Shown here piece by piece: positions 1 through 64,000 of a stretch of DNA of 64,000 nt (positions within the stretch are counted from its first letter, which is position 1; the number at the start of each line of letters is the position of its first letter). Below the pieces are notes generated by a model, which was not told where the DNA came from, did not search any database, and saw nothing but the letters and a program-made list of their open reading frames with translations. Source of the stretch: Selaginella tamariscina (taxonomy: Eukaryota > Streptophyta > Lycopodiopsida > Selaginellales > Selaginellaceae); the NCBI GenBank assembly GCA_003024785.1, contig PUQB01000001.1:565501-629500 (forward strand), written 5' to 3'. Made by a program: the position numbers and the translations under genes.

Positions 1-1238
1 TATTATTCCTTAATAATTAAATGATACTTTTAGAATTATAAATTTCTATATATCTCTTGTATATATATATATAATTAATTATTTTATCACTAATTCATGC
101 ATGTATCTAGTATGCATATATGTGACATCATTATTAATCTCCTTTCATAATATTCATATGCATATTATGTGTTAATTAAATTATAGGTTAACAACAAAAA
201 GAAGAAATAGAGTTTCAACATTAATTTTTGCCTTATCTTTATAATATTATTCAATTAATATTGTACATACATTTGTTTTTTCATATTTTATATCAGTATG
301 TGGTTAGATGCACATGTACTCATAAAACTTAGAAATAAATATATGTACTTAATTTCAATTGTGTTAAAGATTTAATTAAATATAAAATAGAATTAAAATC
401 CTTGAATTGATCATGTAATATCATCTTTAATTACATAATTCAAATAATAATATACTTGCAAACAAAAGGACACTAATAAGAATGAATTTGTAAATATCTT
501 ACTAAGTATGTTCACTTAAAATAAATATTTTTAATTATAAATCAAGAAAAATAAATAAAAATAAGAGTAACTACTATTTTAAACATGATATCACATCTTA
601 AAATATTTTTATATACCTTTTCTAATGCGTGACAATTGTAATAGTATTCATGTTTGTGATATTCTAATACATGATATAATAATATTCATGTAATTAAATC
701 TAATATGTATTATAAAAACTAACATTCTTATTAAAATTAATAACGAAATATTTTTCAATTATAAGTATGTTTTATAAACTAAACCACTTAGTTTTCTTAT
801 GCATTTTTTAATTTTGTGTAATTTTACAAAATCATTTAAGTCATTTGTTGTTGCATTTATAATATTTTATAAGTATAAAATCATTAAATTAATAGTTTAG
901 AATTTCATAAAATAAAAGTCATATTAGGATATTTGTGATCTTATAAATTGAGGTTAATAAGTACTATTATGAATTATGTAGGATTTATAGTCTTACAAAT
1001 TAAATTCAAAAATATAACGTTCAATATACGATTTCAATCTCTTCGTTAATGCTATAAGTATGTTCATGTTTTTGTTGGAAATTCCTAAAAAGTATATCAT
1101 ATATTGAGAAATTAAAATGTAATAACAAATAAGAATGTTTCTAGAAGCAAAATGAAGTGCTCGTTTATAACTCGGAACTTCCCCAAACACACACGCGCAC
1201 ACACACACACACTCCTAATGTGACAATGTGATCTTTCT
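1..1238. other. AT-rich gene-free stretch
   Basis: Very AT-rich sequence with short TA runs near 60-75 and a CA/AC run near 1190-1212 just before the first PPR gene. No ORF here resembles a protein and I see no RNA gene. Confidence 0.7.
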
Positions 1239-2844
1239 ATGCTCAAGAGATGGACTAGTCATGAAAATGTTGCTTCTTATGTCAGGCAAATTCAGGCCCT
1301 TACAAACTCCAAAGATCTCTCAAATGGCAGACGCCTTCACGCATGCTTACTAGAGAACGGACACTGCAGCAGCAGATTAATCGCGAACCTCCTGATCAAC
1401 ATGTATGGGAAATGCGGAAATGTAGAAGAAGCCAAGTTGGTGTTCAATCAGATTCACAAACCAAACATATTCTCCTGGAACATACTAATAGATGCATATG
1501 CCCAAAACGGGCATACCCAAGAAGCAAGAGACGTCTTCGATAACATGCCAGTCAGAGACACAGTTTCATGCGCTACAATCCTGAAAATGTACACACAAGA
1601 GGGGCATATGAATCAAGCAAGAAACATATTTGAAGGGATGCCTGAGTGGAACTTGGTATCATGTAATATCATGGTTACTGCATATGCCCAGAACAAGGAA
1701 CTGCTACTGGCTAAGGAGCTCTTCGAGAACATGCCTGAAAAGGATGAGATTTCCTGGACTGCAATCTTGAATGCATACCATGAGAGTGGATATTTCGAAC
1801 AAGCCTTGAATACGTTTTGGAAAATGCCGATGCAGGATGCAGTCTCTTGGACAGTGATGATCACAGCATATGCCGGGAAAGGGCATATCGAAGATGCAAG
1901 GGAGATGTTCGATTCAATGCCGAAGCAAGATGAAGTTGCATGGACGGTCATTGTTCAAGCTTACGTTAGTCATGAGCAGCTGGAAGAAGCGAGGCAGCTC
2001 TTCCTAAGCATGCCCAGGAGGAGGATCATTAACTGGAACACTATGTTCAAGTGCACGCACAGAAGTCGAGGTTTGAGAAAGCACGAGAGCTGTTCAATAG
2101 AATGCCGCAGTGGGATGTCTTCTCGTGGACGATCATGGTGACTGCAAGTGCAGAGAATGGGAACACACAAGAAGCAGCTGAACTCTTTCATGCCATGCCA
2201 CAGAGAAATCTAGTGAGCTGGAACGCGATATCAAGGTTACGTGCAAAACCAGGAGTTTGCACGAGCTCATGAAACACTAGAGAGAATGTCGCTACATGAC
2301 CCCGTCTCCTGGACATCGGTCATGACTTCGTATGCCCGAACCGGGCAAATGGACAAAGCTAAGGAGGTTTTCTACTGCATGCCCCATAAGGATACTGCCG
2401 CATGGAATGCAGCTCTGGAAGCTTGCGTTTACAACGGGCGCGTGGAGGAGGCTTGGAAGATGTTCTTGTCTATGTCAGGTGTGGACCGAGACGACGTCTC
2501 ATGGAGTACAATGGTGACATGTTTTTGCCCGTAATGGACTTTACGCTCGAGCTATGGAGCTTTTCCTTGAAATGCAGCTTGAAGGCTTGAAAGCAGATGA
2601 TGTAGTCTTCATTGGGATTCTCACGGGTTGTAGCCATGCAGGACTTGTAGACGAGTGTTGTACATGGTTTGTCTCCATGGTGTACGATTACGACGTCGAG
2701 CTGAGTGTTGATCACTATGGTTGCCTTGTAGATGCTCTTGGACGAGCTGGAAAGCATGAAGAAGCACAAGAGTTGATCTCTTATATGCCGGTGTATCCAG
2801 ATGAGGTCGCTTGCACTGCAGTTATGAACTTGCAAACATATTAG
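1239..2844 (+). pseudogene. PPR protein gene, three frame breaks, C-terminus lost
   Basis: This encodes a pentatricopeptide-repeat protein, a family that binds organelle RNA one base per repeat. Tandem 31-residue S-type motifs follow a short leader beginning MLKRWTSHENV (for example FSWNILIDAYAQNGH, then MPEKDEISWTAIL). The reading frame changes near 2047-2053 (one base missing), near 2231-2240 (one base extra) and near 2522-2526 (one T too many in a T run); homology continues across each break. After the HYGCLVDALGRAGK stretch the protein stops at VMNLQTY, where the E1 motif should begin. The last 23 bases overlap the 3' end of the opposite-strand PPR gene. Three breaks plus the lost C-terminus favour a decayed copy, though some breaks may be sequencing indels, as in other genes here. 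Confidence 0.75.
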
Positions 2845-4715
2845 AGAGCGTTACATAGGAGCCAGCATTGACAGAGTTCAGCTGCAATGCTCGATCTGCA
2901 ACCCGCTCACCACGAGCAGTATCATTATGAGTGTTGCAAGAGGCTAGAAGAGTGGTCCAGCAGACAAGGTCCGGCAAGAACGGCATAGAATGCAGTAGCT
3001 CCTCGGCCTCGGCAAGCTTTCCTGCACGTCCAAGGATATCAATCATGCAGCAGTAGTGCTCGATAAGAGGCAGCAATCCCTGTTCCCTCATTTGCAACAT
3101 GTAAGACCTTGCATCCTCCAGAGATCCCATATGACAACTTCCAACCAGAACTGCTACGTAATATCATCAAGCTCTTCACCAGCGAGTTGCATGTTCCTAG
3201 CCATCTCAATTGCTTCAAGTCCGTGACTATTGAAGGCATATCCACTCACCATTGTACTCCACGAAACCGAGTTTCTCGTCGGCATCTTGTCAAACCAATC
3301 TCTTGCCTTGACGAGGTCACCGTTTTGTACACACATTGCAACCATGGCATTCCAAGCTACAGTGTCCTGTGTAGGCATCTGGATAAACAAGTTACTGGCT
3401 TCTTCCACATTCCCGTTCCTTGCATATGCTGAAAACATTGCAGTCCATGCCACCACGTCTGGATTATGCATTCTATCAAACGTGCTCCTTGCTTCGTCTA
3501 GTCTCCCGTTTTCTGCATAAGCTGTTATCATGGAAGCCCAAGACATGGGATCATCAACTGGCATTCTCTCAAATAGCCTCCTTGCTTCTTCCAAATTCCC
3601 GTTCTGGGCATGTGCGTGTATAATTGAATGCCAGGAAACACTCTGTTTATCTGGAAGGTCATCAAACACGGCTCTACATTCACTCATATGCCCAGTCTGG
3701 GCATATGCAGTAAGCAAAGCAGTCCATGAGACGAGGTTCCTTTGCGGCATCCTATTAAACACTCTCCGTGCTTGTCTTGTATGTCCAGCTTGAGCATATC
3801 CCACCATCATTGCTGTCCATGTAGCTACATTTCTCACACGAACCTCTCCAAACAAGACCCGTGCCTCTCGGATATGTCCCACTTGAGCATATCCAGCTAC
3901 AAGAGCATTGCAACACATAGTTTCTCTACAAGGCATTCTTCTGAGCACCGCCTCGGCCTCAGCAATCCTGCCATTCTGAGCATAACCAACTAGAATGGCA
4001 CTCCAGGAGACAACATTCCGACAAGGTGTTATATCGAACAAGCTTCTAGCTTCTTCCACGTATCCATACTGCGAGTAGACAGTAACCATTGTAGTGTATG
4101 AAACCACATCTTGCTCCGGCATCCTGTCAAAGATAGAACGAGCTTCATCAAACCTCTCTTGAGAGCATACACCTGCATCATTGAGTTCCACGAGAATATA
4201 TCTCTTCTAGCAGCAGAAACAAACATAGATCGTGCTTCATCCAGATGCCCCTTCTGGGCATATGCAGAGAGAAAAGCGTTCCAGGTGACTATGTCCATAC
4301 TTGGGATCCGATCACACAGCCTCTTTGCTTCTGCTATAGAACCAGATCGTGCATGAGCAACTATCAGACTTGTCCAGGAAATCAATCCCCGCTCGGGGAT
4401 GTTCCAGAAGAAAGCGTCTGCAGAATGTAAATCCCCATTCCGGGCAAATGTTTCTAGCATGAGATTGTATGAGTACCTGTTCTTGTCGTGAATCCCATCA
4501 AATACCATCTTGGCCTCGACCACATTCCCGCATTTCCCAAACATTTCTACCACAAGGTTTCCCAGATAGCTGTTCTTGGAGTGCTCGCTAGCGTTCAATC
4601 GACTATAAACACTCCTAGCCGCAAGAATGTCTCGGGAATTCCCGCATTCTCTTATCAACTCTGCAATGCATTGGATTGTCTCTTCCGATCTTTGAATGGT
4701 CTTCCTCAAAGCCAT
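2822..4715 (-). CDS. PPR protein (S-motif array, E1 end), two frame breaks
   Basis: PPR protein read leftwards from MALRKTIQRSEETIQ. It has about a dozen 31-residue motifs of the type MPQRNLVSWTALLTAYAQTGH, then the HYCCMIDILGRAGK block and an E1 motif ending SYVTLSNMFASS. Frame breaks lie near 4160-4172 (after MMQVYA) and near 3143-3150 (after GEELDDI). Either could be one missing base, and the protein continues cleanly on both sides. No long organelle-targeting leader is visible before the repeats. The start codon is only 17 bases from the start of the divergent PPR gene to the right, and the 3' end overlaps the PPR gene to the left by 23 bases. It probably acts in mitochondrial or plastid RNA processing; the target is unknown. 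Confidence 0.75.
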
Positions 4716-4732
4716 CCATTCTCTTGTTGCGG

Positions 4733-6472
4733 ATGAGATTTCCTCCTGCCCACATTGTCTCTCACAAGCTTACAGAGTACAGAAGAGTAAATCTCTATGC
4801 AGAACATCTACAACTATGCGCAGAAGCTAAGGACCTCGAAACAGGGAAGAGAATTCATTCCTCCATTCTTGCAGAAAGCCTCTTGAGGCAAAGATATCTC
4901 GCCAATCTGCTTGTGGATCTCTACGGTAAGTGCGGCTGTCCAGAAGAAGCAGAATTAGTGTTTCAACAGATTGCAAATCCGAATGTATTCTCTTGGAGTA
5001 TTCTTCTCACAGCCTATGCCCAGAATGGGCATATGGAATGGGGGAAGTGGGTGTTCAACAAAATGCCTAAGCACAACTTGGTGTCCGCCAGTGCCGCTCT
5101 TGCTGTGTATGCGCAGCTCGGACATGTACAGGAAGCGAAGGCACTCTTTCAGCTCGATGCAGGAGAAGAACGCAGTCTCGTGGAACTCCATGATTCAAGC
5201 ATTTGCCCAAGCTGGGCAAATCCGAAACGCGAAAGATCTCTTTGATGAGATGCGTGGAGAGATGTGATCTCTTGGTCCACCATGATGTCGAGCTTCTCTC
5301 GGAATGGAGACTTAGATGGAGCTAGAGCTTGCTTTCAGAACATGCCCCAGTTATGTATGGTGTCTTGCTCGGCTATGCTCTCCGCATATGCCGAGCACGG
5401 ACATCTACACGAGGCAGAGGCGATCTTCCGAAGCATTCCACGCCCAAGCTTAGTTACCTGCAATGCCATGCTGCAGGCCTTTGTTGAGAATGGGAGCCTG
5501 AATTCTGCCAGTAGAATGTTTCATGAGATGTTACATCGGGATGAAATCTCATGGACTTCTATGCTGTCCGGTTACACACAGAATGGTGATCTGCAGCTTG
5601 CAGAAGATGTACTCGACAAGATGCCTCAGCATTGCTCAGCGGCTTTGAATATCAAGCTCCAGGTACTTGCATATTGTGGGGATCTCTCTCGACTAGAATC
5701 TACATTTAGAGAGCTTCCAGAGCGGCATGTGTATGCATGGAACACGGTGATTGCTGCATATGCCCATCACCGGCAAATGCACAAGTCCATGGAGTTCTTT
5801 AACTCGGCTCCTAAGCGAGAAGTAGTCTCGTGGACAGCGATTATAACAGGATACGGAGAAAACAGAGATTCAAAGGCGGCAGAGAAAGTCTTCACTCTCA
5901 TGCCCCAGTGGAGCACAGTGACATGGAATGCCATGGTTACTGCATATGCCCGAGGTGGTCATGTGGATGTGGCTTGGAGTTTGTTCTATAGAGTGCCTGA
6001 GCAACATCTTGCTCCCTGGAACGTCATGCTTCTGTCATGCTCTCAAGCCGGTCATGCAGATGTCGGGCTTGAGCTTTTCCATTCCATGGTTATGGAGGGA
6101 CTCAAACCGGACGAGCTTACGTTCATAGTAATCATCTCCGGGTTCAACCATGCTGGCCAGCTTGAGCAAGCCCGGCAGTGTTTCATGTCCATACACATGG
6201 ACTTCGACTTGCTCCCGGTTGTCGAGCACTACTGCTGCATTGTCGGTGTTCTCGGTCGGGCAGGTCGGATGAGCGATGCACAAGATCTAACTGCCAACAT
6301 GCCGTTTGAGCCGAACGATGTTACCTGGAACACACTGCTCGGGTGTTCCACCGTACACAGTGACTTCCAGTCCGCTGCCTTTGCCAAAGAACACGCCTTC
6401 CAGTTGTACGGCAGGTGCTCTGCTTCTTACGTGTTGTTATCGAATGTGTATACACAGGAATCCCATGTATAA
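4733..6472 (+). CDS. PPR protein (S-motif array, E1 end), two compensating frame breaks
   Basis: PPR protein starting MRFPPAHIVSHKL; an in-frame ATG at 4676 would overlap the divergent neighbour, so the inner ATG is preferred. Tandem 31-residue motifs follow (PNVFSWSILLTAYAQNGH and others), then VEHYCCIVGVLGRAGR and a terminal E1 motif ending SYVLLSNVYTQESHV. One extra base lies near 5148-5153 (after AKALF) and one is missing near 5258-5266 (around DEMRGRDVISW), so the frame is restored and the last 402 codons are uninterrupted. There is no DYW deaminase domain. The next gene starts 49 bases downstream on the same strand. Confidence 0.78.
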
Positions 6473-6521
6473 CAAAGCCCAGGTATTTAACTAACACATT
6501 ATTACTAATATTGTAGATAAG

Positions 6522-8508
6522 ATGTCGATTGCGGTACTTCAGACAAGCACATCACTACTGAGGAGCAATTGTTGCAGCAGTAGAAGAGCATATGGATTAC
6601 AGGTTCGGATTCATATAAACTCCTGGATAAACTCTTGGAGGCCTATCTGCCCGAATCGTGGAGCTCAGGTATATGCATTGGGTTCATATCAAGCACGCAT
6701 ACAGCTCGAAACACAAAAGTCTGAAGAGGAAGAAGAAGAGGATTCGGACGTGGATGGGGAGTACAAGGAAGAGGAAGAACAGGAAGAAGAGGACGATAAT
6801 GATGCAGTGGGAAGGGACTACGAGCAAGAGGAAGAGCGTCTTAGCGGTGGTTCAGTAGACTTTACGTCTGCTCAGGAACTGCTCGAGTCCATCGCTGTGC
6901 TTAAAGATGAACAGACTGTTCGAATCCAGAAAATGGTCAAGGGTTGGCTCAGGACAAGAGATTTCAGTGTTCCCAAGTGTGAGTTTGTCTACATCGTGAG
7001 AAGATTAAGGAAGCGTAAACGTTGTCGACATGCTCTCCAGGTGTGTGCGTGCGTGTGTGTGAGAGAAGAGAGAAGTTTGAAGACACAGAGAGAGAGAGAG
7101 AGAAGTTTGAAGACACAGAGAGAGAGAGAGAAGTTTGAAGACACAGAGAGAGAGAGAGAGAAGTTTCTTATACCATGAACACACACACACGAGTGTCGTA
7201 TTAATCTACGTGCACACAGATTGCAGATTGGATGGCATTAACTACACCAAAACCATACTCACTGAACACAAGAGACAAAATCTTTAGAATTGACTTGGCT
7301 TCTCGTTGTCGAGCATTGAAAAAAGCAGAACGGATCTTCCAGCTACTGCAGCCGGAAGACAGGTCCGAGGTTGCTTACAATGCGCTACTTCTCGGCTATG
7401 CAAAGAACAGGAGGCTGGCAAGTGCCCAGACACACTTCAACCAGCTAAAGGACTCGTGTAAGTTATCCTCACCTTACAGCTTCAATCTCATGGCTACTTT
7501 GTACCGTGAGCTTGGAATGCACGACAAGGTGCTGCTGTGTGCAGCATGAAGCACAAGAGTTGGATGTCAAGCTTGACATATGCTTCTGTAACAATCTGTT
7601 GGATGCCAAGTATAGAGTCCAAGGCCTCGGAGAAGCCGAGAGATTCTACAGCTCTATGAGTGACATGTTGGAGTCAAGCAGGAAGCCTTTCTTCACTTAC
7701 GTGATAATGGCCCGGTGTTATACTTCGGCTGGACGCAAGGAAGAGGCCAATCGCATGTTAGAGATGATCGAGCAAGGAATGGAAACAGGGAAGATCATAA
7801 AGCAGCGTAGGAGATATAACATGCTCATCTCCATGTATTCCCTCCTTGGGAACACTCTCGCAATGGAGAGAGTCTGGGATAAACTGAGACAGACGAAAAC
7901 ACTTATCTCCGAGGACTACTGCTGTATGATCAAGTCCTGGGGGAAGGTCGGACAGCTTGAAAAGGCCGAGATGCTCTTCAAGGAGGCAGACAGCTGAGAA
8001 GCAGCTCAAGTACTCGGACATTTTCAACTCCATGATGTTTGTATACTCGCTCATGGGGATGAAGGAGGAGGCAGAGGCTCTTGCTCTGCGAATGGAGTAC
8101 GATATGGGAATTCAGCTGGATACATGGTGTTACCACCATCTCATTCTGCTATATGCTAGAGAGAAAGACTTAGACAAGATGTTATCTACCTTGCAAGCAG
8201 TTCAAGTTGTTTCGAAGAGGCGCAGACGCTTCTATCCTCTGCCAGCGACCTTGTGGATAGCAATGGATACCTTAGCGGAATTCGGAGACGTGGAGACTGC
8301 AGGGCACGTCCTGAGGAAATGGAAGAGCTCAGGTTACCGCATCAATGCAAGCATTTATAATAGATTACTCAAGGCGCACCTGGTTGCTGGTAAGCCTGCG
8401 GTTGGATTCGTAGAACAGATGCTTGCAGATGGCATCAGACCCAACGGACAAACTGAAGAACTCTTCAACGAACTCAAGGTGAAGCTTGCCAGTTGCAACA
8501 GTAACTAA
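6522..8508 (+). CDS. P-class PPR protein, At1g02150/At1g60770-like
   Basis: This gene differs from its PLS/S-motif neighbours. A Ser/Arg-rich leader that could target an organelle (MSIAVLQTSTSLLRSNCCSS) is followed by a long acidic Glu/Asp tract (roughly residues 65-110). Then comes the family block ALQIADWMA...YSLNTRDKIFRIDL with degenerate P-type PPR helices (YNMLISMYSLLGN, DYCCMIKSWGKVGQLEKAE). One intron runs 7041-7219 (CAG/GTGTGT...CACAG/ATTGCA). In exon 2 one base is extra near 7538-7546 and one near 7988-7996; removing both gives about 601 residues. The stop lies 7 bases from the stop of the convergent PPR gene. The family is mostly mitochondrial; no specific RNA target can be read from the sequence. 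Confidence 0.75.
7071..7167 (+). repeat. Intronic minisatellite (about 28-30 bp x 3)
   Basis: Three near-identical units begin AGAAGTTTGAAGACACAG and are followed by AG runs of variable length. They lie wholly in the intron of the P-class PPR gene, and the length differences are in the (AG)n part. Confidence 0.85.
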
Positions 8509-8515
8509 GTTGTTG

Positions 8516-10534
8516 TTATGGTTTCATCATACACATGTTAGACAGCAAAACATATGGAGTACAATCACTGTGTACGTTCATCACCTGTTCACAAGCACGA
8601 GATGCAACCTCTGTGTAGCCATGATCTCTGAAGGAAGCCAGTAAAGTCTTCCAAACAACATCATCCCCGTCACAAGGTAAGTTTGTTATAAACTCTTCAG
8701 CATTCTCAAGCTGACCCGCTCGAGTGAGCAAGTCTACCATGCATGCAAAATGATCGATACCCTGCTCGATCCCGTAATCCTGCTTCATTCTCTGTAGATA
8801 ACTAACACCACGATCGAATTCTCCAGCTTGACTACAAGCTGAGAGCACGCAGATAAAAACAATCCTGTTTACGTCAAAACCTTCGAGCATCATCTCATGG
8901 AACAGTTCAAAGACCATCCAACTGCTCCCGTCATGAGCATACAAGGACATCATTGCTGCGTATGAGACACTGTTCGGGTTCTTCATCTCGTCGAAGACCT
9001 TCCTGGCAGTTTGCATTCTCCCACATCTCCCGTACATGATCACAAGCGAGCATCCGAGAGGGCCCTCCAGCTCCATACAAAGGCTAACTGCACAAGTGTG
9101 AAGAGCTTCGCCTTGGAAGAGATCGAACACTCCTGCACATGCATCGAGCAGGCTAACCAAAGTTACCGTGTCAGGCTTGACGCCTTCCATCAACATTCTT
9201 TGTATAAGTCCCAGTGCACGTTGTCCGTATCCATTCTGTGCATATGCAGCAAGCATTGCATTCCAACAAGCAAGGTTAGGATCTTGAATCTCCTCGAACA
9301 CAAGACGAGCATCCTCCACACGGCCATTCTGTGAGTAACCCGTCAGCATCACATTCCATGATACAATATCTTTGACAGGGATGGCGTGAAACATTTCCTT
9401 GGCCTCGTCCAGGTGCCCGTTTTGAGAAAGGATGTTCATCATAGTGTTATACGTAACAATGTTTCTGCATGGGATCCTCCTGAAGACTCTCTTTGCCACT
9501 TCTACACATCCTTGTTGGGAATACACAGCAATCAAGGTTGTCCAGGAGATTACATCTCGAGAACGGAGCTTATCGAACACGGACTTTGCACGGTTGACAT
9601 TTCCAAACTTCGCAAACATGTTCATGCACACATTCATCACCTCGGTATCGTCCCTGAAAGCGCTCTCTCTTATGATCTCGTGTACCATCTTCCCATCTTC
9701 CACAGTGAGGCTCGAACAAGCATCCAGAGCACTCACAAGGCTCACTTTGGTACCCTGCACACCGTTTAAGTCCATTCTCTGGAAGAGCTCGAACGCCTTT
9801 CTTCCATGGTTGTTCAGTGCGTACGATGAAATCATCACATTCCATGAAATCACAGTTCTCTCCGGCATTTGCTCGAACACCATTCTGGCCAAATGCAGAT
9901 GCCCATTCTGGGCATATGTTGTGATTATACAAGTCCATGAGACAACGCTCTTCTCTGGGAGGGAATCGAACAACTCTCTTGCTTTGTAGATGTTCCCGTC
10001 TTGTCCATATCCCCATATCATTGTGTTCCACATGACAACCGTCGTGGATGGTGCCTTACTAAAGAGCTCCTCCGCCTCATGCATATGCCCATTCTGGGCA
10101 TATACAGCAGCCATAGCACCCCACGAGACTGCAGTCTTCTCAGGCCATGTTTCATATGTGTTCTTTGAGTCCTGCACGAGTCCAAGTTGCCCAAGAAGAT
10201 TAAGATAAGAATTACAAGTGACAACTGACCATAGCGGCATGAGCTCGAACATGCTCCTGGCTTGCTCCAGATGCCCCGTTTCGGCATATGCTGTAACCAT
10301 TATGTTCCAGGATATGTCATTACGTCTATAGATGTTCTCAAATGCGATTCGAGCCGGTTCAATCTCTCCCAAGCAGCGGTACATCTGAATCAGTAGATTC
10401 CCAATGAATGTGTGGGAATGATATCCCGCAGATACAAGCTCCAAATGCAATGTTTTGCTGCGTGTGTAATCCTTGGATTTGGCGCATTCCCGAAGCAGCG
10501 AAGCGTATTTCTGCACTATTTGTCCATTGATCAT
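8516..10534 (-). CDS. PPR protein, intact 672-residue S-motif array with E1 end
   Basis: One uninterrupted reading frame from MINGQIVQKYASLLRECAKS to YVLLSNMCMMKP. It contains about 15 tandem 31-35-residue PPR motifs, including a few longer P/L-like units (FELFQRMDLNGVQGTKVSLVSALDACSS; the MLMEGVKPDTVTLVSLLDAC stretch). Near the C-terminus is DHFACMVDLLTRAGQ followed by an E1 motif. There is no E2/E+ or DYW domain. The clean 2-kb frame is the best control here against calling every neighbouring PPR gene dead. It is expected to bind an organelle transcript. The start is the only ATG ahead of the first repeat with no earlier in-frame candidate. Confidence 0.88.
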   Translation of the reverse strand: MINGQIVQKYASLLRECAKSKDYTRSKTLHLELVSAGYHSHTFIGNLLIQMYRCLGEIEPARIAFENIYRRNDISWNIMVTAYAETGHLEQARSMFELMPLWSVVTCNSYLNLLGQLGLVQDSKNTYETWPEKTAVSWGAMAAVYAQNGHMHEAEELFSKAPSTTVVMWNTMIWGYGQDGNIYKARELFDSLPEKSVVSWTCIITTYAQNGHLHLARMVFEQMPERTVISWNVMISSYALNNHGRKAFELFQRMDLNGVQGTKVSLVSALDACSSLTVEDGKMVHEIIRESAFRDDTEVMNVCMNMFAKFGNVNRAKSVFDKLRSRDVISWTTLIAVYSQQGCVEVAKRVFRRIPCRNIVTYNTMMNILSQNGHLDEAKEMFHAIPVKDIVSWNVMLTGYSQNGRVEDARLVFEEIQDPNLACWNAMLAAYAQNGYGQRALGLIQRMLMEGVKPDTVTLVSLLDACAGVFDLFQGEALHTCAVSLCMELEGPLGCSLVIMYGRCGRMQTARKVFDEMKNPNSVSYAAMMSLYAHDGSSWMVFELFHEMMLEGFDVNRIVFICVLSACSQAGEFDRGVSYLQRMKQDYGIEQGIDHFACMVDLLTRAGQLENAEEFITNLPCDGDDVVWKTLLASFRDHGYTEVASRACEQVMNVHSDCTPYVLLSNMCMMKP

Positions 10535-10601
10535 GCTTCATATTAATTCAATCCATTTGAATAAAAGTGAATGAGGACGTTGTAGGGTTCTAACGCAGCT
10601 G

Positions 10602-10673
10602 GCTTCCATAGCACAGTGGTAGTGCGTTCGCTTAGTAAGCGAAAGGTCACGAGTTCAAAACTCGTTGGAAGCT
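10602..10673 (+). tRNA. tRNA-Thr (anticodon AGT)
   Basis: A 72-nt cloverleaf. The acceptor arms are GCTTCCA/TGGAAGC with discriminator T. The D arm is GCAC..GTGC, the anticodon arm TTCGC with loop TTAGTAA, and the T arm ACGAG/CTCGT with loop TTCAAAA. It has no intron and CCA is not encoded, as expected in a nuclear gene. It is identical to the second copy 66 bases downstream. Confidence 0.95.
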
Positions 10674-10739
10674 TTCATAATACATGAACTAATGCCAAGA
10701 CAAAATGTGGAAATACCCCTTAGGGTTGAACCATGAGTC

Positions 10740-10811
10740 GCTTCCATAGCACAGTGGTAGTGCGTTCGCTTAGTAAGCGAAAGGTCACGAGTTCAAAACT
10801 CGTTGGAAGCT
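10740..10811 (+). tRNA. tRNA-Thr (anticodon AGT), second identical copy
   Basis: This is base-for-base the same 72-nt gene as the copy starting at 10602. The upstream flanks of both contain TAGGGTT, so the duplicated unit probably included some 5' flank. No clear T4+ Pol III terminator follows either copy at once. Confidence 0.95.
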
Positions 10812-10958
10812 ATCATAGTTACCTTATTGAACTCTCTTGTTATTTAAGCAGAAAGCATAAACATATAATATTAATGATGGAAGATACATAGTTTATCACA
10901 TTATTGGTAAAAGGATGATAATATTACAGAGTAATAAGCCCCAAAAACAAAGGCCGTT

Positions 10959-12117
10959 TTAGCCTCTCGACTGGCCCGCACGAGACGACAGAATAATCCC
11001 AACAATCAGACCGTACAAGGCAAGCGCCTCCGCAAAGATAAGTATCAGGATCATCCCCACAAACAGCTTCGGCTGCTGTGCATTCGCCCTGCATACAATT
11101 TCACACTCAATCACAAACACACACCCTCCTCTCTCTACACACACACACGTTATATACATGCGTTTGTGTAAGTATGCGTGTATAAGAGAGGAAGATGTGT
11201 ACCTGACTCCTGCGTCGCCAACAATTCCAATAGCCATACCAGCAGACAGGCCAGCGAGACCACAAGCGAGTCCCGATGAAAGGTGAGCATAGCCGTCAAA
11301 CAGGTAATACGACTTCGCCTTTGGGTTAATGCCTGTACTGATGATAACAGCGATAATCAGACCGTAAATACCAAGCACTCCTGCCATGACCACAGGAACA
11401 ATCGACTTCATTACGAGCTCGGGTCTCATCACTCCCATAGATGCCACACCAACTCCACTCTTTGCTTTCCATAGCAGCTCCCATGCCTGCAAATATATAA
11501 CAATCAGACATATGTCTACAGTAGTCATGCATATATATAGCGCTATATGGAATACATATATAACATATATGAAAGATATAACGTTTCCCCAAGTAAGACA
11601 AATGTATCTGTGCTTTCATATTTCGGGATAAAACAGCATCAAAGATCCGGAGATCTCAAAGTGAGCTGGTAAAAAAAGTCCAATCATCCTTGCACAAAGG
11701 CAAACTTGTTTTAATCACTACGTGATCATGATTCGTAGTCATCATAGAAAAGACACCAAATGTGCTCATAGTGAAACTGCGTTCATGCAGATTCAGAACG
11801 AGGAATTCAGCTTCTAAATGTGTAATAGCAATATAGTACTAATACACGTGTTTATACACAACATAATAGTTGAACCTATACACATACAAGGAATGCTGTT
11901 CTTAACACTCTAATGGTGAAATTCAATATACAAACATAAAAGTTAAGAGCATCGATGTATGCATTGATGAATTGTGGTAATTGCATTCCAATACACATGA
12001 ATTGGATGTCGAATTGATGGAAACGGACTTACAGGAGAAGACGAGAGCTGCTGCAGCGCCGATGAACCCGAAGAACGGAGCCGTTTCATCGCCGCTGAAA
12101 GCTTCTGTAGAAGACAT
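10959..12117 (-). CDS. VHA-c: V-type ATPase 16-kDa proteolipid, subunit c
   Basis: Proton-carrying ring subunit of the vacuolar H+-ATPase, with four membrane helices. Three exons are joined by GT-AG introns: 12117-12033 ([20 protein letters not shown]), 11486-11203 and 11088-10959. Exon 2 carries [19 protein letters not shown] and [20 protein letters not shown]. Exon 3 carries [19 protein letters not shown] with the proton-binding Glu of helix 4 (FAEALAL), and ends SRAGQSRG. Joining exons 1 and 2 gives CMGAA, but the invariant AYGTAK that should follow is out of frame: two bases are missing near 11468-11476. With them the protein would be 166 residues, the family length. In so conserved a gene this looks more like a consensus error than a real mutation. 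Confidence 0.9.
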
Positions 12118-12233
12118 GATTGGCTTCCTCAATGCCGCTCCCGCACAGCCCTTCCTCCCGGCTCCCTTCGCCGGATCTGAACCTTAGGGTTAGGTCTCAA
12201 AACACCGCCAGGCATATTCTCTTATCATTCATC

Positions 12234-14609
12234 CTAATATTCACTGGCATATTCTCCAATTATATCTATGCCATGGCATAGAATGCAAGTAAGATGGTCC
12301 TTGACAGGCTTGAATCCGAAGTCGGACTGCATAGATATGAAATACTGCCTGCTCTCTGCTACACCTCTACACGCTGTTAGTACCTCGGTGAATGTGACCT
12401 CGTCGGGGGAACAACCCTCCAAGTTCATCAAATGGTTTGTTTCCAGCGCTTCACAGGGACGCCCAGATCGCGCATATGCAGAAATCATGGCGTTCCAAGT
12501 CACTACCATCTTAACAGGGATTGCCTCAAACATTTTCCGAGCATCCTGGATATGCCCATATTGGGCATATGCAGTTATCATCGAAGTCCATAACACAGAA
12601 TCCCACTGCGGACACAGATCAAAGAGCTCTCTCGCTCTATGCATATGCCCATCTTGGGCATATGCAGAGATCATGACTGTCCAGGAGAGCACACTCTGCT
12701 CCTGCATTCCTCCAAGCAAGCCCAGTACATGACCGAACCCGCTGAACACCGTGCCGTACACTGATGAGTTGTGGTTGGGCATCTTGTAGAGAATCAAGGA
12801 CTTGTTCAAGCCGGTTATTCTGGCAGCAAGCAGATATCAATGCTACCCATGAGACCTCGTTTCTGAACTTCATCCTGGCGAAAGTCTTCTCAGCACGTGT
12901 GAGATCTCCAGTTTGGCCATACAAAGAGATCATATAAGTGCATAGAACAACGTCGTGTTCAGGTGTTCTGTGATACATAACAGTTGCATCTCTCACAACC
13001 GGTTCTTACCGTAAGCAACAACAATGGAGTTCCACGACTGCAGGTCCCAACTCGGCATTTTGTCAAATGCCAGTCTCGCTCCTTCTACTTCGTGGTTTCC
13101 CCATATGCATGAACAAGTGAAGTCCAGGATGCCACACATCTTGGGGAATGATCGAAGATACACTTCGCTTCAACAAGCCATCCGTTTTCTCCATAGGCAG
13201 AAACCAAGGAAGCAGATGAATGGGCATCTCTGTTCGGCATGCACTCCCAGAGTTCTTGTGCTCTCCTGATATCCCCACTTTGGGCATATGCAGAAAGGAC
13301 CTCGTTCCAGGCAGTAACATCGTATTGTGGGAGTTTCTCGAGCACAAGAGCTGCTTGTTGGATATGCTCAGTCCGAGTATATGACTGAAGAAGTGCATGC
13401 CAGGAAGCCATGTCTCGTTGTTTCATTCTGGTGTGGAAGATGTCTCTTGCGAGTTCCTGTGAAAGACTAATACACGAAAATGCAATTGTGTTCCAGGAGA
13501 GTGTGTCCAAGTCGGGTGCTTCATCGACTAGCTCCATAGCTGCTTGCAGCATGCCACTGTCCACGTAGCCAAGTATGATGGAGCTCCACGAAATCGTTGT
13601 CCATTCTGGCATTAACATGAACACCGTTCTTGCAGTTGCTAGATGTCCGTTACTCGCGTACCCACGAACCAGCACGTTCCATGCTACAACGTTTCGTTCT
13701 GGCATCGTGTCAAACATGTTCAAGGCAAGCTCAAGACCAGAGTTTTGCGCATAAGCTGTGGTGATGGTGGTCCACGAGATTATGTCTCTCTGTGGCATTC
13801 TTTCGAACAAAGACTTCATCTCTTCAGGTTTTCCGTAAGCTTTTAGCATGGCATTCCAGGAGACCTCGTTCCTTTTCGGCATCTTATTGAACAAGTCCTT
13901 CGCGCCCTCCAAATGCCCGTTCTCGGCATTTGCATGGATCATCACGTTCCAAGCAGGTTGTGTCTTCTCAGGCATTCTCTCGAACGTGTCTAAAGCCAGA
14001 TCCATATGAAAGCTCTGGGTGAACATAGTAACCATAGCAGTCCATGTAAATGCATCGGTCATGGGCATTCTGTCGAAAACTACACACGAATCATATACAT
14101 ACCCGGCCCGGGCATATGCTTTTAGAAGCGAGTTCCAAGAGACTTCATTTCTGTCTGGCATTCGATCGAACATCTCTAGTGACTGAGACACTTGTCCCCA
14201 CTGCCCGTATGCAGAAACCATAGAGTTCCATATAATTACACTTCTCTCCGGCATGTCTTCAAATAAATCCCTTGCTTCCTGCAGATGCCCGTTCATGGCA
14301 TATGCTTGAGCCATGACGGATGAGGACTGCACTGTCGGACAAGCGATGGTCTCGAACACAGCACGAGCGTCTCCAACACTCCCGCATTTCCCAAACATCT
14401 CTACCATCAGGTGACAGAGGTATCTGTTGCCTGACTGTCCAAATCTGCTCCTGGATATGTATTTGTGCACAGTCCTGGCATCGGACAGGATTCTGGCTTT
14501 GGTGCAGCTCCTTATGATCTCCGAGCTCTTGCACGATTTCGGTGTTGGTACATTCTTCTCTCTTCAGAGCGTTCTTCACTAGTTTCTTCCATTGTACATT
14601 CACCATCAA
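12234..14609 (-). pseudogene. PPR protein pseudogene, four frame breaks
   Basis: It reads leftwards from MMVNVQWKKLVKNALKREE. The main uninterrupted block (13085-14470) holds about thirteen 31-residue S motifs (ISWTTITTAYAQNSG, VAWNVLVRGYASNGH). Frame breaks lie near 14505-14525 (before EIIRSCTKARILSD), 13088-13095, 12990-12996 and 12808-12825. The 3' part still shows PPR motifs (VLWTSMITAYAQYGH), but the normal HYCCMVDLLGRAGR and E1 blocks are replaced by a degenerate end (DHLTCILCHGIDIIGEYASEY). The missing C-terminal structure argues for real decay, unlike neighbours with only one or two breaks. Confidence 0.75.
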
Positions 14610-14947
14610 CTCAGCACCATTTTACATGCATATGCCTAGCCAGGATGAGGGACGCATTACATACTGATAGGGGAATTTACATATAGGCAACTGTGAAAAT
14701 AATAACTCATAGTCTCGAGTGTTTGCATCAATTGGCACCGCACACCTTCTCCAGCTCTGCACAGGCAAATGCCAATGGGTCCTTTGGGGACTTGTGCAAT
14801 TGCACAAGCATGCAGACGTGGCATTTAGTTGCTAGAATGAATTATATGATTGCCATTTTTGTTTCTTTCATTTTTTGTTCCCAAGGAAGCTTTGCCTCTG
14901 TAGCCGTGGGAGACTACACCCAAGATTAGCTTGGTGTAGCAAATGTC

Positions 14948-15126
14948 TTTAGGAGAGATGAACGTGAGAGAACTCTAAAAAATGTGTAATAAATAATAAT
15001 TTAAAGAGGTATATGATCTCACTAAAGGCAATTGGCTGAACATGACTCTATGCCTATGTGGCAGTAATGATGTGGCATAGCATGATTGGATGCTAGAGGT
15101 GTAACCCTGAAGCTAGACCTTCAACA
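14948..15126 (-). repeat. Copia 3' LTR
   Basis: About 179 bp. It shares with 28766-28934 the blocks GGAGAGATGAACGTGAGAG and GACTCTATGCCTATGTGGCA and the terminus AGACC(T/C)(T/C)CAACA (plus-strand reading). Purine-rich GCTTGAGGAG lies just upstream on the minus strand and is the likely polypurine tract. Confidence 0.88.
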
Positions 15127-15298
15127 CTCCTCAAGCACGCTTCTTGTGGATCCCTGGTTCACCTGTGGAAAGTAAAGGTCGAATACCTAGTGTGTCCTAG
15201 TGTGTTTGGAAGAGTAACGTCGCTAGTGGCTTGATCAGGAGAATCGTTGGCATCTTGTTGGACGAAAGGTACTGGAGTCACAAATGCCCTGTAGTTAC

Positions 15299-15951
15299 CT
15301 AATTGTAAATATAATGTAGGCAAAGATCAAAGTGCTTGGTCAAGGTATGAAACTTGGGATTGGTTGCAAGTGCTATAGCACTTTGACTGTCGGAGTGCAG
15401 TAGGATCGGCTTAACAATGGCAATGTCCAAGCTGTGCAGTAGGATCAGCTTGACAATGGCAATGTCCAAGCTGTGGATCAAGTTCTCTAGCCAAGCGGCT
15501 TCTTATGCAGCCGCAGCCGCAGCTGCATACTCAACTTCCACACTGGAGAGTGCTATGAGTGTTTGCTTGCAGCTGCACCATGCGATGGTGTTAGTCACAA
15601 ATTGAAATATGTACCCGGTGGTGGATTGTTGATTATCTGGATCACCTCCCCAGTTAGTGTCACATAAGCCTTGTAGCTTGAGGGTCTCCACCTCCGAGGG
15701 CATCACTGTATATCTGAGAGTACAATTTTTGGTACCTTTTAAGTAACGAAGTATCTGTTTCACTGCCCTCTAGTGTGCAGGCCCTGGCTGTGAAGAAACT
15801 GGCTCACAATTCCCACTACATGGGAGATGTCTAGCCGTGTGCAGACAACCAGATATAAGAGGCTCCCCACCGCCTGTATGTAGGGTATTGTGGCCATTTT
15901 CCATGACTCTCCTTGTTCTTGGGCCCTTGCTCTTAGGAGAGTATAAGACCC
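15299..15951 (-). pseudogene. Copia RNase H region
   Basis: Minus-strand remnant with AVGSLLYLVVCTRLDISHVVG, then ILRYLKGTKNCTLRY, CDTNWGGDPDNQQSTTGY, ALSSVEVEYAAAA and, further on, ILLHSDSQSAIALA and HFDLCLHYI: the standard 3' end of Copia pol. The frame shifts between 15760 and 15780, the run of Ala codons after VEVEY looks expanded, and the segment ILLHSLDIAIVK is locally duplicated (15299-15440). Confidence 0.85.
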
Positions 15952-16450
15952 TATTAAACAGGAAAACAAGAAAACCTCATATTTTCCTATTTAACCGTTT
16001 CTTTTCTCTCAACCGTCAAGAAAGGCTACACACTTTCTTTTCATCAACTCTCCACATATATATATATTAAAATACCTTCTCTCAATGTTACAATGACTGG
16101 ACGGATTTTGGCTATTGCCTTGTTAGATCCATTCATTTAGAATATACATATCACACACACAAGATCTTATAATATGCATCTTCATTTCTAACATGAATAC
16201 AAGAGAATAAAGCGTGGAGACTCTCTCTCTCCTGCTAGAACTTCTTGTGGAGACCCCTTCTCCCTTGCCCTAACTACCTCTTAACTACTCTTCCTCTCGC
16301 CACATCATCCTTTTCCTTTTCCTTACTCACCTTTTCCTTTTGGTAAGGATTTTCCTACTTCACAACCTTTCCTTCCAACTTACTACAGACCTTCCTACCT
16401 TATTCTCTCCACAATAGGATGTCCTATGTTCCTAATATTTTACCTTTACA
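15952..16450 (-). mobile_element. Solo LTR inside the Copia RT gene
   Basis: A 499-bp insertion between direct repeats GACCC at 15947-15951 and 16451-16455. On the minus strand it starts TGTAAAGG and ends TTTAATA. Removing it together with one repeat joins STPMQVGL on the RT side to the downstream RNase H leader, restoring Copia collinearity. It holds a pyrimidine/purine-rich 5' part and a CTCTTGTATTCATG segment resembling the LTR at 17978. It has no coding content, so it is a single LTR left by LTR-LTR recombination. Confidence 0.85.
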
Positions 16451-16455
16451 GACCC

Positions 16456-17204
16456 ACTTGCATTGGAGTGGAAATGGGATGGCAAGCCTACATCCAGAAA
16501 TGCTCTAGGATGTCGTCAACGTAAGCTGCTTGCAAGAGCTACATCACTTTGCCTTCTCTTGTGGTGCACCTAGATGCTGAGGTAGTAGCTCAGAGGCCCC
16601 ATCGTCGATATATCAAACTCTACGGCAAAGAGTTTATGCACATGGAGCATGAAGGCATCACCGCTCACGGTGATCACGTTATCATCTACATAGAGAGCGA
16701 GCTTCAGCTGCTCCTCACCCTCTGCCAACAGGTAAACATTCCCATCAACCGGGTTCTTCTCGAAGCCCATGCCAAGAAGAAACTTGTCCATGCGATTGTA
16801 CCAGGCCCGCGAGCTTTGCTTGAGCCCGTACAGAGCTCGTTGGAGCCAGCACACCGCATGCTCTTGTCCAGGTTCCACAAAGCCCTCTGGCTGTGCAACA
16901 AAGACCTCCTCCTGAAGATCCCCATACAAGAACGCTTGCCTTGTATTCACATAAGAGTTCTAGGGCCTTTCTGTGACATTAGTGTCAACACCACCTTCCT
17001 CAAGAAGTCATCGATGAAGGTGATGAAGAAGCACTTGCTTTCGGGGGTCTCAATCTGCATAGGCCCATAGACATCGGAGTGAACAAGTTCCAAAACTTTT
17101 GAGTTGTGAGTGGTGGAGGCATGCGGGAAAGGTTTTTGTTGAGGCTTTCCAAATGTACAGGCCACGCAGAACTCGAGTGGGGCTTCCGAAACTTTCATCT
17201 CTAG
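16456..17204 (-). pseudogene. Copia integrase end and reverse transcriptase
   Basis: Minus-strand order: integrase (CVACTFGKPQQKPFP, VLELVHSDVYGPMQ, FFITFIDDF), then, with the rest of integrase deleted, RT (NTRQAFLYGDLQEEVFVAQP, LYGLKQSSRAWYNR, LALYVDDNVITV with the catalytic YVDD). The 3' end passes LLQAAYVDDILEHF and ISTPMQVGL with frame shifts before the solo LTR. The junction at 17204 is the TCTAG duplication made by the Gypsy insertion. Confidence 0.87.
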
Positions 17205-17699
17205 TGTCAAGCCACGATCCAAGAACAAGGAAGCTTGAGTCAGGAGCAGGACAAGGACTAGGAACAAGACAAGAACAGGACAGGAATCAGAAGCAAGATA
17301 GGAGCAGGACAGGAATCAGGAGCAAGATAGGAGCAGGATAGGAACTAGGAACAAGACAAGGAGAGAACAGGAAGCAAGGAGCAAGACAAGAATAAGACAA
17401 GACAAGATTGATCGTCGAAAGACTGGTGTTGACAGTAATTAATTATACAACAATTAGGTTGGAGCTTTTATGCTCACAACTCCAAGAGCTAATCTAGTCA
17501 TGAGCCTAATCTAGTCACTAGTTAAAAATGATGACCCTTATCTTATAGGTATATCTTGTAGGCATATCATGTAGGTATATCCCGTAGGCATATCCTGCAG
17601 GCATATCCCGTAGGCATATTCCGTATGCATATCATGTAGGTATATCCTGTAGGCCGAATCCTGTATCTCGTATCCTGTATTCTGTATCGGGTCGTGACT
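17205..17699 (-). repeat. Gypsy 3' LTR with minisatellite
   Basis: About 495 bp. Its plus-strand start TGTCAAGCCACG matches 26666, and its end GGGTCGTGACT matches 27200-27208 with the last base changed. It contains two internal arrays: a degenerate AGGAGCAGGACAAGGA(A/C)(T/C) array (17220-17400) and a 15-bp array of the type ATATCCTGTAGGCAT (about 17545-17660). Confidence 0.88.
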
Positions 17700-17701
17700 C
17701 C

Positions 17702-17977
17702 CTAAAGACGAGTTCCACGAGTCCTAAGACCTGGTTTAGCAGGATAACGTCGATGGAAGGCAGCAACCTTGAAAGAAGCATGGAGTAGATTGGATGTAGG
17801 TTCCCAAGTGCGATCAGTAAGCAAATAACCTTTCCAATCCACTAAGTATTGAAAGTCGGCGGCAATGAATACGAGAATCCAAAATGGCTGCAACTTCATA
17901 CTCAGGTTCTTCTTCAATGACCATAGGAGGGGAGGAGAAGAAGCACGACTAGGAAGAGAAGAAGAATGATATGGTTC
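17702..17977 (-). pseudogene. Gypsy chromodomain, split from pol by the inner element
   Basis: Minus-strand reading gives FIAADFQYLVDWKGYLLTDRTWEP, with the chromodomain core YLVDWKGY..TWEP, then HRRYPAKPG. The upstream continuation lies at 22714 and beyond, on the other side of the inserted element. Confidence 0.85.
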
Positions 17978-18517
17978 TGTTAGAGGCCAAAAATATAGCA
18001 TGTAGGAACTGCATACATAGGACTTTCCTACGGTGGAGAATAACTTGTAGGAAAGTAGTAGTAGGAAATATCCTGTGTACAGGAAAATCCTACAGCAGTA
18101 GGAAAAATCCTACAGGGTAGGAAGGATCCTACGGTTGCAGGAAGCAGACAGTTATGACGGTTGGAGGAGGACAGGATTCGGTTAGGGCAAGCAAGGGCAA
18201 GAAGAGAGAGAGACTATGAAGGCTATGAAGGCTATGGAGAGCAATGCATGAGAGAGAGAGTATCTTTGGGAGAGAAGTAAGTCTCCACACTTGCTATCTC
18301 TTTGTATTCATATAGTAATGCAAGTGCATATTTATGGGTATTGTGAATGCTTATACATGGCAATGGCCAAAGCAAAATCCTATCCTTGACCTTAGAGACG
18401 AAATAAGTATATATCTAGAGCTCTCTATTGGACGAAATCCCTACACTTTAACTTGCAAAGCTTTTCCTGCGCTGTGAACAGTGTTTTCTGCACACAGGAA
18501 AGTTTTGTATGTTAACA
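17978..18517 (+). repeat. 5' LTR of the inner element
   Basis: 540 bp, TGTTAGAGGCC...GTTAACA. It carries clustered variants of TAGGAAA(A)TCCTAC in both orientations and the promoter-like TCTTTGTATTCATATAG. Just downstream, TGGCGACCACGGAGGGAT (18520-18537) is the likely primer-binding site because it begins TGG; I do not assign the tRNA. Confidence 0.93.
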
Positions 18518-18644
18518 CATGGCGACCACGGAGGGATTTCGCCATTGTTGTGAGGAATTTGTTGAATTCCTAAGTGAGAAGTGATATAGCTCTGAGAGAA
18601 GTAGAGCTTAAGTGAAAAAGAAGTGTGTATATATATGATGATGG

Positions 18645-20440
18645 ATGGAGCCTTGGAGGCAACATAATCCTAACTCGTCTCTAGCAAGAGAGAGAGATAA
18701 TAGGCAGGCCGAGAGAGAGGCTGCCCGAGCTGAGCAAATAGAGCTTGCTAATAGGCAAGAAGCTCTTATAAAACTCATTGATCAGATAGGAGAAAGTGCT
18801 GCTAAAGGTGTGGAGGATATACAATACGGTGACTATCAAACTGCAGGAGAAGAGGAGTTGGAAGGAACTCCTCGGAGAACAGGATTTCCTATTAGACCAG
18901 GAGGAGTATCTCCTGGAAATTCCCCTCTTGGTGAGGAGGAAGGTGGTAGAGAAAACCCACCGAGTATGTCTAATATGACACTTTTCCCCGGAATGTTGGG
19001 AGGCACATTGATGTTCCCAATATTTTCCGCAGGAAAGAAGGAAAATCCTAAAAGACATTTATTGCAGTTTGAGGAAGTTGTAAAGTTGTATAAAGTAAGC
19101 AATGCAGATAAGTTGCTTATATTTCCTCACACATTAAAAGGAAATGCATCTGATTGGTATTATGAGTTGGAGAAGATGTGAGAGAAGATTATGAGAAAGT
19201 TACAGAAGCTTTTAAAGAATACTTTAAAAAGGAAGAGTTGCCTGAAGAGCACTTAGAGAAGCTCAGAAATATCCTACAAGGAAAAACTGAAACTCTAGAG
19301 GAATATACACACCGTTTTAAAAAGCATGAAAAGAAATGCTATATATGTTAAGGAAGAAGCTTTGCTTCAATGGTATAAGCAAGGATTGCAGAAGCCATAT
19401 AGGCATTATGCAATGACAATTGAGGAAGTAGACAGGAAAGATCTTGTAAAGCATCTTAAAGATTATGAGAAGAAGAGGAGACAAATAGAAAACATAGCAG
19501 AAGGAAAGATAAAATCCTCAAGGAGAAAGGAGGATAGTTCAGATGATGAGGATGAACCTATCAAAGTTCGGGATTATAAGGCTGATGAGAGAATGTTATT
19601 ACAGCTAGTTAAGTCCTTGAAAGGTAATCCTGTGTATAAGGAATTAGATGCCAAAGTATGGTGTGCCAAGTGTAAAAATCCTGGACATACTAAGGATGAG
19701 TGTAGACTACAGTTGCCAAAATGTCAAATATGTGATAAAGAAGGACATTGGCAAAAGACTGTAAGTATTTTATTAATCAAAATGTGGCACGTGTGGAAAA
19801 AGAAAGGAGAAAAGAAGGAAGAAAGGAAGGCTGGTATAACAGGCCGTTTCCTGTGAGACAACCACCTGTTACCACATTCCCATCTCGGAATAGGAAACTC
19901 TATTATGAGGAACAGCCTGGGAGTTGGGAAGAAGGAAGAAATAGGAATCCTTTTGATAACAGAAGGAATGTTCCTTATACAGGAGGAGATGATAGGCTGT
20001 ATGAGGGGAATCAAACTAGATATGCTCCACCATACAAGCCTAATATGGGAAGGAAGGAGACGTCCTACAGAGGACCAGAAAGATATCCAAGAAAAGAAAG
20101 TTATGAGATCAAAATAACTATAGACAAAGACAAGTACAAGGAAGGAATTCTATTAATCTTACTTGTTATACATGTGGAGAGAAAGGACATATTTCTCCAA
20201 ATTGTCCTAAGAATCAGCCTTCCACCTCAAACAATGCTCCTAAGAGAGAGCTTGGAGCTCGGTTCATTGATGTGGACGAGAATGAGCTAGAAAACCATCC
20301 TGCCGTGAGAGCAGTAATCTGTACAAAAAGAAATATATGTCAGAAACAGGAATACCTTCCAGCAGAAGAAGGAAATTCTGTGTATCCATTGCGGGATAGA
20401 CACAAACAATGGGAGAGATGAACACTCATCTCCAAGAACG
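18645..20440 (+). pseudogene. Gag of the inner element, with three CCHC knuckles
   Basis: The first block (from MEPWRQHNPNSS) contains FSAGKKENPKRHLLQFEEV and GNASDWYYEL, the retrotransposon Gag core. It continues in shifted frames through LEEYTHRFKK and LLQWYKQGLQ. Zinc knuckles CAKCKNPGHTKDEC and CQICDKEGHW.KDC lie at about 19660-19760, and a third, CYTCGEKGHISPNC, at about 20165-20210. Frame changes near 19180, 19755 and 20150 break it. Confidence 0.82.
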
Positions 20441-20762
20441 AGATCTCCCTGAGTATATCTCGGATGATGATACACAACCGACGGATATACCTAAAGATCT
20501 AAAAATAACTGATTCTATTTTAGGGAAGAATATTCAAGAGAAAAAGAATATTCCTGTAAAACAGAGTAACCCTAGAAAACAGAGCATTCCTGTGAAACGG
20601 ATTCAGGATGACGTGGCAGAATCAATGGCTCAAAGTGCATTGAGCCAAGAAATTACAATCACGTTGGGACAATTAATACATATTGCCCCATATATTAAAA
20701 ATCAAATCTTGGAAATGTTGAACATTGTTCCAAAATCCTTACCTGCATATACAGGAATGAAA

Positions 20763-21897
20763 TTCACCGAGTAGAAAAACATTATGAAAAAGAAGGTGAT
20801 TATGATGGGTATGTGCCCAGCATTACTGTATATATTGGTAAAAACAAGATAAAAGAAGTCCTTATAGATGGAGGCTCAGGAGTTAATTTTATTGAGGAAC
20901 ATGCTTGTAAGAAAATGGGTTTAGGACCCATTGAGCCTGCTCCTTTTAATTTAAAAATGGCAGACCAGAGAAGTGTCAAGCCTACAGGTATAGTGAGAGG
21001 AGTGACTATATCTATAAAGGGTCTTAAATATAAGTGTCCCTTATTGTCCTCCAAATGGAAGGAAAAGATACTGTATATACTATGTTATTAGGTAGACCTT
21101 GGCTGAAAACTGCTAAAGTTATACAGGATTGGGGAACAGGAAAGATGACGCTGGGAGAAGGAGAAGGAAAACCGGTGATATACAATCATACAAAAAGGTA
21201 TGTTAAAAAGGAAAATAGACCTCTTATTTTAGAAGGATATGACTGGTTTAATGGCTTAGACGATCAGGAAGAAGTAGAAATCCTGAAAGCATATCCTGAC
21301 TTAAAAGTCCTGACAGATATAGACTTAAACGTAGTGCTGAAAGGAAAGAAAACTGTTCAGCAGAAGGAAGAAGATAGGCCCGGATTGCAGGAAAAGTTCT
21401 ATAAGGCAATCCCATATGAGATTGATTTACAGGAACAACCTGCAGAGTATACATATGTGTATACTACAGATCCTTTGCAGCAAGTGAATATAGGTACAGA
21501 AAATGAACCTAAAAACCTATTCATTGCTCAGGAATTAGATAAAGAATTCCGGGAAAAAGGATTGAACTTGCTTCAAAAATATCAGGATGTTTTTGCCTGG
21601 TCCTATAAAGATCTTAAAGGCATACCTCCTGAATTGTGTACACACACTATACAATTATTACCAGGAAGTGAGCCTGTGAAACAGAGAGCATATAGGATGA
21701 ATCCTAATTATGCACAGCTTGTGAAGGAGGAGATAGATAAGCTGTTAAGTGTAGGTTTTATTTATCCTATACAGGGTGCACAATGGTTATCACCACTTGT
21801 GATTGTTCCTAAAAAGAATGGAAAGTTGAGAGTATGTGTAAACTATAAGAAGTTAAATGATGCCACAAAGAAGGATGTTTTTCCTATTCGTTTATAG
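20763..21897 (+). pseudogene. Protease and truncated RT of the inner element
   Basis: The protease signature VLIDGGSGVNFIEE (about 20855-20900) is followed, after a frame shift near 21050, by MLLGRPWLKTAKVIQDW. The RT leader follows (DVFAWSYKDLKGIPPELC, QLVKEEIDKLLSVGFIYPI, WLSPLVIVPKKNGKLRVC) and ends NDATKKDVFPIRL. The stop and the switch to unrelated sequence at about 21897 mark an internal deletion of the remaining pol. Confidence 0.85.
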
Positions 21898-21951
21898 AGG
21901 ATGAGCTAAGGAACAGGAAGGAAAAACTATTCAGGAACATGAAGGAAAACT

Positions 21952-22131
21952 ATTCAGGAACAGGAAGAGAAAGCAAATAGTGAGACTAAGGAACATCATG
22001 AAGAAAATCAAGTGCTACAATTCAAGGTATCAACTTCCAACCAAAAACTAAAGGAAGAGAGGAACAACTTTCAAAAGCATAAAGAGGAGAATCTAGAGTA
22101 CCATGAAAATCAACATCATAAGGAAGGATAG
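21952..22131 (+). CDS. Short coiled-coil ORF near the 3' LTR of the inner element
   Basis: About 59 codons rich in Glu, Lys, Gln and Asn (IQEQEEKANSETKEHHEENQ, then NQKLKEERNNFQKHKEEN), with heptad-like spacing. It starts inside a longer open stretch without its own ATG, so it is probably the end of a larger ORF that followed pol before the deletion. The polypurine tract AAGGTGGGGAATAG lies just before the 3' LTR. Confidence 0.4.
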   Translation: MQEQEEKANSETKEHHEENQVLQFKVSTSNQKLKEERNNFQKHKEENLEYHENQHHKEG

Positions 22132-22175
22132 GATAGGTGCAATGAGGACATTGCAAGATTCAAGGTGGGGAATAG

Positions 22176-22713
22176 TGTTAGAGGCCAAAAATATAGCATG
22201 TAGGAACTGCATACATAGGACTTTCCTACAGTGGAGAAACTTGTAGGAAAGTAGTAGTAGGAAATATCCTGTGTACAGGAAAAATCCTACAGCAGTAGGA
22301 AAAATCCTACAGGGTAGGAAGGATCCTACGGTTGCAGGAAGCAGACAGTTATGACGGTTGGAGGAGGACAGGATTCAGTTAGGGCAAGCAAGGGCAAGAA
22401 GAGAGAGAGACTATGAAGGCTATGAAGGCTATGGAGAGCAATGCATGAGAGAGAGAGTATCTTTGGGAGAGAAGTAAGTCTCACACTTGCTATCTCTTTG
22501 TATTCATATAGTAATGCAAGTGCATATTTATGGGGTATTGTGAATGCTTATACATGGCAATGGCCAAAGCAAAATCCTATCCTTGACCTTAGAGACGAAA
22601 TAAGTATATATCTAGAGCTCTCTATTGGACAAAATCCCTACCTTAAACTTACAAAGCTTTTCCTGCGCTGTGAATAGTATTTTCTGCACACAGGAAAGTT
22701 TTGTATGTTAACA
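22176..22713 (+). repeat. 3' LTR of the inner element
   Basis: 538 bp, starting TGTTAGAGGCC and ending TATGTTAACA. It matches the 5' LTR except for scattered single changes such as GGTGGAGAATAAC versus AGTGGAGAAAC. Confidence 0.93.
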
Positions 22714-24671
22714 GGTTCCAACAAAGAGGTGTGGAACACAAGATGAAGCTTCACAGTTGATGGTAGCTCTAGTCGAAAAGCTATAGGATTGACCTCAGCC
22801 GCAATCTTATAAGGGCCTAATCGTTGAAAATCTAACTTAGAAGAAGGCATGTTGGTGCGAATATGTCGACAAAGAAGCCACATGAGATCACCAATCTTGT
22901 ATGTAGGTGCCGGCTAACGATGAGCATCAGCATGATGCTTGTACCGTTCCTATGCCTGTTAAAGATGAACCCGGAGATTATCCTGTACCTGACAAAGATA
23001 CTGGAGATGATCTTGTAATCTGAATGGGAACTGAAGGAAGAGGAGCTTACGATGTCAGGACTATGAGAACACATTCTTTGCCAAGTTGTCTATAGCCAAT
23101 TGCGAACGGACATCCTGTAAAAGTGTTGAATTTGCTGAAGCCTGATGAACCTATAGTGCCACAAGCCAAAATCAATTAGGACCCAACAACACTTGCCTTT
23201 GACAGTCATATAAAGGATCGCCCGGGGTCGGTGCAAGGTAAGAGTACCTAGACAATGCGTCCGCCTTGCCATTCCGAAAACTAGGCCTGTAGACGATAAC
23301 AAAATCAAAACGTGATAGGAATTCCGCCCACCTAGCCTGTCGCCGACTGAAAACTCGAGCCGTTTGAAAAAACTCCAAGTTCTTGTGATCTGTAAAAACT
23401 TGTACATGATGCGCAACACCTTTTAGGAAGTGCCGTCACTCTTCAAACGAATCCACAATGGCCTTGAGTTTCTTGTCATGAATCTCGTAATTGATCTCTG
23501 CCAAAAAGAACTTACGAGAGTGAAAGGCTACAGGATGGAGTAACTTGTCTTCTTCAACTTGTGATAGGATAAAACCTGCTGCAAAATCTGAAGCATCTGC
23601 TTCAACGAAGAAGGGACGGGAAGGATTAAGATGTGCTAGAATCGGAGCTGTCGTGAAGGCGTCCTTGAGTGTTGTGAATGCATGTTCCGCCTTGTTGGAC
23701 CAAAAGAAAACCCTATGCGCTTGGTGAGTTTCGTGAGTGGAAGTACACGCTTGGAGAAGTCCTAAATGAACCGCCTGTAAAAGTGTGCAAAGCTAAGGAA
23801 ACATTGTACGTCTCGTACAGACTTGGGCCTCTCCCACTCCACGATGGTCTTCACCTTGTGTATGTCCATGGAAATGCCAGAGACGATGGAGCCCAAAAAC
23901 TCCACAAAATCCCTGTCGAAAAAAACACTTCTCCAACTTCGCGTACAGGCCATGCTCGCGAAGCCGCTGTAGAACTAATCGTACATGCTTGTCATGTGCC
24001 GCCTGGTCCTTGGAGAAAATCAAAATGTCATCAAGGTAAATAACCACAAACTGGTCCAAGAAGTCGCAAAAGATGTCATTCACCATGTGTTAGAACACGG
24101 CTAGGGCATTGGTAAGTCCGAAATGCATCATTGTGTACTCGAAGTGTCCATACCTTGTACGAAAGGCAATCTTCCACTCATTGCTTGGACGAATCCGTAC
24201 AAGATTGTAGGCCCTTCGTAAGTCGATCTTTGTGAACACCTTTGCTCCTCGTAGCCGATAGAGAAGTTCCGTGATCAATGGCAATGGGTACCGATTTTGG
24301 ATGGTGACTTGATTCAAACCCTTGTAATCCACAACCAAACGCAAACTCCCATCTTTTTTCTTGACAAAGAAGATAGGTGCTCCTGCAGGGGACTTAGAAT
24401 AATGAATGAAGCCGGATGCCAAGTTGTCCTCAATGTACTAGCGAAGAACCTCCAATTCTGTAGGTGATAATGCATAAATTGGTCTGAACGGTGGAGTCTT
24501 TCCTTCTACAAGTTCGATAGAACAGTCGTAGGACATGTGAACAGGAAGAACTGCAGCCTTGTGCTTATCAAAAAAAATCTTAAAATGAGCGATACTTGGA
24601 TGGTAGGGAAGAAGTAGGGGAAGAAGAAGGAGAAGGAGAAGAAGATTGAAAAATAGGAAAGCCAGATACAT
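22714..24671 (-). pseudogene. Gypsy RT, RNase H and integrase C-terminus (outer element)
   Basis: Minus-strand order: ELVEGKTPPFRPIYALSP, then [38 protein letters not shown] and [10 protein letters not shown]. Next come [15 protein letters not shown] with catalytic YLDD, and [12 protein letters not shown]. RNase H and its tail give FDFVIVYRPSFRNGKADALS. The integrase C-terminal SH3-like part follows (LDFQRLGPYKI, LHLVFHTSLLEPVN). About 250 or more residues of integrase core are absent between RNase H and this part. Frame changes occur near 24088, 23760 and 23170. Confidence 0.85.
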
Positions 24672-25233
24672 GAAAGGTAAAAGAGGACGTAGGAGTTACT
24701 TGAAAATCAAAAAGATGAAAAGGAGCAAGATCAATGGCAAGTTCATGCATAGTAGTGGTAAGAACTCGGAGAGGAGAAGGAGGGAGCTGTGATTGAAAAA
24801 GAGGAAGGATCTTGGGGGTAGAACAGAAGCAGAGTATTGGAAAGAGGTAGGATTGGGAAAAACATGTGCGGATGTTGACAAGTGTACAAGATTGGAAGAA
24901 TCATGTACAGAAGTCTGTAGATGCACAGGAATGAGGAGAGCCTACGAGTGTCCTGACGAACCAACAGGATGTGGATCCTGTTGAAGAGAAACCTTCGACA
25001 CTGATACAGGATTGGAAAAACCTTGTCGTAAACTTACAGGAATGGAGAGAACCTGCGAATGTGTTAATAGACTGATAGGAGGTGAATCCTATTGAGGAGG
25101 AACCTTCAACAATGATACAGGAACTGGTATAGTCAATCCTGTAGCTTGTAATGCCTCAGACACTAAGGACAGATCCTGCACGCAGGAAGGTACAGGATTG
25201 ATCTTGGCTGCCGGAGAGAAAAACATGAGTGTC

Positions 25234-25620
25234 CTAGACCTCCAGTTGATCTAAGGATTTGCAACCATGAACCATGGCATGCCCAAAACGTTGGAAGTCG
25301 ATCGAGTCTTGATCAAGTTGAAGGAAATTGAATAGTTGAATGCGCCATGACTGCAAGAGAGAGGTGTAGTAGCATGGGTAACTGCGCCAGAAGCAATCAA
25401 ACAACCATCTGCAATTTCTACAGGAACTGCACGCTTCAACTTCACCACCGGAATGCCATATTGAGTTGCAAAAAGTGTCATCCATGAAGCATGCATTTGC
25501 ACTAGTGTCTAACAGGGTAAACTCCTTGAGCTCTCGATTATTGAGACGAATGTGTATAGGAAACTTAAGTGATGGAATGGATGTATGAACAACACCACTG
25601 GAGCCTACACCTACGTCCAA
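25234..25620 (-). pseudogene. Gypsy protease region (outer element)
   Basis: Minus-strand reading gives PIHIRLNNRELKEFTLLDTS then ANACFMDD, a retropepsin active-site region (LLDTSAN for the usual LIDSGAT/S). The frame shifts inside the domain. The domain continues with KRAVPVEIADGCLIASGAV and FNVLGMPWF-like residues in the second frame. Confidence 0.75.
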
Positions 25621-25631
25621 CTTCGCAGCTC

Positions 25632-26413
25632 CTAGACGAGATGGACGTTGAAGTTTTCTGACTGATCTTCAACTTCAACTTCACGTGTTTTGAACTTTCT
25701 TACTAGGACATTTGGCCACCTTGTGTCCTGCTTCACCACAATACAAGCATAGGTTCTCACTGCAATGACGTTGCTTCTTAGCCGTGAAAAGTGAGCCATG
25801 CTTGTATTTCTCAACCTCCATAGGAACTACTCTAGAAGGTGTTGCAAGAACATGTACTACAGCTGTAGAATTAGCTTGCAAGAACTGCTGACGGGATTTT
25901 CTTAATGACGCTCGAACAAACGGTTGTCACAGCGAATGGCCTGTTACATGATCTCCGCTAATGTTTGGGCATCCGATAATGTAAGGAGAAGATCCTTCAT
26001 GTCATCTCTCAATCCAAAACAGAAGTGTTCGATCAATACAGTCTCATCCCATGGAATGTTTGTGCAAAGTTGCTGAGCATAGACGGAAGATAGTCGGGAT
26101 CCTTGTGTGAGCTTTCCTAACTTCGTGCATGTGAACGGTTACTTATTGGGATCTCCAAAGCATGTTTCAAAGGTAGCCACGAATCCTTCAAATCTTCCAT
26201 TAATGGGTCGTCAAGCTCTAGCAAAGGGGCAACCCAAGCCCAGGATGCCAAAAGGCCAACCTTTTGTGCATCAGTCGAGTAGCAACGTGGTTGCATGCGG
26301 ATCAAAAGCCTGATCTGATTTACAAAACCTTGAAAATCGGTGTGATTGCCACTGAATTTCTTTAGCATGCTGATCTTCGGTTCTGAAGAAGAGTTCGCTT
26401 GAAAGGAAACCAT
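25632..26413 (-). pseudogene. Gypsy Gag with CCHC knuckle (outer element)
   Basis: The Gag core reads KISMLKKFSGNHTDFQGFVN, continuing QIRLLIRM. Further on is the knuckle CLYCGEAGHKVAKC (about 25715-25760). Frames change between the two parts. Confidence 0.78.
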
Positions 26414-26665
26414 GGATGCTTGAGAGAGAGCATATGCAGTAGCCTTGGAGGATGCATTAGTAGCTGCATGCGCTGCATTGGTGAACCTTGCAGATCTATG
26501 ACCACTTAACGCAAAGTGGCCAGCTCATGAAGCAACATTTAATGCTCGCGTTGAAATTGCTCAATGATTCGTGAAAGAAAGGAATAAAGGAAAACAAGGG
26601 AGGAAAGCTAAGGAAAAAAAAAGTAACAGGAAATCAAGGAGCTATGAAAGCAGTTACTATCAAAC

Positions 26666-27208
26666 TGTCAAACCACAATTCAAGAACAAGGAAGCTTGAC
26701 TCAGAAGCAGGACAAGGAAGCTTGACTCAGGAGCAAGACAAGGACTATGAACAAGACAGGAGCAGGACAAGAACCAGGAACAAGACAGGAGCAAGACAAG
26801 AACCATGAGCAAGATAGAAACAGGATAGGAACTAAAAGCAAGATAGGAGCAGGATAGGAACTAAGAACAAGACAAGGAGAAAACAGGAAGTAAGGAGCAA
26901 GACAAGAACAAGATAAGACAAGATTGATCGTCGAAAGACTGGTGTTGATAGTAACTGATTTTACAACAATTAGGTAGAAGCTTTTATGCTCACAACTCTA
27001 AGAACTAATCTGGTCATGAGCATAATCTAGTCACTAGCTAAAAATGGTGACCCTTATCCTATAGGCATATCCTATAGGTATATCCTGTAGGTATATCTTG
27101 CAAGCATATCCCATAAGCATATTTCATAGGCATATTTCGTAAGCATATCCTGTAGGTATATCCTGTAAGCCGAATCCTATATCCCGTATCTTGTATCGAG
27201 TTGTGACA
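26666..27208 (-). repeat. Gypsy 5' LTR with minisatellite
   Basis: 543 bp; partner of 17205-17699. It has the same AAGGAAGCTTGACTCAG block, the same purine-rich array and the same 15-bp TATATCCTGTAGG array (about 27055-27175). The two LTRs differ far more than those of the inner element, so the insertion is older. Confidence 0.88.
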
Positions 27209-27213
27209 TCTAG

Positions 27214-27984
27214 TTACTACTAAGAGAGTTTTTGTAGGGCCTCGACATGAGCATGGCCATACTAGTGATGCCATGTCTACAACGAGCCCATCTCCGTCAC
27301 CGCCAAAGCACTGTCCAGATAGAGCAACTTCGCCTTGAGCCGATAGAGGTTGCCGCTCCTGGAGCTTGTCATCAGCACCCGGCCATCACTTTCTCGGATA
27401 AGCTCACAGGTACCTCGCTTGAAAACCACAGTGTATCCTACATCTGTGATCTTACTGATTGAGAGTAGGGTTTAGGAGATGGCAGGAACATAGTAGATGT
27501 GTGGAGCTCCCGCCTTTCTCCTCCCGGCATCTCCACTTCTAGCGTTCCAACAGCAAGTATGTTTAGCATAGCGTCGTTCCCCACAACAATCGTGTGGCCT
27601 TCTGTCAAGCGTTAGAGATGAATGAAGGCCTCCCGCTACGGTGACATATGGAGAGTGGCCCCGGAGTCCAACCATATCGTGTGATTCAGAGCTGAAACAG
27701 GCCATCAACAACCGGGCTAGTTTCTGGGAGTCGCGTTTCTTAGCCCGACAGTATCGTTCGATGTGGCCAAGCTTGCCATAGTACGAGCACTTCGGTCTTT
27801 CCTTCCCTTCCCAGGTCTTGGTAGGAGCCTTCCCCTTTTCTTGGTGATCTCCATTGCGGCGGCATTCCTCCCGCCAGTTCTCGAATCTCAACCTTTTCAA
27901 GCGGTTCTTGTTGGAGGATTCAGCTTCATTAGTGTCAATCTCCTCCTCCTTTGTCGACTTCTTGTTTCCCAAAACAAAGCGCAC
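27214..27984 (-). pseudogene. Copia Gag knuckle, protease and GAG-pre-integrase
   Basis: The minus strand starts near MRFVLGNKKSTKEEE. The CCHC-like knuckle CSYYGKLGHIERYC has Tyr for the second Cys. A protease motif WLDSGATLHM lies in another frame (about 27641-27673), and a decayed GAG-pre-integrase trace (YGHAHVEALQKLS) lies just before the Gypsy insertion. It continues at 17204 on the far side. Confidence 0.82.
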
Positions 27985-28753
27985 TGAGGGTTTGTAGTGT
28001 TAGGCCCGCCATGTTTGTGAGAGTGGCGTAGAGCATGGTGTGAGCCGGAGCATGGATGTGCTCGAGGGCAGACAGAAGGACCACAATTTAGTCATGATTT
28101 GTCGACTTCGAGGCAGGTGCCATGGCTTCCAGCTAGGCCACCAGAGCTCTCATCCGTCCCATGAGGGTGGAACAAGCTTCGCCATGGTAGAATCGCAAGC
28201 CGAAGAAATGTGTTTTATACTCCACGCTAGTGAAGATCACATGAGCTTGGTTGTCGAGCATTTTCTAAAGGAGATGCCAATTCTTTGCCGCCGTTTTCTT
28301 CAAATCAAGGTGGTGCTAGAACAGTTTCCCCAAGCCTATTCCCATCGAGGATAGTGCTTTGTCATTCCGAAGGTTCCAGTTTTCCACCTTCTCGACCAAG
28401 AGTTTTAGAAGTGGCTGCGACCATGGCAACGCTTTAGTACCAAGGGCGATTTTTATGCAGCCATTTCTTTTTCCTAAGTGAAAAAATCTCTACCATTATA
28501 CTATGGGATATTGAGCGTCCGAGTATTCATGTTTTTGAGGAAAGAGAATTTTATTCAAAGGCTTCGTTCACAAGCATCACAACAGGGTGTGATGCAAACA
28601 CAAATGGATTTCATTCTTGACTTCTCTTTTCACTGCGCTTCAAGCTCGCCTCTTCTCGAATCGTGCAATCCTCTGAGTGATCTCCCAGCGGCTTGCTACA
28701 GCAACCTTCTGCTATTGTCTATGTTTCCAATCCTCTTGCTCATGCTCCCAAAA

Positions 28754-28765
28754 GCTCAGATACCA
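28754..28765 (-). other. Copia primer-binding site
   Basis: The minus strand reads TGGTATCTGAGC directly after the 5' LTR, one base different from the usual initiator tRNA-Met binding site TGGTATCAGAGC. Confidence 0.85.
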
Positions 28766-28934
28766 TCTAGGAGAGATGAACGTGAGAGAACTCTAGAAAA
28801 TGTGCAATGAAAATAATTTGAAGAGTACATGATTCCACTAAAGGTGGACACGACTCTATGCCTATGTGGCAATAGTGACATGGCGTAGCGTGATTGGACT
28901 CCAGAAGTGTAAGCCTGAATCTAGACCTCCAACA
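28766..28934 (-). repeat. Copia 5' LTR
   Basis: About 169 bp; partner of 14948-15126, with about 80-85% identity by eye. The flank ATGTC at 28935-28939 is the target duplication. Confidence 0.88.
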
Positions 28935-28939
28935 ATGTC

Positions 28940-31900
28940 ATGAATAGGTTATAACATCTACACTTGAGATAGTCAAAGGCATTGAGCACATTATAATCAT
29001 TGCCTTTCTCACCTTTCATTGTCTATGCTAGTAAATTTTCTCTTTTTTTGTAATTATTTTTATTATGTTACCTTAATAGTAATTATTTTATGTAAAATTT
29101 CTTTAATGTTATTATAATATAAGGTTTGACAATTGTTCACTTAGTTAACATGGCACTTCATGAAAGAGCAATGTAGAGCCATGAAAAAATATTTATAACC
29201 AATTATTAATTAACAAAAGATCAAGTACAAAAAATATTAAAGACAAAAAAGGAATAAATCAAGGCAATGGAGCAATTTATAATATTGAGTGTTAGTGGGT
29301 ATTTGACATTATAAATAATACTATGACAAATCATAATATTGTATTAATTTTTTATTTAAATTAGAAAATTTTAAGAATTAAATAAGAAAAAACAAATTTA
29401 TCTTTTTAAAGACAATTGTATATAAATTATGAAAAGTAAAAAGTTAATAACTATTAAAGATGTTAAAGATTGGGATTTACACGATAACAATACATTGTTT
29501 CACTTAAATAAAGTTATGTTAAGGTTAATTTAAATTTAATCTTTTTGATCTTACATTATAATTTCAGACATTGACAAGCAAATAGTGAATCAAACAAAAT
29601 TTGAATATATTGAGATATACACTACCAAATTAAAGTTAATAATATTAAGATATACACTTTCTCAATTATTTGATTCAATGCTTTAGATAATTTAGAACAA
29701 TGTCATTATGTTAAAAGAGAAAAAATGAAATATATTAATTAAAGTATTATAATCTTTAGGCACAAGTGTGTTGTGCAATAGGCCTCATATAAATCTTTTT
29801 AGTCCTTAAGGAATAAGGGTGAATGCCACCAATAATTTAAGGCATGTGACACTAATAGTTCAAGGGTGTGTGTAATTGATGCAAATAACCAAGTCGCTAT
29901 CAATGTCACTACAAGAATAGGTTTGTAGGGAGACTAAGAACATCAACATGAGCAAAAGCCTCAATAAAATACAATGTTGATGGCTACTTGAGTCAAGAGC
30001 TTTGGACAAGATGTCAATAAACTTAGGGGTGTTAATTCACATGACACCTCTAAGGGATTACTCAACACTTAAAGGATAACAAATATTTATTAGTGACAAT
30101 AGAAGCTTGGCAATTAATAATGTGGGCACAGTGGTGGTGCAACTTTGCTTGGGAGCTCTTCAAGAGATTTCATTGTGTTGAAAAGCCATCAAACTTTACT
30201 TTTAATATAAGCAACAATATATAATGGTGGACTTTGATTTATAAGGAAGAGATTTGAATATTGATGAAGAAAGTCGTGAGGTAGTGGCAAAAGGTGAATA
30301 CTATGCTTACACAAGTTTAATGTTGTTTTGATTGTGAGAGATCAAGATCAAGTAATGATGGCCACTAAAGAGAATACATTATTACTATGGCATAAGTATT
30401 TTGAACATTTTCATGTAGCAGTAGTGAAATAGGCTCTTTAACTTACTCATCAAAAAGTGAGACCATTGGTTCTAACAAGATCTTCACTTCCATTATATAA
30501 AGTTTGTGTTTTCGGTTGACATCATTTATCTTTCAGTAATCATAGTCTAACTCTATTATAATTTATAAATTTTAATCTATGCAAAGCAATGCACATACAT
30601 AGCTTTTGTTAATGTTTTTACTTTGTCACATTTGTGGACAGCTTCTCTTATTATATTGTAAATGATGCGGTGCAAATAAGAATTTCTTAAGGAGTTCACA
30701 AATTTTTATGCAAGTGAAGACAGTCAACAACATTTTATAATTACATATTATTTTTAATTGCTAAATGAATGTTAATTGTACATTAATGAATAATGCAAGG
30801 TGTATGTTAATATGCCTATGTTCTTTTAGGTTGAAGTAATAAGCATAATTATTTATTTTTATAACCGTTTTTCTTCTTCAAGCTTAAAAGGTTTTCAATC
30901 ATTTAAACTTTGAAAATGTTACTCTTTGATGTTTATGAATTTTTAATTGCATTTGTTTATGTTTATATAATCGATGAGTTATGTAATAAACTTGAGCCTA
31001 AAAGTGTAAAGGCCATCATGGTTAGTTATAATTTACAATAGAAAGGTTATATAAATTATTAAACATCAACTTATTATGAGCAAAGACATGAAATTTAATG
31101 AGAAATCCTTATACAAATGTTTACAACATAACAAGTCGCATTCAAGAACAACTCACTAATGTGCTCTTGGAAAAGAAGTATGCATTTTTCCCATGTTTAA
31201 CTTCTTCTTCACCCACACTACAAGTGTTAAAAGCACTAGCACTAACAAAATCGTAAAAAAATAATCTTTCTATTGACTCTATTTAATAATGAATTGTGTT
31301 TAAGTGAATTATATAAAGTCTTGAATTTAAAAGAGCCACTAATTAAGGTGACAACAATAAAGAAAATAATCTTTTTAATAACTTTATTTAACCGTTTAAG
31401 TGAGCTATGTAAAGTCTTGAGTTTGAAGAAGCCAACAATTAAGGTGTAACAATAATAAGAGAATTTATTAAAAACTGCAATTTCACATATAACAGAGGCT
31501 GAATCTTATTAACAAGTAATAACAAAATTATTTAAAATCATTATGAAAACCAAGTGTCTTAAGAATTATCTATTGGAGTAGTAGGTGGTGAATTGTTAAA
31601 CTATCTAAGCAGTTCAACCATCGGATCTGGTTAATTCATTGTATGCACAAATTCTAACAAAATATACGTTGAAAATTAAAAATTGTATGGTTGAGATTGT
31701 TTCAGTAACAAACACGTAACCTACTAATATACATATATGATCTAAAATTAAAATATTAAACATATATTTCACTAATGTACCTTAAAAATTCAATTATATT
31801 AAAGTTTAAGGTTAAAAAAATAATGAGTAATAAACTTTTGTTTAAAATAACTAACTACTATAATGTTGTTATTTATGTACAAAGTTAAAATTGTAATAAC

Positions 31901-32924
31901 ATTCGCTTGTTAAAAAGGATAAACATTGTCATTTGCTCATGTTTTTTGAAATTCAAGTGAAATTATAAATTTTTTCACACATCTCAACTTAACACACATG
32001 CACTTAATTCTGTAAATGAGCAAAAAGACAATGTAAAGTCTCTTATATAAACATGTAATTGAATGCTTTTTTTGTTTAGTAATTTATAGTTACGAAAAGA
32101 ATATTAAAGTGTTATGATGAATCATGTGAGGCATTGTAAGTTATGTTATTTATTTTTCCTTAATAATGGATTGGTTAATTGAAGTAGTAAATAACAAGTT
32201 GTTGTGACGTTATCAAAATATAATGTAGTTACAATAGTATTTCAAAAAATTATTTAATTATACTTATTTAAAGATCTTTAACTTTAATTAAGAAAATATT
32301 TAATTCTTCATTATAACAATAAGGTAATAATTATACTATTAAATAATAATAAAGAACATAAAATTACATGCTATTGGAATAGAGAGAAGTACTAACAATA
32401 TATTTTTTATTTCAATGTCAATTAAGAAGAGAAGGACATTTATTGGTATTATATTATTTTAAATATAATTATTTTTTTATATGAGGCTAGTATGAAAGTG
32501 AGTGGCTTGCACAATTCAGATATAACCATTATTTTATTTATTTGAAAGATTCAAAAATATTAATTGTATAGGTGAACCGTAACTTTTGTTCGCCTAAATG
32601 TAGAATTACAAAAGTAATGTATAATTAGTATTTTTTAAAATATATGTAATGAAAAAAATTTATTCAAAATAAACAAGAGACATTTAATATTTTTATAAAA
32701 TTACATAATAATGAAATTCTTTTCATGTAGTAAAATAAATAATTTTTATTCATTTTTAATTTAAAATAAAAGATTTATTATGTGTATAACATATATTTAT
32801 CATGATACCTTTATATATGAAATTAATATTTAATTTTTATTAAATAATATTAATATTTTTTTAATTAATAAAATATTGTTTTTCGGGGGAACGGGTACTA
32901 GACAAAGTTTGAACAACTACGATC
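28940..32924. other. AT-rich desert
   Basis: About 4 kb of AT-rich sequence with no credible gene. A faint transposon trace is listed separately at 30360-30545. The rest shows A/T runs and no recognised feature. Confidence 0.7.
30360..30545 (+). pseudogene. Decayed Copia GAG-pre-integrase trace
   Basis: Plus-strand fragments read TKENTLLLWHKYFEHFHVAV and LPLYKVCVFG.HHLSF, matching in order the Copia pattern LWH..FGH..../C..C..GK.HR.PF, with stops between. No LTR or duplication was found around it. Confidence 0.4.
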
Positions 32925-32978
32925 GATGCAATATGAGGTGTAATTATACACGATGCAATATGAGGTGTAATTATACAC
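32925..32978 (+). repeat. 27-bp tandem duplicate upstream of a PPR gene
   Basis: Two exact copies of a 27-base unit starting GATGCAATATGAGGTGTAAT lie about 75 bases before the PPR start codon, at the border between desert and gene island. Confidence 0.9.
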
Positions 32979-33052
32979 GATCCGTCAATTGTAATTATCA
33001 TTCCATTTGAATGCTGTACTCCAAAGTGAAGAGAGAATGTTAGCAGCTGCGT

Positions 33053-34873
33053 GTGATGATCCACAAAGAGACAGTGGACAGCTTTGCCGAGTTAATCCAA
33101 GAATGCTCCAAAGAGCGAAACTTGTTCCAAGGCAGAGCTATACACAGTCGGGTTCGGCGGGCCGGTCTTCAATGCAGCACGTACCTATGCAACCTGCTCA
33201 TCTCAATGTACAGCAGCTGTGGCAGCCTGGGAGATGCATGCTCCGTCTTTCAGACAATGGAGAAAACCAACACCTTCTCATGGCATCTCATATCTCAGGC
33301 GTACGCCAAGAGCGGGAGACTGGAAGACACAAAGCGGACATTCGACTCCATGCCCAGAAGAAATGTTGTCTCCTGGAACATGCTGACTGCAGCCTTTGCC
33401 GGTAAGGGGCATTTTGTGAAGGCCAAGTCTTTTCTCGATAGAATGCCCGGTTGGGACGTCGTTTCATGGACGACGATGGTGCAGATATACTCTGAATCCG
33501 GACAAGCTCATCGGGCAAAGGATGCGTTTGATAACATGCAGGAGAGGAACATTATCGCTTGGAACTGCCTGATTACTGCGTATTCCCATTCCGGTGAGCT
33601 TGCCAAGTGCAGAGAGGTGCTGGAAAGGATGCCAGTTCTCGACGTTGTTGCATCGACTGCAATGGTGACTGCTTACATTCATAACCGGCATTTCGAAGAG
33701 GCTTCTTTCATGTTCGAGCAGATGGTTTACAGGAACGAATTCTCCTGGAACGCGATGATTACTGCATATGCCCACTCTCGGGATTTGTCAAGAGCGAGGA
33801 TGTTCCTGGAGAGAATGCCATTCCACGACGTTGTATCATGGACAGCCACGTTACAGGCGTATGCCGATGCTGGAGATATGGAGCAGGCAAAAAATGTGTT
33901 CGACTCGATGACGGAGCGCAACACTGTCTCGTGGAACTCAATGCTGTTCGCATATGCCCAATACGGGCATATTGCTGAAGCCAAGGAAGTCTTCGAGAGA
34001 ATGCCCAGCCAAAACCTGACTTCGTTGAACTGCATGCTGACGGCTTCGGTTGAGAACGGGCTCCTGGACGAAGCCGAGGTGTTCTTCAAGGAGATGCCGG
34101 AACGAGATATTGTCTCGTGTAATGTAATGCTGCAAGGACTTGTAGCAAGTAAACTTAACAGCAAAGCACGGAGTCTTTTCGACGGTATGAGTGTTAGAAG
34201 TGTGGTTTCATGGACTCAGATTCTCGGTGCATACGCGCAGGAGAGGGACTTACCCGAGGCTCGCTGTGTGTTCAATGCCATGCCTCAATGGGATCCTGTG
34301 GCGTGTAACTCGATGACTTTTGCATATGCCCAAGCTGGGGATATGGTCAAGGCCCGGGAGATCTTTGATGACATGCCCGAGCGAGACATTGTCTCGTGGA
34401 ACTTGATGGTTGCGGGATATGCCCAGACTGGGCATTTTGAGGAGTCCCTTGAGTTTTTTGGAGAAATGAGAGTGAATGGGATCACTCCTGAAGAACTTAC
34501 ATACATGGGAGTTCTTACTGCATGTGGGAGAGGAGGGCTCCTCGAGAAAGGGTTGGAGTACTGGGGTTCAATGCTACAAGACGATGGGAAGTTCTCTCCT
34601 AATGTAGATCATTACTGTTGCATGGTGGATTTATTTGGACGTGCAGGACGTGTTCAGGAGGCTCAAGAACTTGTGGAGTGTATGCCTTATGAACCCACGC
34701 AGCTTGCGTGGAATACGGTGATGGCTGCAAGTAAAATGCATGGAGAGTTTGGACGAGGGAGATTGGCAGGTGTGCATGCATCTAAAATGGTACCCAGTGA
34801 TGGATCTCACTATGTGCTTCTCTCAAACATGTATAGACAGGAAGGAGGACATCTTAGAAAGGTACTAACCTGA
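33053..34873 (+). CDS. PPR protein, intact 606-residue S-motif array with E1 end
   Basis: One uninterrupted frame from MMIHKETVDSFAELIQEC. About fourteen 31-residue motifs follow (VVSWNMLTAAFAGKGH, TVSWNSMLFAYAQYGH, DIVSWNLMVAGYAQTGH). The last repeat is a longer unit (MRVNGITPEELTYMGVLTAC), then VDHYCCMVDLFGRAGR, and an E1 motif ends HYVLLSNMYRQEGGHLRKVLT. There is no E2 or DYW domain. AAG/GTACTAAC at the end could be a splice donor leading to more C-terminal sequence, but no downstream exon is recognisable before the convergent ALG10 gene, whose stop is 41 bases away. Probable role: binding one organelle transcript. Confidence 0.88.
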   Translation: MMIHKETVDSFAELIQECSKERNLFQGRAIHSRVRRAGLQCSTYLCNLLISMYSSCGSLGDACSVFQTMEKTNTFSWHLISQAYAKSGRLEDTKRTFDSMPRRNVVSWNMLTAAFAGKGHFVKAKSFLDRMPGWDVVSWTTMVQIYSESGQAHRAKDAFDNMQERNIIAWNCLITAYSHSGELAKCREVLERMPVLDVVASTAMVTAYIHNRHFEEASFMFEQMVYRNEFSWNAMITAYAHSRDLSRARMFLERMPFHDVVSWTATLQAYADAGDMEQAKNVFDSMTERNTVSWNSMLFAYAQYGHIAEAKEVFERMPSQNLTSLNCMLTASVENGLLDEAEVFFKEMPERDIVSCNVMLQGLVASKLNSKARSLFDGMSVRSVVSWTQILGAYAQERDLPEARCVFNAMPQWDPVACNSMTFAYAQAGDMVKAREIFDDMPERDIVSWNLMVAGYAQTGHFEESLEFFGEMRVNGITPEELTYMGVLTACGRGGLLEKGLEYWGSMLQDDGKFSPNVDHYCCMVDLFGRAGRVQEAQELVECMPYEPTQLAWNTVMAASKMHGEFGRGRLAGVHASKMVPSDGSHYVLLSNMYRQEGGHLRKVLT

Positions 34874-34914
34874 CATCTGTGTGCGTGTGTGTGCGTGCGT
34901 GTAAGAAACATACT

Positions 34915-36901
34915 TCACCATAAGAATCTCTGTATACCAGCTTCATGTGGCCAAGTAAATGGTCTACACAGAAAAATCCACATAGTAATAATGTTAACTA
35001 TGACAAACTCCACTGCAATAAACCAGAGTTTCCAATTGCTTACGTGGACCCTTGAGATCGTATGTAGAGCTATTATGTAGAAAGGGACCGTATAATACCG
35101 AAACTCTACCAATGGAGCAGGCCACTAGTACGGCTGCAGTCGCCGTACAGAAGGAGAAAATCCAAAGCGTACGGAGAGTACTACTCTGTGTACTCCAAGA
35201 TATAGTATCCTTGATGTTGTATACGAGTGACCACCACGAGTATATATAAACCGGCGTAAGTAAGTATTTAACACTCAAATGTGCTTGCAATATATCCTTC
35301 CATATGTAGAATGTGTAATGTCTGTTATCTGCTAGCAAGTATGGATGCGCCAAGCTGGGTAACAAAGTAGTAAGTATGTATATATATATATATATAGTAT
35401 GTGTGTGTTACGTAGATTAGTTAGCTAAATATGCATACACACAATATCATACCTGAAGAAATGTACCATGAACAATGAGATTGTTAAGCTTGCAAAGGCC
35501 AAAACCGGTGTAGATTTAACAGCAGCTTTAATTAAGAATATTCTCTCAGGTGTGAAATGGAAAGGTGCTAAAACACCTGCTGTGAAAAGTGCGAAATATA
35601 GAAACTGTGCAAAATGTGGTGAAACTTTGTGAGCCTCTTTCGCACCTGCAATAACATTAATATATTAAAAATACGATATATATAAGAATTGAAAAACATA
35701 TATATTTACACATGTATATCAATAAATAACGTACCAACAACAATACTGCCGTTGTACAGCACAAACATAATGAAAACCAGAATGACTACCACTGAAGGTA
35801 GAAAGCTTCTTAATACCTCCCACTTGTATTTCCATGTAGTCAGTAACAAAGACTTCAGTTCATTTCCTGCATCATAAGTTACATACATATATGAACACAC
35901 ACATACACACGCTTACCCATAGGCCTTTTTAGTGACTGTTGTTTTTGCCTTGAAATATTCCTTTTCCTGTTTAAGTCGGATTTCCTAGCAGCTCCGTCAG
36001 TTTGGGAAACGGCTCCGTTAACTAGTTCATCATCCTCTTTTGCAGATAGTAATCTGTCTTGTAAGAACTGTATCAGTCCAACGCAAAGCATGAACACTGC
36101 CCAGACAGCGTTTGTTTGACGGAACATGATCGCAATAACTGAAAGCTGTAAGCAATGAAACACTGTCAAGTATATGCATGTGTATACATACATATACACA
36201 AACACACGTACACATCGAGATAAAGATCTAATACTCATGGACACACACATAGACACATCTCCATGTCCATATCCATCTAACTAAATGTAATGAAGGTGAT
36301 ATTTGTATATATACATGTACATAAGCATATAAACATGCACATACATATGTACACATATATAAATTTATACTTACAAATGCAGATTTCCAGTAAGATCTCT
36401 GTAAGCACGTCAAGTACATACCCATCACAGCTGCTGTAGAACCAACATCCGTGTAGTATAGAAATGTAAAGAACCAATGTAGAGGATACAACGCAAGTAT
36501 CAGTGACTTAATAGATACTCCTCTGCTATCCTTGGGTATCTTTATTCTTCTTCTCAAGCTCGATCAGAATATTCCGGAACAGATATACACATAAAACGTA
36601 TAAAAATACGTTTATGGAACGTAGCATGTTAAGTGTGCATACGTCTTGTATTTGTAACACCAAATGCATCAGGGCAGAGATTAAGAACTTGTATACGAGT
36701 GTAATCAAATACCTTCATTTAATAGCATGTAAGCATCCACATTATATATATATATATATATATTATACTGTACATATAATGCATACAGGCCTGGAAATGT
36801 TGTGATCATAGGATCCCAGTTTTGGAAGTCCAACTGACAATAACGCTGTGCTTGAGGAATGTGAAAAACCTCGTCCTGTTCGCAAAACATTCATATACTA
36901 T

Positions 36902-36959
<58 letters not shown>

Positions 36960-37118
36960 TGTACATATAAAACATACATTAGATGTATAATACATTATGT
37001 ACATGTCTATATCATTAAATATGTAAAAATTATACAAATTTACCATGTAAGGACTGTAGACTATGTAATTAACTAGAAGCGCCACAGGAACTACGGCTGC
37101 TGCTGACATAAACTCCAT
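34915..37118 (-). CDS. ALG10: Dol-P-Glc:Glc2Man9GlcNAc2-PP-Dol alpha-1,2-glucosyltransferase
   Basis: ER multi-pass enzyme that adds the third and last glucose to the lipid-linked N-glycan precursor. Seven exons: 37118-37044, 36875-36787, 36712-36375, 36145-35917, 35866-35735, 35645-35453, 35354-34915, all GT-AG. Diagnostic blocks are DEVFHIPQAQRYC, WDPMITTFPGLY, LYPLHWFFTFLYYTD, IAIMFRQTNAVW, HPYLLADNRHYTFYIWK, VYIYSWWS and VEFRYYTVPFY, ending RPFTWPHEAGIQRFLW. One extra base near 36545-36555 (the AGAAGAAGAA run) and one near 35105-35115 break the frame; without them the product is about 497 residues, normal for ALG10. Both breaks lie in otherwise well-kept sequence, suggesting consensus errors. 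Several introns carry TA or CA repeats. Confidence 0.9.
36903..36956 (+). repeat. (CA)n microsatellite in ALG10 intron 1
   Basis: About 27 uninterrupted CA units between exons 1 and 2 of ALG10. Confidence 0.97.
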
Positions 37119-37608
37119 GAATTCTGGGACGTAGCGTTCCTCTGTTTCTAGGGTTAATCAGATTTAGGGTTTCTCTGGGTGTTAGATCATAAGCATATTC
37201 CTTAAGCTTTTCTAGAATATTCTTTACTATAGTTCCGTAGGTCACAGGTTAAGTGTGTATACGTGTAAGTTGTGTTTCTTTGTTTGACCAGTTGTATATA
37301 TTATAGTATATTCGAATAGTATGACAAGGTTGTATATTAAAATTATTGATCCCGTTAGACAGTCTGTACAGGATATTACCAACCGTTGGATGTGCGGAAC
37401 AGGAAACGCTAGATAGCGATCCGGCACCTCCACGCTGATTGGACGGATTTTGAAAAAGCTTACTTTTAAGCTCCCCGGCGACATTTTGCCGGCAACCGAG
37501 GGTATTTAAGACCCCCTAACCGGAGAAGTCCCCTGGACATTCCTAGGTTATCTCTTTTTTTTTGTTCTCTTTTGCCGCTTCCCTTTTTCCGTGCTCTATC
37601 TATCCGCC
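37119..37608. promoter_or_regulatory. Shared divergent promoter of ALG10 and histone H2A
   Basis: 490 bases separate the two start codons. On the histone side, TATTTAAG at 37503-37510 is a plausible TATA box 99 bases before the ATG. Upstream, CTGATTGG (an inverted CCAAT word, about 37434-37441) and GCGATCCGGC lie where histone promoter elements are usual. A pyrimidine-rich leader (37550-37600) precedes the H2A ATG. Confidence 0.5.
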
Positions 37609-38136
37609 ATGTCGGGAGGCCGTAAGGGAATTAAGAAGAAGCCGACTTCCAAGTCCGTCCGTGCCGGATTGCAGTTTCCTGTCGGCCGATTGGCAAGGTA
37701 TCTGAAGAATGGTCGATATGCCAAGCGTGTAGGAACTGGCGCCCCTGTCTATCTCGCCGCTGTCCTCGAGTATCTTGCCGCTGAAGTAAGTTCACTCCAT
37801 TCGTAAATCAATTTTTGCGACAAATTCACGCTTATTTGCTTCCAGTCCTGCATTTTGTTAAAATTTCTCAAAATATGTTTCGTTTTCTAGGTCCTTGAGC
37901 TAGCAGGAAATGCGGCCAGGGATAATAAGAAGAACAGGATAATCCCGAGGCACATTCAGCTGGCGGTGAGAAATGACGACGAGCTGGGGAAACTGTTGCA
38001 GGGAGTGACGATCGCGCATGGGGGAGTTGTTCCCAACATTCATGCTGTGCTGCTGCCGAAGAAATCCCAAGCGGCCGCCGAGAAAGCCACTCCTGAGGAA
38101 GTCAAGAAGAGCCCTAAGAAGAAGTCAAAAGCCTGA
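37609..38136 (+). CDS. Histone H2A, H2A.W-like (SPKK tail)
   Basis: Core histone H2A of 140 residues in two exons (37609-37785, 37891-38136), with the intron after AAE in the position common to plant H2A genes. Seen: [76 protein letters not shown] and [12 protein letters not shown]. The C-terminal tail ends [13 protein letters not shown]. The SPKK minor-groove motif and IQLAVRND are typical of H2A.W, the variant of plant heterochromatin; there is no SQEF (H2A.X), and the core is not H2A.Z. The start is the ATG giving the standard MSGG N-terminus; the upstream in-frame ATG at 37591 is unlikely. Confidence 0.92.
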
Positions 38137-39579
38137 TTTGTTCCTTCCTGCTTTTTAAACGGGCAGGGATTAAGACTAGTATGTGATCATTGTATCATAT
38201 TTTTCACCGATCTACTATTATAACGAAGTTTTTTTTATTTCTCTCAAGATAATGTTTTACTTGATCTAGGTCTTACTTTATGTAGAATCTGTTTCTTCGG
38301 GATCTCGTCAGCACTAGAATGTGCCAGATGATGGATTGTGGAATGTGCTACAGATGAGCGGTTAAGATGAATTTTAAAGGGAAATATGGGGGTTTAAAAA
38401 TAACCTAGAGTTATGGATGCACGACAGGAGATGGCGCACTGCTGAAGGCACAAGTTGTCTGGCTGATTGCACCAGCTTCCGGATGTTCTTTCTTGTTTGT
38501 GTGCTTGATCCTCGGCTTGTGGATGTCTTTTCTTGTTACTGTGCTTGATTCTGAGCTTCATTCTTGTTGCTGTGCTTGATTCTCAGTTTCAATCTTGTTT
38601 CTGTGCTTGATTTTCGGCTTCCGATGTTCTTCCGCTCCAAAATCGCAGGTAATCGCTAGGCGCTTGTGAAGAACAACGGTGCAAGAAGCTTGTCGGATTG
38701 ATTATGCCTCTGTTATTTCTTGTTTCTGTGTTTGATTCTTGCTTGATCCCCTGCTTCTGGATCCAAACCCTAGCAATGCAGGGTTTTGCCACTGTTCTAT
38801 TGTGTTTTTGAGTGGTAATCTGAAAATGCAGGCTTTTGTGAGATTCTGAACGAGAACTGATTCACGGGAACGCTCCAACTCTCGGACTTGAACAAGTAAA
38901 ATTGTAGGTTAATTCCTCTTGTGTCTGTCTACAAATGCACGCTGGTATATACCTTTAAAGAGTGTATGTGTATATATGTAGAAAAAGTGTAAATAATGGC
39001 ATTTTCTTAAAGTGATTTCCATAATGTTGTGGACTTTTGTCCTTAGTATATAGTTATTATTTCTTTCATGTTTAATCAAGTGTTCTTTTCATGTTTAGTT
39101 ATCTTTATGTCTCTGTCAATTGTATTGATAAGTTGTGTTACAGTACCTTGTTCAGGTCCGGGATCAAGTGGCTGTCAACTAGAAGTTACTTTTAAGCAAA
39201 GACCATCCTAGGCTTTGATCACAGGTACTTAATTATAGAGGTTAATCCGATATAGTATTAAAATCCTTGCATGTGTTATCCTTATTCGTCTATTTGTTTG
39301 TAATCAGTACGATTAGACAGCAACTTATATATATATATATATATATTTTGTGCACAAAAGCCTCATAGATAAATGATTGAAATACAGTAGATATCATAAA
39401 CCTTTTATATGTACTTACTAATATTGTCCCATCGTTTAGATTACTTCGTACTTGTGGAAGTACGTGGCGAGTAGATGAGCGGCTTAGATGATTGGAATCT
39501 CTTTCAGATGTGCGGTTGAGATGCGATGCCGGGTTAGAGATGAAGTTAAATGAGAACAAAGTAGTTTACAGTTGGCAAA
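38137..39579. other. Intergenic region with a degenerate minisatellite
   Basis: Between the H2A stop and the GH27 start. At 38489-38630 about four degenerate units of roughly 33 bases (core CTTGTTNCTGTGCTTGATTCT) occur, with a partial one near 38717-38760. A TA run lies at 39328-39347. No protein-like ORF was found. Confidence 0.6.
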
Positions 39580-40753
39580 ATGGACCTCGTTAGCATGAGG
39601 ATTCTCTGCGCTTTAATCCTGTCAATTTCATGCTTAATCAGAGCAGATGTGAACAAGTAATCTCTCTCTCTCTCTCACACACACAAACACACGCACACGC
39701 ACGCACGCATACAGCATGTTTCTTGTGGTTTGATTGAAAATTTTGAACTGCCCTTGTTGTAAGGGTTGGTCTGTGTGTTTGAGTCATTGAAATGCAGTGT
39801 TTTTGGAGATCTGGGGCGAGCATTGATTCCTCCAAGAGGGTGGAACTCGTTTGATTCCTACTCCTGGACTGTTTCAGAATCCGATTTCCTTGAAAATGTG
39901 GAGCTCGTTGCGAAATATCTCAAGAACTTTGGCTACCAGGTAAAACATTAAACTTTAGAACAACAGTTATGTGTGCGTGTGTGTGTTTGGGCAGACCCCT
40001 AGTTTGTTTTAATACTCGTATCTTTAACGTTTGGTTGTCTGTTTCTGTCATGGGAGTCATTGTTTATGTGTTTATAATATATATCATATCACTATTTCAT
40101 TAATTGATAGTATTGAGTTACAGTATGTTGTTGTGGACAATTTATGGTTTCGTAAAGTGGAACCAGGAGTTTCATCATATACTTATGGGAGAGACACATT
40201 AGATGCATTTGGACGGCCACTGCCGGATCCAACTAGGTGGCCATCTTCAAGAAATGGGAGAGGTTTCCGAAGTGTCGCAGATCGTGTGCATCAACTTGGT
40301 CTCAAGTTTGGGATTTCTGTTATGCGTGGTATACACAAAGTTGCTGTGGAGAGAAACACTCCCATCTTTGGGAAGGTACATATATTTATATACTTACATA
40401 TACATGCATTCACTCAATTTCAAGCACTCTTTTGACTCTCTTATGAAAGCCTTAATGCTTGTGCTGATATAGTTTTGTTTATGCTATTACTACAAATTTA
40501 TTGTAGAGAGACGCGCACACACGATTAAATTTTGTGGTACCTATCTGTTTTCTTCTATCACCCATCCTAACTTAATTGGTTATGTTATTACGACATATAA
40601 TACAACAAATTTATTGTGCAGAGTGATTAAACTCAGACATAACACACGCACACACACTTTGTTGACTATATGTAACAAATCAGTGTAAGTGCTACATTGC
40701 TTAAATATGATACATCTACTCAGACTTGTTTTACGTTTTTATGTTTTCGTACG

Positions 40754-40784
<31 letters not shown>

Positions 40785-43700
40785 AGAGAAACACTCCCAT
40801 CTTTGCTTATATTTTCATTTCCTTTATACATGCATTCTTTGACTGATGTAGTTTTGTTCTGCTATTACTACATATAATAGAAGAAACTTCTTCTGTAGAG
40901 TGATTAAATACAGACACACACACACACACACTTTTGCGTTACGTTTTCTTATATATCAGTTGATTATATGCAATAAGTCGGTATAAGGCCACGTCACTTA
41001 AAATATGATACATCTACGTCGGCGTGCTTAATACGTCACTTGTTTTATGCTCTTTCTTTCTCTAAATACTGGCTTGTATATAGGTGTGTGTATGATTGAT
41101 TTGACAGACTCTGGTGTTATGCTATATATATTTACAGCATAGTCACATATATAATATTTGTTCTATTGTACGTTTATTTTGACAGGCTAGTAGGAACACA
41201 TACAGATGGAGAGCGAGAGATATCGCTGTACTTGGTCGGGACTGCTCATTTATGCCGGATTGTTTCATAGGAGTCAACGTCAGTACTGAGGGTGGGAAGC
41301 TCTATCTTAAGTCTTTATACAGACAGTACGCAGATTGGGGCGTGGATTTCAGTACATACGATTTTCCTTTCACACTGAAAATCACTTAAAAGGCTAAAAG
41401 GCCGTAAGTTTATTACTGATTATTATATACAAATCTACTATTCCATATGATATTTCAATCTATAATAACATAAAATCATCTTCTTTTTAGTCAAGCATGA
41501 TTGTGTTTTTGGGGAAAGAGACTTGCTTCTTGACGAGATTCAGGCTGTTTCGCAGGTATATTATGAATGCTGCTGTTAGTATTAACATTGTGTGTGCTAT
41601 GTGCCTGTTTGTGTGTGTTTGTACATGGTGTGTTGCTATATGTATACTATACATATATATATTTCTGATAGTCTTACTGGTAAATATTTTTGAAACATAC
41701 ACATTCCATATCTATAAACATAGATTGACATTACAGCACAAGTACTTTTATATTGTAGCAGTTTAATATATTTGTATTACAACAATATTAAGGTTCTGTT
41801 GCAGGCTATACTACAAACAGGGAGACAGATTGTATATTCCGTTTCCCCAGGACAAAATGCAACGCCTCTCATGGGTGCTGCGGTAGCTAATATGACAAAC
41901 ATGTACCGCGTGACTGCAGATATTTCAGATTCATGGGTAGACTTGGAGCCGATATTTAATATAGCGAGGTAGATACCTGTGTATGTGTGTGTGTGTAGTA
42001 TAGCAATGCAAAAAGTGTCACGTGATGTTTGTACTGAGATACGATAGTTTCTGCGTGATTTATTCCATGGCTGCTCTGTTTAGTGATGACCTTTCTCTGT
42101 AGGGATTTTACAGCTTCCAGCCTTGTAGGAGCTAGTGGCCTTGGAGGTGGTCGTTCATGGCCAGATCTTCATGTTCTGCCTTTTGGTTGGCTCACTGATG
42201 CAGGTACTCTCTCTCTCACACACACACACACTCACACACACATAAGATCTACAGGCACTTTGAACGGACCATATCGTTCATCTAGGCTCACGGACAATGA
42301 GATGAAAACTCAGGTATTGTTGATATATTTAAGTTAATACATTCTATTTATTATATAAGATAGTTGAAAGTTTGTGTATCTCTGTGTAAGGGAGTATGTA
42401 CATATTCATCTAATGAGTTTTTTTTTTTTTTACACTTCCAGATGACGCTGTGGGGAATGGCGAAGTCCCCACTAATGTTTGGGGGTGACATGAGACACAT
42501 TGACCAAACCATTCTAGACATTCTTACAAATCCGACTGTGCTAGATATCAATTCCAACAGCAGAGGAAACACAGAGGTTATTTATCGTGTGTGGGTGTGG
42601 GTGTGGGTGGGTGCTCAAGTGTGCACGTGCATGCTTGCACGAATTTGTTTTCAGATTTTACGGTTTGCAACGGACGTACATATGGTTAAAGTTGCAGCAT
42701 GCGGTGCCTCTTTAAACTATACTAGGTGGAATACCACAAGCAACTCCACTCAAGTATGTTGGAAGGGCAACAATGGTTCTGAGTTTTGTCTAAGCTGGAA
42801 ATCATTACACCATCAGTAAGTTATTCATTACCAAACAATATGTACATAAAGTGTCTGTTGTGTATGTGACGCACAGATATCGTAAACATACCCATGCGTA
42901 CACACATGATGTACGTAACTCTAGTTTGTGCTGAAGATCTAAGTTTTCAGGAAGAGTGGGACACGGAACAATGACGAGGGCTTTGTTGGTCAAGTAAGAA
43001 TGCAAAGCCCCAACGAAACATGCCTTGATGCACATGCAAATGCGGATCACAGTGATCATTACCAGAATGAGCATTTCTCCTCTTGTCACAACCATCCTAC
43101 TCAGGTATACTAGTTAATTGTGTGTGTGGATATTACATATTTTGAAGCTTACTCTTTACACCACTCCGTAGTATACATATATTGGAGCGTACTCTTCATT
43201 CGGTATACATATATTGGAGATTACTCTTCATTCTGTAGTTTCAAGTTAATATTTCTTAGATTATAAAATGTTATTTAATATGTTATGAGTTCTTACTACA
43301 GGCTTGGAGATTGAAACCAAGTGGACATCTCATTAATGAGCACTTAGGAAGATGTGCATTTGTGGTGGTGGACGACTTGACACGGATATGGGTAGCCTAT
43401 GGGCCCTCAGGTACGTCACACACACACAGACACGCATGCATACATATATATACATGCAGGTATTAGATTGTTGGTATTAGATTGTTGCAGATACGCTTAG
43501 TTGCTTAGCTGGACTGAATATATATTCATAGTAGTCCGTATTACATACTGAAATTGTTCATGAAGACGCACATTTATATACATATATCTGATGCCAAACC
43601 TTATATATATAGCACCTCATAGGCTACATATGTCTGTACGTATATCAGCTCGAAAGAAAATGATTCAAAGATAAGTGGTTATCTTGTGTATGTTTTATCA

Positions 43701-44204
43701 TTTCTTGTTAAGTTTCTGAGAGTATAGAGCAACATTTATATATGTGTGCGTGTCTGTATGTTTATATTGCATACCCAAACGATAGAGAGAGAGTGATGTT
43801 GTGCATGCAGGACAAGTATATGTAGCATTTTTCAATGCAAGCCCAAGAAAGGTACATATGTCAATCACACTGGAGGCACTGCTGGAGCAGTTTTACACAA
43901 CACTGGCAGTGGTAAACAGCAGCAACAATGTGATATTCAGGCCGCACAACAAGACACGGTGGAGGTGTGTGGGAGAGGAAGTGTGGAGTGGGAAGAGGGT
44001 GGAGGAGAAAAGACACTCTCTTTCAAAGTTGATGGCCATGGGTGTGCATTATTTCAGCTCTCCTGCAACTACAACTTGTCTGGTAACAATGTCAAGACGC
44101 TCTCCAATGCGCTCTTGGCTGCTTTTCTTCTCTTAGTCTCTGTCTTGACGCTTGGCAATTTCATTCGATGTTGTCAAGCCAGTAAAGCTAAGACGCATAC
44201 ATAA
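39580..44204 (+). CDS. GH27 glycosidase, At3g26380-like (beta-L-arabinopyranosidase/alpha-galactosidase)
   Basis: Secreted glycosidase of the melibiase family, expected to release terminal L-arabinopyranose or galactose from cell-wall glycans. Thirteen exons start at 39580, 39798, 40124, 41186, 41491, 41805, 42103, 42255, 42442, 42655, 42951, 43302 and 43811, with phases that join. A signal peptide (MRILCALILSISCLIRA) precedes PPRGWNSFDSYSW. Other blocks: YVVVDNLWF, LKFGISVMRGIH, WGVDFIKHDCVFG (Asp of KHD is the family nucleophile), YSVSPGQNATP, GGGRSWPDLHVLPFGWLTD (acid/base region) and MAKSPLMFGGDMRH. One base is missing near 43990-44005 (after EVWSGKR), before EKTLSFKVDGHGCALFQLSC. The new frame ends with a hydrophobic helix (NALLAAFLLLVSVLTLGNF) and a short basic tail. 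Corrected length is about 659 residues. Confidence 0.9.
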
Positions 44205-46636
44205 TACAGGACCATGTTATTATATAATACGAGATAACTAAATTCCGTATCTTATGATTCCTATTATATTTAATCATATGTACAATCATGTTCAAGTTGA
44301 TAACCATCCAAGAGCTTATGGTAGTAATGGTGGCCAGTTTAACCAAGATGCTTGGACATGAACATCCAGAAGCAGGGGATCAAGCACAGAAACACCATTA
44401 TTGATATATCTAGTAAATGGGCATGTCATCCATTGGGAATGTGAATCACATTGCTACCTAAACTGATCAAATTTCATAGTTTTGTATTATTCAATGATGT
44501 ATATATTAAGAATGTTTATATGCATATGCCTTCATTTAAAATGCATAACATAGAGCTATGCAACACATAAAATGGTATTTACTTGTGAATGTGTACATCC
44601 GTTATACTATATAACATTTTTTTAGAACTTTTTTATAATATATTTTTTAAAAATTATTAACAATTATTAATTTATTCTCTGCGGATATTCTTTTCTAGAT
44701 ACTTTTATTATATATAATCAAACCCAATGTATTATCTAAGAAATTATATAAAATCATGATAAATGTTTTAAATAGTTGTGTATAAAATGTTGCCTAAGTG
44801 GAAATGACACACACTTTGATACAAATTGCTATGTAATATCGTACCTCCCACAAGAAAAAATAAGAAAATAGACTGAGCTTGACAAAATTATAATTGTTAT
44901 ATATATATATATATAATATATTATATATATATATATTATATATATAATATAATTATAAAAGTCCAAAGAGAATCTTTAATTTTAATGCTTTCACATCATT
45001 TAGGAAATTTCAATAAATCGGGTGAATTAAAAAGGCCTAAAGATTAACTAGCACCATGTATTACTTAAGTTTTAACTTATTTTACTTCATGTTTACTTGT
45101 TAAGTATTGGTGCTGTTATGAAAAAAGAGTCGTCTTGAAGGTTTAAACTATACTCACTTTCTAAAAAAAGAATAAAAGTAAAATTAGCAAATTAGAGTGA
45201 AACAATTTTATACTCGATTGGAATTTATTAATATCACTTATTTTCATATATAACATATAGATCCTTTACACATGCTTTATCATACAAAACACAATGTTCA
45301 TGAGCTCTTTTTGCTATGTGAATATCAAAATATATAATGACATTAAATTATGTACATATTATATAATGGATATACTCCATAACAAATCTTTAATCAACAT
45401 TTTTCAATTGTATAAGGAAACATCAAATAGATATTAATAAATAACTTTTTAAAACTTGTTAATATTCATAATTTAACTTAAAATTTTAATAAAAATAATT
45501 TTTCAAAAACATGACAATGCCAAATCTATTCGATCTTGGGTCATGCAAAATCTAAGAAAAAAATTATTATTGTTAAAGAGTAGAATTTAATATTGATCCG
45601 TTCATGTTAAAATTCAAATTTCTTAATAAAAGAAAAATGCTTTAATTTACGCAACCTTTTAATAAATAAACAAAAGGTAAATATTTTTATTTTTTTATAA
45701 TTTTCACTACACATTATATTGATGTTTGATTTTGATGACAATAAAAGTTTAGTGGATTTTTACTTCAGCAAAGTGAGGTGTAAACATTAAAAATTAAAAA
45801 ATGTCAAAATAAAATTCAAAACCCTTTGCACTTATGATTTACAATGCAACGATTGGAATTTATATTTTAAAGTAAACATAAATATTTTAACATTTTATTA
45901 TTTATTTACATTTTTTTTCTTAAAAAGTATATTTTAAGAGTTAAAATTAAGGTGAAATTATGAGATGTAAGAAAAAAAATGTGGAAATGTTTAAAATTTT
46001 ATGTAAGTGTCTGGCTAGGGAAGTAAAACTTAAATTAAAAGGTTTACTTTCCACTAGCGGGTAATTAATTGCCTCAGTGAATCAAAATTAAAAAAAATTA
46101 TTTATTCTACCATGGGTTTAGTTTTCTACTTGTTAATTATTTATAATTTATAATCTACATGGCACCTATGTGGTGCCTACATGGCTTTTTCAGTGGTATC
46201 CTAGTAACCGGCAATTTTGCCCAGTTATATAACTACCAGGCATAATTGAATGACATGTGTATCAAGATTAATAAATTGGGTTTTGCTTTTTGAATTTTCA
46301 AAAAAATTAATGAAAAACTGATAAATTAGAATTTAAAATAAGAATCAACATAAGATTCAGCAAAATATTACTCATTTACATGTAAGAATATTATATATAT
46401 ATATATATATAACACATTATTTCATATACTTATTTTGCAGAAAGAACATAAGTTATTCCAGATAATATGTATATCTCTCTCTTTCTCTCAACACACTCTG
46501 TCATATATATATATTATATGTGTGTGTGTGTACATTGTTATACACACACATATATATATAAAGAAAGACATTAGTAAACTATAATTAATGATTTTATATA
46601 AGAAATAATAATGAAAAGTTAGAGTTTTAATATATT
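44205..46636. other. AT-rich desert
   Basis: No gene seen. A self-complementary TA-rich block lies at 44900-44950, and TA and TG/CA runs lie at 46392-46410 and 46501-46560. Confidence 0.7.
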
Positions 46637-48452
46637 TGTTAGAGTTTTAACCCAAAGGGCCAACACGTGGCTGCCAGGTGGCCATTCGGTGTTATCACCC
46701 TGTGTGAGCAACGCTAAGTTTCCCAGAACAACCCCAACGACCCCTAAGGTTAGACTCTAATGCCCAAGTGGACAGGAGACTTAGGGTTTAGCCTAAGTCT
46801 CGCAGAGTGTCTACCCCCAAAACCCTTGAGGGATAACCCTAGTTGACTTAGGGTTAGCCTAAGTCTCCCTAGAGTGTCTACCCCCAAAACCCTTGAAGGG
46901 ATAACCCTAGTTGACTTAGGGTCTTGCCCTAGAAGACCTAGTCAGGCTCATGCCCTAACCCCATCAAGGAGACGTGTGTTCCACACATACCCCTAGATAG
47001 AGCTAAGGCATTGTCACTTACCCCTTGAGGAATCACCCTCATCCGGGAGTACAACCCCTTTAGGGCGACAAGGGGTACCCTGAACCACGACTAACCCCTA
47101 AGGGTTTGAGTGGCCAAGTTATACCCTAGACTTAGAGCTAGTACTTAGTGAGGACACGAGTGTGCGCCGTAGGCGGACACGAGTGTTCTGCTAAGCAAAC
47201 TCCCTAAGGCTAGGTTTGGGATAACCCTAAGCACATGGCCTTGCGAGTGCCTTACGAAAAGGCTTCTGCTAATGAGCTTAGGTTGTTCAACCCCTGGATT
47301 CCAAGGAGAACATCCCCTAGCCAAGTGTGCCAAAGCACACCTAGTTACGAAACCTAACCTCCCTTGAGCGGATGCCCAAGGCTTAGCACCCTAGTGCAAG
47401 CACAAGCATGCCTGTTTGCTAGAGTATCCAACCCCTTAGCGACAAGCCCATGACATAACCCCAAAGGGCGTGCCTCAGGCGTTGTACCATGTGACGTTTA
47501 GCCCAGTGTCACATCTCCATGTGACACTGCCTTCCCCGATGTGGGTTATTATACCATAGCCCTTAGATTCAAGAGTTGCACCAAGTACCACAAACGTGGT
47601 TCCTAAATGTCAACTCTAGAACCCCTCAATGAACCCTCAGGAACCAGGTAACGTGAACCTGTCAAACAAGATCCCACGCCCACAGTTGGACAAGGACACG
47701 GATGTGCCTTGCTTAGCCGTGAGTGCTACACCTAGCTTGACGTGGAGGAGGAGGCTGGAGACAAGCCTCAACCTCTGCCTCTTGGAACGACAAGACCTCC
47801 CAGGCATGGATTCGCCAACGTTAAGGGTAAGCTACCCCAAAGGTGGGACGTACCCCTGGCATCTGGAAGTTAGGGCGGCACAACAGAGGGTTGTACCTTA
47901 ACGACACAAGCTGAAGCTTGCACCGACAGAAAAGCAACGAACTCATTCATGAACCCAGGAGCTCTCCTACGTATACTCTACCTTATTTATGTGACGGAGC
48001 TCCCCCCCCTCTTTTCCTATATGTGTTAGTGGGCTAGCACTGAATTTTAGCCCCTTAGACAAATTAGCAATATGAGCCTATAACTCACCCTTACTCTTAC
48101 CCCTAAACCCTACCCAAGGGGTGGGGGTTTTAGGGCGTGGGTTAGGGCAAACCTAGGGTTAGGTCAACCCTAGGGGTGTCCCTAACCCTACTTAACATGC
48201 CGAACTCATCTGCAAAGACCAATTAGCCTATTCGGGACGTCAAAATTGGGGGTGGGTTTCTAGAAGGTAAGTTCTAACTTCGCTTAGAGTTTCCTGCAAA
48301 TACCTAATGACACCCGGCCGGACCATCACCAGATACCCAAGTGCACTAAGCGGGCCTGTTTCCTACTACATCTAGGGTCCATCAACATAGTACAGTAAGT
48401 AATAACAGTCAACGTCCAAAGTAAAGGGTCGAGTCATAGTAAAACTATGACA
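46637..48452 (+). mobile_element. 1.8-kb solo LTR rich in CCCTAA/TTAGGG words
   Basis: An island of balanced base composition inside AT-rich DNA. It begins TGTTAGAGTTTT and ends AAACTATGACA, and is flanked by ATATT on both sides (46632-46636, 48453-48457), so TG...CA ends plus a 5-bp duplication mark an LTR. No internal second LTR copy, gag or pol is present. It is dense in TTAGGG/CCCTAA-type words and carries a tandem duplication of about 75 bp (46781-46925, unit with GTGTCTACCCCCAAAACCC). Orientation is not determined. Confidence 0.72.
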
Positions 48453-48457
48453 ATATT

Positions 48458-51400
48458 TTTTTAATTAAAAATACTGAGTAGGTGCACATTTATTACATAT
48501 GTATGTGTAATATATATATGTTTATAATAACCAATTAAATAAAAATTATGCACTACTAATTTATTTTTTAATTCAATTAACCACTCTAATGGAAAAGCAC
48601 AGTGGTAGTAATAATTAATGACGTGGCATTATTTTAATTTACCACCGATCAAATAACCAACCGCTAGTGGAAAGTGGGCCTAATTGCTTTAATTATAACT
48701 ATATATAAATTAATAAGTAAAAAGATTAAATAGTAAAAATAAAAACTTACAAACATTATCAAGAACAATTACCATTAATACATTCACTTTTAACACTAGT
48801 TACTTTATAATGTAACATTTCAATTTTGAGAGGATTATACATAAGCAATTATTGAGTCAATACATTAAATTTAACTTGGGACATGATTATATTCTTTATA
48901 ACTTCTATAGTGTTTTGGACAAACTCATTTTGATATAAATTTTTAATAAAACCAAGCCTTTTGCATAAATCAACGTACCATAAATACTTTTATTATAAAT
49001 ATATATATTGTCCAGTCAAGTAAGCGATTTATTAAAACTTCTTCTAAATTAATAATATAATTTTGATGTTTGAATAAAAAGCTTTAATATAGTTATTTAT
49101 TTGTTTACTAATATGTAAATAATTTTTTACAACAATAACTCACATATCTAAGATTAAAAAAAATGAATAATAAATTTTTATCAATATTTAAGAAGGAATT
49201 TAAAGATTAAATTAAATTCATGAATTACTTTTAAAAAGAGTGAAAAAGAAAGTTTGATAAGTTTTCAAAGTATGTATTATTTTATCGATGCTGTTAAGAT
49301 TCCAAATTACGTATTACATTATGGTGTTTAACTTAAAATTTAAAATTAAAATTTTTAATTATAACAACAAAGAAACAATTACAAAATCTTATTAAACATT
49401 AAATAAATATATTTTATTTCTTATTATTATTATAAGATAATTTGATTTGAATAAGAGTAGAGGAACAACTTAAGTATAATTTGAAATAAAATAATAATGA
49501 GTAATTGATTTGGCAAAATATAAACTATTTGATACTCAAGGTTACTTCATAACAATTAATGGAAAAAAAAAAACAACTCGACAATTAATTTTTAAAAAAA
49601 AATTATATTATAATAACAATTCTCTTAAAGAATTATAATAAATCAGAGATAAATTAATGTCTTAAAATTTAAACAAAAAAAACATTAAATAGTTTTATTT
49701 TTATTAACATAAGATGGATATGGAAATTCTTTAAAAAAAAAAGAAGAATAAAAATAAGAAAATAGTATAGTAACAATTATAAAATTTATGAGATGCAATA
49801 AAAATAAATTAATTTACCTTACAAATGCAATTAAAAAAAGTCAAATAAATAAAGTAAGTTGAATTAAAATGTACAAGTGTTGTGATATAAAATATATATA
49901 TTAATTAAAAAAAAGAAAATTATATTTATACCCCTAAAATTTATCATATTTACATATATACCCTAAAACTTTAATTTAAAACTTTATAAATTTCAAAATT
50001 AAAAATTAAAAAACATCTCTAAAAATCAATAAAAATTTATAATTAATTTGTATTTTATTATATTTAGGTCCAAAATACAACCTTTATACATATATATCAC
50101 AATATAATATCATCATTTTTAAAAATATTCTAATTTTTACTATGATAATTTTTTGATATTTAACATTTAATAAACTTTAATTATTTCATTTGTAATATAT
50201 TATGAATTAAAAATATATAGTTAATAGTATTATTTTAAAAGTTAAAATATTACGATCGGAGTTTTTCAAGAGTATATAATATATGTAAATATAAAACTTT
50301 TAGAGATATATATGTAAATATAATAAATTTCAAGGGTATAAATGTAATTTTCCCTAAAAAGAAATAATTAATGTTTTACCATTGTGATAGGCTAAAACAA
50401 TTGTTAGGAAGTGTGATTTGCCACATAAGTATTATTTTAAAAAAAAAGACATCCTACAATTTTGTTAAATTAATTAGGAAAGAATTGATATTGATGTTTA
50501 ATTAGTAACAACTTTACTCATAAAGTCTTATAATCAGTCACTTAAATAGTAAGTAAAGTTGCATATAAAAAGGAGATTATTCACGTGAAATAATTTATAA
50601 TTCAAGTTTCATCAAAGACTCATTATTAATTTATATATAAAACATTATTTAAATAAATTTTAATTTATTATTTTAATGAAAACCCCCACCTTATGGTTGT
50701 CTTATATAACCTATATTATTTGAATACTGTTAATATATAAAGGTGTAAGGTAATTATAGTAAATACGTAAATTAAAGTATATATGGAAGCTAATTCTATA
50801 ATTAGGATAATTTATTATTGGTTTATAGGATAGTCCAAATATGATTAGGACTATACATTTTACTTGTATATATAAACCTTAACATAAATACAAAAGGTTA
50901 TCCCTAATTTCTTTTTTTTTTGTGTTGTTATTATATTTTGTCTCGGGATTTTTACATTTGTGAAGCTGTTAAATAATGTGTCTAAGTGAAACTATTGGTT
51001 TAGTCCAATATAAATATTGTTAATTCTATTATGATGTTAATTTTAATGTCTTTATGATATGTTATTAATTATTAATTGTTGATGTATTGTGGTATGTTAT
51101 TGATTATGAATGCCATTATAATATTTTATGTTGTTACTTTTCACCGCCCTTGTAGTACATTGTGTTATTAATTTTTATGTTATTGATTTTTTAAATAATT
51201 TTTATTATGTTGATTTTGAGTCACTTTTACAATATTTAATAAAAATAAAGAAGAAGAAAAAAAAAATCCCATGAAAAGAGGTAGAATATGAAAAATGGTG
51301 AAGATTTTATAATCCAGCAATTTATTATAAAAAATGAGAGTTACAAATGCATTAATTAAGGTTTTATACAAAAGTTTTTTTATGCTACAAAGAAGTAATG

Positions 51401-51942
51401 GTTTTTACATAGAAGAAAATAGAGTATGTGGATGTAATTAAAGAAATATGTGGATTTAGTTAAAAAAATTTTATTTTTTCATGAAAAGGAGTAACTTATG
51501 TGATTCATCCTGACTTACAATAAGAATATGTTTAAAAGACTCAAGGATTAATATTATAAAGTCCTCGTGTTTAAAAGACTTTAAGGATTAATATTATAAA
51601 GTCCTTAATATTGTGGTTACTTATATTAGAAGATTTTATTTTTTTTTCACATGAAAAATAGTGTAATGTAACTACAGTAAATACGTATATGGAAGCTAAT
51701 CTTATAATTAAGATAATTTATTATTAATATCCTCAATTTACTTTTTCTTGACACTGTTATTGTAGCTATTTTTTAAAAAAGAAACCTTAATTTTATTAAT
51801 TCACTTAATACAAAAATACTGCTTTTATTAATATCTCATAAACATGGAAATGACAAGAACTGTTTAATAAAAAGAAGATAACATTGAATTAGAAAGCTCG
51901 ATAAGGCCTCTACTTCGTAATGTTTATTAAGCCATCGCCCGC
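48458..51942. other. AT-rich desert
   Basis: AT-rich and gene-free apart from the inverted-repeat element at 49915-50355. A local duplication of about 40 bases (GACT..AAGGATTAATATTATAAAGTCC) occurs at 51537-51603, and the stretch ending at 50770-50820 (TAAATACGT...GGAAGCTAAT) recurs at 51680-51725. Confidence 0.65.
49915..50355. mobile_element. MITE-like element with long terminal inverted repeats
   Basis: The left arm, starting GAAAATTATATTTATACCCC and continuing to CCCTAAAACTTT (49915-49972), is matched in reverse complement by 50294-50355, which ends GGGTATAAATGTAATTTTCC. The arms are about 55-60 bp with some 80% pairing. The interior is non-coding. Flanks are A/T runs, so a target duplication cannot be fixed. 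Confidence 0.55.
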
Positions 51943-52921
51943 TCACAGCATCACTGCATGTAATGTTGCAAAAATTAATCATTTACTTAATATAAACAAC
52001 AGCGCACTAATATTGTTCATACATGATTATTATCTTCAGTGAGTTAAACAATCACGAGGATAAAACTGACCTGGAGCAGATGGTCCCTTGCGGCACTCGC
52101 TCAGCATGTCCAGATAGAACTGGCACCTACCAATCTCGCTTCCATTGGCACTAATGCACTGTTTCAAGCTAAAACAATTAATACAAACTATATATATACA
52201 ACCACATTACAAATTACTTACATCCTGAAAGGCCTTCATCTGGTTACCGCAAGCATCAGCTGCGACTGTGGTAATGGCTGGAGAAGCTGACTGTGGAGCT
52301 GAAGATGCAGATTCGGTAACACCCTCGTGCTGCACAACGCGTGGACCCATGACTCCATCCACTGCACGATGTGCGATTGCACTTCCAGTTCCAAACGCCA
52401 TACCTGTAGAAACAGTATAGTTATACATATTTAGCGAGCATGTATATACATGCATACACATGGATATCTAATCTCGCCATTACTATTACTTGGGTTCCAT
52501 TTTATGAACATAAAATGTGACAAAACATTTGGTTACCTTGAGCGATAGTACCAGCCAATCCGCCCATCATACCACCGCCGCCAGACTGAAGTGGAGCAGG
52601 AGGAGGCGCATGATGAACTGCATCACAAAACGTATGAGATTCAAACTATGTGGAACAGAAAAAACTTACCAGGCTGAGGAGGAGGCGCCGGCCTTCTAGC
52701 TGGAGCACGAGGAGCAGGTCTGGCTGCAGAACACAAAAACCCTTGTTACTAGAATCGTGCAAATACCCTTGTTATGGTATAAAAATCCACAGATTAAAGC
52801 TAGAATCGTGCAAAATAGCATCTTTGCAAGTTAAATGTACAGAGAAGGCCTACAATCTGCTAAGAAAACATCACAAAAATGCAAAGGACCTGAACTTACC
52901 ACCGCCACGGCTGCGAGGCAT
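51943..52921 (-). CDS. Twin-CX9C (CHCH) protein, CHCHD2/CHCHD10 (At12Cys)-like
   Basis: Small mitochondrial intermembrane-space protein. Exons: 52921-52900 (MPRSRGG), 52723-52670 (Pro/Ala/Arg-rich), 52617-52537, 52403-52222, 52158-52071, then probably 51953-51943. The order is the family's: a basic Pro-rich N-terminus (RPAPRAPARRPAPPPQ), a Gly/Met/Ala-rich hydrophobic middle (GGGGMMGGLAGTIAQGMAFG), VVQHEG, and CHCH with CGNQMKAFQDC and CQFYLDMLSEC (two C-x9-C pairs). Phases agree over exons 1-5. The C-terminal end is uncertain: splicing at CCAG/GTCAG gives an ending VML, while read-through would stop at 52036. Confidence 0.82.
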
Positions 52922-53205
52922 ATTGATTTGCTGAAGACGCACACACAAGGATTGTTGAAGGCTCACACACGCAAGGCGCCGCTGTTGACCTAGAAAATTG
53001 CAAATAGGGCAAACAGGAAGAATCCTATTTCTATCCCAGCCACTTAATCTGATTGAATAGGCATTTTCAGCTCCGCCAACGTGGCCGCACGTCCACCTTT
53101 GATCCATGCTATTGATCTAATCCAAGGAAGTTCGATCCCACCCGTTCATCTTAGCGGTCCAAACACTAAACTTGTTTAAGTCGATATACATGACTACTGA
53201 TGATC

Positions 53206-53629
53206 TCAAACGTTTTCCGGTTGTATTATCTTTTTGGACCTAAGAAACTCGACAATGTCCTCGTGGCTTTTGATCTTTTTGATTTCTTCACACAACTCTT
53301 TCCTGTTTACAATATGAGCACCTTTGTTAAAGCAAGCGTACACATACACATACATTCATATTGTGTGTGTGCGTGGTAGTTTACCTGGATTCATAGTAAA
53401 GAAGATCGAAATATATGAAACTAGCAGTCGCTGCCAGTCCTACCATCTCAAGTGCTCCATTAACTGCAAGAACAATTATATCTCAAATACTTGTATGAGA
53501 GAGAGAGTACCTCCTGTTATGATGCTCATTGCACCAGCTCCAACTGCAACAGCAGGAACAGCCGCTTGAACCACCTTAGTTAATTCTCCTTTCCCACCTT
53601 GACCATCTTCAGCCTGAAAAACAACCATT

Positions 53630-53687
<58 letters not shown>

Positions 53688-55373
53688 AGATTACCTTTGT
53701 GAGGTCATCATCTCCAGGAACTCCTAGGAAAATAAGAGCAAAAGCTGCTACAACAAGAAGCTCCAGCTGTTTTCGCAGCTCAAACTTGTTACTGCCTGTG
53801 CTCGGCACTCCCAGCTCTCCTCCCTTTCAAAAACCTCAAGATCATCCAACACAAGGCTCTTTGCAGAATCAGCCATATATCGTTCCAAGGTCTCTCCTTG
53901 AACACTAAACACTTCACTTATGATAACTTCGTTATTTGATCCGTCTGTGTCACTCTTCTTGTTTAACTTATCATTTAAACCACCTGCAACCCCGGTATGT
54001 TCAGCCTTGTCCAACTGAGCATCATAAGTTACTTCTTTTATATCTTCAAACCTGTTTGGTTTATCACAAACAGCCTGTGAACTATCAGAATCCTGTATAT
54101 CTTCAACCTTGTTGTTCGATGCATCTGTGTTATCCTCGTGCATATCTAAGTTGTCCTCCATATCAAGTGCATCAGAACTGTTTACATTTGAAGCCATAGA
54201 TTCTTCATGATCGTTACTGCTCGGAATGCAGCCTAAGGCAATCCCAGAAACCATTTCACTTCCATGTAACAAATGTTGGTGGCGGACAACTTGGTTCAAG
54301 AACTCATCCTTCAATGCAGTAGTCACAAATGCAGCAACCAGTGCAACCTCCGGAGCAACAATGACAACCCGCTCTTTAACTTGAACTTGCTCAAGAACAT
54401 CCATTCCATTCTTCAACTTCAGATCCCTTTCAGTGAGTTCAACCTGACCTGCTCCATTCTCCACCTTCAACTTCTTCTCTAAGATTTCAATGCTCGTGTT
54501 TCCTGCTAACTTCTCAGCTTCTTCTTCTTGGTTCACTTGTACTTGGCTTGTTGACAGAATTCCTGCACCGTTGCCTTGGTCGTAATGCTGCAATCCAACG
54601 GGTTGTTCTTCATGAATGCTCCTCAAATCCAACTTGCTCTCTTCGTCGCTTGAAGGATTATCAGCCATTGCCAACCTGCGTTTCCCAAGAGCAACCAGTT
54701 CCTCCTGCAATTTCTGGTTTCGAGAAGATACCAGCTTGTCCTTCTTGTGCTTCTTACCTCTGAACAGGTGAGTTGTAGCCGCAAGGCTAGCAAGAACAAG
54801 GGAAGCGCCTAGAGCAAGGAGAACACTCCCAAGTCCTCTGGGAGGTGGCACACATGAAAACGGCCACGGGTACTGCTGACAACTTGAGCTGACAAACTTG
54901 TACATTCGTCTCGCTGGACCGATTTCCTCTCCCTGAGAAGCCACGAGATGCCGAGACATGGTAACCGGATCAATCTCCACAAGCGGATCGTTAACAACTC
55001 TGTTAATCCAGTCAACTGTTGTATCATCATCATCGGCATGGTCCCTGTTTTCGCCAGAAGCAGATGAGTAACGTATTTGATGCCCCTGTCTCCTTCCCTT
55101 CTTTGGCTTTACTTTAAATGGGATTGCAAGTGGTGCTTGTAATTTGCAGCAGTGTTTCTCTGGTGTCGAAACTCGTACTGGCTCAGAGGTCTCAAATTCA
55201 CCTTCTTTGTGTGCATTCCTGTGCCATCTGTGCTGAATAGAGTATAAGAATAGAACAGTGCAAGCAGTTTCAGTGGGAATTCTGCTTTTATAGGACAGAA
55301 TTATGCTTACCTTTGTTAGTAGACTTGTTCTTGTTACTTCCGCATCTCTGACTAGCCACAGAGACATAAACAT
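53206..55373 (-). CDS. Unrecognised membrane protein with a Glu/Asp-rich middle
   Basis: Five exons: 55373-55311, 55232-53695, 53613-53511, 53463-53385, 53302-53206, with matching phases; corrected length is about 626 residues. Seen: a basic N-terminal third with VDWINRVVNDPLVEIDPVT; a membrane helix (GLGSVLLALGASLVLASLAA) followed by a basic stretch (RGKKHKKDK); a long acidic low-complexity middle; another helix (LELLVVAAFALIFLG); then VVQAAVPAVAVGAGAMSIIT and VNGALEMVGLAATASFIYFD, and a charged tail (ELCEEIKKIKSHEDIVEFLR) ending QPENV. One base is missing near 53798-53815, before VPSTGSNKFELRKQL. I do not recognise the family; an organelle membrane protein is possible but unproven. Confidence 0.65.
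53635..53674 (+). repeat. (TC)n microsatellite
   Basis: About 20 TC units followed by a short TA run, inside an intron of the membrane-protein gene. Confidence 0.95.
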
Positions 55374-55531
55374 CCTGTCAACAGCTCCAGATGCTCATCT
55401 GAGGCGACCAATGAAGTCGTGAGAGGGAAAAAAAAGATGCAAAACAATTTAAAACAATACAAGTGAATGAGTGGCCATTAGAAGGTTTGGATGGGTCCAC
55501 ATGAACGTCAGCCATGTGTGTGTGCGGATAA

Positions 55532-55564
<33 letters not shown>

Positions 55565-55903
55565 TTTTGGTTAGCTCAATAGCAGAACTCTATATATGTA
55601 AAAAAACAAAAAGAATGGAAACCTATATGTTGATGAACGAGGTGGAGAAAATCACGTACTCACATCTCTCTAGACACACACGCACGCACGCACACGCAAA
55701 GAGTAACAGATGGATCGTTTTCCAAAAAAATTTTCTAAGTTAGTATAATTTCAAGCTCAGGCAGCACATACATGTTGCACTACAAGCATGTGTTTCCTAA
55801 AAGAGTTTCACTCCTATACCAAAAACCCGAAGAACATAACTACGAACTGTACCTACACAGCCGTGTTCAGAACTCCTTTATTCACGGGCAATCCGAGACG
55901 GAT
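55374..55903. other. Intergenic region with (TG)n and (CA/CG) repeats
   Basis: 530 bases upstream of the membrane-protein gene and downstream of the PRELI gene. A (GT)n run lies at 55536-55562 and CACGCACGCACACGC near 55678-55696. No coding feature was seen. Confidence 0.65.
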
Positions 55904-56455
55904 TCAAGACCCCAACGAATCCTTCTTCTCAAGAAACGAACACAGCTGCTCCATCACCTGCTTCCCCTTCGCACTGTTCTGCTGGAACTTCTCAATACAC
56001 TTCTGTTCAATTTTCTCAGCGAGCGAGGCAAGAGCGGACAGTGTAGAGCACCTGATATTCATTTCCGTCTCGAAGAGTGTCCAGTTGGGATTCTCGGGAT
56101 GTGGGGAGCACCGACATTTCTCCTCTACCTCCACGAAATCCTTAAGCGTCACATTCCGTGTGACCATCTCCATCTTCCTGGCGGCGGCATCAACTGTGGA
56201 GTGCTCAATGCAGTGACACACACGGTCCCCGATGATCTTCTGGAGCCACCACGGGGAGGGCGCGTTCACTGTCACTAACCTGGTGCTCTGTAGATTGCCC
56301 GATTGCTCGTCCAGGCGCCGCCCGATTGTATCCACGCTGAGAACGTGAGAAAGCTGCGGCTTGCTGTCCAGGTCCTGGTACTTCCTCCATGCCGCCGCCG
56401 TCACGCGATCCCACGGATGCTTGTAGACGTGCTCCTGCTTGTATCCTCTCACCAT
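55904..56455 (-). CDS. PRELI/UPS-like (MSF1 domain) protein
   Basis: 183-residue single-exon protein. It begins MVRGYKQEHVYKHPWDRVTA, the PRELI/MSF1 start (Y.H.W..V..A.W.KY). SVDTIGRRLD, LVTVNAPSPWWLQKIIGD, VDAAARKMEMVTRNVT and FVEVEEKCRCSPHPENPNWT follow, and the C-terminal helix (LASLAEKIEQKCIEKFQQNS) matches the family's end. Animal and yeast members carry phosphatidic acid or phosphatidylserine between mitochondrial membranes; the same is inferred here. The start lies 150 bases from the divergent FkbM gene. Frame intact. Confidence 0.88.
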   Translation of the reverse strand: MVRGYKQEHVYKHPWDRVTAAAWRKYQDLDSKPQLSHVLSVDTIGRRLDEQSGNLQSTRLVTVNAPSPWWLQKIIGDRVCHCIEHSTVDAAARKMEMVTRNVTLKDFVEVEEKCRCSPHPENPNWTLFETEMNIRCSTLSALASLAEKIEQKCIEKFQQNSAKGKQVMEQLCSFLEKKDSLGS

Positions 56456-56605
56456 AGCTTCCTCTTCAAAAGCCCTAATTCTTTCAGCCCTAAATTGCCG
56501 AACTCTTCTCCTAGTTTTTGAACCGGAAACGTCGCCTAAAAGAAATGATCATAAGATGCATTACCCTGTTTTTAGGGCTTTTAAACAGGGCTGCCCTAAT
56601 ACACA

Positions 56606-57741
56606 ATGAGAAGAGATCAGCAGAAGCATAGGAAGACAATTCTGCTAATTTTCCTGTCTTCTGTCTCTGTGGTACTGTTCTTCATCTTCCTCAGCTCCTC
56701 AAGTCCTTTAGATCGATCCATCTCCCCTACATTTCCCTCTCTGAAGCAGCACTCTTGTTACGAATCCGAGCAGGGATCGCCAGTGTTTGCAAACAGAGTC
56801 GAGGGAGTAACACACCCATTCTTCATTTCTATTGCAGATCTGGGCACTCCCGAGAAGCCCAACAGGAATTTCATGCGTATGATCAAAGGTAAGCTGTTCC
56901 AGAAGCCGGACATCTCTGTGACGGTCCAGAAGGTGTTAGAGTCCGAGAAGCGAGATGGGTTTGTGTTGGATGTGGGTGCAAATGTGGGTATGGCTGCATT
57001 TGCTGCTGCAGCTATGGGGTTCAAGGTTCTTGCGTTCGAGCCTGTTGTGGAGAACCTCAATAAACTCTGTGATGGAGTGTATTTGAACCGTGTGGAACAT
57101 CTCGTGAAGCTGGTACATGCTGCTGTTTCTGATAAACCAGGCAGCATTACACTCCACAAGGTGTGTGTGTGTGTGAGTGAGTGAGTGAGTGTGTGTGTGA
57201 GTGAGTGAGTGAGTGTGTGTGTGAGAGAGAGAGATGTTTTATGAATGCCATATGGGTGCCAGTGTCTATGTAACACGATAAAGACTAGATGGATAACTTA
57301 AAGATGATACAGTGAATACATCTCTCTCTCGTTGTGTGTATACTCAAGCATAGTTAAGCTCAGTGAGCTTTCTGTGGTCAGGTGATAGGGAGACTGGATA
57401 ATTCGGCTGTCTCTTTGTCAGGGGCAAAGCTGGCATTCAAATCCAACGAGGCTGTCCCCTTTCAAGTGACAACATTAACACTGGGTTCTGTGATCCCAGA
57501 CGAGATACTTGTTGTGTTGCTCAAGGTGGACGTACAAGGTTGGGAGTTTCATGTTCTTAACGGGGCTCAGAGGCTGCTTAACAGGCCTGCTGGACAAGCT
57601 CCGTATGTTATCTATGAGGAGGATGATAGGCTTCTTGCGGAGAGTGGATCCAACAGAGATCAGTTGCTTGAGCTGCTTCGTAGCTGTGGCTATACCAAGT
57701 GCACCAAAATTGGAAATGATAGGCATTGCTCGAAGCCGTGA
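56606..57741 (+). CDS. FkbM-family methyltransferase, type II membrane protein
   Basis: 304 residues in two exons (56606-57160, 57382-57741). After a short basic N-terminus, ILLIFLSSVSVVLFFIFL is a signal anchor. The SAM-binding motif FVLDVGANVGMAAFAAAAMG is followed by VLAFEPVVENLN. Exon 2 has VVLLKVDVQGWEFHVLNGAQ, the FkbM motif with KxDxQGxE, and ends GNDRHCSKP. It probably sits in the Golgi/ER with the catalytic domain in the lumen; the substrate is unknown. The intron (57161-57381) opens with a GTGT/GAGT repeat right at the donor. The frame is intact, and tRNA-Arg lies 34 bases downstream. Confidence 0.88.
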
Positions 57742-57775
57742 ATATCTAAATGGAATCCGAAATTTTTTAACAGTT

Positions 57776-57848
57776 GACTCCGTGGCCCAACGGATAAGGC
57801 GCTGGTCTACGGAACCAGAGATTCTGGGTTCGATCCCCAGCGGAGTCG
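57776..57848 (+). tRNA. tRNA-Arg (anticodon ACG)
   Basis: A 73-nt cloverleaf. The acceptor arms are GACTCCG/CGGAGTC with discriminator G. The anticodon arm CTGGT/ACCAG has loop CTACGGA, and the T arm CTGGG/CCCAG has loop TTCGATC. No intron and no encoded CCA. TTATTTTT follows at 57850-57857 as a Pol III terminator. Confidence 0.96.
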
Positions 57849-57849
57849 G

Positions 57850-57857
57850 TTATTTTT
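57850..57857 (+). terminator. Pol III T-run after tRNA-Arg
   Basis: TTATTTTT begins two bases after the tRNA 3' end; five consecutive T residues suffice for Pol III release. Confidence 0.75.
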
Positions 57858-58427
57858 GCGTGCTGTACAATAATAAAGTAACATTATTATATTCTTTAAA
57901 GTGCATTAAAGCAGCATTAAAATTTTCTTAAATTCTAACATTAGTAGTGTTATAATATTCTTTAAAGTGCATTATAACAACAATAAAATATTTTAAAATA
58001 TTATAAGTACCATTAAAATTTAAGATAATCTCAATTACAAAAAATTTATATTGTAACAAGATTAGAACTTTTCTAAATTTTCATTTTGTTATATAACAAA
58101 AAAAAAAGGCAATTAACACTACTTGAAATATTTTTTTCTTAAAATTGTTTAAATTACATAATGTTAGAATTTAAATAATCTCCATTGTAAAAACAATTTA
58201 TAACATTAGAATTTGTTTAAATTTTAACGTAGCTATAGTAACAAAATTTTTTATAATTGGGACTACTCAAGCTTGAGTAATCTTAATTTACAAGTTATGT
58301 AAACACTATAATAATATTAAAAAATTTATAAATTTTAATTCTAATAGAATGTACAAACATTTATAATTAGGATTACATGAATTCAATAAAGACATTTAAG
58401 TGCTATAGCAATATTATAATATTCTTT
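57858..58427. other. AT-rich stretch
   Basis: No gene seen. The word TTATAATATTCTTTAAAGTGCATTA and variants recur (57885-57905, 57948-57975) and resemble the start of the direct repeat that follows. Confidence 0.6.
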
Positions 58428-60593
58428 AAATCAGTATTAAAAAATTCTTAAATTATGATGTCACTACATCAAAATTTAAAATAAATTAATGTTAATTATA
58501 AATCTTTGCTTTATGATAAAACTTAATCATGAATAATATAATATAAAAATAATATATCATTTTACCATATTATGATCGTAATATAGATTTATATAAGATC
58601 ATATATTAATAATAATATATGATTTTACTATAATATAATCATAGGATTTCATATTTATATTAATAATATAATTCTAATAACTAAATAGATTTATATAAAG
58701 TTATAATATATTGAGATATGGATTCAACTCAATATATTTTCTCATTTATAATTCAAATCACAATATTAATAAATATAAATGTTCTGTGTATAAAGAAAAT
58801 AATTTATAAAGACAATAAATAGTTTAAATTATAATATTAACGATGTTACAAAGATGATAAAGATAATTATATCTAAATTTTTTAAGATGCATAAGATTAA
58901 TTTTAGTAAAATCCCTATTAATTTAATAATTATTTTCTTTTAGTTATCGATGCATTATTCAAGTATGAAATTTTAAATTAAATTAAATGTAATTTAATTT
59001 AAATTTGAAAGGCTTGATTTGTTAAATTATATTAAACTTATTAAAAAAAAAGTATGTGTTTAAATTATATAAATGTTAAATATGACATTTAAAACTATTT
59101 TTATAAACATAAAATATTTATTAATAAAAAAAAATTGAACATGATATTATTGAATAAGACATATCTTTCAATAACATAATTAAGTTGTTAAAATTAAAAA
59201 TAAATAAGAATAAATTTTAAAAAGTTGTTAAATACGATAATACATTTCATTTGTACTTGGTGAATAATAATGTTATTATTATTTTTTAAAAGCTTATATA
59301 CAAAAATTATGGGGTTGTATATTTTTTTAGAATTAATTATTTTTATGGCATTATGATAATATTTCTTAAATTACACAAACATTTATAATGACTTAAAAAG
59401 TTAATTTTTTTTAACATAGAATGTGAATTATGAATATATTATTGTTTTGGATCTTTTATAATATGTTTTAATGATAAATCTATTTATAATTTAAGATATT
59501 CTTTTTAATAATAAATAAAACATAATAAAAATTATTAATTTTGATGCAAATATGTATTAACAACTTAATGAATAGTGTTAAGATGTGAGATACTTATAAT
59601 TCTTTAAATTCTTTTAACTTTTATATAATAAGATTGTTGTAAATAAATAAATAAATAATTTATATTTAAATTTTGTTATAATTGATATAATTGATATGTT
59701 TAAATACATAAAAATTCTTTATGTATTGTAAAAATAATGAAAAATGTAACATTATTATCTATATTAAATTTTGTTAAGATATAAAAAAAATGAATGCTAT
59801 TTAACACATTTTTTTATATTTATGATGGATAGAAAAACATTATTAATGTTCTTTTGAATATAATATTTATTTTTAAAATGAAAATTTTAAATTTTTTAAT
59901 GTTTATATAATTTAAGTCAAAATTGAAAAATAAAAGAACAAAATATTTCATTTTGACTTAAACCAAATAAAATAAAAGTTTTTTTAAAAAAATCCGAAAA
60001 CATATGTCACATGTTTCCTTTATTTTTTATAAATATAAGAAACTATATTAAATTGCCTTTAACTTTTTTCTTTTAATAAATTTAATAAGGATAATAACAT
60101 TGTTTAAGTATAATCTTTTATCACCTTTATAATATCTTAATAACTTAATCAAATTAATTATATCCCTCGCAATAAGAATCTACTTTTATAAAAAAATTAT
60201 AACCTTTTCATATTTTTACATTATACTATAGAAAAAAGTTAAAAGGATTTATAAAGTAAAAGTGATTGACATTTTCACATCATTTATCATATCATTAATT
60301 TGTATAAAAATTAATAATTTTTAATATTTTTTTCTTGTTCTAAACAAAAATTTCTTTTTCAATGTGTAAATAAAAAGAAAAATGTATATGTTTTAAATAC
60401 TTCACCTTATCTTTATTAATTATTATCCCAACCATGTTCTTTTATTATACCATCAATTTAATATAGGACTTTACCATCAAAACACAATGTAAAATTCAAA
60501 TAATAATATATTCGTAATTCATATGTAATTAATTATTTAAGACTATTTTAAATAAAATACCGTTTATATGTCAATGTAATGCAAATAATATTA
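58428..60593 (+). repeat. 2.17-kb direct repeat, copy A
   Basis: From CTTTAAATCAGTATTAAAAA to GCAAATAATATTA it aligns along its whole length with 60949-63081, at roughly 90-95% identity by eye with small indels. It is non-coding and extremely AT-rich. The ends lack TG...CA, so LTR status is not shown. Confidence 0.88.
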
Positions 60594-60688
60594 CCATTAC
60601 AATTGCTAGTCTATGGTTTGAAAAATCGAACTGGGGCAAAAGACCGCCTCTCTCCTCCGGAAAAGTTTAGAATTCAACCTTTGCGCTC

Positions 60689-60922
60689 TTAGCACTTTCC
60701 TCTCTTAATAGCAGGTGCCCGAATTATGTCCCCAGGATTAAACACTGGGAAGTTATGCCTCTTTAGGGCAGCCTCTTCCCTCCTCTGTTTCACACCCGCG
60801 TCTTTAGTTTTAACGAGGGGAGCCTTCACAATGTCTTCAATGGGTCTGTGAAGGGGCTTAATCCGTATGTGTAATACTCTTCCGTCGGTCATAATCTTAC
60901 TTATGCACTTTCCTTCAGCCAT
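60689..60922 (-). CDS. Small unrecognised 77-residue protein
   Basis: The ORF lies in a 355-base island (60594-60948) of much higher GC than anything for kilobases around. The protein is basic and soluble: MAEGKCISKIMTDGRVLHIR, then a duplicated motif, EDIVKAPLVKTK and GDIIRAPAIKRGK, separated by KQRREEAALKRHNFPVFN. It has no signal or membrane helix. I do not recognise it. It may be a captured gene fragment (the flanking repeats suggest a mobile or duplicated unit) or a real small gene; a splice site could extend it upstream, but none is evident. Confidence 0.5.
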   Translation of the reverse strand: MAEGKCISKIMTDGRVLHIRIKPLHRPIEDIVKAPLVKTKDAGVKQRREEAALKRHNFPVFNPGDIIRAPAIKRGKC

Positions 60923-60948
60923 TCCAAGTATAATGAGGTAGGGTTGTA

Positions 60949-63081
60949 TTTCTTTAAATCAACATTAAAAAAATTCTTAAACTATGATGTCACTACATCA
61001 AAATTTAAAATAAATTAATGTTATATTATGATGGTAATATAGATTTATACAAATCATATATTAATAATAACATATCTTTATCATAATAATATATGATTTT
61101 ACCATAATATAATCATAATATAGATTTATATATTAAGATTTAAGATTTCATATCTATATTAATAATATAATTCTAATAACTAATATAAATTTATATAAAG
61201 TTATAATATATTGAGATATGGATTCAACTTAATATATTTTCTCATTTATAATCCAAATCACAATATTAATAAATATAAATGTTTTGTGTATGAAGAAAAT
61301 AATTTATAAAGACGATAAATAGTTTAAATTAGAATATTAATGATGTTACAAAGATGATAAAGATAATTATATCTAAATTTTTTTAAGATGCATAAGATTA
61401 ATTTTAGTAAAATCCCTATTAATTTAATAATTATTCTCTTTAGTTATCGATGCATTATTCAAGTATGAAATTTTAAATTAAATTAAATGTAATTTAATTT
61501 AAATTTGCAAGGTTTGATTTGTTAAATAATATTAAACTTATTAAAAAAAATTATGTGTTTAAATTATATAAATGTTAAATATGACATTTAAAACTATTTT
61601 TTATAAACATAAAATATTTATTAATAAAAAAAAATTGAACATGATATTATTGAATATAACATATCTTTCAGTAACATAATTAAGTTGTTAAAATTATAAA
61701 TAAATAAGAATGAACTTAACAAAGTTGCTAAATATGATAATACATTTCATTTGTACTTGGTAAATAATAATGTTATTAATATTTTTTAAAGTTTATATAC
61801 AAAATTATGATTGTATATTTTTTTAGAATTAATTATTTTTATGACATTATGATAATATTTCTTAAACTACACAAACATTTATAATGACTTAAAAAGGTTA
61901 ATTTTTTTTAACATAGTCTTAGAAAATTACATGTGAATTATGAGTATATTATTGCTTTGGATCTGTTATAATATATTTTAATGATAAATCTATTTATAAT
62001 TTAAGATATTCTTTTTAATAATAAAGAAACCATAATAAAAATTATTAATTTTGATGCAAATATGTATTAACAACTTAATGAATAGTGTTAAAATGTGAGA
62101 TACTTATAATTCTTTAAATTCTTTTAACTTTTATATAATAAGATTGTTGTAAATAAATAAATAAATAAATAAAAATTATATATTAAATTTTTTGTTATAA
62201 TTGATATAATTGATATGTTTAAATACATAAAAAATTCTTTATGTATTGTAAAAATAATGAAAAATGTAACATTGTCATTTATATTAAATTTTTTTAAGAT
62301 ATAAAAAAGAATGTTATTTAACACATTTTATATTTATGATGGATAGAAAAACATTATTAATGTTCTTTTGAATATAATATTTATTTTTAAAATGAAAATT
62401 TTAAAATTTTTATGTTTATATAATTTAAGTCAAAATTGAAAAATAAAAGAACATAATATTTCATTTTGATTTAAACCAAATAAAATAAAAGTTTTTTTTA
62501 AAAAAAATCTGAAAACATATATCACATTAATAACTATGTTTCCTTTATTTTTTATATTAAATTGTCTTTAACTTTTTCTTTTAATAAATTTAATAAGGAT
62601 AATAACATTATTTAAGTATAATCTTTTACCACCTTTATAATGTCTTAATAACTTAATCAAATTAATTATATCCCTCGCAATAAGAATATAAAAAGTTTTA
62701 TAACCTTTTCATATTTTTACATTATACTATAGAAAAAAGTTAAAAAGATTTATAAAGTAAAAGTGATTGACATTTTCACATCATTTATCATATCATTAAT
62801 TTGTATAAAAATTAATAATTTTTAATACTTTTTTCTTGTTCAAAACAAAAATTTCTTTTTCAATGTGTAAATAAAAAAGAAAAATGTATATGTTTTAAAT
62901 ACTTCACCTTATCTTTATTAATTATTGTCCCAACCATGTTCTTTTATTATACCATCAATTTAATATACGACTTTATCATCAAAACACAATGTAAAATTCA
63001 AATAATAATATATTCGTAATTCATATGTAATTATTTTAAATAAAATACCATTTATATGTCAATGTAATGCAAATAATATTA
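60949..63081 (+). repeat. 2.13-kb direct repeat, copy B
   Basis: Same orientation as copy A. It begins CTTTAAATCAACATTAAAAA (about 60953) and ends GCAAATAATATTA at 63081, after which the sequences differ. Differences from copy A include several missing 10-60 base blocks (for example near 61030 and 62530). Confidence 0.88.
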
Positions 63082-63825
63082 GGATATAAGTTCATAATCC
63101 TTATTTATATGCTTTTCTTAAAAAATTACAATGTCACTATCCATTAATTACAAATATATTATGTTCATGGTATTAATCTAACTCATTCATGTTGGTTCAT
63201 AACCACAATAACATGTTCTTATCGACTGATATCGTGGTTAATTTCCTCTTGCTAAGTGGGCATTTCATGCTTATACAAAACAACTTTAAATGCCATTAAT
63301 ATATCATTTATATAATCTAAACACCATGGATATTCTCTTGGCAGCATAATAGTCCAATCCTTGTAAATTCAAACCAAATCATATTCAATATAAGATCCTA
63401 TACTTGAATAATGCAGTTTCCATTCAGAAAAATAACTAAATTAATATGAATTTTACCATATCACGGCTCCCATGCCTCTTACAAATTATACACACGTTGT
63501 TTAACACACTTATATATATGTATGTGTATATGTATATCGAGGTTAGATCGGTTACTTTGTTTGCATCTTAATACTATATATACACATTATTTTTTGCATG
63601 CTAAAGAAAAAACTTAATATTGCGTACACACTTGTGAATATGTATAACTAGATCACACGCATAATTGACATACAGCACAGACAGATATATAACATATAGC
63701 CGCATCAAAAATGATTCCATTAGTTTATGAACAACTAATATGTTTTCAAAATGAGCATACAACATATACACGTGTATGTATGACTAAGAATTATACTAGT
63801 TAAGCAACATGGTTTAGGTGAGTGA
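63082..63825. other. AT-rich stretch before the last gene
   Basis: No gene seen. Short TATGTGTATA-type runs occur near 63510-63535. Confidence 0.6.
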
Positions 63826-63981
63826 TTAATTGCAAGGAGGATGGAGAGTCGCCACGTCGACAATTTCCCCGTCCAGCCAATCCATAGCCGCCAGATCTCC
63901 AGCCACGTCATCAATGGGAACTTCCTCGATTTGGCACTCCAGCGTGGAGCGCAGAGGATTGAAGAGAGGCACTTCTTGCAA
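63826..63981 (-). CDS. Last exon of an unidentified gene (runs off the window)
   Basis: The exon follows an acceptor TTGTTATAG (63982 and upstream on the minus strand) and has normal GC. It reads LQEVPLFNPLRSTLECQIEE, then VPIDDVAGDLAAMDWLDGE, and ends LHPPCN followed by TAA. The product is acidic. The phase is inferred from the only open frame. Earlier exons lie beyond 64000. Confidence 0.6.
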   Translation of the reverse strand: MQEVPLFNPLRSTLECQIEEVPIDDVAGDLAAMDWLDGEIVDVATLHPPCN

Positions 63982-64000
63982 CTATAACAAAAGAAATTAT

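Follow-up and report, generated by a model that had tools for sequence, protein, structure and literature searches.

Silent sites in the arms of a short palindrome are conserved in PPR repeats of Selaginella tamariscina, while its centre and flanks are near saturation. Since silent conservation is found in the arms and hardly in the middle or flanks, something besides the protein seems to hold the palindrome. The constraint is inferred to act on self-pairing, most likely in the form of a short stem-loop in PPR mRNA.

PPR frames and dyads of the window

We analysed a 64,000-nt stretch (the window) of the S. tamariscina assembly GCA_003024785.1, contig PUQB01000001.1, positions 565,501-629,500 of the forward strand. 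Its PPR open frames were as follows.

1239-2141, plus strand: PPR open frame
3154-4191, minus strand: PPR open frame
5264-6472, plus strand: PPR open frame
8516-10534, minus strand: PPR open frame, 672 aa
12234-12809, minus strand: PPR open frame
13085-14470, minus strand: PPR open frame
33053-34873, plus strand: PPR open frame, 606 aa, with 31-aa motifs

Both PF01535 and PF13041 scored above the Pfam cut-off in 4 of the 6 window proteins scanned; the other 2, which were non-PPR frames, matched neither. None of the 6 matched the DYW domain, and the E_motif gave a single sub-cut-off match among them (23 vs 27.3 bits), lying over the repeats of protein P0001. Viral contigs scanned with P0001 yielded no relative. 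A 31-position motif model built in this analysis was used to search the window for PPR motifs and gave 88 matches, often with 93 bases between neighbours, the 31-residue tandem arrangement of PLS/SS-type genes. The genes resemble land-plant PPR genes of that type in their 31-residue motifs, AYAQNGH-like turn and large family size, and we take the type names PLS and SS from general knowledge. The following dyads were found.

1494-1514, plus strand: dyad at AYAQNGH, 7-bp arms, 5-base loop
2328-2348, plus strand: dyad variant at SYARTGQ, 6-bp arms, 3-base loop
3685-3707, minus strand: dyad at YAQTGHM, 11-bp arms, 1-base centre
4245-4265, minus strand: dyad at AYAQKGH, 6-bp arms, 5-base loop
5015-5033, plus strand: dyad at YAQNGH, 8-bp arms, 3-base loop
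5201-5221, plus strand: variant dyad ATTTGCCCA/TGGGCAAAT at FAQAGQ, 9-bp arms, 3-base loop; one pair departs from the usual word on both sides
9899-9919, minus strand: dyad at TYAQNGH, 7-bp arms, 3-base loop
10083-10103, minus strand: dyad at YAQNGHM, 9-bp arms, 3-base loop
12550-12570, minus strand: dyad at YAQYGHI, 9-bp arms, 3-base loop
12640-12666, minus strand: dyad at AYAQDGHM, 12-bp arms, 3-base loop
13910-13932, minus strand: variant dyad CAAATGCC/GGCATTTG at NAENGHL, 8-bp arms, 7-base loop
33952-33972, plus strand: dyad at YAQYGHI, 8-bp arms, 5-base loop
34419-34435, plus strand: dyad at YAQTGH, 8-bp arms, 1-base centre

All seven inverted repeats listed in an earlier note on this DNA are present in the window. 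The one at 33952-33972 has the 8-bp arms given there but a 5-base loop, and the one placed at 12641-12665 is longer, its 12-bp arms spanning 12640-12666. Dyads beyond those seven include 5201-5221 and 13910-13932. The dyads occupy codons 11-17 within 31-codon PPR motifs of both strands, and the recurrence at about 93 bases given in the same note is seen at 12550-12570 and 12640-12666, whose centres lie 93 bases apart. The dyad consensus is GCATATGCC-(7 bases)-GGCAT(ATGC), at the AYAxxGH stretch of the 31-residue repeat. Outside the PPR genes, short perfect inverted repeats of the window exceed a first-order model; those with at least 3 GC per arm numbered 5 vs 1.6 and 7 vs 2.6 expected.

Codon choice and silent sites in the repeats

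Codon counts in the window used 83 of the 88 motif matches. For comparison, 20 genes (276 motifs) were fetched by protein similarity with the palindrome ignored. In filtering, 3 gapped matches were dropped, 16 duplicates were removed (520 to 504), 16 motifs whose palindrome had brought their locus in were excluded (504 to 488), and a further 7 were removed at above 80% identity, leaving 481, of which 468 entered the shuffle test of arm length.

In the 83 window motifs, GCC encoded 30 of 46 Ala13 residues vs 43 of 227 Ala residues elsewhere in the motifs, and GGG encoded 38 of 68 Gly16 residues vs 12 of 59, which bears out the codon preference that had been proposed. Likewise, in the similarity-fetched genes GCC made up 82/155 at Ala13 vs 127/703 elsewhere, and GGG 144/232 at Gly16 vs 47/156 elsewhere. 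At Ala11, GCA was observed in 201 of 292 cases vs 92 expected. Elsewhere, Ala before C was GCC in 17/133 and Gly before C was GGG in 7/43; before CA, GCC was used in 11/40 elsewhere vs 97/160 at position 13, and GGG in 5/23 elsewhere vs 140/184 at position 16. Arms of at least 8 bp occurred in 21 of the 468 motifs, compared to 0.5 in codon-use shuffles, 0.4 in context-aware shuffles and 6.8 +/- 2.3 when codons were permuted within column and residue. Codon usage together with next-base and next-two-base context was rejected as the cause of GCC and GGG by these shuffles and context counts. Genome-wide, the 23-mer (at most 2 mismatches) was found in 330 places and its reversed control in 0.

The palindrome could be a by-product of the protein sequence plus ordinary codon usage, and the AYAQxGH protein word does set two pairs (13.1-17.1 and 14.1-16.1), giving partial complementarity from the outset. 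However, shuffles fall short by about 40-fold for arms of at least 8 bp, and next-base and next-two-base context fail to account for GCC or GGG. This explanation is already refuted, and we give it next to no credence; as the earlier note held, the protein does not dictate the palindrome, and synonymous shuffling within local codon use fails to reproduce the arms.

In the 118 motifs that carry A13, G16 and H17, silent conservation was present at codons 11-13 and 16-17 and absent at the central codons 14-15. Excess silent identity over codons 10 to 18 was +.14, +.45, +.29, +.28, +.03, -.02, +.42, +.35 and +.10, and the other 22 codons of the repeat had a mean of +.025. The footprint was seen in three gene sets, including the 20 genes picked without regard to the palindrome: for the window (21 A13G16H17 motifs), L049-68 (64) and L029-48 (33), respectively, excess silent identity was.39,.36 and.35 in the arms, -.09,.02 and -.01 in the loop, and.05,.03 and.02 outside the dyad. 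The silent sites of the arms were coupled to one another and to His17; mean z was 1.62 for stem-stem pairs (21 pairs), -0.16 for stem-loop pairs (14) and 0.16 for near pairs outside the dyad (64).

Both GCC and GGG were intact in 76 of the 118 AYAxxGH motifs. The footprint was weaker where His17 was absent, with GCC in 86/118 motifs with His17 vs 50/117 without (p=3e-6) and GGG in 98/118 vs 62/117 (p=8e-7); in the window alone, GGG was no lower without His17 (13/17) than with it (15/21). In 291 motifs of P-class repeats the footprint was absent. Codon bias was also observed at several non-arm sites, the strongest being Ser4 at 0.68 bits. Among the titles and abstract openings listed for the literature on PPR genes, none mentioned a nucleotide-level footprint at AYAxxGH, and none dealt with PPR genes in connection with palindromes, hairpins, conserved silent sites or small RNAs in Selaginella.

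Shared ancestry and copying between arms as alternatives

The intact GCC+GGG sites did not clump by gene (permutation p = 0.52), and silent linkage skips the two codons between the arms, which were not homogenised. Recent ancestry and gene conversion therefore fit poorly, and gene conversion or recent array amplification is disfavoured. The suggestion that the palindrome seeds recombination, inversion or gene conversion found no support in these same observations.

A founder effect, by which the silent states of one ancestral palindromic word were handed down or carried between repeats in short gene-conversion events, is likewise already disfavoured, and we hold it to be improbable. Several codon preferences would suit it: Arg17 is CGT, one step from CAT, in 16/47 cases vs 3.3 expected, N15 favours the non-pairing AAC (101/172 vs 74.3 expected), and Ser4, Thr6 and some other positions have preferences that could be traces of an ancestral word. 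Silent-core A13G16 motifs were also richer in W5, P29 and R31 (uncorrected p values of.02 to.04), a lineage-like pattern, and were enriched for H17, A11 and Y12 as well. However, mean nucleotide identity between motifs is 0.49, silent sites including A21, N6, V2 and A7 stay at the background level, the two central codons within the supposed tract are neither conserved nor linked, and there is no clumping by gene.

Neutral self-correction is another alternative. A nascent strand that folded back at the quasi-palindrome and copied one arm from the other would erase silent mutations of the arms, with no need of function and with template bases fixed by the protein. The mechanism is documented in yeast, where inverted repeats with arms of at least 7 bp were tested for template-switch multinucleotide changes with arm homogenisation and were significant in 8/42 genes at 7 bp, 11/16 at 8 bp and 10/10 at 9-11 bp (PMC8604942). 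PMC8794818 proposes that template switching maintains short stems, on evidence it terms circumstantial. The likeness to the PPR dyads is that of short coding inverted repeats with arms made complementary (PMC8604942, PMC8794818); template-switch homogenisation is generic over sites, whereas the PPR excess is confined to one repeat site. Coding palindromes with arms up to 284 bp are described in nematomorph mitochondrial genes, and a paired change preserving the perfect repeat is reported there (PMC6649704). Those genes share with ours coding inverted repeats with complementary arms, for which template switching was proposed; in contrast, the PPR dyads have 6-12 bp arms, are one word in many nuclear repeats, and show no overall excess of paired changes.

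Self-correction would account for arms-only conservation, the need for an intact core and the lack of gene clumping. The arms were also more complementary than expected in the shuffle test of 468 motifs, and one copy with perfect 11-bp arms, at locus L047, lies in DNA that has no PPR motif called by the protein model within 1.5 kb. However, other hairpins elsewhere in PLS frames were not enriched (arms of at least 6, 68 vs 65.6 expected; at least 7, 6 vs 15.9; at least 8, 1 vs 3.8). Spacer inversion was scarcely found in 117 dyads, a count that kept the 16 palindrome-fetched motifs: AGAAT occurred 17 times and its inverse ATTCT 0 times, and the only inverse pairs present were AGACT/AGTCT (3/3), AGAAC/GTTCT (15/1) and AACAC/GTGTT (1/1). 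In V13 motifs, Gly16 was GGG in 15/31 and GGA, which copying predicts, in 8/31. We consider self-correction unlikely, and generic template-switch perfection is disfavoured by the unenriched other hairpins and the rare spacer inversion. Site-centred hairpins with arms of at least 7 numbered 50 vs 9.3 expected in the PLS frames, a set containing four near-identical pairs as well as loci that the palindrome had brought in. Away from the site, hairpins of P-class frames exceeded expectation (arms of at least 7, 14 vs 7.2; at least 8, 6 vs 1.6), which favours a generic process there but carries little weight because loci L012-L014 are near-copies.

Pairing, folding and possible recognition of the word

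A regular mRNA hairpin, as the earlier note envisaged, fits energetically (z = -15), but compensatory changes are not in excess. Only full-length motifs entered the folding test, in three classes of 70, 73 and (the first) 90. Codons 10-19 of the 70 AxxGH motifs folded at -10.4 vs -4.9 kcal/mol in shuffles, a stability beyond composition, and the predicted RNA fold at 12642-12672 reached -14.1 kcal/mol. Four other 10-codon windows of AxxGH motifs gave z from -3.7 to 1.2, with codons 15-24 at -3.7; codons 10-19 gave -6.3 in motifs without His17 and 1.5 in other motifs.

Among doubly changed cells, 197 were Watson-Crick vs 192.9 expected, and the two loop-closing pairs were depleted for compensation (157 vs 182 and 70 vs 88.6 expected). 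In 100 intact-core motifs, pairs were somewhat in excess at 12.1-18.1 (p=.005), 10.2-19.3 (p=.008) and 10.1-20.1 (p=.033), and the remaining seven tested pairs had no compensatory excess; motifs without an intact core had excess at 12.3-17.2 (p=.027) and 11.1-19.1 (p=.033). H17 was CAT in 14/16 motifs with the pair-breaking Phe12 and in 114/130 with Tyr12. With D17, which breaks a central pair, GCC+GGG was kept in 12/22 motifs; with R17 it was kept in 1/13, though the codon starts with C in at least 7/13.

The word could instead be read by a dimeric DNA-binding protein, an RNA-binding protein or a small RNA, its symmetry mirroring the reader and not self-pairing. Consistent with this, and weighing against self-pairing, are the absence of compensation and the finding that at four of the five stem sites rest-of-word identity predicts the silent state better than pairing does, with pairing adding almost nothing further there. 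Watson-Crick-only pairing also predicted better than G-U-allowed pairing at three stem sites and about equally at two; G-U tolerance had a combined p=.04, yet the same GCG excess was found outside dyads. Against a reader, ATGCCC-N5-GGGCAT was absent from the window outside its PPR genes, and the 200 kb of L009-L028 had no exact occurrence and one with a single mismatch, so no use of the word elsewhere is seen. We know of no candidate reader, and constant dyad spacing is no evidence because the reading frame fixes it. We judge a reader rather improbable. As for a mobile or bacterial origin of the word, the 21-mer was matched exactly 3 times in a collection of prokaryote genomes, and two of these matches are in bacteria related to each other; about 0.2 would be expected at equal base frequencies.

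Synonymous-site constraint from overlapping coding RNA structure appears as local silent conservation with a stable predicted stem, and the usual evidence for it is covariation within a single gene compared between species. The PPR dyad shares the silent-conservation block and the stable predicted stem; it differs in that the comparison is across family repeats within one genome and covariation is absent. PPR genes are generally held to be weakly expressed, which sets a high bar for selection acting on individual silent sites.

Taken together, we put at about even the chance that constraint keeps the dyad at the nucleic-acid level, repeat by repeat, by a mechanism that is only proposed. That the mRNA stem-loop itself is the basis, as predicted folding suggests, is a tentative reading; the rest of that even chance goes to a dyad kept as DNA. 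With the dyad kept in this way, the AYAxxGH coding stretch would carry a second layer of information, independently in each repeat. The stem-loop would sit at the inter-helix turn, every 93 bases where adjoining repeats both have the dyad, and might slow the ribosome or, alternatively, shape mRNA stability, once per repeat. We see somewhat less than an even chance that the whole PPR repeat family bears a repeating cis-acting element in its silent sites, with most AYAxxGH repeats in many nuclear PPR genes encoding a selected stem-loop or dyad at the inter-helix turn; His17 may then owe as much to the nucleic acid as to the protein.

If template switching were the cause, mutation alone would maintain a palindrome at many dispersed coding sites, the 330 places found genome-wide. 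If the stem-loop reading is true, there would be a regular RNA element per protein repeat, and repeat number would be tied to mRNA behaviour. Silent sites serve as the neutral yardstick when the evolution of gene families is measured; were a block of them constrained in AYAxxGH repeats, that yardstick would be wrong just where the PPR motif is easiest to recognise.

PPR genes and palindromes in the window

PPR genes are abundant in the genome of S. tamariscina (300.7 Mb in 1,391 contigs). A 31-residue PPR motif model constructed within the present analysis gave 88 matches in the window, on both strands, in frames located roughly between 1.2 and 14.5 kb and between 33.1 and 34.9 kb; a single weak match lay apart from these at 56.8 kb. 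The 4 PPR frames scanned exceeded the cut-offs of both PF01535 and PF13041. Some PPR motifs were recognizable in the DNA without an ungapped match at the protein level, and some PPR genes of the window therefore look decayed, split or indel-bearing. These motifs, and other repeats observed in the window or at a P-class PPR locus (L010), are as follows.

Window 2490-2576, 13053-13135 and 13788-13869: PPR motifs at the DNA level only
Window 17978-18517 and 22176-22713: two copies in direct orientation, each about 540 bp long, 97.6% identical and at a distance of 4.2 kb, an arrangement like that of a retrotransposon with its long terminal repeats
Window about 46700-48200: several inverted repeats from CCTAA/TTAGG-like telomeric words
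Window 58422-60593 and 60950-63081: tandemly duplicated segment, about 2.2 kb long, with copies 89.7% identical
L010 (C551:160456-170455): internally duplicated blocks, about 70-72% alike and up to 2 kb, that build a P-class PPR array

All 7 palindromes claimed in the earlier note were found, along with 2 others. They correspond to motif codons 11-17 (A-Y-A-Q-x-G-H), with codons 11-13 and 16-17 as arms and 14-15 as the centre. Written as codon.base, the dyad pairs 10.3 with 19.2, codons 11-13 with 16-18, and 14.1 with 16.1; therefore, the partner of every silent third base in the arms is set, or almost set, by the protein. The 23-mer CATATGCCCAGNCTGGGCATATG had 330 places in the genome at up to 2 mismatches, compared to 0 for its reversed control. 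Twenty places among the matches listed (0 or 1 mismatch) were inspected at 1.5 kb each: in 18 the site coincided with a PPR motif, L035 was a PPR copy with a frameshift, and L047 had no PPR motif detected by the protein model in the surrounding DNA. At L047 (601-900 of C504:1697794-1699294), the surroundings are AT-rich and the 11-bp arms of the palindrome word are perfect; this copy may be a relic or a captured snippet, or may have some other origin.

Silent-site footprint of the arms

The motif set comprised the window and 40 loci (L029-L068, fetched by palindrome search or protein similarity), a subset of the PPR family in one genome, and expected values were derived from the same genes as the observed ones. 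Arms of at least 8 bp were observed 21 times among 468 motifs, compared to 0.5 in codon-use shuffles and 0.4 in context-aware shuffles, which bears out the earlier claim that the protein does not force the palindrome. Codon use was rejected as the cause, as was local sequence context, the latter also by context-corrected codon bias. Permuting codons among motifs sharing residue and position yielded 6.8 ± 2.3, indicating that silent choices also associate within single motifs.

Same-codon sharing above expectation between pairs of A13G16H17 motifs (n = 118) was high in the left arm (codon 11, +.45; 12, +.29; 13, +.28) and right arm (16, +.42; 17, +.35), lower at the edges (10, +.14; 18, +.10), and near zero at the center (14, +.03; 15, -.02). 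The remaining 22 codons averaged +.025; the highest outside the dyad was codon 5 (+.15), which is mostly Trp and leaves few silent comparisons. This footprint was reproduced separately in the window (21 motifs), in 20 genes chosen because their proteins resemble one encoded in the window (64 motifs), and in the palindrome loci minus the motif used to fetch each (33 motifs). Bootstrapping the 20 similarity-picked genes gave.31-.40 for arms, -.03-.07 for loop and.00-.05 outside.

Context-corrected codon bias in 488 motifs was 0.63 bits at Ala13, 0.50 at Ala11, 0.44 at Gly16 and 0.39 at His17, in contrast to 0.01 at Ala21 (407 motifs) and 0.00 at Gln14. Sites outside the arms were also biased (Lys27 and Ser23, 0.39; Leu2, 0.33; Pro29, 0.19), and the top position by this measure was Ser4 of the PLS motifs (0.68), where TCA/TCG are far commoner than elsewhere. 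Linkage of silent states was mostly among arm codons (mean z 1.62, 21 pairs) compared to -0.16 with codons 14 and 15 (14 pairs), with some individual pairs outside the arms at z 2.5-3.

Dependence on His17, Ala13 and motif class

GCC at Ala13 was found in 86/118 motifs with His17 and 50/117 without, and GGG at Gly16 in 98/118 and 62/117, respectively; in the window alone, GGG was not lower without His17 (13/17) than with it (15/21). Among A13G16 motifs, His17 itself accompanied the silent core in 66/89 and was present in 52/146 without it. Silent preferences in the arms were about zero in Ser13 motifs, codons 10 and 11 excepted. Ser13-Gly16-His17 motifs (n = 9) retained GGG in 5 and CAT in 7, and His17 therefore seems to matter most. 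Arg17 in PLS motifs favors CGT (16/47 compared to 3.3 expected), one step from His17 CAT and a trace of codon ancestry. The footprint was absent from 291 P-class motifs of the same genome; P-class Gly16 still favors GGG (81/177 compared to 114/394 elsewhere), so this preference is partly older or general.

Possible maintenance of the dyad

Recent ancestry of entire repeats fits poorly, with motif identity averaging 0.49 and flanks near-saturated, as does conversion within genes, which showed no gene clumping (p = 0.52). The recombination proposed in the earlier note would give homogenized tracts across the center, and such tracts were not seen.

The same note had suggested an mRNA hairpin. Codons 10-19 of AxxGH motifs, which would form the stem-loop in PPR mRNA, exceeded shuffles in stability by about 5.5 kcal/mol (z = -15). 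Non-site hairpins in the PLS open frames, a count that took in palindrome-chosen loci and near-identical pairs, were not in excess over synonymous shuffles (arms of at least 6, 68 compared to 65.6 expected) or were fewer (at least 7, 6 compared to 15.9). Both results fit the stem-loop. The hairpin counts also tell against template switching, which may perfect arms, as known in yeast for arms of at least 7 bp (PMC8604942) and proposed for RNA stems (PMC8794818); it would be expected to affect other hairpins of the same genes, which was not seen, and the spacer is almost never inverted. Against the stem-loop, covariation of paired sites was looked for and not found, which is partly expected because the protein fixes the partners of silent sites. 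Pairing signals were mixed once conditioned; several tests share one data set without formal correction, and the main contrasts far exceed what correction would need while these conditional signals do not. D17 and R17 motifs run contrary to a pairing rule, and at 4 of the 5 sites rest-of-word identity was a better predictor of the silent state than pairing was. The latter agrees with a dyad that may be bound by some reader, although we know of none.

Taken together, our preferred reading, at about even odds, is that the dyad is maintained at the nucleic-acid level. An mRNA stem-loop would be the likeliest form of such maintenance, a reading that we put forward tentatively and with more doubt than confidence.
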